Shown one piece after another: positions 1 to 64,000 of a stretch of DNA of 64,000 nucleotides. Origin of the DNA: Ascaphus truei. Taxonomy: Eukaryota; Chordata; Amphibia; Anura; Ascaphidae. Below the pieces are notes generated by a model. The model did not search any database, was not told the origin of the DNA, and saw only the letters and a list, made by a program, of their open reading frames with translations. Location: positions 12,616,071 through 12,680,070 of the forward strand of contig CM071579.1 of the NCBI GenBank assembly GCA_036426205.1. Direction: 5' to 3'. Both the position numbers and the translations under genes were made by a program. Within the stretch, counting starts at the first letter, position 1. Each line of letters opens with the position of its first letter.

Positions 1-700
1 AACATAATTATGCCCCTTTATAAAGCATTAGTAAGACCACACCTTGAATATGGAGTACAAGTGCAGAGAAGAGCCACCACATTAATAAAGGGGACGGACA
101 ATCTAACTTATGAGGAGAGGCTAGCTAAATTAGATTTATTTACATTAGAAAAGAGGTGGCTAAGAAGGGATATGATAACTATATACAAATATATTCGGGG
201 ATAGTTTAAGGAGCTATCAAAATAACTATTTATCCCAATGACAGCACAAAGGACTCGGGCCATCCCTTAAGGTTGGAGAAATGAGATGTCACCAGCAACA
301 AAGGAAATGGCTCTTTACAGTAAGGGCATTTAAAATGTGGAATTCATTACCCACAGAGACTGTGATTGCAGATACAATAGATTTGTTAAAAAAAAGGTTA
401 GATATCTTTTTAGAAAGGGAAGGTATACAGGGATATACCAAATAAGTAAACATGGGAAGGATGTTGATCCAGGGAGTAATGCGATTGCCAATTCTTGGAG
501 TCAGGAAGGAATTTATTTTTCCCCTTATGAGATATCATTGGATGATATGTCACTGGGGTTTTTGTTTGCCTTCCTCTGGATCAATATACTGTAAGTATGG
601 ATATAGGATAAAGTATCTGTTGTCTAAATGTAGCATAGGTTGAACTTGATGGACACGTCTTTTTTTTTCAACCTCATCTACTTTGTAACTATGTGTAGAA
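1..700 (+). mobile_element. CR1 LINE, 3' end of reverse-transcriptase ORF and tail
   Basis: The + strand reads as the C-terminal part of a CR1-type reverse transcriptase, with pieces such as [31 protein letters not shown] and [11 protein letters not shown] (about 10-204). The typical CR1 C-terminal extension follows in other frames (PYEISLDDMSLGFLFAFLWIN near 520-590, then LNLMD and FNLIYFVTM near 640-700). Several frameshifts and stops make it a dead copy that runs off the left edge. Family assignment is from the protein pattern. It is intronic debris, not a host gene. Confidence 0.88.
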
Positions 701-745
701 ACCAGGAACTCCCAGGGTTGTGGTGAACGCGATCTCTCCACTTCT

Positions 746-966
746 ATATGCTGGTGCCTGCTGTGATGCAACGTCCCATGGTGTCGCTTCCGGTTGCGGC
801 CGCTCAAACGAATGACGAGATGGTCACAGTCCTCCCTAGTTTCTCCCCCAACTTGGCGACTCGAGGGGCAGAGATTAGAGAGGACTGGTCATCTCGTCAT
901 TCGTTTGAGCGGCCGCAACCGGAAGCGACACCATGGGACGTTGCATCACAGCAGGCACCAGCATAT
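746..966. repeat. Perfect 77-bp inverted repeat (foldback)
   Basis: Bases 746-822 and 890-966 are exact reverse complements over 77 bp, with a 67-bp loop (823-889). The arms are GC-rich and contain a GCGGCCGC octamer. Pairing continues imperfectly a few bases into the loop. I found no convincing target-site duplication or known terminal motif, so the class is unknown. The lack of mismatches suggests a young insertion or arm-to-arm gene conversion. Confidence 0.9.
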
Positions 967-1100
967 GGAAAGTACAACTTTTTGGGGCATTATATGTTTA
1001 CATTATATATATTATATTGTAATCACGGTCACTACACACCATGGTGCTACTACTGTCACTATTAATTTGCATGTGATGCACATTTTTTTACTCTGAAAAG

Positions 1101-1395
1101 TAGAGGTGGGCGAATCTGCCCAAATCCGTTTCCCGGATCTTCACTGATGTTACCCCCAAAATCTGTTTTGCCGTGTAAAATCCGCAAACTGATTTGGGCG
1201 GTTTCAACCCGCGGGGGATTCATCAAAAACCGCCATTGGATACAATCCGTGGACGGATGACGCGGAGTGTATTGGTGCTAATAATACAAAATCCGCATCG
1301 CCGTTTTTGACATTGATCGGCTGAAATCCGCAGACCCAAAGAACCAGACGATCTGCTGCAGATCCAAATCCGCCAAACAAATTCGCCCATCTCTA
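1101..1395. mobile_element. hAT-type MITE with perfect 8-bp TSD
   Basis: A 295-bp element with terminal inverted repeats starting TAGAGGTGGGCGAAT on the left and ending ATTCGCCCATCTCTA on the right. It is flanked on both sides by CTGAAAAG (1093-1100 and 1396-1403), an exact 8-bp duplication as expected for hAT transposition. There is no coding capacity, so it is non-autonomous. A related copy lies at 40229-40585 and a fragment at 19537-19735. Confidence 0.9.
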
Positions 1396-1527
1396 CTGAA
1401 AAGGTGATTGTTCACTATTGATTATTTATTGTGCACATGACTGTGGTCACTTAGTGACAAGGACGTTTTCCCTTGCCACATTATTGCACGCTTGTGAGAG
1501 CGCCACCTCAGATTGTCTTTTGGATTA

Positions 1528-1603
1528 GGGCAGGCTGAAGCAGGGATATCCTGAAAGCCTGACCGGTTGGTGGCCCTTGAGGACTTGAGTCGGCCCCTGC
1601 ATT
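1528..1603. mobile_element. Fragment of the 'CAGGGGTGG' hAT-type MITE family
   Basis: The stretch with GCTGAAGCAGGGATATCCTG and CCCTTGAGGACTTGAG matches the right half of the MITEs at 19054-19250, 45193-45375 and 56735-56905. Only the right part is present and no target duplication can be read. Confidence 0.7.
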
Positions 1604-2874
1604 AAGGGGGATACCACTAGCACCACTGTTTGTTTTTACTTCTGTTTTCATCACTACTTTTTTTCCCCCCTTTAAAGAAACCTTGTGACCGTCTGTAGAA
1701 TTTGTTTACATGACCATTACCTTTTTAACCACGTAGGTGCTGGAGACGCTAGCCGTGCATCACATTACAGGTCCCTGTGATAGTAAAGGGAATAAAGTAC
1801 AGATGTAGGTGGACTAACGTTTTGTGCCACTGGGGGAACCTGTGGAATGCTCACCCAGCAACAAGTGATCTCTCCAAAGGGGGGTGGGGGAGATACCATT
1901 CGGAAGAACAGGCCTCTCCCGCAGGCAGCCGCATGCTTTTACTGTCCCCGGGGCCGCAGCGTTTTGCTTCTCTTGCCGCAGCTCCGGTGGCAGTAAATCT
2001 GGCTACAACTGTACCACGAGGGGGGGGAAGGGATTTCCAAAATAAAGTCGGAACTTTCCCAATTCCACTTGTGATAAAGTTCTACATATCCTCAGAAGGC
2101 AAACTTTCACCTTAATAATATCCTTGGAAGTGATCCACAATGCGCAGGTTGCAAAGCACGGCCGATAAATCATTCTCTGTGCCCTGTTGCCTGACAGATG
2201 GAGTAAGTATCCACTTATCAATTGCTTGAGTTATTTGTTTTGAAACAAACTGAGATTTATTTAGATGCAATAACTCAAAAATGTAATTTTATTAAACCCT
2301 TGGAATATAAAAAAATAAATAAATAAACAACAACAAAATAGCCGGTATGGCTTGAAAACTGCCAAAGTTCTTCCAGATCTGAGCTTTTTATCCCCAAATT
2401 ATAAGCCACTAAACACCCCAGTGAACCATAATATTTCTAGCACTGCTGTAGACATAATGTGTAACTAAGCAAACATAACCCTAAACTACTGCTATTATTT
2501 CCAGTAAACATGTTTATCAGAAGAAAAAAAAAAGAATAGAAAACGGTGTCTTTACCCTCGGTACCTTTCCCGCGGCAGTCTTATTCCCATTATTGGAACA
2601 ACTGACATTTTTATATGTTGCAAAACAAACTTTGCATTTTATGGTTTCATAAACAGAAGTAGCGCACCGCCTGCTCTAACAGTTGGAATGTTGAGCTTTT
2701 ATTAGATACTATATCAGTTAGCAGATTTGCATCATAACCCTTGTAGAACTTTGCCAACAAGAATATTTAGGCGCCTACCTACTTGTATAATATATGTAAA
2801 TGTGTTTACTTTTTCATTGAGATATATACAACAATTTAATGAAACCAGTAACAATTTGGTTTTAAAGTATTATA
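1604..2874. other. Intronic sequence, nothing recognised
   Basis: No ORF, RNA gene or repeat family is recognisable. There is a short G-rich run near 1880 and a purine-rich stretch near 2020. ORFs here are short and lack protein-like features. Confidence 0.5.
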
Positions 2875-2877
2875 TTT

Positions 2878-2908
<31 letters not shown>

Positions 2909-2942
2909 ATATGTATGTATGTATATATATATATATATATAA

Positions 2943-2981
<39 letters not shown>
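2875..2981. repeat. Compound TG/TA microsatellite
   Basis: A (TG)n run, then TATG repeats, then a long (TA)n run, with one interruption near 2942. It can form Z-DNA or cruciforms and is prone to length change. Small ORFs through it are artefacts of low complexity. Confidence 0.97.
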
Positions 2982-2984
<3 letters not shown>

Positions 2985-3527
2985 ACTTCCCTCTTTTTCT
3001 CCTTTTTATTGTTGCCATTTCTGTAAGTAGCTATTATTTAGCAGAAATAAATTAGCCATTTTTAGTTTACTATAGAATAGCCATTCTAGAGTTAGATAAG
3101 ACATTAGTAGAACAACTGTCCCATAAAACCATCAATATGCAGTAAACTGAAGTATTGCCCATTTGCCATTAATGTAGATATTTTCATAGCAAAATGTCAG
3201 CACCCTAATTACACTGTATGGCTTTGGTAAATGCCTTCCATACAAAATGAATATATGTAATATTTAGATTTAACTATCTCCCTGCTAGAGGGGTCTGCAA
3301 TGCATTGGTGATTAATATGAGCCCAAATTATACATTTTGTGATGCTACAATGTTTAGATGTGGGAGTGAACCTATTTCTATTTTACTGAAGTCCCATGTG
3401 CTAAACAGTATATCCCCCCTCAAACACCCCCTTATACAACACGTGGAGACATTTGTGCACAAAATCAGCCCACCTGAGATACCTCCCACCCTCCCTCTTC
3501 CCTCCCCGCTCTCTCTTTCTTCCCTCC
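2982..3527. other. Intronic sequence, nothing recognised
   Basis: AT-rich single-copy-looking DNA ending in a CT-rich run (3480-3527). No gene or repeat family is recognisable. Confidence 0.5.
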
Positions 3528-3530
3528 TAA

Positions 3531-3867
3531 GGCTGCGGTCCTGGTGAACGAGGGCGAGGGCGCAAGCGTTCACTTGGCTTCTCCCCGCCGCCTGCAGCAG
3601 GAAAGATCTGTGTCCTGCATGCAGAGGAGACGGGGAGGCGTGACTGTGATGTCACGGAGCTGGTTCTCCCTCATTGGGCGAACAGCTCACGTGACCCAGC
3701 CGCGCGTGAAAACCAAATTTTCTGTTTTCTCCTGCATCGCGAGCGCCGGCGCCTCTGCTCTCGTGCGCGTTCGTGCACTCTAATGACAGCCGCATAGAGG
3801 CACATCTATGTGATCGCACCACGCGCGCCCTCCTGCGTGCGCCATCGCGATCACCATGGCCGCAGCT
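3531..3867. mobile_element. Harbinger-type MITE with TAA target duplication
   Basis: The left end GGCTGCGGTCCTGG matches the reverse complement of the right end (AGCTGCGGCCATGG). Both ends are flanked by TAA (3528-3530 and 3868-3870), the 3-bp duplication typical of PIF/Harbinger. The body is GC- and CpG-rich (337 bp) with no transposase. The same style of element recurs at 15885, 18016 and 49912. Confidence 0.75.
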
Positions 3868-4087
3868 TAACTCTCTATTCCTCTCTCTCTTCCCTCCTCT
3901 TTCTCTCCTCCTCCTCCCCTTATGCCCTCCTCCTTTCCTCTCCAGCAAAACCCATATGCAGGGTGCAGAGCGACATAATGCTATCGTTGGGTAAGACGGG
4001 TTGAATGCGAGTCATGTCAGGGTAACACAAGGCAGTGATAATTTAACAGGCCGTTAAGACTATACTAATGAGCAGGGTCAGCTAGGA
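3868..4087. other. CT-rich stretch and unassigned intron
   Basis: Bases 3875-3945 are almost pure pyrimidine on the + strand and the rest is unremarkable. The ORFs here are low-complexity. Confidence 0.5.
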
Positions 4088-4460
4088 ATATTGCGGGGCT
4101 CGGTGCAGGACATGTGGTGCGGGGCCTCTTACCTTTTCCATCTCATCTCTTCGTCGAGTCCCTTATCATGGCACCACGACATGAATGACAACTGGACATC
4201 ACGTGACGCCGTGACACAATGCGGCGTCGGGTTGTCATGGCAGCGCGGCACCACAGGGCATCACATGACATCCCGTTGTCATGGCGATGTCACGCCATTT
4301 GTGCGTGCGGGACCATGATGAGTGACCTTGAAGGAAGAGTTGGCAAAGGAAAAGGCAAGAGATACCTACGGAGGCCCTGGCACTCCCCCGGCAATCTGTT
4401 TAATTGTTGTGGGGAAGAGCTCATAGCCTCTGTAGCCACGGGACTCAGTGTTATGGCACC
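4088..4460. repeat. Unclassified GC-rich repeat, related to 11185-11400
   Basis: Rich in short palindromic GTGACG/CGTCAC words. Its right part (TTTAATTGTTGTGGGGAAGAG, then GCCTCTGTA) is similar to 11310-11360, which shows it is dispersed. Probably MITE-derived, but I could not define both ends. Confidence 0.5.
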
Positions 4461-4939
4461 TACATCATGCCGGCTGTTTTTTTTCCATATATTTAGATTT
4501 GTGGATTTACGTTAACTTTGGGGAACATAACGTCCATTACTGATTTTGATTACTTGACGTTATGAACCCGGACTTGTGAATCTGGCCCTAAGGGTTTCAT
4601 TTAGGATACCCCGAAACAGCAGATTGGTGACGTTCCTGCAGTACCCGCGAATCAAGTCAATGGAGATTTTTACGGGGGCAGCTTTGATGCATATTGCCTA
4701 CTATGGCCTAGATTCACTAAACTCAGAATAACTTGAGATAAAGCATCCAGTTATATATACAATACAGACCGGCGCCACTATAGTCCAATGGTGGAAAAAG
4801 ATTGTCCAATATGGGAATGTTCTCACACGGATGGTAGCTGTAAATGTAGTTTTCAGCTGTATCTTCACTGTGTGAACTCCATCAACATATGCAGAGAGAG
4901 GAGAAACAAGAAAAAACATCATAGTACAGATATGCAATG
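4461..4939. other. Intronic sequence, nothing firmly recognised
   Basis: No coding or structural feature. The stretch at 4700-4740 looks like generic repeat debris. Confidence 0.4.
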
Positions 4940-5580
4940 ATATGATATACACCAAACAAGACTAACATTACACAAAACACATAACATAAAACATATAAGG
5001 CTGGCTGATACTAAGAATAGATTTATTAAACACAATAAAATAGCAGGCGTGGGATCCGGTTGGTAAAAACCGGAGTCCTACTTACAGCACTGCCACAGAC
5101 CATGAGCGGGGTTTTTTCAGGTAGAATTTTGACCGGCTGCAGCTCCGTCGAACACGTGGTATCCAGGAAGCTCCACAGTCCTGAAACCGGAAGTGCGTCG
5201 CTCCGTGCGACTTGCTGATTCTCCTGGAGCCGTCGATCAACCTGCTGCCGAAAATGTACTCCTGGGGGCGGATGAAATCGCCAAAAAGTCCCTCTTCAAT
5301 GGACTACTGCGGCCACAATGCTGTCCTCTGCCACACTGCACAAGTGATAATAAAAACTGCCCAACGCGTTTCGCTCTGGAGATGGTGCAGTCACACTGCG
5401 GGGGGGGGGGGGGGGGGGGTCCATGCATCCGGATCGGACCCACTGTAGTGTTAATCCTTATGCAGTTGCTGTGGCGGTTCCACAGCTTGTGGATGCCTGT
5501 GCTGAAAACAGTAGGTTGTGCTACATCTATATATACAAACATTAAGCCTTTAGTAGCCCAAATGGCTAGCTAGTCATAAA
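4940..5580 (-). repeat. Repeat with half of a hammerhead-like motif
   Basis: On the - strand it carries GAGCGAAACGCGTTGGGC (about 5358-5375): GAAA followed by the palindrome ACGCGT and then T, the same 3' half as the motifs at 5861, 20718 and 46295. The expected YTGANRA core upstream is not found, so this copy is broken. A 20-G homopolymer interrupts it. Confidence 0.5.
5400..5419 (+). repeat. 20-bp G homopolymer
   Basis: Twenty consecutive G residues on the + strand. It can form a G-quadruplex in principle. Homopolymer length in an assembly is unreliable. Confidence 0.95.
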
Positions 5581-5699
5581 TTGAGCATGGCTATCATTAT
5601 ATAGCTAGGTAGGGCGGCCCTAACGCCAACACGTTAATGATCCGGTAAAAATTAGACACTTTTTTTTCCCCTTAACACATTTTTACCCTAATCAGAGTT

Positions 5700-6163
5700 T
5701 AGGGAATCTGGGCCTAAGACTAACCAGTAGGAATGGAGAGAGAAGATCCGGTGCAACAGCAACAGCCAAAATGACGTCAGATCCGAAGTAGAACAAAAGT
5801 AACTTTATTGATGTAGACACACACTTGTAAAACAGCAGGCTGCAGCACAGCCTCCTCCTCTACGCGTTTCACGCTATACTAGCGCTTCATCTGAAGCAGT
5901 ACTGTGAAGGACACAGAAATCGGTAATCTTTGCCGTGCATTATTTCAATTTGACCTCCGTGGTCACACGAGCGTGCGCACCGTGCTACACAGTTCTGTAC
6001 AGTCTCATTATATTTCATTGGAATCAGTGGCTACATGGATTGGCGCCTAAGAACATTCCCAAGACTCCTCGTTAAAATTCCTAGTGCTTCCACAAGAAAG
6101 TGGAATTTCCATGGGTGGTGTCTGTTGCCTCATTTCGACAAATCTTAGATTTTTGGTCTTAAG
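5700..6163 (-). repeat. Hammerhead-bearing dispersed repeat
   Basis: A non-coding repeat that contains the motif at 5861-5893. Its right limit is set by the start of the solo LTR at 6164; the left limit is approximate. No reverse transcriptase or endonuclease is present. Confidence 0.5.
5861..5893 (-). ncRNA. Hammerhead-ribozyme-like motif, copy 1
   Basis: On the - strand: core CAGATGA (canonical CUGANGA with U4 changed to A), an extra A, stem II GCGCT/AGCGT with loop AGTAT, GAAA, palindromic ACGCGT, then A as the cleavage-site base. C3 and G8 are both canonical. The U4 change and the extra A predict poor or no activity. Helix I pairing is weak. Confidence 0.5.
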
Positions 6164-6418
6164 TGTGACGATACTCGTCTCCGATCAGGAAGCGGACCCG
6201 CAGGGCTGAGGTAGGGATGCCAATTAACCGACCAGAGCCCAGGGAGAGAGTATTGTTAGAGTATCCGGGGTCGGTAAGCAGGCAAAAGGTCAGGGCAGGC
6301 GGCAGTGGTGCAGAATCCAGGCGACAGACAAGAGTTCAGGGCAGGCGGGAGGCAGCGACGTTGGGGTCACAGTCCGGAGTCAGCAACAGGAATTCCAATT
6401 GAACAGGGAAGCCACAGC

Positions 6419-7090
6419 CACAGCCACAGCCACAGGAAAAAAAAAAAAGGAAGAATGGTGAAGCACTACAACAAATGTCCATAGAAAAATAAACAAACAG
6501 GAGAGTGCGTTTCCCATAAAAAATAATTATTTAATGGTCATGAGGACAAGAAAAGGGCAAAAAAGCCCCACCAACGTTTCACGCTTCTCAGAGCGCTTTG
6601 TCAAGCGTGAAACGTCGGTGGGGCATGTTTGCCCTTTTCTTGTCCTCATGACCATTAAATAATTATTTTTTATGGGAAACGCACTCTCCTGTTTGTTTAT
6701 TTTTCTATGGACATTTGTTGTAGTGCTTCACCATTCTTCCTTTTTCTCTTGTCATACCTACTGGACGGAGGCCACACCTAAGGACCCCCACTGCTGGATT
6801 GCATGGACGTTGCAGCTTCAAAAGTGAGTCACTTGCTTGCTACATGTTTTCCTGGTTATGATCTTTAATGAGATTTTGGTATTATCTAGGGTGAGTTATA
6901 TGCTTATCACTCCTGGTGTTAATGTGTGTCAATTTCTCACTATGTGATGAGTTCACTATCCAGGAGTCTACACCCAATACCTGTTGTCTTCAGTCAAGTA
7001 TTTATCCTGGGGATCCTTCTACAAGTATTCTTTATTCATTCAATTATATTTTCTGTTATCGGTCTTTAGCACCACGCATTTACATTCTAC
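6419..7090. mobile_element. Foldback element inserted in the solo LTR
   Basis: Bases 6440-6590 and 6605-6755 form a near-perfect hairpin (CATTAAATAATTATTTTTTA pairs with its complement), centred on a hammerhead-like motif. A one-sided segment follows (6756-7090). The decamer AAGCCACAGC occurs on both sides (6409-6418 and 7091-7100). It may be the target duplication, but the host is a tandem repeat containing the same decamer, so this is not proof. Confidence 0.65.
6573..6604 (-). ncRNA. Hammerhead-ribozyme-like motif, copy 2
   Basis: On the - strand: core TTGACAA (C3U and G8A, a compensatory pair), an extra A, stem II GCGCT/AGCGT, GAAA, palindromic ACGT, then T. It sits at the centre of a foldback. 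The + strand opposite also has GAAACGTC (6609-6616) but lacks a core. Confidence 0.5.
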
Positions 7091-7545
7091 AAGCCACAGC
7101 AACTGGCTAGCCTCTGGAACAGGGAAGCCACAGGGATAGGCAAGCCACAGCAACAGGCTGGCCTCTGGAACAGGGAGCACAGGGATAGGCAAGCCACAGC
7201 AACAGGCTGGCCTCTGGAACAGGGAAGCCACAGGGATAGGCAAGCCACAGCAACAGGCTAGCCTCTGGAACAGGGAGCACAGGGATAGGCAAGCCACAGC
7301 AACAGGCTGGCCCTCTGATGACCAGGGACGCCACAGGGATAGGCAGCCACAGCAACACTGGCCTCTGGAACAGGGAAGCCACAGGGATAGGCAAAGCACG
7401 CAACAGGCTGGCCTCTGGAACAGGGAGCACGGATAGGCACCACAGCAACAGCTGGCCTCTGGAACAGGGAAGCCACAGGGATAGGCAAGCCACAGCAACA
7501 GGCTGGCCTCTGGAACAGGGAAGTCACAGGGATAGGCAAGACACA
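7091..7545. repeat. Minisatellite inside the LTR, unit about 51 bp
   Basis: Eight to nine imperfect copies of a unit containing AGCCACAGCAACAGGCTGG, CCTCTGGAACAGGGA and CACAGGGATAGGCA. Units differ by small indels. ORFs read through on the - strand as PIPVASLFQRPACCCG-like repeats, but these are products of the repeat and not a protein gene. Confidence 0.92.
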
Positions 7546-7756
7546 CGGAAGACTCAGGAACTAGAGCCTTGGGTGTCAAGGAACACAATTAAAAGTATAC
7601 AATACTCAGGCAGGGGCTGGAAGTCACTGGCTTCTATTTAAGCCCTTGAACAGAGGCAGCCAATATAGCAGGCTGCCAGTAATCAAATTGTCCACAGCAG
7701 CCAGGTAAGGGCGGGTTCCAGCCAAAGCCTGGACTGGAACCCTTACATAAAGCTCC

Positions 7757-8425
7757 TGGGTATCGGTGGGCGTTGGTGTTTTGGTTTTTGTTGTACCAAT
7801 TTTTTGTCTTTTGGTTTTGCCAGAACTTTATTTTAAATATGTGCAAACGTTTCACTAAAGTTTGCAAACCGGGCAAAATGTGCCCTTTTTTCTTTTTCGA
7901 AAAGAATTAAAAGTCAATATAGATCAAAATGTATTTCCACATAACAGTTTGTGTATGTGTAATATATGATGGTGATGAAAACAATTTACCTTTCTGTAGT
8001 TGATTTGGAAATATAAATCATTTAAAAAATATATATGTGTAGGTCACCTAACATCAGGTCACATATAACTATTGTACTGCCATTTTTGCAATAATCTGGC
8101 AATAAGTGTGAAATGTGTGAACATTTCACAAAACTTTGAAATGTAAGAGAAATTAAAAAAAAAGTTTGCATATCTCAACTTGATTGTTTTTGGTTTGGGA
8201 TTAATTGTGGACAAACACAAAATAAGTAGGACATTTGTTTTGTAAATCCGAACTTTTATGCATGAGCTTGTGGGTTTTCTATTTGTGAGCGAAACAATTT
8301 CCCCAGTTGAGTCTTAGTATTTTGCGTAGATACGGAAATGCGTTCAGGAGTTTGCCTCTGACATCCGAACCAATGCTGAATTCTCAAAGTTTGGGTTTTT
8401 AACCCTTGAACCCGCCCATCCTTAC
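7757..8425. mobile_element. Possible hAT-like non-autonomous element
   Basis: The left end (GGTGGGCGTTGGTGTTTTGG) and the right end (reverse complement GATGGGCGGGTTCAAGG) resemble each other and the GTGGGCGAA termini of the hAT MITE at 1101. The interior is AT-rich and non-coding. No clean 8-bp duplication was found. Confidence 0.35.
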
Positions 8426-8996
8426 TCCTTGCAGCATCTCTGTGTAAAGCATATATGGAAAGATATTTATCGCGTCACAGGTTTAAAGAACATTACATTA
8501 TCAACCCGAGTACTGTGTCTTTGATTCCACACAAAGTTAGCTAATGAGTTCATGTTCTGCTTTCGACACCGTGCAAAACTTTTTCACCCCTTACATATTG
8601 TTTGTGCATCTCCCTCCCAGAGCTCCAGTAGCAATCAAGGGGTTAAGCATATCTTGACAAAGATAAATTACAAATCTCTCTTTCGCTGGCTGCAGTATGG
8701 TTCACAGACTTATGTCCATTATTTCTGGTGGCCATCCATACTGAGGACTCTTTTTCTAGCACACCGGCTACAGTGATTGTTTTCTGTGATAGATTTTCTA
8801 TAAACCCCCAGATAGTTTCCCCTTTCCAAATAAATGAGAAAGCTCGCTCTGCCATGAAGTATTACTGTACCCTAGAATTGGAGCAGTGACCAATAGTCCC
8901 CACTGCAAGCTCCATCCTCTGACAGGCTCGTTATTAGTTCTTAGTGACTTTGCAAACTTCAGACAAGCGGGTCTTCTTTCTTTTGTCTTCTTGTAG
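8426..8996 (+). other. NELL1: NELL1 intron, end of upstream intron with acceptor
   Basis: Unremarkable sequence ending in a strong pyrimidine tract (8971-8994, mostly T/C) and AG at 8995-8996, a good 3' splice site. No repeat family is recognised. Confidence 0.75.
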
Positions 8997-9119
8997 AACA
9001 TGATGAATGTAGCAGCGGACAGACCAACTGTGATGAGAATGCAATCTGCACTAACTCTGTCAGGGGACATAGCTGCACCTGCAAACCTGGATATGTGGGA
9101 AATGGGACCATCTGTCGGG
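8997..9119 (+). CDS. NELL1: NELL1 internal exon encoding one EGF-like domain
   Basis: This 123-bp exon encodes about 41 residues that start (E)HDECSSGQTNCDENAICTN and end CKPGYVGNGTICR. Six cysteines are in EGF order, and DEC at the start suggests a calcium-binding type. NELL1 is a secreted glycoprotein with an N-terminal thrombospondin-like domain, VWC domains and a row of EGF domains; it binds protein kinase C and acts in bone formation. The acceptor is TTCTTGTAG/AA and the donor is CGGG/GTAGGT. Both introns are phase 1, so the exon is symmetric and could be skipped without a frameshift. I choose NELL1 over NELL2 because, from memory, ENAICTN, GHSCTCKPGYVGNGTICR fit NELL1, whereas NELL2 has ENALCFN and CKPGYTGNGTTCK. 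A conserved open frame with intact splice sites argues for a functional exon. No other exon was found. Confidence 0.9.
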
Positions 9120-10754
9120 GTAGGTCTGTTACTCCAGCAACCTAATAAAACCATTTCTGTGAACTCTATTTAACACCTTGAAAGTCATCTTTGGTAGGTT
9201 CTGCGATGCAATCTATCATCTTACAAATGCACAATGGGCTGAGGTATTGATTAGTTATTGCATAGTTTTCAACTAAGATAAAAGTCGGGGTTCATTAAAC
9301 CTAGAAATAACTCTTGTTTTTCTAAGTGATTTTGTGCCATACATAAAGGTCTTGTTCACACAAGACTGGTTATCCAGCAAACATGCAGTGCATACATTTT
9401 AATGAGGTGGAACAGGCTTCCAGAAAAGACATTTACAGCACATGTAATTAATGTCACTAAGAGAGAATTTAGGGCTTAATTCATCATTTGTTTGGTCAAT
9501 GATGAATAGGAAGTGCAGACGGAAGATAAAAAATGAGCGTAATGTAGCTTTGTTTGATCTACTCATAAATGATACATAAAGTACATGCTACTGTATATCA
9601 ATGCCAGTTTTATTTAATGTTTTTTTATTTTTTTTTACAATATTTCTAAAGATGTTTAGATCTACATTTGGTACATCAGTGCCCTTTAATGATAATTCTA
9701 TGCTAACTAGCAAGATATTCAGTTATAAACTAGTATAATAATTCAAATAGCCAATGTAGTTAAATGACCTGGATGTTTAGGTAATTTGCAAATCTCAGTA
9801 TTTTTTGAATTTAAAATGAGATCCACCACTTCAAGCTTCAATGAATGGCTAAGATACACACAGTCAATCAGATACCAAAGGGATTCCAGACATGTGATGG
9901 CCTCCAAACTTTCAAATCTAAACTGAATGACCATGACATGTACAGTTTGCCAAGGCTGTTTGGCAGGATGTGGATACATCATAGATACAGGATTGTCTTA
10001 TATGAAATGGTAACATTACTTGCATTCATGTGCCTAGATGTATAGTTCAGCTATACTTATAGCGGCAGAGGATTTTAATGTTTCTCCCTCCCTTCTGTAG
10101 TTAGGCTGTTCCATTTTTGTTTAAATCATGGACTATTTTTACCCACTATTTTTGTGGTTTGAAATAATATTCCTGGTTATCGATTTTTAACCAGAAATAA
10201 CCTGTTCTGTGAATGCTGATCTTTAATTCCTAACACCAGGTCACACAGACTGCTTTATTCCTATGCCCAGAAGGGGATACACTTTACTGACATTTGCCAT
10301 AGAGGATTTCGAATCTGTTAGAAACGAAGAACAGGAGGAATTGAAACACAAACAAATAGAACATTGGTACTAGAAAAGAATGATCAGGGCACACAAATAG
10401 TGCCAGTAATAGGATCAATGGACATTGAGTTAAACATTTTGTCTACGGATTACATTTTGTTCCTGCTACTGCTTCTTCAAATAAAGTAGCAATACGGTAT
10501 ATTAAAACACTGAAGCAGATGCCTAGATTAGAGAATCCAAGTCATATTTAAAGAGATATATTGAATACCAAAATGGTACCTCGGTGAAATGTCGTCACAC
10601 ATTAATACATTTTCTCTATGAATACACGAGAAGGCAGATGTCGTCTGAAGGAGCAGTCCTTTTGAAGGGAAGGGTCTTTTTGATGTATTTTTGTGTGCTT
10701 GTGAGTTGGGTTTGGACAGATTTCTGTTTTTAGTAAGGGTTACATTGCATAACC
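9120..10754 (+). other. NELL1: NELL1 intron, nothing else recognised
   Basis: It starts with the donor GTAGGT. The remaining 1.6 kb is AT-rich with no repeat family or ORF that I can support. The next expected NELL1 exon (a short EGF domain) is not here. Confidence 0.6.
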
Positions 10755-11045
10755 AAATCAGTTGGTCCATAAGCAGTGTGTAAAGGCACTGACTCGGATA
10801 ACAATGACACCGAGTTTGAATCGGGTTCAATTCCCGGTGTCGGCTCCTTGTGACCTTGGGCAAGTCCCTTTATCTCCCTGTGCTTCAGGCACCAAAAACA
10901 TAGACTGTAAGCTCATCTGGGCATGGATGGTGTCTGTAACATTCCTATGTGCTGCGTGCCACGCACTATACTGTAATTGTGATGGGTGTTGAGTACCATT
11001 GGGAGAAAAGCGCTATATGAAATACATTTATTATTTATTATTATA
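10755..11045 (+). mobile_element. tRNA-derived CORE-SINE (MIR/V-SINE-like)
   Basis: A tRNA-like head with B box GGTTCAATTCC (10826-10836) is followed by the core GACCTTGGGCAAGTCCCTTT, then CTGTGCTTCAGGCACC. The 3' end is the LINE-shared tail AAGCGCTATATGAAATACA with TTATT repeats. This is the classic layout of SINEs mobilised by L2/CR1-type LINEs. It is transcribed by RNA polymerase III when active; this copy looks old. Confidence 0.85.
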
Positions 11046-11129
11046 AAACTATTTATTTTATGTTAATTTGAAAACCAGGGAATCAAAGCTGGCTAAAAGG
11101 AATTTGCAAAATGGCAGCACTAAAGGTAG

Positions 11130-11400
11130 GATTGAGTAACTTTTGTATTACTTCCTGGTAAAATATTTTATAAATAAATAAAATTTTCTGACGTCACGGC
11201 GTCATGTGATGGCAACGCAGCGTCATGTGATCCCACGATGTCATTTGACGCCGCATTGCCAGAAGCCACCGGAGACAAGGTAAGGGAGTTAACAAAGGCC
11301 TCGTACGCTCCTTCGGCATTTAATTTAAATGTTGTTGGGAAGAGCACGGGGCCTCTGTAAGCGCCGCACCCTTCCGCCCCCCCTGCCCGCCCCTGGTATA
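11130..11400. repeat. Two repeat fragments: 'TACTTCCTGGTAAAATA' end and GC-rich repeat
   Basis: Bases 11130-11180 are the reverse complement of the start of the repeat at 53110-53160 (TTTTACCAGGAAGTAATAC). Bases 11185-11400 are GC-rich, rich in GTCATGTGA words and related to 4088-4460. The right end CCCGCCCCTG looks like a hAT-type terminus, but no partner end was found. Confidence 0.5.
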
Positions 11401-13455
11401 GTACATAAAGGTTTTGCTGTCTCTTGATTACATGAATGTTACATATTTTATATGTAGAATTTCTATCGCCTAATAACATATTGATTATTATTCCGCTGTA
11501 ATATGATTTTGAAGAGGACTGGCATAATGATCTGCGATATCTATCGGCTGTTGGACGCTGACCATGGTTATGATGTGACTAGCGGTTAGAGCCAGCTCTT
11601 CTGAAAAGTAGTGTGCATGTCATTGCATTTCACTGCTCTTGCTGTTTTCAATTTGGGAGAATTTTGCGAAAGTTTTTAGTTTTCAAAGCAATGAAACTTT
11701 TTTTAAATTATGAAACAAATGGTAGATAAGGCGTTGAGTAACTAAATGCTGTCATCTTGTTCCAACTCTAATTGTTTCTAAGTAAGGCTGCATATTTAAA
11801 GCATATGCAATGAGGTACAGTATAGTTCTCCAATGAAGTCTAGCAACGAGTCAGCTAATCACTGTTGCTATTCAACAAGGCAACACTGAGCTCACAGTGG
11901 AGAGCACTGACCCAGTTGGTAGTCATTGTTAATAATAGCAGCAAAGGATGAGGCCCATTCTACTATACTCTTCATCAATTAAGCCTGTGGTTCATTAGAT
12001 TTATATATGGTTTATTTATATAATAGAAGAGAAGGAGATAAATCGACATGTGAGAATTAGCGACAATGTAAAATGAAAGGGGTGCATTACTGCAATAAAA
12101 CTTGGAGTGTATCTCAGAGGCAGTAGTGCCATTAGCTGTGAGACATTTAATACAAAGTCACATTAAAAATGTGCCAGTAAGAAGATTTGATTGGAAATGT
12201 GCTTGGATGGGGAACATTGACCCATTGACAAGACATGCAAATATTACAACTGAATCAGTTATAAAAAAACCGAATAACGAGATGATGTAATGAGAAGATT
12301 AAATGTGATTTCAATTACAAATAAACAGAACAAACCAAGAGGCGACTTACACAAGTGCAAAATGAGGCAGGATCATCTCAAAGCGTGAACCTATCTGTGT
12401 CACAGCAAATGCACTGCAGGCCTTTCTCGGGATGTTACTGACCCAATAAAATCTACGTGAATATGCTGGCATCGCTGGGTAATGTCTCTGATAATAAAGC
12501 AATAAATTAATAAAAGGATTCGCCAGCTGGCACATACTAAAAAAAAAAAAAGAACCCTGTACACATGATTTATATCAAGTTCAATTCTAGAAGCAAAAGC
12601 TTTCAAGGATCGTAACACAATGCTTAACCTTATTTACGGTAGGAGCATAGAAAGTTGGTCTATAACTCTGCAGCTTTGAGTTTTTTTAACATGGGAAAGT
12701 TACACTGGAATTTATTTCACAGTCCGTATAATATGATGGAATGGAGATATTTATTGAATAAATCCAGTATAAAGGACATTTGGGTTCATAAAGGCCCATA
12801 GAGACGTGAAACTCCCAATTCAGAGGAATGTGCAGATGTTTTCATTTGATCTCTCTCATTGTTTGGAGAATGCTGGTGAGAGGTCAAACAATCCGAACAC
12901 AGGGTCTTCATTTTAAGCAAGTATATGTAGGGAGGAAAGGGAGAACACGTGTTTTCCGATAGCTGCCCTCCAAATATACCCACTAAAAGGCAGTAAAAAA
13001 AAAACCCTTTTAAGAAACATGTATATAAAGACATACAAAACATAAGTGAGTACACCAAAAAAGGAAAGGCATATCTGATATTACACTGTGGGCATTTCCA
13101 GCCAACACTGCATAATAACACGTTTGCCAGTATAAATATTTGGCATGATGATCAACAGCAGCGTCCTCAGACAAATGTAGTCCCACTGGTGACCAAAGGG
13201 AGTAATGCCAGTGATGGCTTCAATAGGTTACAACTAGATGATTTGCCATTTTTCTTGACCAATCAGACTGATGATATTTTTATTTATTTAATTTTTTTAG
13301 GTATCAATCATTTCGTTTGACTATATGAAAAATATTACTGTTACGGACACTGTTCCAATGTAGGACTACGTCTATAGAGCATATTTTCTTTTCTTCTTTA
13401 ATAACTTAAAGAAGCATTTTCCAGAGATTTTTATTCATTTATATTATTTAATGTA
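11401..13455. other. Intronic sequence, nothing recognised
   Basis: Two kilobases of AT-rich DNA without a repeat family, RNA gene or coding signal that I can support. Confidence 0.5.
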
Positions 13456-13458
13456 GTT

Positions 13459-13705
13459 ATGAAGCAGCCCCCCTCCCCCCCTCTGGTTCCCGAGATACAT
13501 ACTGGAGACGCTTATGCCGGTTACTTCCTGGTCGTTGAATGTCCAGTGGTCTCGTGGCTTCCTACTGGCTCATGTGCCACGGGAGATTTGAGTCGCCATA
13601 TTGCGTGCCCAGCTGGGGCGTCTACCGGCGTGAACTACAGAGCTTAGTATCTGGGGAAGCAGGGGGTCCCCTAAACTGAAATTAACAGGGGTTAGCTGCG
13701 GAGAC
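13459..13705. mobile_element. Diverged copy of the piggyBac-like MITE
   Basis: GAAGCAG...CCCGAGATAC at the left and GGGGAAGCAGGGGGTCCCCT...GAAATTAACAGGGGTTAGCTG at the right resemble the arms of the element at 40602-41023. Termini and TTAA flanks cannot be read. Confidence 0.45.
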
Positions 13706-14024
13706 TTCTTGCTTCATTCTGATTGGGGGGTAAAGGAAGAGTGGGGAATGTGCTCTAGGACCAAACACACCTGGAGAGACTAAAATGTAGAAGCTGAATC
13801 TCTAAAAGTCTCGTAAGCAAATAAAAAGGGGCCGCTCATTAAACGTGCTATGGAGATCAGTGGAGTGAAAAATAATTTCTAGGCAAACATCATTCAATGA
13901 ACATGTATTTAATTTGGTGTAAATAGGTTTTACCATTGATTTTTAGATTATAGGTTTTACTGGCTACGCACTTCTTTAACCCAGGCTGTGCTGAAAGCTG
14001 TGTAATGCAGCAGGCATAGGCTTA

Positions 14025-14972
14025 GGCCGTGATTATACCAAAAACCGCGTGCGGCGTGGCCCGGAGCAGCGCCAAAAAACAGAGTATGCATCCCCGCAAA
14101 GTGCTTATACCTTCCGCTTTACAAAGAAAATTGTCCTCGGCGCTGTTCTTCCCAAAATCAGCGCTCCGAGAAATATGAATAATTGGGCTGTATTTCACAG
14201 TATTATACTATACACTGCTTCTTTTTTCGTGTTTTTCACGGAACACAGATTTTGAACAGCTCAGAGGAACACAATTTTCTTTGTAAAGACCATTATAGGA
14301 TCTGGACAATCCTGGAGACCTTCTGGCTGCAGGACTTTAATTTGTAGAGGTGGTTATTGTATACGCCTACATTTACATTATTGTTTGTATCTGTATTGAT
14401 ATATTATCACTAATGGACACATGATACATAAAGCTTGGCCCCCTGCAGACGCACTTACTAGAATTCCCTCCTACTGTCTCTGTACGTTCTCCCTACCTAC
14501 CAATTAGATCGTAAGCTCCTCGGAGCAGGGACTCCTTCCTTAATGTTACTTTTACAGTATGTCTGAAGCACTTATTCCCATGATCTGTTATTTATATTAT
14601 TTGTTATTTATATGATATGTATTACTACTGTGAAGCGCTGTGTACATTTATGGCGCTATATAAATAAAGACATACAATACAATATGGTATTTTAAGTGTA
14701 TGCACTTTTTGTATCACGTCACTTGGGGTATAGCGCTGAGGTTGTGCTTTATTCATTGTATACCTACCGCTTGCTACTGCAATGTGGGAGACAGTTGAAG
14801 CGATTAACACATTTGTTTTCTGGTTGCGACGGCCGCTTCACGTGACGCAGCCGTCCAATCAAAAAACAGATGTCCACCTTGTCTCCCTTGCAGTTGCGTG
14901 CGCAGAAGAATGTGCTCTGCGACGTCACAGATGCGCGCGTACGCATTGCAGTGCATCTGTATAATCGCAGCC
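14025..14972. mobile_element. Harbinger-type element with TTA duplication, interrupted
   Basis: Termini GGCCGTGATTATAC and the reverse complement of GTATAATCGCAGCC are flanked by TTA (14022-14024 and 14973-14975). An L2 3' tail (14430-14690) sits inside. An 18-bp perfect inverted pair, CTTTACAAAGAAAATTGT with its complement (about 14118 and 14268), lies near the left end. No transposase is present. Confidence 0.6.
14430..14690 (+). mobile_element. L2-type LINE 3' tail
   Basis: Contains the recognisable L2 3' untranslated pattern: GATCGTAAGCTCCTCGGAGC, GGGACTCCTTCC, then GAAGCGCTGTGTACATTTAT, GGCGCTATATAAATAAAGA. Only the tail is present (5' truncated), as usual for LINE insertions. Confidence 0.8.
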
Positions 14973-15884
14973 TTATAGGGCTTCATATTTAGATGGACAT
15001 GAAGGGGAAGGTGATACTGTGTGCTCATTTGCATGTCATTACCCAGAATCCCTAGCTGCAATGAAAGCATTGTATGCGAAGAGATAATGGGGGAAAGCAG
15101 GGTTGCAGACCTGTCTGAGACACGTGAATGTGCTCACAAGTGGTATTTTTTAGATTATATAATCAATTGTTATCAATTGTTCAGTAATTCTTGTGCACCT
15201 TGAATTTTCTAGTCTTAATCATTATTCATGTTCAGAAAGAGAAATCACTGCCACTCACCAAATGTGTGAAGGATATATACATATAGGGTGCATACGGGAA
15301 GATTAGAGACATAAAGGAGGAGGAAGGTTATAGATATAACCCAAAAGAATCCTATTTGCATTCACTATTAGCATTAAATGGCTAGGAAAAATTCAATCCT
15401 TGGGAACAACCCATTAGCCACTTACTAAACATGTTAAAATACTTTATTGAACATATATACAAAAAGAACCAAACTATCTAATATAAAAGAAACGGGGTAG
15501 GTACGAAGAGGTAAGTAGTCAATGTAGCTTATGTAATAGACAAGGTGTCTCTTCCTATCTATTTAGATGGAGGACAGCAAGTATATATAATGATGCACCA
15601 GTGGTCATATAAATACACAGTCATGTATAGTTACACATGAAAAACACACATGTCTATCTTTATGGTAAACAGATGGTAAGTACTGTGTATGTTCTCGAGA
15701 CTGCTTCGATATCCCTTTACTTTTAAAGTGTGTATATCTAATGCATATATATATATATATAGAAATATTCATTATAGTTTTAAAATACACCTATTGCGCT
15801 ATTAATATAGCTGTCCCTATGGAGTGGATACCGCGGTTGTTCGTCGCCTGTAAGTTCATGTGTCACAGCCTCGACAACACGTTA

Positions 15885-16304
15885 GGCCGAGTCCATAGAA
15901 GGACAGGCCGTGCTGAGGCGTGCGGACGCTCCGCGCTGAGCCCCTGCATCCTCAATGAGGATGCCTTGAGAGGGGGCTCACGCGAGCGTCCGCAGGCGTG
16001 CTGACGAGATGGAAGTTTCAGCCGAGCGCCAAGCTGTTTTTCAGCGCGCTGTCGGCTGAAAACCTCCAATCACAGAACAGCAGTGTCGACGTCACGGCGC
16101 CGTGACGTCGACGTCAGTGCGTCGACGTCAGTGCGTCGCGGGCGATTGGCCCAGCGACGTCACTGCCTTGCCTCCAACCACCTCCCCCCGGCTCCGATCG
16201 CGCCCGCTGGCTCGCCTGTATGGGCATGAAATCGGCCAGATTTCAGCAGGCGAGCCTCAGCGTCAGCGCGGTTCGGATCGCCTCACCCGTCTATGGCCCG
16301 GGCC
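15885..16304. mobile_element. Harbinger-type MITE nested in the palindrome arm
   Basis: Ends AGGCCGAGTCCATAG and CTATGGCCCGGGCCT are inverted repeats, flanked by TTA (15882-15884 and 16305-16307). The opposite palindrome arm preserves the unoccupied site (17324-17326 on the reverse strand). That shows the insertion is younger than the palindrome and confirms its borders. The body is GC-rich with internal palindromes built on GACGTC. Confidence 0.85.
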
Positions 16305-16498
16305 TTATACATTGCGGTATCTGAAATATGCTTAGCTTAGGCATCATATCAGCAGTCACATGTAAGAACAGAATACATCGCTATGACAGCGTTGTTCAGG
16401 AGATATACGACCTGGTGTCTTCAGTTCAGCAGAGCTTCCTCTCGCCGTTCCGTATCCGCACTCCCTGATGACGTCACGACTGTGACGTAATAAAAACC

Positions 16499-16532
16499 GA
16501 CGTACGTTTCGCATCACCTAGCGCTTTCTCAA
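16499..16532 (-). ncRNA. Hammerhead-ribozyme-like motif, copy 3 (left arm)
   Basis: On the - strand: core TTGAGAA (C3U/G8A pair), an extra A, a weak stem II (GCGC/ATGC), GAAA, then the perfect 8-nt palindrome ACGTACGT (16500-16507) and C as the cleavage base. The palindrome is intact here but mutated in the right-arm partner. Confidence 0.5.
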
Positions 16533-17095
16533 GGTAATGGGAGTGATGAGAAGACCACATCCCTGACATCTTATGTGGAATGGCCGGAGGTGTGTCTGCT
16601 CACGATGGCCAATCACAACAAAGATGAATGACGCAGACATGTTAATGTGGCTGCTGTATTTACATCTTAATCCGTATTACCACTGTGTGTGCTTACTATT
16701 GTCTGCATATTAATATTACATTGTTATGTTTTGTCCCTGTCGCTGTAGCAATTTAAAGGACTTAGATGAGTGTCACTGTGGCCTCATAATATTAACAGAA
16801 GTAGTATATCACTTAGTGTGATTAAAGATATTGCGAGGTGTTCAAAGTACAGATAAAACATATAAAATTAGGGGGAGATGTATGGGAATTGCTACAAAAC
16901 ATAACAATGTAATATTAATATGCAGACAATAGTAAGCACACACAGTGGTATTACGGATTAAGATGTAAATACAGCAGCCACATTAACATGTCTGCGTCAT
17001 TCATCTTTGTTGTGATTGGCCATCGTGAGTAGACACACCTCCGGCCATTCCACATAAGATGTCAGGGATGTGGTCTTCTCATCACTCCCATTACC

Positions 17096-17129
17096 TTGAG
17101 AAAGCGCTAGGTGGCGCGAAACGTATGTC
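17096..17129 (+). ncRNA. Hammerhead-ribozyme-like motif, copy 4 (right arm)
   Basis: On the + strand: core TTGAGAA, an extra A, stem II GCGC/GCGC with loop TAGGTG, GAAA, ACGTATGT, then C at 17129. Helix I can form between CATTACC just upstream and GGTTTTAATG just downstream (ACC/GGT plus CATT/AATG). It is the inverted partner of the 16499 motif. Confidence 0.5.
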
Positions 17130-18015
17130 GGTTTTAATGACGTCACAGTCGTGACGTCATCAGGGAGCGCAGGTACGGAACGGCGAGAGGAAGCTCTGCT
17201 GAACTACTGAAGACACCAGGTCGTATATCTCCTGAACAACGCTGTCACAGCGATGTGTTCTGTTCTTACATGTGACTGCTCATATGATTCCTAAGCTAAG
17301 CATATTGCAGATACCGCAATGTATAAGTGTTGTCGAGGCTGTGACACATGAACTTACAGGTGACGAACAACCGCGGTATCCCCTCCATAGGGACAGCTAT
17401 ATTAATAGCGCAATAGGTGTATTTTAAAACTGTAATGAATATGCCTATATATATATGCATTAGATATACACACTTTAAAAGTAAAGGGATATCGAAGCAG
17501 TCTCGAGAACATACACAGTACTTACCATCTGTTTACCATAAAGATAGACATGTGTGTTTTTCATGTGTAACTATACATGACTGTGTATTTATATGACCAC
17601 TGGTGCATCATTATATATACTTGCTGTCCTCCATCTAAATAGATAGGAAGAGACACCATGTCTATTACATAAGCTACATTGACTACTTACCTTTTCGTAC
17701 CTACCCCCTGTTTCTTTGATATTAGATAGTTTGGTTCTTTTTGTATATATGTTCAATAAAGTATTTTAACATGTTTAGTAAGTGGCTAATGGGTTGTTCC
17801 CAAGGATTGATTTTTTCCTAGCCATTTAATGCTAATAGTGAGTGCAAATAGGATTCTTTTGGGTTATATCTATAACCTTCCTCCTCCTTTATGTCATTAT
17901 TCATGTTGTAATAAAAATTGGCCAGCTTTAATCAGATATCTGCTACAGGATAGGTAAGCAGGTTGATGTTTGGGACATATCTGGACCATTGCCATAGCAG
18001 CATTGGTGTGGGTTA

Positions 18016-18278
18016 GGCTGCGTCCCCGCTAGCGCTGAGCGAGCGGCGCTTGGCTTGGTGACTTGCATATATATATATGCAAGTCCCCGCTCATGCGATG
18101 CACGCCCTCGTATGCGCGGGCACACACGCTCACTGGTGCTCTGCGCTTACATAAACACATTTTTCATACTTACAAGCGCGCTGAGCATCCCCTGCATTGT
18201 CCCTCCCGGCCCCCCTGCCGATCATGCTTGGAGAGCTCTCCAAGCATGAGCGCGCTCAGCGCCAGCGGGGACAAAGCC
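18016..18278. mobile_element. Harbinger-type MITE with TTA duplication
   Basis: 263 bp with termini GGCTGCGTCCCCGCTAGCGC and GCGCCAGCGGGGACAAAGCC (inverted repeats with few mismatches), flanked by TTA at 18013-18015 and 18279-18281. Internal palindromes include TTGCATATATATATATGCAA. Non-coding. Confidence 0.88.
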
Positions 18279-18281
18279 TTA

Positions 18282-18699
18282 TATAGCAGTCATCTTCAGC
18301 CATTAGGTACATTGGCCAAATCAATGGCCAGTATGAAGCTGGTAAATGTATTTGCTTAACAGTGAAGTGACACAGCTACTCTGCACATTGCATCACACAT
18401 TCTGTTCATTCCTTGTGCTTGGCATTTGTTCAAAAAATCTTTGACATTCATCTCTTCCTTGACTACACGATGCATATTTATGGCATTAATATTAATCTCA
18501 CTCCATTCAGAGATCTGAGTGTTGAAATCAAACGCCCCCATATACATTCTGACATCTAACCAGAATATAAAAGGGAAATACTTGGTGGTCATTAATTATT
18601 CTAACTTTGAGCCTTTTGATGTAATGTGTCTTTGTTTATGATAACAAAGATTAACGCAGTGGAAGTACCACCTACTTGGCTAATTGAATATACCAGGGG
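18282..18699. other. Intronic sequence, nothing recognised
   Basis: No repeat or gene signal that I can support. Confidence 0.5.
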
Positions 18700-19045
18700 T
18701 TCAACAAAAGACAAAAAAGCCCAATGCTACATCTAATGTGACATAAATACACAGTGAAATACTTATGTATTCTCTTGAATAAGTGTCATTTAGTTTAACC
18801 CTTTGGCCAAAGCGTTATAAGCCTGCAGCCACATCACGGCATGACCAGTATGCAGGTCCTAACACTACCTATATACATTTTCATTTACCTCTGCTGGAGG
18901 GAGAATGGCCACAATGGACCAGTACTGCACAAGAACATGAAAAAAACCTTGCTACTTAAAAAGTGGGGTGGGGTGAGCTTAAACCCTGGGAGGAGGGGCC
19001 ACTAACCTCCAAACAGCTGATACCAGTTGAAAATCAAATTAATAA
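18700..19045. repeat. Unclassified dispersed repeat, also at 58160-58870
   Basis: Shares long stretches with 58160-58460: GTGACATAAATACACAGTG, TTAGTTTAACCCTTTGGCCAA, GCAGGTCCTAACACT, and AGCTTAAACC followed by GGAGG(A)GGGGCCACTA. No protein or terminal motif is seen, so the class is unknown. Confidence 0.75.
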
Positions 19046-19053
19046 ACAAATAC

Positions 19054-19250
19054 CAGGGGTGGCCAACTCCAGTGCTACCAACAGCTCAGGTTTTCAGGAT
19101 AACCCACAGGTGACTCAATCAGTGCCCTGCGTCTGCACAGATGGCTCAATCAGAGGCTCAGCCTTTAACTGAGCCACCTGTACTGAAGTAGGGATATCCT
19201 GAAAACCTAACCTGTTGGGGGTTCTTGAAGACTGGAGTTGGCCACCCCTG
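19054..19250. mobile_element. hAT-type MITE, 'CAGGGGTGG' family
   Basis: Termini CAGGGGTGGCCAACTCCAG and TGGAGTTGGCCACCCCTG are inverted repeats, and the interior is itself nearly palindromic (GGTTTTCAGGATAACCC against GGGATATCCTGAAAACC). The flanking octamers ACAAATAC and GCATACAC match only partly, so the duplication has decayed. Full-length relatives lie at 45193 and 56735. Confidence 0.85.
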
Positions 19251-19536
19251 GCATACACAGTACACAGTACCATGCTGCAATGGTAGCAGTTCAGGCAACA
19301 TCCTAATCAAATTCTCTAAATCCCCAAAGCGAGCCAGGAGTCAGTACTGGAAAAGGAAGGTTCATGTTGTTTCAAAGGAGACATTTCAGACACCTCCTGC
19401 TTGAAATTTACATTTCCTTCAGCTTTATCCCCAAACAACCATTATGGCCCCAGGAACAGGTCAGATACCTTGACCTTTGGCCAGTAATGTTATTCACCTC
19501 CGTCTCACGCATAAATTAGATAGCAAGCTCTTCAGT

Positions 19537-19735
19537 AGAGTTGGGCACATTTTTTTTGGCGAATTTGGGTCCGCAACGGATCGTCCGGTTCCTTTTGGCC
19601 CACGCATTTCAGTGGATCAGTCTCAAAAAGGGGAATTGTAGAATCCAATCCTCGGATTCAGTAATCCGTTGGCAGGTACTTAAGAATCTGACAACGGGTT
19701 GCTGAATCCATGGATCAGATTCTCCAAATCAAAAA
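19537..19735. mobile_element. Fragment of the TAGAGATGGGCGAA hAT-type MITE
   Basis: Begins TAGAGTTGGGCACATTT like the left end of the 1101 element, and has a related interior (GGCGAATTTGGGTCCGCAAC, GGATCAGTCTCAAAAA). The right terminus is missing. Confidence 0.6.
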
Positions 19736-19839
19736 GTATGGTGTTCTAGGCAGCACCCCAAGTTATAACTAAAAAAAGGAGTAGTACGTCAGGTGCAGGG
19801 GAACAAAGGGAGGGACCCTAGAGTCTACCTTCCTAGACC

Positions 19840-20440
19840 TTCCCAAAACTAGTACAGGAAATGGGTGGGTGTTCCCAGCACACACAAAAAAGAATAAATA
19901 AATGCCAAAATGATGATTCAATACTGAAATATGTCAAAATAAAGAATTTGTATTATAGCGAAACACTAGCATGCAGTATTTACAGTGAAGGGATGCTACA
20001 CAGATATATGCCTAATTGGCATGTGGGGGGGAGGGAGGGGAGTGGGAAAAAGGGGAAATACAGGAAACAAATATAAGGGTTGATGCCAATAAGGGCAAAA
20101 AAGGAGCTGATGTGGAATAAGGGGGGCAACGTTTCGGGGCGGGATGCCCCTTCGTCAGGCCCATTCCAATGGATCCTCAAAAGAGAAACGTGGTACTTCC
20201 CTGATCCCAATAGTAGAAAAAAAGGTACAATGTCCTTAATAGCAGTGCATCCAGAGTAAGGGACGGTTAGTGAAATGAGATTGGCAGGTTCCTGCAGGAA
20301 ATGCATATGAGAGCAGCACCTTAGTGAGAGTCACAATAAAGCTCCTATATGGGTGGAAAAATCAATGAAGGATCCTATTCAGTGTGTGAAAAGACCAGGG
20401 TCTGTACATGAAACAGCCCTGTCTGAACTACTACACTTGG
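19840..20440 (-). repeat. Hammerhead-bearing dispersed repeat with best-preserved core
   Basis: A non-coding repeat around the motif at 20128-20158. Contains purine-rich runs (20027-20060) and no ORF of interest. Boundaries are approximate. Confidence 0.5.
20128..20158 (-). ncRNA. Hammerhead-ribozyme-like motif, copy 5 (canonical core)
   Basis: On the - strand: core CTGACGA (exact CUGANGA), an extra A, stem II GGGGC/GCCCC (5 GC pairs) with loop ATCCC, GAAA, palindromic ACGT, then T. Helix I is well supported: GGGC (20159-20162) pairs with GCCC, and GGAAT (20163-20167) pairs with ATTCC from 20114-20118 after an internal loop. Helix III is too short to close within one molecule, so a dimer would be required, as known for newt satellite hammerheads. 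The extra A before stem II is non-canonical. Confidence 0.6.
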
Positions 20441-20574
20441 ACATACACCCTAGAGCATAGTACACCAGCCAGGGTACAGTAGTTACATTGTAATAAACGA
20501 AGAGATAACTCACTTGATGATGCTGCAGCCAAGTCCAGAGCATGCCTCACGTAGTAAGATTGAGACAGAAGTGA

Positions 20575-20970
20575 AGATCCGTGGAGGGATGCAACGGAGC
20601 ACAGCCAGGTCACAGCCAAATTAGAACAAAGTGGGGGCAGCAATCGTAGATCTGATTAAAATAGATTTATTGAACCAGTGAACACATGGTACAGAGCAGG
20701 TGCAGAAACACCACTCTAACGCGTTTCACGCTGCAATAGCACTTTGTTAAAGAGTGTATAGTGTAAACATGGACTGTCACTAGAACAAAGCAGAAGAGGT
20801 GAAAGGTGATTTTCATTCATTAATTTTTTTTACTTATAGTGGTGTTTCTGCACCTGCTCTGTACCATGTGTTCACTGGTTCAATAAATCTATTTTAATCG
20901 GATCTATAATTGCTGCCCCCACTGTGTTCTGATTTGGCTGTGACCTGGCTGTGCTCCCGTTGCGGCAGTG
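20575..20970. repeat. Foldback element carrying hammerhead-like motif
   Basis: Arms at about 20580-20735 and 20835-20968 are inverted repeats (AATAGATTTATTGAACCAGTG pairs with its complement), and the hammerhead-like motif lies at the inner edge of the left arm. No coding capacity. Confidence 0.8.
20718..20750 (-). ncRNA. Hammerhead-ribozyme-like motif, copy 6
   Basis: On the - strand: core TTAACAA (C3U/G8A pair plus G5A), an extra A, stem II GTGCT/AGCGT with loop ATTGC, GAAA, palindromic ACGCGT, then T. Helix I pairs CACTCT with AGAGTG (6 bp). The G5 change should inactivate it. Confidence 0.45.
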
Positions 20971-21045
20971 GATATTCACAGTTGAGTGCAAATAGCCGCA
21001 CGGCTATTCGCACTCAGTAGGAAATAAAATGGAAAAAAAATAAAC

Positions 21046-21115
21046 ATCCCAGCCAGGAATCGAACCCTGGTCCACTCTGTTAATGGCCTGGAGCATAACC
21101 ACTAAGCTATAAGAC
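21046..21115 (-). repeat. tRNA-like sequence, left arm
   Basis: On the - strand it has A box TAGCTTAGTGGTTA and B box GGTTCGATTCC with a perfect T-arm (CCAGG/CCTGG). The acceptor stem does not pair and the anticodon arm is degenerate, so it is a tRNA-derived repeat head, not a tRNA gene. Confidence 0.75.
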
Positions 21116-21282
21116 TTTCTGATGCTTTTGTAGTGAATAAAGGCATAGAAGCCTATTGACATTACAGTGTTCATAGCAGCTCGGCTATTCGCACTCAGTA
21201 GGAAATGAAATGGAAAAAAAAAGACAGAACACTCCCCTATTGACATTCTATACCCCCTGCATCTGTAATCAGCGCGGCTTTA

Positions 21283-21611
21283 GGTTGAGTCCCCAGTCAG
21301 CACTGTGGCACGCGCCCAGCGTGGGGGGGGGCGGCGCATGCACAGGGCTAGACCGCGATCTGCGGTCTGAGGGGAGAGAGAACGTTTGCGACGGGAGGGG
21401 GCGTGGCGGTAGGTTTGCGGGGGCGTGGCCATGACATCCCGCGGCGGGTTCGCCCTCATTGGCCTACCGCCACGCCCCCGCAAACCTACCGCCACGCCCC
21501 CTCCCATCGCAAAAGTTCTCTCTCCCCTCAGACCGCAGATCGCGGTCTAGCGCTGTGCTTGCGCCGCCCCCCCGCCGGGCGCGTGCCACAGTGCTGACTG
21601 GGGACTCAGCC
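21283..21611. mobile_element. GC-rich inner palindrome, possible Harbinger MITE
   Basis: Ends GGTTGAGTCCCCAGTCAGC and GCTGACTGGGGACTCAGCC are flanked by TTA and TAA, as for a Harbinger MITE. However, the inverted symmetry continues outward past these points, so it may be one larger foldback rather than an insertion at the exact centre of another. Confidence 0.45.
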
Positions 21612-21825
21612 TAAAGCCGCGCTGATTACAGATGCAAGGGGGTATAGAATGTCAATAGGGGAGTGTTCTGTCTTTTTTTTCCATTTCATTTCCTACTGAG
21701 TGCGAATAGCCGTGCGGCTATTTGCACTCAACTTAACTGAGTGCGAATAGCCGAGCTGCTATGAACACTGTAATGTCAATTGGCTTCTATGCCTTTATTC
21801 ACTACAAAAGCATCAGAAAGTCTTA

Positions 21826-21895
21826 TAGCTCAGTGGTTATGCGCCAGGCCATTAGCAGAGTGGACCAGGGTTCGATTCCTGGCTGGGATGTTTAT
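21826..21895 (+). repeat. tRNA-like sequence, right arm
   Basis: A box TAGCTCAGTGGTTA and B box GGTTCGATTCC are both intact, so an RNA polymerase III internal promoter is plausible. T-arm pairing is perfect, but acceptor and anticodon arms do not fold as in a tRNA. It mirrors 21046-21115. Confidence 0.75.
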
Positions 21896-21960
21896 TTTTT
21901 TCCCATTTTTTTCCCATTTTATTTCCATGGAAATATGGATTTTGGGTGTAACATCAGCGA

Positions 21961-22930
21961 AAATCCGGGAAACGGATTGAGGGTAATGTACAGAATTGCA
22001 TCTCCATTATTGTCCTATAAACGTCTAGTACAGTATATTACGAAGCTTAAACTGCTCCACCGTTTAACAATTTCCTTTGCCGTTGTAAAGTAGTTTTCAG
22101 GCCCTTGTGACTTTTGTAAAAAAAAAAAATCTGACATTCTGAATACTATTAAAGATGGTCATTTTAGCGCCTCTTATTGCTCTTCTGTGATATCTCCTAG
22201 CATCCAGATATCTTAAGGCGAGCTAATCAACGTGAACATCTGACACTATGCCATCATTCTGCTGTGGAGACAGCTCGTTTCATTTTTGTAGGTCCTGATG
22301 TTAGGATAAGCCACCATCCTAAGGCAAGATGGAACCAGGAAATCCATCTTCTGAAACCTGGACATATGAATAACCTAGGCAGCAGTTTAATCAGCAACGT
22401 GGCCATCTGAAATGAAAGTCTGTGTCATAAATAGTCACCTATGGTGCCATTTTAATCGGAAATGGGATATTAAACCAAAATGCAACGGCCTGTAACATTG
22501 CTATTGCAAATAAGAGAATTGTTTGAGGAGTGAGTTGCAAGGGTTTATTATGTGTTGGCTACATAATATAGAAAGACAAAGTTATAGACACTTTCGTGCT
22601 GTGGCTGTTTAATGTATTGCTGTGTGTAAAATATGGAGACATTTCGTGTGCCGCACAAGTGGATTCTGAAACGGTTCAATAGTTCATGTTAATTTCCGTC
22701 ACGGTGTAATACCCTCTCATTTAAATTCAGGATCTGTTTAATAGGCTTGAATAGGTTATAATAGTCACAAAGGCTGAACGGTGACACACTCATGTTTAAG
22801 TTGAAATAAAAGAAAGTATTAAATAATGTGGACAATGGGACTACCACAAATATTGACTTGATGCAATTTGAGATTTGTTTCCTAAATGTAAAAGCATTGG
22901 AGAATTTCACAATAATGTGTGTGGTCAGGA
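21961..22930. other. Intronic sequence, nothing recognised
   Basis: No repeat family or gene signal that I can support. Confidence 0.5.
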
Positions 22931-22932
22931 TT

Positions 22933-23540
22933 AGTATACTCCAGTAACGAGTGTGTTCAGGAAGATCAGTATGCTTCAGTACTGTGTATGGTCAGGAGGT
23001 GCATTATACTCCAGTAATGTGTTTCCAGGAGGATCAGTATACTCCAGTAATGTGTTTCCAGGAGGAGGAGTATACTCCAGTAATGTGTGTCCAGGAAGAT
23101 CAGTATGCTTCAGTACTGTACTGTGTATGGTCAGGAGGTGCATTATACTCCAGTAATGTGTGTCCAGGAGGATCAGTATACTCCAGTAATGTGTTTCCAG
23201 GAGGAGGAGTATACTCCAGTAATGTGTGTCCAGGAAGATCAGTATGCTTCAGTACTGTGTATGGTCAGGAGGAGCAGTATACTCCAATAATGTGTTTCCA
23301 AGAGGATCATTATATTCCAGTAATTTGTGTCCAGGAGGAGCAGTATACTCCAGTAATGTGTATAAACATGAGGATCAGTATACATCAGTACTCGGTATAA
23401 ACATGAGCATCAGTATACATCAGTGCTGCGTATGGTCAGGAAGATCAGTATACTCCAGTAATGTGTATGGTCAGGAATGTTGGTATACTTAAGTAATGTG
23501 TAAAACCAGGATCATGCATACATCAGTAACACGCATGATC
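22933..23540 (+). repeat. Minisatellite, unit 33-35 bp with higher-order structure
   Basis: Imperfect units of the type TATACTCCAGTAATGTGTTT plus CCAGGAGGATCAG. Every fourth unit or so is a variant with CTTCAGTACTGTGTATGGTC, recurring near 22973, 23108 and 23245, which gives a higher-order period of roughly 135 bp. Because most units are 33 bp, all three frames stay open and produce repetitive ORFs such as YSSNVFPGG. These are not evidence of a protein. Confidence 0.92.
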
Positions 23541-23934
23541 ATAGTCTATATGCCTCAATAATGTGCAGAATTTTTTATACTGCAGTAAAATCAGAACAAT
23601 CCCCCATTCTGAAATAAACAACTGAATAAGCCATTCTTATTTTGCACAGTAAGTATTTCTTATTTCATCATTCCTTCAATTTTGTATGTATATTGTTTTT
23701 TCCCCCAGCCTCTCAGGGTTTTCATAATAGGTTGCTATGACCTATTGTAGAAGGAAAGATATTGCCGGTGTAGAAAGTGCACATTCCTAAAGAGGAAGGA
23801 AAATGAATATTATAAACATGGGTTTAATTTGCTTTTTTACTCCGACATTTGGAGGGGTTGCACCGTTCAGCAAATAACTGTGCTTTTGTTTAAGCCGACA
23901 GATAAAGTAGTTTAGTATTTTTAAGAACTGTCAT
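23541..23934. other. Intronic sequence, nothing recognised
   Basis: No repeat or gene signal. Confidence 0.5.
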
Positions 23935-25190
23935 AATAATAACATTATTTATACAAAGCTTTTCTCCCTATGGGACTCAAAATGTTTCAGTTACAAAAAA
24001 GAAAAAAGGAGGAAACATTTAAGGTTATAAAAGATCAAACACAAGGAAAGATACAATACAGGATGGGATGGTACTGTAGCAATGAAATGCCGGACAGGTT
24101 GTGGTTGATTAATTAAATGCCTGGGTAAACAGGTAGGTCTTGAGCCTGTTTTTGTAGATTCCCAGAGAGAGGGCCTCTCGAACAGAACGAGGCAGACTGT
24201 TCCAAAGAGTGGGAGCAGTGTGGCTAAAAGCTCAGGCCCCAAAGGACGTCAAGGAAATTCTGGGAACTGTTGGGAGTCCTTCGTCTGCAGATCGAAGTGA
24301 GCGAATGGCAGTGTAGAGAACATGAAGTTCTTTCAGATAGCTGGTCATGTAGTGCTTTGAATGTCAACATGCCAATCTTTAAATAAATTCTTTTACATGT
24401 AGTGTAGGCGGACGCTCACAGAGGTATGCAAGGGAGTCTGGTTATAGTGAAATTAAATAAGGCTTTTATTGCGCCTGTTTCCTTAGCATCAGGAAACCAT
24501 CCAAACAAGGGGTAAACAAAGCTTCTATTCACTTGGGAGTATTTCTAGTGAAATACTATGCAATCCACCACTCCCTTTAGATAAGCATGTCTCCCAGCCC
24601 CAAACATATAGCATGAAATGAACAGATATAAAAAAAAGTCTTATAAATGAAAGTCTTATCTGTTCCTTGTGGTTTGGAGGGGAAATCTTCTCTGTTCCTG
24701 GTTGCTACCTTTTCTTCGGGATTTGTCAGCATTCAGGTTTAGAAGTTTCCTCTGTGTCTTGCAAGCAGCCTCTTCTGGTACAGTAGACTCAAGACGTCTG
24801 TCCCCATGTCAGTCTCACAAGTTGTGAGAGTAAGGGACAATCTCTGCTTTGTCTCCAAGTTCAGCTCAGGTGTGAGCTAAGGAGTCTCCCTTCCTGTCTC
24901 AAAAGACAGGCTTTTCAAAGCAATCTAATCAGGCAGGTGGTGTTTGTTAATTGACTACCAGCAGTTAACCACCACACTGCTGGATTAGAGGCACATTACC
25001 TGAACAGGGATAACTCCCCTGTTACATGTAGCCAATGCAGAGAACAGAGAACAGGTGTCATATGGCAAGAACGTGTCTGATCAGTTGCCAACCTGGCCAC
25101 GGCGTTCTGCACCAGCTGCAGGCGGCGCAGCTCTTTTTACCGCTGTTTCCTCAAGGGCAATCCTATTGGCAATGTTACAGACTGTGGCAT
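23935..25190 (-). mobile_element. Unclassified LINE-like 3' region (antisense), split by a solo LTR
   Basis: Contains common vertebrate LINE 3' phrases in antisense: TACAAAGCTTTTCTCCCTATG, GGTAGGTCTTGAGCCTGTTT, GGCAGACTGTTCCAAAGAGT, and after the LTR ATGTAGCCAATGCAGAGAAC and GCACCAGCTGCAGGCGGCGC. The two halves are continuous once the LTR and its duplication are removed. The exact LINE clade is not certain. Confidence 0.6.
24403..25026 (-). mobile_element. Solo LTR, 624 bp, perfect TGTAG duplication
   Basis: It starts TGTAGGCGGACG and ends CCCCTGTTACA, flanked by TGTAG at 24398-24402 and 25027-25031. On the - strand it reads TGTAACAGGGG...CTACA with AATAAA near its 3' part, supporting - orientation. 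No internal domain is present. Confidence 0.88.
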
Positions 25191-25310
25191 TGGTGTCTAA
25201 ACGTAATTTTTGTTGTAAGCCATGGTCACATATACAAATGAGACATAACGATTATGACTTGCGAACAACACACGGATATAATCTGCAGACAGAAATGGAA
25301 GGTAAACAGT

Positions 25311-25560
25311 AGAGATGTGTGAAAACGTTGTTCATTTTGGGAATATTCTTCTTGATTGCGTAATACATTTCCCCCACCCCAAAACATTTGAATGATATTT
25401 GGTGTTGCACAAAGTAAATATTTCATATTTTCCACCATGTGAAATGTCGCGTGTCGCCGCATTTCACATTCACGAACATTGGTATAAAATTTGCTCTTAA
25501 AGAAGGATATTTGCCACAAAGTTTGATATTTCTTAATCATTTTAACGTTCTACAAACCGT
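25311..25560. repeat. Possible MITE fragment starting TAGAGATGTGTGAAA
   Basis: The start resembles the TAGAGATGGGCGAA hAT termini, and the interior is AT-rich with several short GAAATG/CATTTC inversions. The right end is undefined. Confidence 0.35.
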
Positions 25561-26019
25561 ATGAGTAGTAAAAAAAAAAAAAAAACAAGTAGAACGCACG
25601 AGAGCATCGGTAAAATATTAATGATTATCTTCAGGCTCTTGGATTTATTGCAGGTTTTGAGTGATGCATTTTATTGGGGCGACATGATAGTTCTCTATAA
25701 ACATAGTTGCACACTAGCTATCCAGAATGAGAGATTAGGTAAAGATCATGAAAGCCCTCCAGAACATTTGCTGACTATGGAAACATTAATGTTTCAAGAA
25801 CAATATGTATAATTGTGTGTTGTTTGTTTTTATGTGCCAGTTACCTATACTTAACCTATTAAACATGCCATGGCCATTAATTCAATTTGATCTTTGGAGG
25901 AACTGCCCTTTAAAAGAACTTCATGGTGGACTGCAGCTATGTGTAAACAAAATGACTGCAGACCAATTTCCGCTTTGGACTACTGTTACCTTGCTCTCCC
26001 TTATTTACCTACGCTCTCT
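25561..26019. other. Intronic sequence, nothing recognised
   Basis: Includes a 15-A run near 25571. No gene signal. Confidence 0.45.
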
Positions 26020-26417
26020 CACTTGCAGTTTTGTCTCTACCTCTGGCTCCCACACTTTCTCCACTAATCCCCCACCCTATTTAATTTCCCATTCTTTACT
26101 GTCATCTCCCTTATTCTGCAGCCACCAACTCCATCTGCTTCCCACATAACATCCACATACCAATCTTTTCACGTCCCACATCCTATCCCAATGTCTCCTT
26201 TTCATCCCGCACTGCCAGTCACCCTGACCTCATCCCCATTAAACCTCTCCCTCCCCTTTCCTGTTCCCATTGGAATGCACGATCTGTCTGCAATAAACTT
26301 GGCTATCCATGACTTGTTCATTTCCAATTCTCTCAACCCCCTAGTCTAGCCTGGCCCACCCCCTCAGATACCTCCTTCCCTGCTGCTCTCTCCTATGGTG
26401 ATCTTTCCCTTAGTCAC
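26020..26417 (+). mobile_element. L2 LINE, 5' part (endonuclease start)
   Basis: The + strand shows HWNARSVCNKL (about 26267-26300) and TPSDTSFPAALSYGD (26360-26405), typical of the start of the L2 apurinic-type endonuclease domain. It is cut at 26417 by the LTR retroelement, and the LINE resumes at 31496. Confidence 0.85.
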
Positions 26418-27522
26418 TGTCACGGTTGTGCTCGCCACAAACCTGGGTCGGACCGCGTGGCTGAGGTGGGGTTGTATAAGCACCGACCTTAGACCGCGCA
26501 GGCTGATCCGAATTGCGCAGTTCGTAGTCGTACGTAGCAGGGTCGGGGTTGGAGAAGGCAGCATCATCAGTGGACAAGCCATGGTCAGGACTGGAGAGAT
26601 CAGGGTAAACGTTATTCAAGCAGGAGTTCGGCAACAGGTAATCAGAAGTTCCCCGCCTCAGCTTAGGAGCGTGAGCGCGGGCATGGGTTCTGCGCGTGTA
26701 ATGACCACGGCCCATATTAATGGTCTCAGGAAAGGATAGGCAGACCAGAGTGGGCACGCCGCCAGGCAGCACTGGTAAACAAGTGCTTCAGCGCAGGACT
26801 CCAGAGCAGCCTGTGCAAGGAGAGAGAGAGCTACAGACCTCAGGACTCGTGATTGGCCTCTGCTAAGGGTAGGGCAGCAGACCACAGGAACAGGAAGCAG
26901 GAGGATACACGGGAGGTACTCCGCTTCAGCACAGGAACCAGGACACGGCCTCTGCTATGTAGAATTAGCAGCAGGCCCCAGGAACCCAACAGATAGGCTC
27001 TGCAGAGAAAGGACAGCAAGCCTCAGGAAACCAGGAGCTGAAGTCAGCACTGGAGTGACCTCCGCTTCAGCACAGGAACCAGGAACACGGCCTCGGCTAT
27101 GAAGAATGGGCAGCGGCCCCAGGTACCGGTAGATAGGCTCTTGCTGTGGAAGGATAGCAGGCCTCAGGAAACAGGGATCTGAAGTTAACATGAAGAGTAC
27201 TCCGCTTCAGCACAGGAAACAGGAACAGTACTCTGCATGAACTAGGGAATAGAACTAGAGAGATTAGTACACAACAGAGCCAAGCCTTAGGGCTTGTGGC
27301 AGAACACTTGTGACAACCAGGAAGGGTTATGCTCGGCAGGGAAGCATTGTGGGAAAGGTGTCTTTAAAGGTCAGTGAACCAATAGCAGAAGGGGCGTGTG
27401 GCAGCACTGCTTTAATGTGTGAACATAGGGTGGAGCTGCAGCAAAGGTCAGGAGCAGTATTCCAGGGCTGCATAAGTCTGTAAGGCAAGGCAAACCGCAA
27501 ACTAAGGTGCGGATCCGTTACA
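26418..27522 (-). repeat. 3' LTR, 1105 bp
   Basis: From TGTCACGG to CCGTTACA on the + strand. Its first 518 bp match 30992-31495 with only scattered substitutions and small indels (mostly 26555-26615), so the element is fairly young. It contains an imperfect tandem repeat of about 140 bp. Confidence 0.88.
26925..27225. repeat. Imperfect 140-bp tandem repeat inside the LTR
   Basis: Units begin ACTCCGCTTCAGCACAGGAA (near 26928, 27060 and 27198) and include GATAGGCTC and GGCCTCAGGAAAC. About two and a half copies are present. The truncated 5' LTR ends just inside the first unit. Confidence 0.8.
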
Positions 27523-27537
27523 GTACCCCCCCCCCCT
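27523..27537 (-). other. Polypurine tract
   Basis: A run of about 11 G (on the - strand) followed by TAC immediately precedes the 3' LTR start TGTAACGG. Position and composition fit the plus-strand primer site of an LTR retroelement. Confidence 0.8.
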
Positions 27538-29337
27538 TCACGTGAGACCTCCGGGCGAATAAGACCACTCAGAGTTGAGGGACCTGGAATTGTTCCTGAA
27601 CTGTCTGGGATTGGGGTTAGAGTCATGGTCCAGAGACTCGTGGGCACTCCTTTGCATACCCCCACCCCCCAGTGAGAACTGCGGCCAGACAGGGCCATCC
27701 ATGGGCCTCGGGGACATTGAGTTGTTCCTAAAGTTTTTTAGGCGGCAAGGGGATCCGTAAACGAGCAGTTCCTTGGTGAGTCCTGTTCTAGGATATGAGA
27801 GTGGTGGTAGAGACAACATTGGTACATGGCTCGCCACGCGAAATGGCTTGGGAATCCAGGGCTGTGAAGAACCAGCGGTTTCCGGGGCAGAAACGGCAGA
27901 AGAACCCCCACTGGGAGCCCAGTCTTTAGTAATGGGACCAGAGTTCAGGATAAGCGGCATCGATATTTGACCGAAAATATCAAGGCGACCTTCGAGACAG
28001 ACAAAGTCTAGGCTGACCTCTGCATGTAGAAGTTTGAGAGGGTCTTCTCCTCCAGAGGTCTCCCAGGTAGTGGTCAGCGAGGGTATAGGGTGGGTGGGAC
28101 CATTTCCAGGTATTGGTATGGAACGTGACAAGGCAAGCAGTAAACCAGGCGTGGAGACCGAAATCTTGGGATACGTACAGAGTATTTCCAACACAGAGGA
28201 AATAACAGGGGCAACAGAAAGCTCCGAGGGGAAAAACCATGGTTTAGCAGAGGCAGAGAAGCAATCAGCAGTGGAGCTCCCAAATACTGGGGAACCCTCA
28301 GTGGGAGATAGTATTGTCTGGGGAGTAGGAATAGGCTTTGGGGCTTTAATATCAGGAACTTGAGAATAAGGCAGAGCAAGGGTAGCGGCGGGAGGGAAGC
28401 TAACATCAGAAGCTGAAGTCTGTACTTCAGTGACAAGGACCTGAGAGACTACAAAAGCGGCAGTGAGTAGAGGAATCGACTGTGGAGCTGGAGGCTCGGA
28501 GTCCATAACAGAAACATCTAGCAAAGCAGGGGTACTGATAGGAGAACTAGCGTCAGGAGCTGGTGCTTGAGAGTCAGTGACGGATAATGGGGGAGTAATG
28601 ATGGGAGTTAGAGAGACAACAAGCGGCAAGTAGGAACCATGGAAACTCTTAATGGCAGACACCTTAGGAGCACAAGGAGTCTTATCCAAAACTGCAAGGG
28701 CCCTAACAACAGGGGTACTTGACATGACAAAAACATGAATAAGCGTGTTTACTAGTGCAAAAATTCTGATAACAGGACTCCTAGCCAGTGGTGAGGGTGT
28801 CTGGGTTTGGCTAGTGAGAAAATCAGATATAGTGATAAGTGACTTAGAATCAATCACTGAGGTTCTAGGATTGCTGGACATGTGTGAAAAAATACCCTTT
28901 AAGACAGGAGCTTTAATTTTTACCCCGAGTAACCCAACGGTTGCTGGGGCATATTTAGACGCAGTGCTGAGGGACTGAGGTTTAGCAAGGGCAGGAAAAC
29001 TAAATAGCTCAGATTTAAACACCAGGACTAAAAATATAGGCAGGTTGGTCTCAGACTGTACTAAGGGCGTAACAACCGATGTGCTGATCCCTGGAGGGTT
29101 TGCATGGGCAGAGAAATCAGGGGAACCAAAAGCAAGGACGGCCTCTATAGGGGGAGATTCTGAATCCGAAGGGAGGTTTTTAGCTCTCAGAGTATCGGGA
29201 CCGACCAGGCAAATTTCAGAGAGAGGGAAAACTGTGTGCAGGCTTCTAGCTAGCACATATGAAAAAGCGTCACTTTTGAGTGAAGGCAGTGTGTCAGCAA
29301 ACATTACTGAGAACAACATGAACCCCAGGAGGGGCAT
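27538..29337 (-). CDS. 599-residue Ser/Pro/Ala-rich ORF in the LTR retroelement, function unknown
   Basis: An uninterrupted frame of 599 codons that ends at the polypurine tract with SYSPGGLT. It is rich in S, P, A, L, T and V, with imperfect internal phrases such as SDASSPISTPALLDVS and SEPPAPQS. I see no zinc knuckle, catalytic DD/YXDD, HHCC or signal peptide, and I do not recognise the family. Its position fits neither a normal gag nor pol. The long open frame in an otherwise decayed area suggests recent coding use or low stop-codon content from base composition. An upstream, frameshifted part lies at 29294-30989. It is not a host gene. Confidence 0.5.
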   Translation of the reverse strand: MPLLGFMLFSVMFADTLPSLKSDAFSYVLARSLHTVFPLSEICLVGPDTLRAKNLPSDSESPPIEAVLAFGSPDFSAHANPPGISTSVVTPLVQSETNLPIFLVLVFKSELFSFPALAKPQSLSTASKYAPATVGLLGVKIKAPVLKGIFSHMSSNPRTSVIDSKSLITISDFLTSQTQTPSPLARSPVIRIFALVNTLIHVFVMSSTPVVRALAVLDKTPCAPKVSAIKSFHGSYLPLVVSLTPIITPPLSVTDSQAPAPDASSPISTPALLDVSVMDSEPPAPQSIPLLTAAFVVSQVLVTEVQTSASDVSFPPAATLALPYSQVPDIKAPKPIPTPQTILSPTEGSPVFGSSTADCFSASAKPWFFPSELSVAPVISSVLEILCTYPKISVSTPGLLLALSRSIPIPGNGPTHPIPSLTTTWETSGGEDPLKLLHAEVSLDFVCLEGRLDIFGQISMPLILNSGPITKDWAPSGGSSAVSAPETAGSSQPWIPKPFRVASHVPMLSLPPLSYPRTGLTKELLVYGSPCRLKNFRNNSMSPRPMDGPVWPQFSLGGGGMQRSAHESLDHDSNPNPRQFRNNSRSLNSEWSYSPGGLT

Positions 29338-30989
29338 AATGACCCCTGTACGCGTTTAACCCTAAGCTTTGAGAAGAGGAGAACACAGACAGTACAAGGG
29401 TGGTAATCATAACTGTACTGGTCTCTGAAGTGGGTATTTGGTAAGGAGTGTCTGGGAAACCAGAAATGACTGCAGATTCCACAACGTGGGGACTATGCGC
29501 TGAAGCAGGGATCACCGCTCTCTGGGTGACAGACTGGTTCAGCGAAATACCCGGGAGGAGGAACTCTGCGACCAAGCTTAGGGAAAAACCTGGTCCCTGA
29601 ATACATTTAACTGGAACCAGAACTTTAGCCGAAGTCTCTGGAGGCAAGGCAGCGGAAACTTGAGCTGAAGCAGGGGATTTATAGCAAAGAATTTCTAATT
29701 AATCCGCAAGGTTAGGGGAATCCTTTAATGCAACCTCTGCTGTCGGACTGGGGAATCCATTCTCTGAGGCTAAAACGAAGGCATTAACTTGGAGGCAGCA
29801 AGAATTTACAGGGGTTAATGCAGACAGTACCTGAGAGTAGAACATAGAGAGTTTTTTCTCTATAATAGGGGAGACAAGGGATTTCTCCTCTGGAGCTAGG
29901 GACGTGACCCTGGCTGGGAGAGAACAAGGAATTACCAAAGGGGACTCAAAGAGCTGCCCCGCGGGATATAATACAGGAATGACCCTGGGAGCAGAACTTA
30001 GAAATTCAAGCTTAGTATGTGGAGGTAGAAGGGATTCTTTCTCTCACGGGAAGAGCGCACAGGACTGCCTAGCATGGGTTAAAGCAGAAAAAACCACAAG
30101 GGCAGAAATGAGAGATTCAGAGTTAGAAAGAGAGAGTAAGGAAAGCTTACACTGTGAGAGAGACCCACAGACCTGGGAAATACAGGGATTTACAGTGGAA
30201 AACTCATAGGCCTGACTAGCAGGGGTTAAGACAGGGCTAAGCTCAAGTACAGAAGTTAGAGATTCAGAGCTAGAAATAGAGGGGAAAAGGGATTCTCTCT
30301 CGGATACTAGAGCCTTAGTGTTGGCTAGAGAAACATACGTAGACTCCAGGGGAAACTCACAGGGCTGATTGGGAGGGGTTAACGTAGACATATCAATGGG
30401 GTCAGAGTAACCGGGCGTACCATCTGGGCTAGGGACTGTGGCAGCCTCTGCGTTAGGGGGCAGTGATAGTGGGACAGTTTGGTCATTTCCTGGAGAGGAA
30501 GATACGTCCCCAGGTTTAGCGACAGGACTGGCAGTACAGGGGGACTGCCAAGCGGCAGCGTATCTGGCGAGGAGAGGGTCCTGTTTCTTTATGCAAATGT
30601 CCAAAGTCAGGGAAAGTACACAGAGTGTGTTTTGTGCATGAGCCAACATGAAAAGAGGGTCCTCTCGTACTACGAGAATGTCCAGTGATAAGGCCAGGGC
30701 ATAGAGTGCATCTTGGGCCCATAGGGTTCACATTATCCCAGGTTAAAGGGGAACCAGGGGAGCGAACACAAGCGGCCAGAGACTGTTTTAAGTCCTTGAG
30801 GCAAATAGCCTTACTAATGAGATCGTAACGGCATCGGTGTTGCAAAGGGGTTAAACCTTCATACATATATACACCTTCAATACGAGGTAGTATTTCGCAC
30901 AGATACTGGGATTGGTCTGCAGGCCGGGACAGGATTTCAGACAAAAACTTGCCAACCCTCAGCACAGGGCGGTCTGTGGGGCCGAGCAT
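29294..30989 (-). pseudogene. Degraded upstream coding region of the LTR retroelement
   Basis: Four - strand ORFs of 79-201 residues share the composition of the 599-residue ORF. Those at 30044-30649, 29699-29938 and 29294-29647 are in one frame separated by stops; 30516-30989 and the 599-residue ORF are in the other two frames. The first starts directly at the 5' LTR border (30989). Together they suggest a single long protein broken by stops and frameshifts. No gag zinc knuckle or polymerase motif is seen. Confidence 0.5.
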
Positions 30990-30991
30990 AC

Positions 30992-31495
30992 TGTCACGGT
31001 TGTGCTCGCCACAAACCTGGGTCGGACCGCGTGGCTGAGGTGGGGTTGTATAAGCACCGACCTTAGACCGCGCAGGCTGATCTGGATTGCGCAGTTCGTA
31101 GTCGTACGTAGCAGGGTCGGGGTTGGAGAATGCAGATCACAGTGGACACGCCATGGTCATGACGGAGAGATCATGGTAACGTTATTCAAGCAGGAGTTCG
31201 GCAACAGGTAATCAGAAGTTCCCCGCCTCGGCTTAGGAGCGTGAGCGCGGGCATGGGTTCTGCGCGTGTGACGACCACGGCCCATAGTAGTGGTCTCAGG
31301 AAAGGATAGGCAGACCGGAGTGGGCACGCCGCCAGGCAGCACTGGTAAACCAGTGCTTCAGCGCAGGAGTCCAGAGCAGCCTGTGCAAGGAGAGAGAGAG
31401 CTACAGACCTCAGGACTCGTGATTGGCCTCTGCTAAGGGTAGGGCAGCAGGGAACAGGAACAGGAAGCAGGGGGATACACGGGAGGTACTCCGCT
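30992..31495 (-). repeat. 5' LTR, truncated
   Basis: Matches 26418-26935. The rest of the LTR is deleted and L2 sequence follows at 31496. The bases next to the LTR on the internal side (GTATGCTCGG on the - strand) do not contain the TGG expected of a tRNA primer-binding site. Confidence 0.85.
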
Positions 31496-32057
31496 ACTTT
31501 TCCCACACTGCACATTTCACATCATACCCTGCTTTCCCTCCCTCTCCTTATCATCCTTCAAAGTCCACACTGTCCTTCTCTTTTTTCCCCCTTTCTCTCT
31601 GTGTTGCTGTCATCTATCGCCCCCCTACACCAACTTCTCAATTTCTTGACAACTTTGCTGAAGGGCTTTGGCACTTCCTCTCTTCTGACACTCCTACTTT
31701 CATCGTGGGAGACTTTAACATACCCATCGACAATCCCAATGCCACTTCAGCTACCCATTGTCTATCCTTAACCTCCTCCTATGGTCTCTCCCAATAAACC
31801 ACCTCTCCTGCTCACTGCGATGGACACTCCCTTGACCAGGTTTTCTCCCACTTCTGCTCAGTCTCTAACTCCTCTAACATGCCCTTTCCTCTCTCTGCAC
31901 CCTCCACAACACCTACTTCCACATGCACATACAGAAACCTACAGCTCATCAGTCCCACCCCCCTGCATGTCTGCCATGAGGTACAGTACTGTGCTATGCT
32001 GCTGTTTTATTCTACCAAAGAATTTCTGGGACATAACACCCGAGCCATGCTCTAGAC
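31496..32057 (+). mobile_element. L2 LINE, middle part (endonuclease)
   Basis: Encodes AVIYRPPTPTSQFLDNF and FIVGDFNIPIDNP (31600-31745), the conserved GDFN motif of the LINE endonuclease, followed by LTSSYGLSQ. Continues from 26417. It is interrupted at 32058. Confidence 0.88.
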
Positions 32058-32829
32058 CAGCGGTGCGCAAACTGGGGGGCGCGCACCCTTGGGGGGGGGG
32101 GGGGCGCACGATTATTTAGGGGGGGCGCAGGCTGTGTGCGGGGAAACCTGGGGGCGGGAAGAGCTGTGCACGGCCGCCAGAAGCTCCGTGCTGCTGCTTC
32201 TATGCTCTGTCTTGCAGAGGGGGCAGGGCCTTGCTGCGGGGCCTTCCCTGCACACAGACAAGCCCTCCTCCTCCTGTCTGTTACCCGCCCGTTTTCAGCT
32301 GCACATGGGGGGAACTGAGCAGGCTTAGTTACTCCCTCCCCTCACCCACCAGGTGTGTGTGTGTTTGTGGGGGTTGTGTGTTTGTGTGTGTGTGGGGGTT
32401 GTGTGCGTGTGTGTGGGGGGGGGGGGGGGGTTGTGTGTGGGAACGTATTAGACCGTATTTTTTCTATTTCTTTCATTTCTGGCTGTGAAACTGCGCTCCC
32501 CTCATTCCAACGACATTTCTACAAAAGAGTTTTTGAACTGCTTTACATTATAAACTCACATTTTTGTACAAATGTGTGGTTAATTGGATCACTTTTTAGT
32601 TGGTATCACTTAACACTGGTTCTTCTATCCAGTATTTTTATTAGCACTCACATGAGGGAGCTTATTTCTGTTTATTTGACTTTACGTTGTCACCACTTGT
32701 TCTATAGTATTTAGTTCACATTATGTTGTCACTATTTTCATATCAAGTTCACGATTACATATGTAAATATATTCTAGGATTTTTTTGTTTGGTTGATGGA
32801 TAACTCAGTTAGGAGCACCTGTATACACC
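32058..32829. mobile_element. hAT-like insertion with GT/G-rich interior, right end undefined
   Basis: Begins CAGCGGTGCGCAAACTGGGG, a hAT-style terminus, within the L2 frame. The interior has G-runs (32089-32104, 32416-32430) and a (GT)n stretch (32352-32435). I did not find the inverted right end or the CTCTAGAC octamer again, so part of this span may be something else. Confidence 0.5.
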
Positions 32830-34876
32830 AAGATTGAGCCGATCAGACCTGACATCATGCCAGGCCCCACACGCATCACCTATCTCCCTTCGCACACCTA
32901 CATTCATCCTCAGTGGTTTTTCCCCGGGGACTGAGGATGAGGTCGCTGTGCTCTTATCGCCCCCTACAGCTTTCCCCATTGGCCCCTATATATTGGCTCC
33001 CTACAGCTTTCCCCTCACATCTCCTCCACTCCCTCTCTGGTGTACTAAGTACTACCCTAAGTCACCTTTTTAACCTATCTCATATCCCGGGCACATTCCA
33101 AGCTTCAATTAAACATGCACTTATCAAGATGACTATTCTTAAGAAAGCCTCTCTTAACCCAACCTTCCTCTTTATTTACCTCCTTATCTCTTCTCCACTT
33201 TGCCTCCAAGCTACTGGAGAGGCTTTTATACAACAGCTTCATTCACTTTCTCTTCTCCAACTCCCTGCTTGACTATGCAGTTTGGTTTTTCGTCCTCTAC
33301 ATTCCACCGAGACACTACTAACACTACTAACAAAAGTGGCCAACAACCTACAGTACTTACAGCTAAGTCTAAGGGTCACTTTTCCTTACTAATTCTCCTG
33401 GATCTTACTGCTGCCTTTGACACTGTTGATCACTGTTGATCACTCCCTTCTCCTGTAGACTCTCCACTCCACAGAGACTAATGGTGCAGCCCTTTCCTGG
33501 TTCACGTCTTAACTATCCAACCACTCTTTAAGTGTTTCCTTCTCTGGTGTCTTTTTTTCTTCCACTCCCTCTTTCTGTTAGGGTTCCACAAGGCTCTGTC
33601 CTTGGTCCTCTGCCCTTCTCACTCTACACCTCTTCTCCTGGTAAACTAATACAAGCTTTTGGCTTCATGTATTATCTCTATGCAGATGATATCCAAATTT
33701 ACCTCTCCTCCCCTGACCTCTCCCCGTTTCCCTTGTCATGTCACCAACTATCTGTCTGCAATCTCCTCCTGGATGTCCCACCATTATCTGAATCTTAACA
33801 TGTCCAAAACTTAACTAATACTCTTTCCCCCCTTCCACTGACAAATTTACACCCCAACTCTCCCTCACTGTAAATAATACCACAATCTCATCAACACCCC
33901 ACACCCGCTGCTCAAGTCATCTTTGACGCTGCCCTCTCCTTCATTCCTCATATTCACTCCCTCACTAAGTACTGCTGTTTCCACCTTTGAAATATTGCTA
34001 GAATACGCCTTTTTCGCACTCATGACACAACTAAAATCCTAATTCACTCTACTACAACCTACTCCTAGCTAGCATTTCCTATGTCTGCCTGTCCCAACTC
34101 CAATTCAACCAAAACGCTTCTGCCAGACTCATCTGCCTCACTCACTACTCCTCTTCTGCTGGACCACTATGCAAATCCCTACACTGGCTTCCCATATTTT
34201 TAGAATCAAATTTAAAACCCAAGTTCTGACTTACAAAGCTCTCAACAACGCTGCCCCCCTTACATCTCATTTGTCATCCCCAAATATATTCCTAAATGCC
34301 CCCTACGTTCTGCCCATGACATCCTCTTTTCCTCCTGACTTGTTACCACCTCTCATTCCCACCTACAAGACTTCTCCCGTGTTTCACCCTCTCTCTAAAA
34401 CTCACTACCATGCACCATCAGAGTCTCCCCCAGCTTTTAGCCATTTCAAAATTCGCCTTTTCAAGGAAACCCATGTGGCATATCTCTAACATTTACCCCC
34501 CTACCTCCAACCCTATTGGGTACAGCTGTGTGGCTGGTCCTAACTCCATGCTAACATTCCCTAACAACCACACCCCAAAACCTAGATGGGACCAACTTTG
34601 CCGCTAGACCATACTCTATCCTGAAAAATACTCCATCCCCTAATGAGCAGCCACTTTACCTTTTGTATCAACAGTGCCCTTATTCCCTCTAGAGTGTAAG
34701 CTCTCATGACTGGGGTCTTCATTACCTTCTGTATCTGTTTGTGCTCATTTTTCTCCTTATTTGGTATGCCATTCTGTTTACCTAATATATATAACTCTTT
34801 ACCCCCATTGTACTGCGTTGCGGAATATGTTGGGTGTTTACAAATAAACGATAATAATTCTAATAATAATAATAAT
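32830..34876 (+). mobile_element. L2 LINE, reverse transcriptase and 3' end
   Basis: The RT domain is visible: PGTFQASIKHALIKMTILKKASLNP, LLILLDLTAAFDTVDH (about 33390-33440), [16 protein letters not shown] (33580-33630) and [12 protein letters not shown] with the catalytic YADD (about 33670-33705). The 3' end has GAGTGTAAGCTCTCATGACTG and a TAATAA microsatellite tail (34850-34876). Frameshifts and stops make it inactive. Confidence 0.88.
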
Positions 34877-35746
34877 GCTCTGAAGCTAGGGAGTAGAAGA
34901 CTCGAGGGAAATTTGAGGAGTACATTCTTCACTGGTGAAGGAACAGCCTTCCAGCAGAGGCTGCATACCAAAAGCTTGGGATGGATAAAGGGAAACCCAT
35001 TTTAGGAAGAATGTTAGAAAGTTAAGAACAAAAGCATTATATCAAGTGGAAGACTATGGCTTCCGAGTAAGAAGGGAAGATGGGCAAACTGGGTAGGCCA
35101 AATGGTCAGTAACTGGCATCTTGCACCAACTATATCAGATTAGACATACAGGCCCGTAGCTCCAGATTGATCATGCTGAGAATATGTGTAGTTTTATAAG
35201 ATTACATCATTTTATTATCATCAATTTCTTAGGAAAAAAATGTCTTGGAACTTCTATATAAATTGTAACAAGTTTTGATTCTTTCCTTGAGTTTATTTTA
35301 GTGCTTATTAAATAAATGTAATTTATATTTCATTTTTGCTCTGAGATTAGTACTGTTTAATAGACCATATAATTTGGTTACTTTAAAATCCCAAAATGAG
35401 TTTTCATATTCCGTGGTTAATTATACACAAAACCTTATTACACGTTGCCAGTTAGCTAGAACTGTTCATTCTGATATATAAAATAGACCGAAACTACCCA
35501 TAGCACACTCTTTATCTTTAACACAGTAATTAAAGGTTTGGTTGACCTTCCAGCTAATAAATATATTTTACATTATGAAACAGATGTTGAGAAGAAGAAA
35601 ACGATGTTACATGATTGAGTGGTCTCATTTGAATTTATCTTAATTAGAATGTTATATTATTAGGGGAATTGGAGCTGTGTATCAGGTAATTGGATATAAA
35701 AATGACCCATGAGTGTTCACAACATAAGCATTGGTAGCAAAGATGG

Positions 35747-35750
<4 letters not shown>
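34877..35750. other. Intronic sequence, nothing recognised
   Basis: The phrase GTAAGAAGGGAAGATGGGCA followed by AACTGGGTAGGCCAAATGG (35065-35105) resembles LINE 3' debris. Otherwise AT-rich and featureless. Confidence 0.45.
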
Positions 35751-35801
<51 letters not shown>

Positions 35802-35842
35802 ACACACACACATACACACACACATACACACACACACACACA
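35751..35842. repeat. (CA)n microsatellite
   Basis: A nearly pure CA run with a few TACA interruptions. ORFs of alternating His/Thr or Cys/Val are artefacts. Confidence 0.97.
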
Positions 35843-36699
35843 GATAAACATTACCCACCGTCAGAGAAATACTTTTAGAAAAAGATACTGGCCTCATTTC
35901 ACCCACAGCATAGACCTTTATTGATTGGATACCCTATAGTGCACAGGATAATTCGGCTCCGATATTAGTTCAGGTTTCCTTTGTTATTCCAGACAATCCA
36001 GGTGAGTAAGTTTACCAATCTAATTTAAAACACTACTAATTACATTAACAGACACAAAGCTTGAATCAACAAACAAGAAGTTAAGAGAGCCGACGGATTA
36101 TAGATTGCTCTCAGTCAATACATTCAAGCTAATAGCTGCTGCGGTGCATTGATCTCTCGGCATGGAAAAAAAATAAAGCTTATTGCTTTTCTGTTGTCCT
36201 TTTCCCATGCTGTGGTCTGAAGTAAAAGGTTTGTCAATGTTATAATCTGTTTCATTTGCACCTCCTATCTATCCCAGCCTCAGCCTCAATAAAAGCGAAG
36301 TCTCATCAACATATAAACTGCATTTCAAACTAAATCTGCTCCGCACTTGAGTTACTTCCCAGTGAAAATGTATTTTCTTTGCTTTACTCTTTCATTCCCT
36401 GGAAATAACATTTTCGGGGTCCTGGGAAGGAGGCGGCGAGTGAGCCAATGAGTTCAAATTCGCCTTCGTTTCGCTCGCCACTTTGGAAACACTTTGGCAA
36501 TTTGCCAAGAAGGTTGGTAGAACGTCTTGGACATCGACATGTCGGAGCGAAAATTCAAAATTTTCGAACAACACTTTTGAATTTCGCCACAGAAGAATAT
36601 ACCCAGAGAGAGTAGTAAGGTACCTATTGACTTATGTTTTAGATATCTCAGTTGAGTTTTCAGGTATTTGTTGTATAGATGTGTTTTGGGAGGTATATG
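35843..36699. other. Intronic sequence, nothing recognised
   Basis: No gene or repeat family that I can support. Confidence 0.5.
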
Positions 36700-37075
36700 C
36701 ATGTCTCCCTCCCATTCCCTCCCTCCCTCTCTCTCCCCTCTCCCTCCCCACTCACTCCTCCCTCCCCCCTTTCTCTCTCTCCCCTCCCCCTCTTTTTCCC
36801 CTCCCTCTCTCTTTCCCCTTCTTTCTTACCCCCTCTTTCTTTCCCTCTCCATTTCTCTCCCCCTCTTTCTCTCTCTCCTCCATCGATCTCTCTCCCCTCC
36901 TCCCTTCCACTCACTAACTCCCCCCCATGCTCCATCTCTCTCGTTTCCTTCCCCCATCCCCTCTCTCCTCCCCCTTCCCTATCTCCCCCTCCCTTTCTCT
37001 CTCACCACTCCCCCCTCCACCCGCCTAACCCCCCTATTCCTAGCTCTACCTATCCCTATCCCCCCTCCTTTTGTT
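36700..37075. repeat. Polypyrimidine low-complexity tract
   Basis: About 370 bp of almost pure C/T on the + strand. It could form triplex H-DNA. The several ORFs (Ser/Pro/Leu on +, Glu/Arg/Gly on -) are composition artefacts. Confidence 0.95.
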
Positions 37076-37398
37076 CTCAAACTCGAGTTTGTTTATTTTT
37101 AATTTAGATTTTGGATTTTTACCAAATTATCAGGTAAAAAAGCTGGAAAATGCAAAGAAAAGTAGCCTAGTAAAACATACAACAAGGCTTACAACAAGTC
37201 ATTAAAAACAAGTATGCAACTAAAATATTATAACTGAAAAACTTGAATTCATTTGAAATGATGTGGCCAGACAAGGAACCGTTTTTAGTACCAAAAAACC
37301 CCAAAATTTGGAACCGAAAACAAAACACAAGTGAAAGCGCTCAACCTTAAAAAAAAGATAATATTTCATTTATTCCACATCATGCGGATTCCTTCTTT
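37076..37398. other. Intronic sequence, nothing recognised
   Basis: No feature that I can support. Confidence 0.5.
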
Positions 37399-37403
37399 GT
37401 AAA

Positions 37404-37864
37404 TGTGACAGGGTGAATAAAAGCCACCAGCTATATGCCTGGCAGACCTATGTCTAGTCTGCAGTGCAGCAGTGGCTAGGTTAACTTCAGCTGGGAACCT
37501 CAGGACAATTAGTTGGATCCCAGCTGCCTAATCAAGGTGTGTTAAAACCCCAGGCTGTAGACACATGGGGCTGGCTGTTGAGGAGAGAGGAGTAAGCTAC
37601 TGAAGAGATTACTGATACAAGGTCTGTTAGCAAAGTACATGGTTTATGAACTGTTTGTCTCCTGCATAGAAAAGGGTAGCTGCCTTATTTTTACACTGTC
37701 TGCTAAAGAGAAACTGTTTTGTTTTGTCTGCTGAAAAAAAAAACATTTTTCTTTTGTTTGCTGATGAAAAGCTATTTTTGTTTTGTGTGCTGTATATCTT
37801 TTAAGGCTAAATAAATAAGCCTTGTCAAGAAACCCGCGTGTGTAGTTGCATGTACCCTGCAACA
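37404..37864 (+). mobile_element. Solo LTR, 461 bp, perfect GTAAA duplication
   Basis: TGTGACAGGG...CCTGCAACA flanked by GTAAA at 37399-37403 and 37865-37869. AAATAAATAAG near 37808 is a likely polyadenylation signal on the + strand, which sets the orientation. T-rich imperfect repeats (TTTGTCTGCTGAAAA) lie at 37690-37790. Confidence 0.9.
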
Positions 37865-37869
37865 GTAAA

Positions 37870-39407
37870 AGTGTAAAGTTTTGCTATGTGCTTCTGCATC
37901 CGAGTTCTGATATTATATATTTTTGTCATACCGAGAAATTGACCATTGTCGCATTGTGTCAAATTTGGGTGACGCGCTGTTGGAACAAATACACTGCTGC
38001 CTTCCTGTTCCCTATCCACATAGAGGTGCCAGTATTAATCACATCTCAAGGGCTCAATTTTCCAAGCCTGTGCCTCTTCCGTCTCTTGTTACCCGTCTGT
38101 GCCAAATAATAACAATGCTTTTGTCGTTTAGTTGAACTGAAAGGAGATTTGTCAGGGAAGTATGAGAAAAGCTTGCATGATAATAGAGTCCGTGGTCCAT
38201 GGATATCATTACTGTTCAAAGGTAACTTGTTTCTCTAACAACACTTCTCTTTATGAAACGAGGCATGGGATGAGCTGTGGAGCAAAACTCAATCTACATT
38301 TACCGTAAGTGGGAGGAAAAAATCCATATTGTGACTGTTGAGTCTGTTGTATTTTGCAGACCAAAAGTCTACAAAACCTTTTTAGATGCAGCATCTGCAA
38401 CTGGCTTGTTTTGCTTCGAATGAACACAACCTCCGTCTATGTGATTTCTACGTCCTTTTAATGAATTATGTTGATCTGAGTCTGTCTTTTCTCTAACTTC
38501 TGTTTGTGTCAAATCAATGAATACAAAAAATAATAATAATGTTTAACGTGTACGGCGTACTTCAGAGAGATCTGATGAAGTACCTCTGATACAATTAGAT
38601 GCCAAGAAGAAAACACGATACACCCTTATGAAGCATAATTTCTGGATGGCGTGTTGCTAAAATGAGAATGTAACTTTTCACTGGTTTCCAGTGTATCTCA
38701 TATGGCTCACTATCGGCTGCAGAGGTATTGTCAGGCCTGCCGTGCTTATGAAATATGCAGAAGAATCTGATTGAAAGTAATTTAGGCAAATCTTGCATAA
38801 TATATTTGCATTTAAACATAGTCATTTTGGTCTTATCACTTGATATTTCTTTTGACAATCTGACCCTGTTGAGCATAACCCATATCTTTCAGCTTCAAAT
38901 GATTTCAAGCTGTTTCAGTCACTGGCACACTCATTTTAATGAGGTAACAAATATATATGATAATACAGATTTTTTCCTTATATAACGCAACACTGTTCAT
39001 AGCATTTCTTGTGCAGGCACAGTGAGTTTGGTGAATTTAAAATATTATTTTGACTTCGCTAAGCTAAAACCGGAAGAAAGCTGAATGTTGCGTGTTTGCC
39101 AGACTTGGTTTCAATCCAAATGTCAATTTCCGAATTAGATTGTGAGCTGTATGATGGGCACTTGTGCCTAAACGCGTTTTGTACAGAGCAATGTACACTG
39201 CAGCACGATCAAAAAAGTACTGTTAATTTCAGTGGTTTCCACATGAAATGTGACTATAAATATTGTTATTTTATCAAAATCAAAATAGTATGTGTTCCTT
39301 TTAAGGGTGAAAGTTCTTGAAAATGTATTAAAATGTAAATAACCATAAACATCATGTATTAGCTAAGTTTTTCACTCGGGTCAATTACCAATTAAAAATG
39401 AATTTTA
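37870..39407. other. Intronic sequence, nothing recognised
   Basis: 1.5 kb without a recognisable repeat or gene. Confidence 0.5.
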
Positions 39408-40080
39408 GACCTGCCCTAAGGGTGGGGCGAAAGAGCCACTTTGGTACATATGTGGTGGTCTTGTCCTAGAGTGTAAGCCCTGTCCGGGGACAAAATCCAC
39501 AAACTCTCGCAGAGAGTCTTGGGATTTTTCTTCCCTTGGGATGCATAGTGTTGATTCTTGACCAAGCCACTGGAGGATGTGGATGGGAACTCCAATAAAT
39601 TGACATCCCATATTATGACGGCGGCGAGTTGTTCCATTGCGGCCCTCTGGATGAGTGCGGACCAACCAATTCTTCCAGGTCAAACAGAGAATTTGGTACT
39701 ACCTCTAAATAACGAAATGAACAGCTATCCCCAGATATGTGCCCTAAATTCAAGAACATCTGGCAACCCTGGCTAATATACAACAGCCTCCAATCGGCGG
39801 GGCATCCCCTGGTTACACGGGACTCCATTTTGGTCTAGCGCTGCATCTGTGGATCCATCGAACTCCTCTTGCCGTCAAGTTACACTGTTTACATAGTGGC
39901 TTCCGGTGCCTGACCAAGGCTTCGAGAACTCAGCTTGTGCCTAGTGTACCTATTGTCTTTGAAATATTGATTCACCATGTCTGGGTTTAAGAATACCTGC
40001 TGTATACTCCCCACTCCCTCCCCTCCAATCTCTTTATTTTGTGCTCCCCCCTCCCCATTGTCAAAAAAACAATAACAAAC
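39408..40080 (+). mobile_element. L1-like LINE, 3' end fragment
   Basis: Broken frames resemble the C-terminus of an L1-type ORF2, with a 'Trp-Tyr-Ile-Cys' stretch (39440-39470) and TNQFFQVKQRIWYYL (39665-39710). It ends in a CT-rich 3' region and an A-rich tail (AAAAAAACAATAACAAAC, about 40063-40080). Clade assignment is tentative. Confidence 0.55.
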
Positions 40081-40228
40081 GGGGTATTTTTTTTTATTCT
40101 AGTTGACGCATTGTGACAATGATCGATTTTAAATTAACCTACTGTATATATCAAGCAGGTTTGTGACACGACACAATGCGGCGGGCATAATGTCACACCG
40201 CAAACTAGGCGTCAAGTCAAATTCTGAT

Positions 40229-40585
40229 GAGATGGACGATTTAAATTTTTGGGGCGGATTTGGAACTGCCTCGGATCGGCCGTTTACTTCGAAACACAAA
40301 TTTCCATGAATCAGTCTCAAGAATGGAGATTCGTCTTTTCCGTTTTTTTGTTATCACTGACAATCCACGTGGCGGATTCCGCAATATGTTGGCAGATTTT
40401 TAAGAATCCAATCCCATCCAACGGATGGCGGAACCCGTGGATTTTATCCAATGGCGGTTTTGGATCAATCCTCTCGGATTGAAACAGGAACAATCTGTAG
40501 ACAGATTTTACATCGCGGAATGGATTTTGAATGGAAAGCTCGGGAAATTGTTACAAACAGATTTTGACAGTTTTGCCCATCTCTA
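40229..40585. mobile_element. hAT-type MITE with perfect 8-bp TSD
   Basis: Starts GAGATGGACGATTTAAAT and ends GCCCATCTCTA, flanked by ATTCTGAT at 40221-40228 and 40586-40593. The interior shares GGCGGATTTGGAACTGCC and GAATCAGTCTCAAGAATGG with the 1101 and 19537 copies. Non-coding. Confidence 0.88.
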
Positions 40586-40601
40586 ATTCTGATCTTCTTA
40601 A

Positions 40602-41023
40602 AGTAGCAATTCATGCGCCCGTTAAAATTATTTTTTAACATAGGTTTGAAGCAGAGGGTCTCTAGAGCTCAACTTCATTAATTTCAGCTCAGGGGACTCC
40701 CTGCTTTCCACGATACAGACTTCCAAAGGGGGTGCTGGTATCTTGACAAAGTTTAAATCTTCCACGTCTTGCCACGTGGGCCAATAGGAAGCCGCACCTG
40801 ATGATGTCATGGCTTTCTATTGGTTGGCAGGGCGTGGGAGCTTTTATACTTCTCCATTACGTGAACCCTGCTAGCTAAGTGGAGCGGCTACAGGCACCTC
40901 CTATGGAAGTCTTTATCTCCGGAAGGAGAGGATCCCAAGAGCTGACATTAATGGTGTTCAGCTCCGGAACCCCCTACTTCAATCCTATGTTTAAAAATAA
41001 AATGGCCCGCTTGGATTGCCGCT
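40602..41023. mobile_element. piggyBac-like MITE with TTAA flanks
   Basis: 422 bp with termini AGTAGCAATTCATGCGCCC and GCCCGCTTGGATTGCCGCT as inverted repeats. It is flanked by TTAA at 40598-40601 and 41024-41027, the piggyBac target. Inverted symmetry continues inward through GTTTGAAGCAGAGGGTC and its partner near 40970. Related copies are at 43193-44608 and, diverged, 13459-13705. Confidence 0.82.
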
Positions 41024-41104
41024 TTAAACGGCACCATTTCTTGTAATGTTGGTGCCACTTTTTACCACTTCTCTTGATCCAAAATAAGATATTGAAAGAT
41101 CATG

Positions 41105-41645
41105 TCCATACATAGGACACCCTTTGTTTGAGTTTCCCTTCAACATGATGACTCTTGTGTCTTTTATGGTGAGATCCGTTTGGCAGAAGTGTTCTCCCAG
41201 TGGTGTATCCGTTTCTTTTCTTGTTGATAGGGAGGCAATGTATATTCATCCCTTTCCTCAAGATCTGTCTTGTTTCACCTACATGGTCTTTGCAGAAGAG
41301 GTAGTTCTATCAAAGATTGACATTTCGGTTCACAAATAGGGACCTTTCTCACCTGTCTAGGCTCCAAGTTGTTTGCTAGCACCCATGGCAGTTTACATTT
41401 GATAGCATGCGTGCTCCTGCTCTTTACTGTATATTGTTTCACCTATATAAAGTCCTGTGTTGGGGCATTTCATGATAAGATAGACAACAGATGAATTGCA
41501 GGAAAAGGAGTCCAGAACTTTGTACAGTAGGCTTGTGTTTGTGGTATTGATATCCTGTCTTTTATGCTGGCAGGTTAATGTGCCAAGGTCTACCAGAAGT
41601 AAGTGATTTATCCTAATTCTTACTGGAAAGACACACAAAGGGCAA
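41105..41645 (-). pseudogene. Penelope-like element remnant, GIY-YIG endonuclease region
   Basis: The - strand shows SSVVYLIMKCPNTGLYIGET (41440-41500) and then, in other frames, HVGETRQILRKGMNIH and TPLGEHFCQTDLTIKDTRV, the pattern of the C-terminal GIY-YIG domain of Penelope-like retroelements. The first YIGET is followed by unrelated residues and a second VGET appears later, so two broken copies may be joined. Several frameshifts are present and it is inactive. It lies next to the palindrome at 41985-42835, and PLEs are known to carry hammerhead motifs, which makes it relevant to the other findings. Confidence 0.75.
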
Positions 41646-41984
41646 TTAACTGGCTCTACGGCAGCTGGCAGAGCAGCAATGATAGTTTTGACCTAGTGAC
41701 TCATTTACAGAAATGTACAATTTAGCAATCCAGTGACTGCAAAACTTGTAGAAGCACAGATGTACTGTAGCCAGACTTGCTGTCCCCAGCACCATGCCCT
41801 AAAAAGCAAACAGCCAAGGTGCTAGGGACAGTGTCTGCCACGATTGTGCTACGGGGGGGTCTATGTTTCTGAATCGAACCCCCCTCAGCGTTAATCCATC
41901 CGGGACCGTGACCATCACGGTCGCCGGACTGTAAGAGAAACGGTAAGACTTGCTACATCTGTAGATAGGTGTATAAAATAAGTT
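41646..41984. other. Unassigned repeat-like sequence
   Basis: Contains a 7-G run and the inverted words GACCGTGACCATCACGGTC (41902-41920). No coding. Confidence 0.4.
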
Positions 41985-42835
41985 ACAATCACTCTGTAGG
42001 ATGCCAACTACACACAATGAATATCTATGCGCAGAACTCACAACAGGTACGGGGCAATAATAACCCAATTATATCCAGAAAGGCGAACAAAGTAAATAAT
42101 ACCTGTCCCCTGGTAAATCACTAGTGGAGGACTTGCTAAGAGAGCATATGCAAGGGGTTCATATCAAGGAATCCTGCGTTACTACACCCCTAATATTTCC
42201 TTCAGAGAACAAAAATACTGAACACAGGGGAGCAGTGGTATATTTAAAACCCAAATGAGAGGTTATAGGTGAATAATCACAATGGGGCCACCATTTTGGG
42301 GACATCCCTCCTTCTGACCCTTTCGCACACACAATAAATGGGGTACTTACCTCTCTCTCATTACCAACTACTTTATATAGTACAGGAAAAAACAAGGGTC
42401 ATTTTTTTTACAGTTATACAGTAGGTATCAGCTTCTTCATATAGCTCTGTGCCGAGTCCAGTGTAATCAGCTGCAGCACAATACAACCATTTGTAAAAAA
42501 TAACCCTTGTTGTTTTCTGTATTATAATACTAAAGGTAAATTCAAACCATTTATTTTAGGGGATTGAATCTAGCACTACTCCCTGTGTTCGGTATTTTGT
42601 TTTTCAAGGTAATATTAGGGGTTTAGTAGCACTGTATTTCTTGACATGCGCCCTGTGCATGCGCTCTCTTAGCAATTCCTCCACGCATGACTTACCAGTG
42701 GACAAGTATTATTTAGTTCATCCTTCTGGATAAAATTGGGTAATTATTGCACTAGACTTGTTGTGAGTTCTGTATAGTATATAGATATTGATTGTGTGTA
42801 GTTGTTGTTCTACAGCGAGATTGTAACTTGTTTTA
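41985..42835. repeat. About 850-bp palindrome (inverted repeat arms about 300 bp)
   Basis: The left arm (41985-42290) and right arm (about 42545-42835) are inverted and diverged copies. For example, AGTTACAATC pairs with GATTGTAACT, and CACCCCTAATATT pairs with AATATTAGGGGTTTAGTAG. It lies immediately upstream (on the - strand) of the PLE remnant. No hammerhead motif was found in it. Confidence 0.8.
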
Positions 42836-43192
42836 CACTCTTCTGTATTTCTAACGAGATCTAGCATTAGCAGCTACAATGTTATGTTTTTTTTCTTGTG
42901 TGCTTTTTTCCTAAAATATATTTTGGGGTCCTTTTTTCCGTGTGCACCGTGACATATTAACAATTATTTTTGAGTATAATCTTGTAGTGCTGTCTGACCT
43001 GCTGCACTTTAAATATTTTTAATCATCCTCATAAAAAGATTTGTCTCTTAAATGCTTCCCTACAGTACTTGAGGATTTTTAAATATTGAAGTCCGTGTTC
43101 AATCACATATAATCTTGCGCTACAAGGGTAATGCGAAGACAATCTCGAAGTGTCTGATTGTAGGAGCTGTATTTTAATCCTGTGTGATGATT
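42836..43192. other. Intronic sequence, nothing recognised
   Basis: AT-rich and featureless. Confidence 0.45.
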
Positions 43193-44608
43193 CTTTGCTA
43201 TTCAAGCAATTTAAAAAAATAAATTAACATGGGGTTGAAGCAGGGTGTCTTTGAAGCTGTACCCCATTCATTTCAGCTCCTGGGACCCCCTGCTTCCCGA
43301 GATACAAACCTCCAAAAGGGGGTGCTGGTATCTTGGCAAAGTTTAAAGCTCCCGCTGTCACGATGACACCAACTTTTATCAACACATTTATATTTCTGGG
43401 TACTTGATTGAACAGAACAAGTTGCAAAATAAATTGTGATTTAATTCCTTAATAGACAAACACACGACATCTGCAGAATACACTTAAAACAACACTCACT
43501 GGGATAAGAGAACGAAATAAATTGTCCTTGGAGCGAAAAAAATTGTCCTTTGCTAGCCAGTGCAAGAAATGCAGCCTTGGTTTTAAAAGTCCTGTGCTTA
43601 TTAACCCCTTCACTCCTGGACTGGTTGCTGCTGTACTGGAACAAAGTCTTGCATCTTTACATCATGGATTACAATTCAGTAATCACACTGGGAATAATTG
43701 GGAAGCCACATTTATAGACTGCCCAAAGCTATCTTTAACATGTGGATCCAATCCCCTCGTGGGAACAAAAAAACCCACGAATAGCCAAGTGACCCACAGT
43801 TCCTAAGACCGGTCCAAAGGGCTGTCCGGTGGGCAGGGCACATGGGTCAGGTTGACGCCCATGCCACTTAGCATACCTGGACTACACCCATTTCTTGGGG
43901 CCACTGTGTCTGGTCTCTGACTCCAAGGTGTCACTAGCCTGACATCTGCTGTGCATCAGTATGCCAGTATTGTATACATTATGGGCCTCTGGGTCTTGTC
44001 ATAATTGACACTCTTTTATACAGGGGGACTCTAAATCTGTGGGAGCCTTTTGAGGCTCCATCATAAAAATAATTACAACCCTTTGAGGCTTGGTCATAAA
44101 AATTCCAAAGCTCATTCACCCATATCACAGCTGGAGGTCCAAGTAATTCCTGCTAGGACTTACAAAAAAAATACATCCTGCCTTACATTTAAGATCTGCT
44201 ATCATGTGTTGGTTAGAGGGTATGGCAAGCAATGCATCTTGTCTTTTACCATCGCAGACAGGGAATGGCCTGCAAATGGGGAATAAAAATGGCGGGGATA
44301 GGGCAACAACAGTAATGCATGGCAAATCAGGTATTAACCCTTTCCTCCCCGTCACACCCGCATCATGTGGGCCAATTGGAAGTGGAACCTGAGGACATCA
44401 CGGCTTCCTATTGGCCCGCAGGGTGCGGGAGCTTTGAAACACCGCCATTATGTGATCCCTACTAGCCGAGCAGAGCGGCTACTGGCACCCATTTCGGAGG
44501 TAAGAATCTCTGGAAGCAGGGGGTGTCCCCAGAGCTGAAATTAATGGGCTTCAGCTACCGAGACTCCCTGCTTAATTTTTCTTTTAATCGCCCGCTTGGA
44601 TTGCCTCT
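43193..44608. mobile_element. piggyBac-like MITE interrupted by a solo LTR
   Basis: The left half (43193-43355: GGGGTTGAAGCAGGGTGTC, GGGGGTGCTGGTATCTTGGC) and right half (44357-44608: CATGTGGGCCAATTGGAAG, CGCCCGCTTGGATTGCC) together match the intact MITE at 40602-41023. The TTAA flanks have decayed. Confidence 0.78.
43356..44356 (-). mobile_element. Solo LTR, 1001 bp, perfect CCCGC duplication, nested in a MITE
   Basis: TGTCACGATGACACC...CCCCGTCACA flanked by CCCGC at 43351-43355 and 44357-44361. Removing the LTR and one CCCGC restores continuity with the intact MITE at 40602, which independently confirms both borders. The - orientation is inferred from the TGTGACGGGG start on that strand. 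Confidence 0.92.
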
Positions 44609-45184
44609 TTATAGAGATCAGTGTTAATCAAAAGGTTATAGAACATGTTACTGTGTTTGCTAGGCATATGGTATAATATATTTCAGTGCAGGTGCAGTAA
44701 GAGACATTTATAAAACCTTGAAAAGTCCACCGAGTACAACCCAATATTGGAGCATATAGTTCAGTGTCTAGCAGAACAGAGATACAAATATGATTTATTT
44801 TTCAGGTGTTGTCATTTCAGTGCTTGTATCAAATAAGTCTGTACATGTAGTCCTCCAATATTAAGCATCTTTTGTTCAAAGTTTGCTACTTCCTCTTAGG
44901 TCCTTGAGCAGGCAAAGTTGATACCAGCACAGTCGCACAAATGCGAGCACCCATTTATAATGCCATCAAGTTATTCCTCCGCTGATGACTCCTGTTGCTT
45001 ATCAGATGTTTTGTTGCCCGAGGCACAGGTAGATAATGTAATTTGTCCCAAGTCACAAGCAATTGGCAGTCTAGAGTAGGTTCCTAAACCTTTAGAGTCC
45101 CTAATGACATACTAATTATAGCATGGTTCCTGAACCCAAGGGACCCTTGTGACATACCAGGTACATCATGGGCACTTGCTCATT
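44609..45184. other. Intronic sequence, nothing recognised
   Basis: No feature that I can support. Confidence 0.45.
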
Positions 45185-45192
45185 ATCTAGGG

Positions 45193-45375
45193 CAGGGGTG
45201 CTCAACTTCAGCTTCAGCACAGGTGGCTCAATCAGAGGCTCAGCCAAAGACTGAGCCTCTGATTGCACCACCTGTGCTGAAGCAGGGACTGATTGAGCCA
45301 CCTGTGCTGTAGCAGGGATATCCTTAAAACCTGACCTGTTGGAGGAGGCTTGAGGACTGGAGTTGAACACCCCTG
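45193..45375. mobile_element. hAT-type MITE, 'CAGGGGTG' family, 8-bp TSD
   Basis: CAGGGGTGCTCAACTTCAG...CTGGAGTTGAACACCCCTG, flanked by ATCTAGGG (45185-45192) and ATCTAGAG (45376-45383), 7 of 8 identical. An internal duplication of GGCTCAATCAGAGGCTCAG and its inverse makes a small hairpin. Confidence 0.9.
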
Positions 45376-45383
45376 ATCTAGAG

Positions 45384-46239
45384 ACAGATCGGGCTGACCA
45401 CTCTGACCGAGTGGCCAACCCAATCCAAAACAGAAGTAGAGCTCCCACCATTTCTATTACTGGCATCTGGCCACCAGTCGTGACATGTGATCGCTCCAGG
45501 AGTGGTCACATGGCATCACCTCGGCACTATAAAAGGTTAATGGTCAGGGCCTTATAGTCACAAGGCCACTTCAGCCACTTTAATGCGTGTTCTGCGCTGC
45601 TGAATTAGTCACTGCAGATTATATTATTAGTTCTCATCCATCAGTAACCACTTACATGTAGGATCATGTTTTCCAAAGAAGGTCAGTAGGTGGCTCCCTA
45701 AACTCCACCTCTCTTCCTGTGCATATTTTAGCAGGAGAATTATCCAAAAGTTTCTCCCCTGCCTGAGCCTTGACAGTTCCTCATTATTAATTAATATCTG
45801 TCAGCCGGTCTGCTGTCAGACCACAAAATATGTCGCCATGCATGTATTCCACCTAATCAGTTTGTGTCTCATCTCGCGTCCCTACTGCGTGCGCTTAGAA
45901 ATAGGACTTTTCAAAGTTATAATACGAATGCTAATTGAAATCCTACATTCTGTAATTGCTTTTTAAATCAACAAAGACAGCAATGAAACAATCTTTGATT
46001 AATTGATCATCAAACGCTAGAACTAATCCTGGTTGTTTTAAGAATGTATAAATCTTGTTAACGGTTGTTATTTTACAGCTAATGGTATCCGGAAGAGATA
46101 TAAAAAATTTCAGGAAACTCTTTAAAGATCTCAGCAATTCTACGTTCCCTTTTACTTGCTGTTTATTTTTTACATTAAAAGAGCAATGTTAATTGAATAT
46201 TATTCGTTGGTAATATTCCAAATGGCGGTGGTGCGCCAA
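45384..46239. other. Intronic sequence, nothing recognised
   Basis: No feature that I can support. Confidence 0.45.
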
Positions 46240-46425
46240 TATTTGGTATTATATTAGGTTTCCTAAGGAATATAGTTCTCTAGTTGGTGCTACCCTGAGG
46301 AAGCTCACAGAACTGAGTGAAACGCGTTGGGTGGGATTTCCTCGTGCCTATAGCCTCCCCTCCAATCCTGCAAGCAGAAGCCGAAACCAGAGCCTCCCTG
46401 ATCCTCTCTGACAAGACTTTATCTG
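46240..46425 (+). repeat. Hammerhead-bearing repeat fragment
   Basis: A non-coding segment around the motif at 46295-46328. It gives way on the right to the LTR fragment at 46430. The limits are approximate. Confidence 0.45.
46295..46328 (+). ncRNA. Hammerhead-ribozyme-like motif, copy 7 (canonical core)
   Basis: On the + strand: core CTGAGGA (46295-46301, exact CUGANGA), an extra A, stem II GCTCA/TGAGT with loop CAGAAC, GAAA (46319-46322), palindromic ACGCGT, then T at 46328. Helix I can form between CTACC just before the core and GGGTGG just after, with a one-base bulge. It is the only + strand copy with a C3-G8 core. Confidence 0.58.
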
Positions 46426-46429
46426 CAAA

Positions 46430-46660
46430 ACCCACCTTGAAACTCTTAGCCTAGCAATCTCTGCTTGCTGGCACACCTGGAAAGGTAAAAACACACAAAA
46501 AATAGTTATTGTGGCATAATTTACAGCAATGCATTTACAATCACTGTGCTCAAGAGCTGACACTCCCGAACCCCAATATATGGATCAGAGGACCCAAATG
46601 GGCTTAAACGTTTATTGTGAACCTGGTTACCCCCTCGCTGTCACACTCTCCTCCATTGAT
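46430..46660 (-). mobile_element. LTR fragment related to the 53163-54674 solo LTR
   Basis: Shares TGAAACTC.TAGCCT, CACCTGGAAAGGTAAAA, AAGAGCTGACACTC, GAACCTGGTTACCCCCTCGC and the CACACTC end with 54455-54680. Only the right end of the LTR is recognisable. Confidence 0.72.
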
Positions 46661-48736
46661 GTCAGTTACGCGGAAGTGCGGTCGCGGATCAACAGAGGAG
46701 AAACCGGCAACTGCAGGAACGAGTGTTCGGGACGGTGCGTCTTTAGACCCAGAGTGGTGGCATTGCTTTTACTTACCTGGGGCATGCGAGTGTACTCTAT
46801 TCACTGCTCTTGTGAATATTTTACCTTTATAAAACATTATGTCTACATCTCTTTTCTCCACATTAACATTGGGAGCTTACACTCATACAAATGTCCTAAT
46901 AGAAAAGACCAAGACTCGATATACTGTAACACTGAAAACGCCTGATTTTTTTTTCTGACACTGGGTGAGTGAGCAATTTATAATAATTCTGAGCACAATT
47001 TACCACCAGCAGCAATTTTGCACTATGTATATTTTTTCTTTTTTTTTTTGACCCTGGAGAGGTTTGCGCTTTGGAGTTTTTGCTGACTTATCTAAATGTG
47101 GCAGAAATGATGCCCTGCATCCCCTAGCCCCAGAGAAGTGTGTTACTGTGGATCTGCTATGCTATGACAGTGGAATGCTGTACCTAAAGCTATCTAGCCA
47201 TCTCTGGAACTACAGTATGTCGTAGTTTAATTATTGATACTTGAATGAGATTGTGGAGACCCGTGGCCTGCAGCTGCAGACCACGGAGAGCTCTAGGAAA
47301 ATTCCCAAAGCAAAACTAGAAAGTTTGTAACTGATTTGTCGCGCACTTACACCTTCACAACTAAAATGTGAATGTGGAGGAAACACCACAGACCTGTTGT
47401 TCTTCTACGGTTTTTGTTCCCTGGCGAAGTTCTGCATTATAGCTTTTGGAATCATAACAAAAATATTTCTATCTAATAATTGCAGCTTGAGCAAAAACAA
47501 TGAGAATCGCAATACCGCACGTGGGAGGTTGGGGCACATGCCTTCAGAATATACCCTGTATGTCTGAGGCTGTCCGACTGGGTTAGCAAAGCTACCAAAT
47601 GCAGCCATTTATCTGACATGATCTGACTATATGGAACTGCTAGTAGATACGCCTCCCGTGGATTTAGGACATTTACTTCTCATGTCACAGTAGCATACTG
47701 TAGCATGCTATTTTTGTTGGAACAATGACCACTTGTGAACATACTGCCATATTTATTCATATAGGTTGGGCAGAGCGAAGAAAACCGTGTTGCTGGGTTT
47801 GGATTGGATAACTAAGCCTCTTGGATAGTTGAACTTGCCTGAAATGCCAAGTCTTTCAAACTTGCCAAAAGAAACATGTTGTCCACCTAGTCTGTATGTT
47901 CAAAGGGACAGTTAATTACAGCAAGCCCTTTGCTAATGGCTTTTTACTCAGCTCTTCGGTTATTTTCCATCTGCTCTTGTTGCTTTTGCATCTGTTGCCA
48001 GCCACCGCGCGGAAGTAAACGTTTGATAAGAGTGCGCACTAATAAATTTGTCACTGTGTGATAATGCTAAGTCTGCTGTGCAGCTCCATGTATGTGCTGT
48101 AATATTGTCTTTAAAATGGAAATACTTGTAGCCTGGTCATGCTGCGTATCTGAATTGAAAAAGCAATCTTGGTTTCCCAATGTCTGTGCTTTTAATGGCA
48201 TTCTCAGAATTAGCATTTCTTTCTCTTGCTCGGTTCCCGTGCTTCAGGTGTGATTAAGCTGACGGGAAAGGTGTGCTTAGTGCTATCCATAGCAGAAAAA
48301 AAAGACATTTTAACTGATATTTAAAGCAGCAACCCCCGCCCCCCCCCCTCCCAGACGCCTACACGAGTTGAAGTCATATAATGTTAGTATCTTGTCGCCT
48401 GAGCAATGTTCTGCTCTTCGAAAAAAAAAAAAAAATGATTTTTTCATCTCTAGCATCTGAGGTTAGCGCGGTGACTGCATCAGGCGCTGGGGAGACATCC
48501 ATTTTAACCTCCCCCAGACACACAATATTTCAAACACGAGAGAGACACTGACTCTCCTAAAACAATAAATACATCAAATGCAAACCAAGTGGCGATCAAC
48601 GCGGACTAGTGCTATACAATATCAATCTTCTTGACATTGTTGTGTTTGTATCGGGGCTCCTTTGTTTATCTTAAACACTCCCATTTTAGTGTCCCAGGCT
48701 GTTGGATATTTGTGTTGATGAACAGTCCTTAGGAGA
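46661..48736. other. Intronic sequence, nothing recognised
   Basis: Two kilobases without a recognisable family. Homopolymers occur near 47032, 48338 and 48421. Confidence 0.5.
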
Positions 48737-48915
48737 AATATATATATATAATATATATATATATATATAAACAAAAGAGGAAAAAAGGGTCAAAAACTGG
48801 AGCACTCAAACTCAGAACTGATTTGATTGCGGCATCTATTCTGTGTTCTATATCTATATATATATCTATATATATATAGATATATATATAGATATATATA
48901 TAGATATATATATTA
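48737..48915. repeat. TA and TATC/GATA microsatellites
   Basis: A TA run at 48737-48769 and a self-complementary TATATC...GATATA array at 48849-48915, separated by 80 bp of ordinary sequence. Confidence 0.93.
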
Positions 48916-49129
48916 ATACATAATGAAATGATTAAGCTTTACAGTTTAGCTATGTATGTGTAAAGCAGATTAAAGCAAAGTTACATTGCAAGTTATTTAG
49001 GATGTTCTAAACGTATAATGGCCTTTCCCAGACCTCAGATTTATTTCTTTAGTAAATGCTTGAAGCTGGTGGTCTTGAGTTGACCGCTACATTTTAACCC
49101 CACTCCCTACTCAATAAGATTCAGGACAA

Positions 49130-49479
49130 CTAAATGGGTTCAAATGGCCATACTACACCCTCCTTAAATGGCCATAACATACTTCCTCCGCCCCATCTAT
49201 TTTTCTCTGCCCTCTCTCCCTCTCCCCTTACCCATCTCTCTCTCTCTCCCCCACAATCTCTCTTACTCTGCTTCCCCCCCCTTCCTCCCTTCTCTCCTTC
49301 CCCCCTCCTCCCCCTTCTCCTCCTTTTCCTCTCTCTCTCCAAGCCTATCTTCCGAGTTTGGACCGCCTGACCGGGCCCCCTTCAAGCGCCAGGCCTGCGA
49401 CAGATGAACTTGTGCTCTCCCCCCCCCCCCCCACCTGTTGGTGGGCCAGCAAATGGCCACAACTTTATTAGTAAATATT
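49130..49479. repeat. CT-rich low-complexity tract
   Basis: 49195-49340 is mostly C/T on the + strand, with a C14 run near 49420. Ser/Pro/Leu and Glu/Arg/Gly ORFs are artefacts. Confidence 0.85.
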
Positions 49480-49905
49480 AAATGTAATTAAATCCTTAAG
49501 AACTCTTGGATGTATGCCATCGGGGCCAGGTGCCTTATTTATTTTAATTTTATCAAGCTGCCTATGAACTACTCCCTCAGTTCACCAATTTTTCATTAAT
49601 ATGGAGGTTGTGGCTTCCTCCTGCGGCACTACTATTGAACTTGATTCTTCCCTGGTAAATACAGAGGCAAAAAAATTGTCTAATACCTCTGCTTTTGCCT
49701 TATCTCCAATAATCTGCCTGCCCATCTCACACTGAAAGGCTCCTATATTCTCTTTTCTCATTTTTTGGTTATTAAGGTACTTAAAGAACTTTTTAGGGTT
49801 GATTTTACTTTGTGTTGCAATCCTTTTTTCATGATATATTTTTGTTAATTTGATGGCCCTTTTGCAACTTTTGTTTCATTCCTTATAATTCTCCGTCCCT
49901 TCTAA
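49480..49905 (-). mobile_element. CR1 LINE fragment (reverse transcriptase N-terminal part), antisense
   Basis: In - strand frames, stretches correspond to the CR1 RT start, including a K.A.GPDGIHP-like region decayed to 'HLAPMAYIQEFL' (49500-49545) and the upstream linker. Stops and frameshifts abound. A second, independent CR1 copy from the one at 1-700. Confidence 0.72.
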
Positions 49906-49911
49906 CTGTAA

Positions 49912-50246
49912 GGCCGCGTCCATGCTGCTTGCGCGCACGCACGAGAGAGAACTGCGCAATGAATCACATTAGAGTAATGTGATCGTGTATAGTGCATGTG
50001 AGCGTTGTCCGGAGAGCTGCTTGCGGAGACAAACTTTTTTTGTCTTTGCGGCACGACGGGCTGGTCACGTGAGCGGTTCGCTCAATGAGGGCGAACCAGC
50101 TCCATGATGTCACGGCCGCGCCCCCTGAAATGCCCCCGACACGCCTCCCTGGTGCATCTACCTACAGGACAAGAATTGCCCCAGCTATATGCGGGCGTGA
50201 CATTACGGCGCTCAACTGCGTGCGCAAGCAGCATGGACATGGAATC
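49912..50246. mobile_element. Harbinger-type MITE with TAA flanks
   Basis: Termini GGCCGCGTCCATGCTGCTTG and the inverse CAAGCAGCATGGACATGG are flanked by TAA at 49909-49911 and 50247-50249. The interior has GTGAGCGGTTCGCTCAATGA followed by GGGCGAACC, shared with the MITEs at 3531 and 59104. Confidence 0.68.
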
Positions 50247-50421
50247 TAAATTCACACGTGATACAAAACAGCACTTGAAATCAAACAGTCATACAGTCAC
50301 ACAGACCAGGACACACAAGCTCAGGGTTGGTTATAATTCTCTGTTTTAACCTGTAACAGTTACCCTTGTTCTATTGTCTCACAAAGGTTCTGTGCATGTG
50401 CAGTTAGAGGAGCTTCTAGCT

Positions 50422-50738
50422 CAGTGGTTTTCAACAGGGGTTCCAAGGAACCTTTGGGTTCCCTGCAGTTTTCAGGTCATTTGAAAATTGTTCCCAATAA
50501 AGAAGAATTTACAATGCATATGATCTCAGGTGCGCTATTAGAGAGGGTTGGGGTTCATTACAATGTATCTGATCTCAGACGTGCAATTAGAGAGGGTTGG
50601 GGTTCCTTACAATGCATCTGATCTCAGGCGCGCTATTACAGAGGGTTGGGGTTCCTTACAATGCATCTGACCACAGATACACTATTAGAGAGGGTTGGGA
50701 TAGGGTTCCTTAACTAAAAAAAATCTTGAAAGCTACTG
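50422..50738. mobile_element. hAT-type MITE with perfect 8-bp TSD and internal 49-bp tandem repeats
   Basis: CAGTGGTTTTCAACAGGGG...AAAGCTACTG flanked by TTCTAGCT at 50414-50421 and 50739-50746. Inside, four imperfect copies of a roughly 49-bp unit (TTACAATGCATCTGATCTCA, GGCGCGCTATTAGAGAGGGTT) fill 50508-50705. Confidence 0.92.
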
Positions 50739-51039
50739 TTCTAGCTACTGTATTGCTTCCAGCTCTTCTTATATGATTCTGCATATTGAATTGTACAGAC
50801 ACAATGAAACCATGCCCCAGAGGTTTTACCATGTCATTTTGGTGTAGGGAACTGTACAAATATGGGGCTATAGTAAGTGGCGTTCACTGTGTCTTGGTTT
50901 ATCTTGAGAAAGATCCAAAAGAGGACCAAAACATTGCTGCTTACGGTAAAATAAATCCCTACATTCACCAAGAACCTGCGAGTGCCTGTCTATTAACTCT
51001 TCTACATTGCGTTTTTACTATAGCCCCCGGGCGAGTAAA

Positions 51040-51192
51040 CTATGTTACGGGAGTGCCGCATAAGATGCTGCTAACAACTTTATTCTGTGCAATCTATTCA
51101 AAATTCTGCTACTAGAATTTCACTTTCTCCCAAAACAATCTTTGCTCATCTCCGCCTTAAATCCCTCTCCTGGTTTCCCATCAAATTTCGGA
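51040..51192 (+). mobile_element. LINE (L2/CR1-like) reverse-transcriptase fragment
   Basis: Frames give IYSKFCY, then a SLSWFPIKF-like end (CCCTCTCCTGGTTTCCCATC), the pattern QNSAAR...LHWLPI of non-LTR RTs. Short and decayed. Confidence 0.5.
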
Positions 51193-53097
51193 GTAGAGGA
51201 GCCACTGGGAGAGTGGATAAGTAATATTTATAAAGTAATAGCACAGACCAGGCCCCCTGTTTATTATGTTGTAGATAGGGAACATGCCTTTAAAGTCAGG
51301 ATCCCATAAGAAGATTAAGGGAGTCCAATATAAGCTTTGAAGAATGCAAATAGCATGCCACAGAGGACCTTAGTAACGAGGACTGCTGGGTGCCAGTGGA
51401 TCAGCTCTAACAGCAGATCTGCATTAATAGCGCTCTCCAGTGGCAGGGAAGTGGCAGTTCACACACCGACAAAAGATATTAGGATCACTTGTACAGGACC
51501 CGCTAGGAGCCCCAATAGGACTAGCATTTCAGGGATAATACAGAGGGATATCCTGAACAGAAGAAAAGGGGGCCCGGGTCTCAGAACAGTTGAGCAACTA
51601 AGATCTATACCTCCCTCTGAGTGTTATGAGTGGACATTCATGGAAGCGCATAAAGCATCGATAACAATAAAGAAATATTGAGATATTACAACATTGTATA
51701 AAGTATGGTGTGTGATCCCCGCGCCTGGGGACCTGAATAATACTGTAGACTTTTGTATGACAAAAGTTCCTGGCGCCCATTATTCTACAACCTTGCTACC
51801 TCATCGCTCAGCCGGCTGAATCCGGCCCCGGAGTCAAGGTATCCCATGCGGAGTAGCCATACATAACACACCAATGTAATCTCCCTCGGAGTCGGGCAGC
51901 GAGGGTTACACACATAGAATTGTCAGCTACAAATCTGGTGCACGAAACAGCACCCCATTGAGAAAAAGAAAGGGATCGCAAAGCAATGGAGCATTTTCTT
52001 GCATAAGTTTTGCAGGTGGAAGACTTTAATAAATACACCCTAAGTGACTTGCCCAAGTCATATAAATCTCCCATCAATATTCACCCCGGCCTCTTCCACT
52101 TCAAAGACACTGCTGATGGCACAATGCAACTGTCTCATCTGTTTTGTATGTTTGCTTTGCCACAAAATATTTTTATTCATGCTATGTGCAGTAAGTGCTG
52201 TCCTATAATTGCAAAGACAAATAAGTCATTCCCTTTTACTGCAGACATGCATTTTTACTTCATTCATTGTGGCTGACTAGCATTGGCAAAAGGTTAGTAA
52301 TATAGTATGTGGAATTAATAACCCTCCCATTTATTGTACAGCCATATACAACCATTTTCAGGCTGTGCACAGCTAGACTGTCATTTTAATACAGTAATCA
52401 CTTGATTATCATGTTATTTTACTTATGGATATACTGTAGCACACCTCCCACTGGTAATGTTCACAATGGAAATATTAAACATAGCTTACGTCACAAAGGG
52501 AAGGGTTCTCACAACACCTCTGAATATCAAAATATGGAATTACGTTATAACTTGTAATTACTTATCCCCTTGTTTTAAATGTGTTCCATTTGTGCAATAC
52601 CGCAGTTCTAGCAATATCCTACATGTGTTTGTTTTTTTTGTTTTTTTAATAAATCCGTTCTGTACTATGAGCAAATACTTGTAGCACTTTAAAAAATACA
52701 TTTTTAATGTATTCTAATGTAACAAGCATTTTTGTTTCTATAGAAACCATTTACAAAGTCACATCCCCTTCCTCTTCTGAGACAGGCTCTGGCACACCCC
52801 TTTGCCCTCTCTCTAGCAGTGCACCAATTGTATCTAGTGCCTGTCTGGTCACATGATCTTCCCCACAGAACTTTGCATCTGCAGCACTAACAGTGATTTA
52901 GTGAGCCCCCCGAGCCGAATCTTTGCCGATCGATCACAGGAGAACAGATTGATCGGCTACTTAGCTAACTACTTGTCAGTGTGCAGATTGTATTGATGCA
53001 CATATTGAATGGGAAAAAAATGATTATTTTTTTTAACGGCAGCTTGAACTGCAGCTTTAATTGTCTGTAAATTTACTCTGTGTGTGATTCCACAGCA
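51193..53097. other. Intronic sequence, nothing firmly recognised
   Basis: The 114-residue ORF at 51337-51681 shows no recognisable domain. No RNA gene or repeat class that I can support. Confidence 0.45.
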
Positions 53098-55060
53098 TGC
53101 TCAATTATTTATTTATTTACAAAATGTTTTACCAGGAAGTAATACATTGACAGTTACCTCTCTGTGCCGTTACAGTCCTTAAAACACAGTTTGCAGTTGA
53201 CCGGGACTTGTCCCGAAATGTCCTGGAACTCAAATCGGCAGGAAGTTCCACACGCCACCGCTGGATAAACTCCAGAGCGTTGAAATAGTTTGACCGCGAG
53301 TAAGTCCCAAACCTCCTGGAACTCAAATCGGCGTGTAGTTCCAGCCGGGACCGCTACGTTCAATTTGTAGAACTTGGCCGCAAAAAGTCGAGACTTAGAA
53401 AATATTTCAGCTCTAAATCCTTGAAGCTGGCTCGCTGCTATTTCTCACAGCATCTTTTGGCGATTTCGAATTTGCCGCTGCTGTCTTGGCGCTTAAAATT
53501 CTCTGAGCTGATTGGTTGCTAGGTTTCTTATAGGATTTCGTTCACAAAATACCTCAACCAATCAGAGCATGGGAATATTTCCACCAGCCTATCAGTGATT
53601 CGCCGGTACCCTGAAGCTGGGCGGGCACGGATTTCAATTCTGCCAAGGGGCATGTGCCAGCCTGGCACCTCTGCCACTTAGCATATTGAACCCACCCGTT
53701 GGGCTAGGCTCCTCAGAGTCTGGGGCCGGGCAAATGGTTGCCGGATAGTAGTTATTCATGCCAGGACGTGGGTACTCAAGCATAACTCCAGTACTCCCTA
53801 ACACCTTGGCATCTCTGAGACTTTCAAGTCCGGGACCCGAGCAGACTCAGTGGCACCAAGCCTGGTGGCCATCTGGTCTCTCGGAACCAGGGACTTGGAA
53901 ATTCCCCAGCTCATATACAGTGCATAAAACATATATACTTTTTATACACCATGTTAGAAGAATTTTGGGAGATTCTTATCTCGTCCCCTTGGATCTACTG
54001 AAAAGGCACGCATGTTCATTTTCAGAGCTCCTAGACCTTCTTATAAGAAGTTTACTAAAAAGTTTAGGTTAAGTTTCAGAGTTGCTGCTATTGTACCGAA
54101 GCTGGACTTAGAAATAATTTTACTCTCGCATCCTCATGGATGGTTGGAGACACTCCGAACCCCTATACCGTGTGTTTGGGCATATACTGCAGGGGACTCC
54201 CCTAAACCAGGAAGCTCTGACTCTACCCGGGATACGCGTATCCCTATGCCCACTTTTACCTTTCTGGTCTGTGCTGAAGCAGGGCATCCTGGCGGTGAGC
54301 CGCGTAACTGCTTTTCAGGGAGGACTTTGTCCGGAGGTCTGTGTCTACATGTACTCGGGAATCTGACTCTGCTCCCGGCTACATTTTTGGGGTGGCCAGC
54401 AACTCTGCACCCCGTCTAGCTAGACACAATCCGAGAACACTTTTACCGCGAAGTCTCCCCTGAAACTCATAGCCTGAGAATCTCCACTGGTTAGCACTCC
54501 TGGAAAGGCAAAAGACACACAATTTCTTTGTCGAATATTTTACATACAATGCCTGGCAGTACATATACAACAGTCAGGCCCAAGAGCTGACACTCTAGGA
54601 CCCCAAAACATGGATCGGGGGCAACCAAGTGGGCTCGACCTTTATTAGTGAGCCTGGTTACCCCCTCACCATCACACTCGTTTTCAAGTATGTCCTGGGT
54701 ATAGAGTTAAGATGACAAACAATACATGGTTACAAATACAGTTACATAAGTGAACAGGGTATATACATTATATACAAGACACAGCATGCATAGTTAGAGA
54801 GAATATATATTATCGGCGTATGTACAGTAACAGTTACAGACCAGATTAAAATGTGAGAGAGCTTTATTTTTTAAAGAACTTTGCCTGGTGAGAGTTTCCG
54901 GTAGATTGTTCTAGTTTTGGGGTGCACGGTAAGAGGAGGAGCGACCAGATACTGTGCTGAACCTTGAAACCATGAAAAGTCTTTTGCAGTCAGATCTCAG
55001 ATGATAAGTGCTGCATGTGGTAGGGAGTGAGGAGCTTGTTCAGATAGACATTATTGTGTA
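53098..55060. repeat. Unclassified dispersed repeat split by a solo LTR
   Basis: The left piece (53098-53162: TTTACCAGGAAGTAATACATT) and right piece (54680-55060: TTTTCAAGTATGTCCTGGGTA, CATGGTTACAAATACAGTTAC, AGTTTTGGGGTGCACGGTAAG) join when the LTR is removed. The start also occurs in antisense at 11130-11180. LINE-like but unassigned. Confidence 0.65.
53163..54674 (-). mobile_element. Solo LTR, 1.5 kb
   Basis: TGTGCCGTTACAG...CCCTCACCATCA, flanked by CTCTC (53158-53162) and CACTC (54675-54679), 4 of 5 identical. It interrupts a repeat whose halves join cleanly. AATAAA near 54639 on the - strand hints at orientation. Internal duplicates CTGGAACTCAAATCGGC lie at 53222 and 53317. A related fragment is at 46430. 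Confidence 0.75.
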
Positions 55061-56726
55061 ATGTAGAATTATGGTGGCACAGACACATTTAACATCCCAT
55101 ATACATAACACAACATAAATGTTCTGTATGTGATTGAACACTTCCTCCTTCAACAAAGACAATAAAACACAGTCTTCTGTAGAGATTTGTAGCTCCTATA
55201 ATAGCTGACAAGATTGCGCTCTTACACAAACATATATTTCATGTACTGTAGTTCTTGCGCTTCCCAGCTCTCATTGAGAAATACTATAAGATCAATTTCT
55301 TTCTTGTACTTGGATTTGCAAGTTGACATGCAAGCTTTTGTTTTCCCCTTATCATAGGTTGTAGATTTAGGGCTGGAACATTTTCTGTCGTGTTATGAGC
55401 AATTAAATTAATATACACGTTGCTGTAAGAAAAACAAAAGCCCTCCCAAACCTCTCGCAGTGTTTAATGAGTATGGCATAGTTTATTGATGTTATCTGAA
55501 AGCTGATACATTTGTAAAGGGAAATGTGTTATATCAAGTCATAAAATTAAATGTTGCATAGCAAAGCTGTAATCCACACATCTATTTAACTTTCTTTTTA
55601 ATAAATGCAGGATATTTTGCATAGAGGAGTCATAAGCTGGAGACTGTAAATGCCCATTGTGTGTGTTTTCCAGTACCGATAATGACATTTACTATTATTC
55701 TGTTATTTTAGCTTTCGTTTTTATATGATCTTATTCATAACCTAAACAGATACTAATTCTGTTTTATAGAGCACTGCTGAAAGAATATAAAATATAGTAC
55801 TTTAACTGCGGCTATTCCATGATAAATTTGGATAGATTCTACTTCTGTATGCCAATGGAAATTAAGCTATGAAAGAGATGTACAGTGGTGTATCTTTTTG
55901 GACATTGGATTACACAGAGGAGGGAGTTAATTATAGCATTAGCAACTCTGCAAGTTTTTTATTTCATCTCCTTTCATTAGATTTTCCAACTGTAAATGGG
56001 TAATAATGATAACATTTTAGCAAAGTACTTGGCTGTTTTTATAAGTTCATACAAGTGCTCCACGGAAGAGGGACTAGGAAGTGTCTGAGATGCCTGATGT
56101 GCGTGCTGAATCATTGGCACGTCTTCATGGGGAGTGTTTTTGTAATATGAAACGATAGCATAGAGGCCCCAAGACAGATCTCAATGGTCCCAAAGTCTCC
56201 ATTTAGTAAACTTTACAATGTTACTTATGTAAAATTGTCTAAGCAGAAGTCATTACAGCTTTAATGGTAATGGTTTGTTTCTATATACTGATGACTGTAT
56301 TTAAGGGATAATATCTAATGCAGAGGACCATTACCTGTCAGATAATGCTCTTGGGCGGCATAGATGTGTAATTAAAAATTCACTTTATGATTTAAATGAC
56401 TGGATTTCTAATGAAGCATCAGTCCATTGCAGAACATATCAACTTGTTAGTCATTGAGTGCTAGTGTCCCAAACTGCACTGGGGACGGGGTTTCACTAGT
56501 AACCACAGCATGTTGAAGTTACTCGAGTTGTAAGGATGATCAGGAGATTGTTGGAAAAAGTCCAACGGAAATAAGATGCCTGACAGGAAAGTTATGGATC
56601 CCAAATTAACAGTTATAATTGCTGGCAGGTCTACCATCTGCCTACATGATGGTAACCAAACCTTCAGTAGGAAACTGTGTGGTCTGCAGCATGGTCTTTC
56701 AGACAAAGATAAGACTAAGTTTTATA
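55061..56726. other. Intronic sequence, nothing recognised
   Basis: 1.7 kb of AT-rich DNA without a recognisable family or coding signal. Confidence 0.5.
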
Positions 56727-56734
56727 ACTTAGAG

Positions 56735-56905
56735 GAGAGGTTCTCAATTTCAGTCCTCAAGACCTCCCAACAGGTCAGGTTTTCAGGATTGCCCTGCTTC
56801 AGCACGGGCTCAGTCTTCGAGCCACTGATTGAGCCACCTGTACTGAAGCATAGATCCTTAAAACCTGACCTGGAGGCCCTTGAGTACTCGGGTTGGCCAC
56901 CTCTG
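56735..56905. mobile_element. hAT-type MITE, 'CAGGGGTGG' family, 8-bp TSD
   Basis: GAGAGGTTCTCAATTTCAG...GGGTTGGCCACCTCTG flanked by ACTTAGAG (56727-56734) and ACTTAAAG (56906-56913), 7 of 8 identical. The interior matches 19054 and 45193 (CAACAGGTCAGGTTTTCAGG). Confidence 0.88.
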
Positions 56906-57292
56906 ACTTAAAGGGTTGATCAAACATAGCCAGTCAAAAACATTTTTCCTTAGAATGATTTAATCACCATTTAAGGAAAAGTTGTACTAATAAATGAATT
57001 AATGTTTTGTCCAGGTCTGCTTAACGTAAGCATACGTATCAACTACTTGTGAGTTATGATAGCCTTATTAGTCAAGCAAACGGCAAAACAAGAAATCTAT
57101 TCACCTGCGGCTTATCACCAAAATACATAAGATAAAGAATGAAACCCCCCACCCCAAAAAACGTTTATTTACCCTGGAAATGTTAAAGCTTAAAAAAAAA
57201 TGTATGTACAATTTGTTTTAAAATGCTGTAATGAACCTATTAAACATGCCACGTCCCTTTGTTCACTTTTGTCCTAAGTGGGACTGACCCTT

Positions 57293-57990
57293 TAAGTATT
57301 GTATTGTATGTCTTTATTTATATAGCGCCAAAAGTGTACTCCACGCTTCACAAAGAATACAGTAAAGGGAATTATAATAATACAATAACCGCAGCAAAAT
57401 CAGACATTAGGAAAGGAATCCTTGCCCCGAAGAGCTTACAATCTAAGTGGTATGATGGGGGACTTACAGAGACTGCAGGTGAGGAAATAAGTGCACTAGA
57501 TGGCAGTGCTTGGCCACAATGGGTGGTAGGAGTGACTGTGGGTGTGGGACAATAGCCATGAGTGCAGGCTATTGGGATGCTTGATTTGTGGGGCGAGTTT
57601 TAAGGTTAGTCAGTATTAAATAAGAAGGTTAACACCATTTACAGGGGAAGAGATGGCAGTGAGGCGTGGGTGAGATCCGGTGTGTATGTCTGGGTTCAGG
57701 CTTAGGGGAGATCCCCAGCAGCAGGAAGGAGTAGATAGAGGGTGTGAATAGAGGATTTGTGTGGGTGTTTTTTATTGAGGGGTAAAGAAGTTGTTGTCTG
57801 AGAGGTGTATAAATAATGGTGCAGTGGGGAAGTTGGAGAGAACAGAGACGTTCACAAAGGAGTGAGGAAACAGTAAACAGAAAAAGCAATAGGAAGGGCA
57901 TAGTGAGATGCAGGAGGAGAGACTTCCCAGTTATTGGAGGAAAGGAAGACGACAAATAATCACAGCATTTAGCAAGTCAAGTTCTCACAG
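57293..57990 (-). mobile_element. L2/CR1-type LINE 3' end (antisense)
   Basis: Antisense LINE tail: TTATTTATATAGCGCCAAAAG, CCCCGAAGAGCTTACAATCTA, GGAGATCCCCAGCAGCAGGA. The AATACAATAC-like tail at 57293 marks the LINE 3' end. It is 5' truncated and non-coding. Confidence 0.72.
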
Positions 57991-58159
57991 TTGCAAAGTT
58001 GTTGTTGTGCAGAGTCCAGATCTTCCTCTAATCTTCACCTCCAATTTCAACTCCAAAATTAACTCTACAGACACTTTAAATGTGACACTTTGATGTTACA
58101 CACAGCCATATGGCTCACATTCATTAAGTGAATATAAAACCGTGTTACTAGAATGTTGA

Positions 58160-58528
58160 AAGCTACTTCAAATGTGACATAAATACACAGTGCAATACCT
58201 ATATATTCTCTTGAAAAAAGGGGTCATTTAGTTTAACCCTTTGGCCAAAGCATCTTAAGCCTGCTGCCACTTTCAAGGCATGACCGTAGCAGGTCCTAAC
58301 ACTCCCTGGGTTAAAATTCTTATTAACCTGTATAATTACTGGAAGAATGATCACATTGGATCTGTCGTAACCTGGCAAAATGAAACTGGCCTGCCAACTT
58401 GGAAAGTGGGGAGGGGCAAGCTTAAACCTTGGGGGGGGAGGAGCCACTACTTCCCCAAATCTGCTTTTTTGTTGTATGACATTTAGCTACACCCACTAGC
58501 ACTCCTTTTGACACTTAAAATATATATA

Positions 58529-58580
<52 letters not shown>

Positions 58581-58870
58581 GTGGTAATGGTTGGTTTCTC
58601 AGAGCTTTTTGGTATCGGTGTGTTTGTTACTAGAATGTTGCAAAGACTCTCAGCCCCTGTAAGCTCAGAACCCAACAGAGGAGATACCATAGCATGGTTT
58701 GCAAGCTTAAAAATGCGTTAGCCAGAGAATTAAACTAAAAGGCCCTCACTTACTGTATGAAGAAAAACAGGTAAGTATTTAACTATATGATTTGTCAAAT
58801 TGGATGTAGCACTGAGACTTTTTGTCTTTTGTTATATTACAGGAATGTTGACAGAGTAAGTACCAGCGAT
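58160..58870. repeat. Unclassified dispersed repeat, also at 18700-19045
   Basis: Shares GTGACATAAATACACAGTG, AACCCTTTGGCCAAAGC and GCTTAAACCTTGGGGGG with 18700-19045. The right part ends in the inverse of the left start of the other copy (GAGACTTTTTGTCTTTTGTT near 58828), suggesting terminal inverted repeats. A TA microsatellite lies inside. Confidence 0.68.
58520..58578. repeat. (TA)n microsatellite
   Basis: Nearly pure TA run. Confidence 0.96.
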
Positions 58871-59103
58871 AAGAAATAGCCAGATCTGGAAGCAAAATAC
58901 AATTTTAAATATGAGTAGAAGGGCCACAAATATATTATAACGTAATTCTGGATACATTTAAAGCCTTAAACATATTATACTTGGAGAATTTGCAAACATG
59001 TATAGCACCTGTACCATATATATTTATATTACCTTGTCTTACAAGGGAATTTTAGTATGAAAACTGGTATTTAGCTGCCTGTGCCTCTACAATGAGATTA
59101 GTA

Positions 59104-59290
59104 GAGAGTCCTGAGGCCGAGTCTATCTATGGTGCAGGCGACTGACGGAGCACACGGCTTCTCACGTGCCTGTCAGCTGTGCGATCTGTGGACTGCAGAT
59201 CCTTGTCGGAGGCGTGGTCGATGACGTCACAGAGCTGGCTCGCCCTCATTGGGCGAACCGCTCATGTGACCCGGCCATCGCGAGACCTAT
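59104..59290. mobile_element. Harbinger-type MITE fragment
   Basis: AGGCCGAGTCTATCTATGG at the left and GGCTCGCCCTCATTGGGCGAA inside match the GC-rich MITE family at 3531, 15885 and 49912. The right terminus is not found. Confidence 0.55.
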
Positions 59291-59504
59291 TCTGGTAGCT
59301 TCAAAGTTGTCATTGCCAAATCGTTTTGGCATGTTAAGAACTCACGATATGAAATATGTAAAAGACGGTATTCTCTATTGCAAATCGCATTTTCTAAACC
59401 GCATGTTGTATTTGGTTCACGAGCGAAATGACGTGAAGATGCGATTTCCCTCCATAGCCTGGACGAGGGCAACTTCCTAACTTAATCGTATCGCCAGTTG
59501 TATA

Positions 59505-60405
59505 TATCCCCTCAAACCTCCCTCCAAATAAATTAGGGAGAGATGCCTGTGCTGAAAAAGGAACATACCTCAGGTACCCTGGGGGGATATGCCAATGTCT
59601 ATACAACGTATATTTAAATGAGTTATACATGCTAAAATATATCCTTAAGGCCAATCAGTCTAAAGATCCTTGTGATGAAGGGGGCACCAGTATCAGACCT
59701 AACAGTATTAGAACCCACAACCCTGCCATCTAGGGCAGACGTTCTAGCATTGAACTAATCCGTTTTAAAGTCTCCTTTGATTTCTATAGCAGGTTTTAGC
59801 CCACTTCCCCAGCAGTGCAAGATATTTGCAACACTTTGCTATTTGTGATAATTTGTTGCCAATATTCCCAGCAGTTTGACTTTTAAACTGTAAAAGTGCA
59901 TAATGTTACCTTAGTAATATAGTAGCTGCCGAGTTATATATCCTGCTTTATAATGAAAGGATGCTTTAAAACTGATTAAAAATGGCATTGAGTTGAATTT
60001 AAAAAAAAATAGTTATCTAATACTACAGAACTTTTTATTTAAAGAAAAAAAAAAACATTTCAGGTGTTTTGCTGCTTTAATGGAAGCCAGGGGGAGGGGT
60101 TACAGGTGTGAGTAGCAGAGCTTAAAAGTATGCAGTGACAGCGGCATTTCCCAGCATTTGGGTTAGTTCAATGCTAGAGCTGCTGCCCTGGCAGGGTTGT
60201 GGGTTCTAATACTGTTTGGTCTGATGCTGGTACCCCTTTAATCACAAGGGCCTTTAGACTGATTGGTCTTGAGGATATATTTTAGGATGTGTGACTCATT
60301 TAAATATACTTTGTATAGGCGTTGGCATATCTCCCAGGAGCTGTGCTCCTTTTTCAGCACAGGCATTTCTCCCTCATTTATTTGTAGGGTGGTTTGAGGG
60401 GACAA
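59505..60405. repeat. Foldback with two tRNA-like heads
   Basis: The left arm (59505-59770) and right arm (60155-60405) are inverted repeats with a roughly 385-bp spacer. Each has a tRNA-like block at its inner end: TTAGTTCAATGCTAGA as A box and GTTGTGGGTTCTAATAC as a decayed B-box/T-arm (59705-59762 on -, 60158-60215 on +). It looks like two opposed tRNA-derived SINEs, or one foldback that captured such a head. Confidence 0.75.
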
Positions 60406-60407
60406 CC

Positions 60408-62005
60408 TGTATTTCCTCGATTCTAAGACGCACCTTTTTTTCCCCATTTTCACATGTGTGAAATCAGGATGCGTCTTAGAAACGGGGCTGCAAGGGGGCG
60501 CTGCTGGAACAGGCGCAGCGGGGATGCTTATGTAACGGTGTTTTCCCAGGGCCCTTCTGATCCTGACCCCTATGTGAGAAACTGCCCCCCGTTACGTGTC
60601 ATGTTATGTGGTGCACCTGCTGGCTCACAGGACTCCTGAGTCTCCCGCTCGTTGGTAGTGGGGATTTCACCATGACAGGCGTGTGAGGTAGTGCTGAGTT
60701 CTACTCACAGTTGGTACAGCGCCTCCATCCCTTCCAGATCCCCACGACAGCAGGCAGGAGTCTCTGGAAGAGAACCCCTGGGTGCATCTTCTTCCTGATT
60801 AACTCCAGTCTCAGGCAAGAAGGGTCTTTGAATCGAGGGCATCTTTATTGGCATCATACATGGCAGACTGCCCATCATAGCGGCCGGTACTTAGCCGCAC
60901 ATCAGCATAGTTGCCCACCTCAAGGAAGTTCCCTCCTGACTCTGTAATAGAGGCAGGGATATCTCTGCCACCTCTCCCCTAAGGGAGGGCCACCATCTGT
61001 GCCAGAGCCCTGACACAGTGTGGGGTCAGCTTGTCACTCTGCAACTACTGACACTTGAGCTGCACAGACTTACAGCTCTTGCACCAGGCACTTGCCTTAG
61101 ACAGAACACACTAACCATTGGAAGTGATGTGCATTATATAGCTCCAGAAAGACCCACCCCTGTGTCACTATCAGTGGACACAGAGCATGCTGTCACTTCC
61201 TTTGCTTCACACTACACATCACACAGGGGTTGAGGGCAAACCTCCATGATGACTTCTGGCAAACCTGCCCTCTTAACTGGAATTACTGCACAATATGAGA
61301 GAGGCATGTAAACCCAAAATTACACAGGGCCACACTTACAAGGGGTTCCAGCGCCCCTCAGCAGTGCAGCAGCAGTTCACCAGCTCTGACCACGGCCGTT
61401 AAGCCCCCCTCCCTCCTTCCCCCCACTGGCGACTCATGTGAACGGGACCGGAACTCCTCCCCTCCCTCCAAAATGGCCGACTGTTAAGCTCCCGGCGACC
61501 CTCTGATCAGGGAAGGGGTGGCTGATGTGTGCACGGGACATGCATAGGTTGCTATCTACCTTTTAAAATACTTAAGCGTTAATTATATAACAGACTGGTG
61601 TGTCATTCTCTCTACACTTTCATGTATCCAGTATATACTGTATATAGTTGCATTATTTCATATAGCAAGGAGTACATCCCTTTCCACATTCATTGCTTAT
61701 CTACAACGTCTTTCAAGGTATTTTCTGCAACTATATTTTTATATTTGTAGCAAAAAAATTGTATAAGACAGCTGAGGTTTCTGTAAATACAGTATCTGTC
61801 CTGCAGTATATTAATGTACTTTCTAGTAGCTTTATACAATTAAAAATAAAATCAAAGAGAATACTATTATTAAAAATCAGCTACTTTATATGGCCATGGT
61901 TGTAAAAAGCTCTGAGGAATGAAATATTTAATGTAGTGTTTCTTTTTTGGCCCAAAATTATTTTATTAAATCAATGGCGCGTCTTAGAATTGAGGAAATA
62001 TGGTA
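60408..62005. mobile_element. hAT-like element with TATTTCCTCGATTCTAAGACGC termini, interrupted
   Basis: The left end (60410-60434) and right end (61976-62000, inverse: TATTTCCTCAATTCTAAGACGC) are inverted repeats. No clean 8-bp duplication could be read. The interior contains a probable LTR and AT-rich sequence without transposase. Confidence 0.6.
60531..61340 (-). mobile_element. Probable solo LTR, right border uncertain
   Basis: It begins TGTAACGGTGTTTTCCC like other LTR ends here, has AATAAA on the - strand near 60847, and may end CACACTTACA at 61340. The five-base flanks (GCTTA, AGGGG) do not match, so the border is not confirmed. Confidence 0.45.
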
Positions 62006-62036
62006 AATACAACTGGAGATACTCTCCAGTTAGGAA
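61341..62036. other. Interior of the hAT-like element and adjoining sequence
   Basis: GC-rich to about 61530, then AT-rich. No coding signal. Confidence 0.45.
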
Positions 62037-63672
62037 CTTCTTCCTCCCTTCCTCCTCCTTTCCTCCTTCCTCCCTCCTTCCTCCCTCCTTCCTTCCTTCC
62101 TTCCTCCCTTCCTCCTTCCTTCCTCCCTCCTTCCTTCCTCCCTCCTTCCTTCCTTCCTCCTTCCTTCCTCCCTCCTTCCTTCCTCCCTTCCTCCCTCCCT
62201 CCCTCCTTCCTCCNNNNNNNNNNNNNNNNNNNNNNNNNNNNNNNNNNNNNNNNNNNNNNNNNNNNNNNNNNNNNNNNNNNNNNNNNNCTCCCCTGCTCTT
62301 TAGTCTACTTTCTCCCTCCCTCCCATCCTTCCCTGTCCCTGTTTCCTCCGGCCTCCCTCCTCTCCCTCCTGCCTGCCTCTTCCTCCTCTTCCATCTTCCT
62401 TCCTCGCCTTCCTCCTCCTTCCTCCTTCCTCCTTCCTTCCTCCTTCCTTCCTTCCTTCCCCTTCCTCCGGAGGATATCACAATTTCTATCTTGCTGGCCT
62501 ATGAGGAGAAAAAATGTGCGTTCTTTACCAGGCATTTTATCCTTTTGCAGTTTTCGGTTGCTTTTTAAAATACGAGATTGCAAAAAAATGCAATTTTGCT
62601 CATTCCCCTCCAGATTTGCCCTGCAGGAATGAAAACATGGAAGTTTTTGGACATGCAAACAGGGCTTACAGAGAGCAAAACACGCAAATGTGCTTGTAAA
62701 GCGTACTTTAGATGCCTGAAGCAACGACATAAGCCCCTAAGGTCTTTGCGGGGGGGATTTGGCATGTAAAAGAGCAGGAAGGCCGGTTCCCCGCTGTGGA
62801 CGGATGCTGCAAGGACAAAAGCCGCCCCACATTGGGGCCGGCCGCTGCGTAGGGGCGCCGCACTGCGCCGACAGAAACTCCTGCCTCTCAAGAAAATTGA
62901 GGTCAGATACTACCCGGAGCGCTAGGCCACGCCCCTGATCAGCCAATGATGGCGAGCCTGCTGGGCCTTCCTTCTCCCCTCCAGCCTCCCTCCCTCCCCC
63001 CCCCCCCCCCCCCTCCCTCCCTCCCTCCCTCCCTCCTTCCTCCCTCCCTCCCTCCTTCCTCCCTTCCTCCCTCCCTCCTTCCTCCCTTCCTCCTTCCTTC
63101 CTCCCTTCCTCCTTCCTTCCTCCCTTCCTCCTTCCTTCCTCCTTCCATCCTTCCTTCCCCCTTCCTCCGGAGGGATATCACAATTTCTATCTTGCTGGCC
63201 TTGAGGTAGCGAGAAAAAAATGTGCGTTCTTTACCAGGCATTTTATCCTTTTGCAGTTTTCGGTGCTTTTAAAATACGAGATTGCAAAAAAAATGCAATT
63301 TTGCTCATTCCACCCAGATTTGCCCTGCAGGAATGAAAACATGGAATGTTTTGGACATGCAAACAGGGCTTACAGGAGAGCAAAACACGCAAATGTGCTT
63401 GTAAAGCGTACTTTAGATGCCTGAAGCAACTAGCATAAGCCCCTAAGGGTCTTTGCGGGGGGGATTTGGCCAGTGGAAGAGCAGGAAGGCCGGGTCCCCG
63501 CTGTGGACGGATGCTGCAAGGACAAAAGCCGCCCCACGATGGGGCCGGGCCCGCTGCGAGGGGGCGCCGCACTGCGCCGACAGAAACTCCTGCTCTCAAG
63601 AAAATTGAGGTCAGGACTAACCCCGGAGCGCTAGGCCACGCCCCCTGATCAGCCAATGAGGGCGAGCCTGCT
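62037..63672. repeat. Tandem duplication with polypyrimidine tracts beside an assembly gap
   Basis: Two copies of a (TTCC/TCCC)n tract followed by about 500 bp: 62462-62960 and 63161-63666. The copies differ mainly by single-base indels, often in homopolymers. It may be a real recent duplication, but the indel pattern next to a gap suggests unpolished long-read or misassembled sequence. Confidence 0.85.
62214..62287. other. Assembly gap (74 N)
   Basis: Seventy-four Ns within the TTCC-rich tract. ORFs spanning it are meaningless. Confidence 1.
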
Positions 63673-64000
63673 GGGTGATGTCATGGCCACTCCCCTGTCA
63701 CCCACCCCCCGCTCCTCTCTTTCCCCCTGCAGCTCTCTGCAGACTGGGGAACGCTGCTGCACGTGCCGCCTGCCGCGCAGGCACCGGGGCCCTAGCCTAA
63801 AGCATTGCTTTCTGTCGCTTCCTGCTCTGGCAATGAAAGAGTTAGGGAACACTCAATTTCTTGCTGTATTACATTTATAGCTCAGCTTTTTATGTGCTAA
63901 GGTTGCCAAGAAAACATTACAAAGAGCTGTAATTCAGTGCATGCCCACCTATCTGTGAATGTGTTTATTGTTATTGCTTTCCATGGATAAGAGGGAATTA
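63673..64000. other. GC-rich MITE-like end, then intron
   Basis: The segment to about 63802 ends GGGGCCCTAGCCTAA, resembling a Harbinger terminus with TAA. Its left end is unclear. The rest of the window shows nothing recognisable. Confidence 0.4.

What the first reader, a model, noticed from the sequence alone, without database searches (positions are those of the whole stretch)
5861..46328. Seven dispersed hammerhead-ribozyme-like motifs, all with palindromic helix III
At 5861-5893(-), 6573-6604(-), 16499-16532(-), 17096-17129(+), 20128-20158(-), 20718-20750(-) and 46295-46328(+) the order is the same: a 7-nt CUGANGA-like core, a short GC stem-loop, GAAA, then a self-complementary block (ACGT, ACGCGT, or ACGTACGT/ACGTATGT) and a non-G base. 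The surrounding sequences differ, so these are separate repeat families or strongly diverged copies sharing this module. Established knowledge: hammerheads occur in Penelope-like elements and retrozymes, and newt satellite hammerheads with very short helix III cleave as dimers. A palindromic helix III suits a dimer. Caveat seen in all seven: one extra A lies between A9 and stem II, which is non-canonical and could abolish cleavage or mark a different structured element.
Basis: partly seen in the sequence, partly recalled or inferred. Interest (0 to 1): 0.92.

Follow-up and report, generated by a model that had tools for sequence, protein, structure and literature searches.

The report
Hammerhead-like RNAs with an extra adenosine
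Seven copies of one short RNA-folding pattern are scattered through this 64-kb stretch of DNA; they are most likely worn copies of a tiny self-cutting RNA (a hammerhead ribozyme) that was probably spread by mobile elements and is predicted to work in pairs, and the extra base that seemed to disqualify them is also reported in a working plant-viroid hammerhead.

Summary
All seven motifs are where stated, all carry one extra A after A9, and six of seven helix III blocks are strict palindromes (m4 needs G-U pairs). A descriptor of the module, written after seeing it, finds 7 in the window; 1000 dinucleotide shuffles gave 0 in 958 and 1 in 42. Without the extra A the window has none.

Hammerhead ancestry is well supported: stems I and II tend to covary, and core positions 3 and 8, which pair in hammerheads, are C-G in three motifs and U-A in four. 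The extra A is not disqualifying: the chrysanthemum chlorotic mottle viroid (+) hammerhead has the same A10 and cleaves (PMC3705267).

Corrections: at most six independent loci (m3/m4 are arms of one palindrome); m1 (U4A), m6 (G5A) and m2 (no stem I) look inactivated; paired folding was predicted only for m7; no Penelope or retrozyme hallmark was found.

A lead: an inverted copy beside m6 begins within 2 nt of the predicted cut. Cleavage and genome-wide abundance remain untested; the window's genome did not complete.

The parts
5861..5893 (-). m1: core CAGATGA (U4A) + extra A, stem II of 5+ bp, helix III ACGCGT, H17 A; stem I 3 bp. Predicted cut 5861|5860; expected inactive
6573..6604 (-). m2: core TTGACAA (U3-A8) + extra A, helix III ACGT; stem I only 1 bp because the 5' side is an inverted copy of the 3' side. 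Expected inactive
16499..16532 (-). m3: core TTGAGAA (U3-A8) + extra A, stem II 3 bp then a mismatch, helix III ACGTACGT, H17 C, stem I 3 bp
17096..17129 (+). m4: mirror copy of m3 with a full stem II; helix III ACGTATGT self-complementary only with G-U pairs
20128..20158 (-). m5: exact core CTGACGA + extra A, stem II GGGGC/GCCCC, helix III ACGT, H17 T, stem I 4 bp
20718..20750 (-). m6: core TTAACAA (U3-A8, G5A) + extra A, helix III ACGCGT, stem I 6 bp. Predicted cut 20718|20717; expected inactive now
46295..46328 (+). m7: exact core CTGAGGA + extra A, stem II 5 bp, helix III ACGCGT; stem I 2 bp in the canonical register, 5-6 bp if shifted to take in C3
5357..5382 (-). m8: truncated relative, keeps only AGCGAAACGCGTTGGG (8.1 bits)
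50899..50943 (+). m9: possible decayed copy (14.9 bits; decoys reach 20.3), AATAAA at 50950-50955
6436..6753 (.). 318-bp palindrome centred in stem II of m2 (arms 159 nt, 94%)
15301..17902 (.). 2.6-kb interrupted palindrome holding m3 and m4 (arm blocks 96-98% alike)
20596..20719 (-). tail of m6, present again as an inverted copy at 20834-20957 (95%); the match begins 2 nt before the predicted cut
20834..20957 (+). inverted copy of the m6 tail, without the ribozyme core
5804..5809 (-). AATAAA 51 nt after m1
20666..20671 (-). AATAAA 46 nt after m6

Best explanation
The seven motifs are most likely copies, several of them decayed, of a minimal type I hammerhead ribozyme that has one extra A between A9 and stem II and was probably spread by a retroelement. 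In the working form two motifs in one tandem transcript, or in two transcripts, would pair through the palindromic helix III, complete two hammerhead cores and cut after H17, releasing RNA whose 5' end is the 3' strand of stem I. Shown: the shared module, its enrichment, the pairing stems and the C3-G8/U3-A8 alternation. Inferred: common descent, spread by a retroelement of a Penelope-like kind, dimer action, and cleavage. The copies here are largely fossils: m1, m2 and m6 should not cut; m3, m4, m5 and m7 might.
For: Seven against at most one in 1000 shuffles. Positions 3 and 8 pair in 7 of 7 by C-G or U-A, a covariation reported in natural hammerheads whose activity had been shown in vitro (PMC3088659 section 8). 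Stem II pairs in 24 of 24 cells at six loci (permutation p 0.033), stem I in 21 of 30 (p 0.065; p 0.033 without m2). m7 is found at 26.0 bits by a model built without it. Decoys with the same conserved letters have a stem II of 4 bp or more in 1 of 108 and 1 of 15 cases. A10 is tolerated in a viroid hammerhead, while C or G there is severely harmful (PMC3705267), and the extra base here is always A. The minimum-energy dimer of m7 is a double hammerhead with a shifted stem I. m1 and m6 have AATAAA 51 and 46 nt downstream.
Against: No Rfam hammerhead match even at E 10. m5 left out of the model scores 10.9 bits, level with the best false hit. Two-strand folding does not favour helix III except in m7 (0.99) and partly m3 (0.37). 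Single-strand folding energy is unremarkable for m1, m3 and m4 (z -0.33, -0.71, +0.36). m7's stem I prefers a register that uses C3. Three cores are damaged. No reverse transcriptase, GIY-YIG domain, direct terminal repeat or tandem unit was found near the motifs. Cleavage was not tested.
Confidence: 0.65

Rival explanations
1. The module descends from a hammerhead but no longer needs to cut; it is kept as a folded recognition or translation signal of a retroelement, for instance bound by its protein.
For: Core damage in m1 and m6 while stems persist. The Anolis Penelope hammerhead did not cut without protein, its mutants still allowed insertion, and no RNA-seq ends were seen at its cut site (PMC11167929 passages).
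Against: The bases that matter only for catalysis (3-8 pair, GAA, U16.1, non-G17) persist in 7 of 7, and m5 and m7 have exact cores. PMC11167929 also cites self-cleavage of Penelope hammerheads at 3-25 mM Mg2+.
Confidence: 0.15
2. A DNA-level feature: the hairpins and palindromes are parts of foldback or MITE-like transposons or protein-binding sites, and the resemblance to a ribozyme is secondary.
For: m2, m3/m4 and m6 lie in or beside inverted repeats; the palindrome of m2 is centred inside the motif.
Against: m1, m5 and m7 have no inverted repeat of 18 nt or more in the regions searched. The module keeps strand-specific unpaired bases that DNA hairpins do not need.
Confidence: 0.12
3. Chance matches to a short, loosely defined motif.
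For: Hammerhead cores are short, and the descriptor was written after seeing the motifs.
Against: 7 against a maximum of 1 in 1000 shuffles; m7 found by a model built without it.
Confidence: 0.01

Closest known systems
Minimal type I hammerheads of Penelope-like elements and dispersed in animal genomes (Cervera and de la Pena 2014; Lunse, Weinberg and Breaker 2017; originals not held, seen through PMC7761336, PMC6155905, PMC6466107 and PMC7229834 passages)
   Same: Type I layout, very short helix III, dimer action, dispersed copies in non-coding DNA.
   Different: A fixed extra A after A9, and U3-A8 in four of seven. Whether the originals describe the extra A is unknown to me. No Penelope gene near the motifs was found.
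Plus hammerhead of chrysanthemum chlorotic mottle viroid
   Same: An additional A10 between A9 and stem II, with cleavage retained (PMC3705267 passages).
   Different: A viroid ribozyme. Helix III and the dimer question were not compared.
Newt and axolotl satellite or retrozyme hammerheads
   Same: Type I, weak helix III capped by a palindromic tetraloop, need dimers (PMC7229834 passages).
   Different: Those lie in 330-350 bp tandem units and keep loop 1-loop 2 contacts; no tandem array overlaps the present motifs.
Natural hammerheads with U3-A8 (Perreault et al. 2011)
   Same: C3-G8 replaced together by U3-A8 (PMC3088659 section 8 read), as in m2, m3, m4 and m6.
   Different: That section names insertions after A6 and in the GAAA stretch, and none after A9.

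Membership tests
Hammerhead ribozyme | Core C3 U4 G5 A6 N7 G8 A9 followed by G12 A13 A14 | tested here: inconclusive
   Exact in m5 and m7; U3-A8 only in m2, m3, m4; U4A in m1; U3-A8 with G5A in m6; GAA in 7 of 7
Hammerhead ribozyme | Positions 3 and 8 able to pair | tested here: met
   C-G in 3, U-A in 4 of 7
Hammerhead ribozyme | Stem II directly after A9 | tested here: not met
   One extra A in 7 of 7; precedent in a viroid
Hammerhead ribozyme | Three stems | tested here: inconclusive
   Stem II in 7 of 7 (3 bp in m3); stem I of 3 or more consecutive bp in 5 of 7 (m2 1, m7 2 in the canonical register); helix III only between two copies
Hammerhead ribozyme | A15.1-U16.1 and H17 not G | tested here: met
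   7 of 7
Hammerhead ribozyme | Match to an Rfam hammerhead model | tested here: not met
   0 matches at gathering cutoffs and none of 19 at E up to 10
Hammerhead ribozyme | Self-cleavage after H17 | not testable with these tools
   Bench assay needed
Penelope-like element | Reverse transcriptase and GIY-YIG domains | tested here: inconclusive
   10 ORFs given to Pfam (8 of the 35 listed near the motifs, 2 elsewhere), 0 families; frameshifted remnants would be missed
Penelope-like element | Tandem copies or pseudo-LTRs carrying the hammerhead | tested here: not met
   No long direct repeat carries two motifs in the four regions searched; m3/m4 are inverted
Metazoan retrozyme | 170-400 bp tandem units with a hammerhead in each | tested here: not met
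   46 tandem-repeat rows, none overlapping the seven motifs

The most novel reading that the evidence does not exclude
These are an animal lineage of hammerheads with a fixed extra A10, and they did cut inside cells: the inverted copy beside m6 begins at the predicted cut because an element's enzyme reverse-transcribed ribozyme-cut RNA to its very end and joined it head to head with a longer copy. Junctions of this kind would be a fossil record of ribozyme cleavage during retrotransposition.
Probability: 0.18. Interest if true: 0.75.

Novelty: new variant of a known kind. Interest (0 to 1): 0.5.

Why it matters
The role of minimal hammerheads in retroelements is called unknown in PMC7761336, and for the Anolis Penelope hammerhead no RNA-seq ends were seen at the cut site and cleavage was not needed for insertion in vitro (PMC11167929). 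If copy junctions in genomes fall at predicted cut sites, in vivo cleavage becomes testable from sequence alone. A family with a fixed A10 would extend to what looks like animal DNA a core change that I found documented only for one viroid, and Rfam release 15 models do not report it here.

Tried and rejected
Canonical hammerheads without the extra A: none in the window. The first, looser scan listed 11 extra-A rows with up to 3 mismatches: the seven motifs and four others (6663+, 6509-, 19369-, 8815-) without a palindrome after GAAAC; it also listed 17 rows in the canonical register. Rfam matches at E up to 10 were 19, all microRNA, snoRNA or sRNA families; the strongest, MIR8562 at 6470-6719, is below its cutoff and probably reflects the long hairpin.

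Relatives outside the window: IMG/VR gave 108 matches to the conserved letters (80 listed, 108 read), of which 1 has a stem II of 4 bp or more and 6 of 3 or more, no excess over shifted registers. A form with one fixed stem gave 0, a GC-rich stem form 1 without the stem. GTDB genomes gave 15, one with 4 bp and one with 3 bp. A search with an ORF beside m7 gave nothing. These are viral and prokaryotic collections, so they serve as decoys. Only 80 of the 108 IMG/VR loci went to the model search, best 20.3 bits in 689,027 bases. No metagenome or animal collection was scanned.

Target-site duplications at the three palindromes: 5-6 nt matches or none. A text search for the letters GAAACGCGT gave 78 papers; the 30 listed showed none on ribozymes by title. 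Searches for an extra A in retroelement hammerheads found nothing on the point; one search returned 0 papers. Monomer free energy for m4 and the m4 double hammerhead could not be evaluated because the assumed loop was too short.
Full report
What is there. Read 5'-3' on the stated strand, each motif is: stem I 5' strand, an eight-base block close to CTGANGAA, a stem-loop, GAA, a self-complementary ACG...GT block, one base that is not G, and the stem I 3' strand. The extra A is the eighth base of the block, present in 7 of 7. Two cores are exact (m5, m7). m2, m3 and m4 differ only by U3 with A8. m1 has U4A; m6 has G5A as well as U3-A8. m2 has one base pair of stem I. U4 and G5 are nearly invariant in hammerheads (recalled), so m1 and m6 are expected to be dead.

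More than chance. The descriptor, written after seeing the motifs, finds exactly these seven; 1000 dinucleotide shuffles gave 0 in 958 and 1 in 42. Without the extra A the window has 0 and the shuffles average 0.12. With looser limits the excess remains, 8 (one unrelated) against a mean of 0.49 and a maximum of 3 in 100 shuffles. Sequences with the same conserved letters but another origin seldom have stem II: 4 bp or more in 1 of 108 and 1 of 15. A covariance model of all seven scores them 33.3-44.8 bits, which is by construction; the best decoy has 20.3 (80 of 108 loci). In the fairer test m7, left out, still scores 26.0 bits, against 11.3 for the best unrelated site; m5, left out, scores 10.9, level with the best false hit. 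Only these two were left out in turn. So sequence ties m7 firmly to the rest, and m5 mainly by architecture.

Is it a hammerhead? The most telling point was not in the finding. In the hammerhead core positions 3 and 8 pair, and here they are C-G in m1, m5, m7 and U-A in m2, m3, m4, m6. Perreault et al. report this covariation in several natural hammerheads and say that such ribozymes had already been proven active in vitro (PMC3088659, section 8 read). With six loci (m3 dropped as a copy of m4) permutation gives p 0.05 for this pair, 0.033 for stem II and 0.065 for stem I; without m2 as well, 0.10, 0.05 and 0.033. Each is modest, and the U-A copies may share one ancestor. Rfam models do not report the motifs.

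The extra A. The review PMC3705267 (passages) says that the plus hammerhead of chrysanthemum chlorotic mottle viroid has an additional A10 between A9 and G10.1; that it lowers the trans-cleaving rate moderately; that U there raises it 3-4 fold; and that C or G is severely harmful. The original (De la Pena and Flores 2001) is not held. The motifs here have A in every case. The finding's caveat therefore does not exclude cleavage.

Dimer or monomer. A fully self-complementary helix III without a loop cannot close on itself, so two motifs would be needed. Passages in PMC7761336, PMC6466107 and PMC7229834 describe this for minimal or amphibian type I hammerheads. Free folding of two strands agrees for m7, whose minimum-energy dimer has both stem II hairpins, helix III between strands and stem I between strands, shifted to include C3. 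For the others it does not: helix III probability is 0.37 in m3 and at most 0.06 in m1, m2, m4, m5 and m6. Single-strand energies are below shuffles for m2, m5 and m6 (z -2.71, -2.22, -2.11), weakly for m7 (-1.65), and not for m1, m3, m4 (-0.33, -0.71, +0.36); for m2 this reflects the palindrome. Such energy models lack tertiary terms, but the result counts against.

Carriers. Three of the six loci lie in or beside inverted repeats: m2 at the centre of a 318-bp palindrome, m3/m4 in the arms of a 2.6-kb one, m6 beside a 124-nt inverted copy of its own tail. m1, m5 and m7 have none of 18 nt or more in the regions searched. The tails of m1 and m6 align weakly and have AATAAA 51 and 46 nt after the motif; m9, a possible decayed copy, has it 14 nt on; m4 and m8 at 625 and 331, m2 at 763, and m3, m5, m7 not within 900 nt. 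AATAAA occurs about once per 920 nt per strand. This suggests the 3' region of a transcribed element (inference). Ten ORFs gave no Pfam family, no long direct repeat carries two motifs and no tandem array overlaps them, so I file it under neither Penelope-like elements nor retrozymes.

A junction at the cut site. The inverted tail copy beside m6 matches from 20719, two bases before the predicted cut (20718|20717), over 130 columns with 6 mismatches and 1 gap. The fourth base of the match is a mismatch, so if the first three are chance the copy starts two bases after the cut: the junction lies within 2 nt of it either way. If breakpoints were spread evenly over 400 nt this would happen by chance in about 1%, or 4% given three palindromes (my estimate). 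The Anolis Penelope protein cleaves and extends both target strands (PMC11167929 passage), which could give head-to-head copies; one made from cut RNA would stop here. Against it: one case, m6's core is now damaged, the m2 palindrome breaks elsewhere in its motif, and that same paper found no RNA-seq ends at its cut site.

Limits. The window's genome appears to be held but 18 genome search and 2 genome-fetch requests did not complete. Lunse et al. 2017 and Cervera and de la Pena 2014 are not held, so 'new variant' is provisional. Verdict: real, hammerhead-derived, largely fossil, a variant of minimal type I hammerheads known from animals.

Noticed in passing
6580-6622(+): The opposite strand of the m2 palindrome scores 19.0 bits with the model: stem II, GAAACGTC and tail are mirrored but the core is not.
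   Followed up: partly
6436-6753: A 318-bp near-perfect palindrome whose arms are nearly identical except for the central 45 or so bases and the outermost end; Rfam MIR8562 scores 117 bits there, below its cutoff of 211.
   Followed up: partly
26416-26907 and 30990-31477: Direct repeats 96-98% alike and about 4.57 kb apart, a candidate LTR pair; two long ORFs between them gave no Pfam family.
   Followed up: partly
20980-21915: Several nested inverted repeats (arms 61-180 nt, 94-98%), next to the m6 palindrome.
   Followed up: no
59507-60402: Inverted repeat with arms of 147 and 65 nt, 89% alike.
   Followed up: no
742-970: Inverted repeat, arms 81 nt, 99% complementary, 67 nt apart.
   Followed up: no
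7090-7550 and 22927-23502: Minisatellite arrays of about 51-nt and 33-nt units.
   Followed up: no
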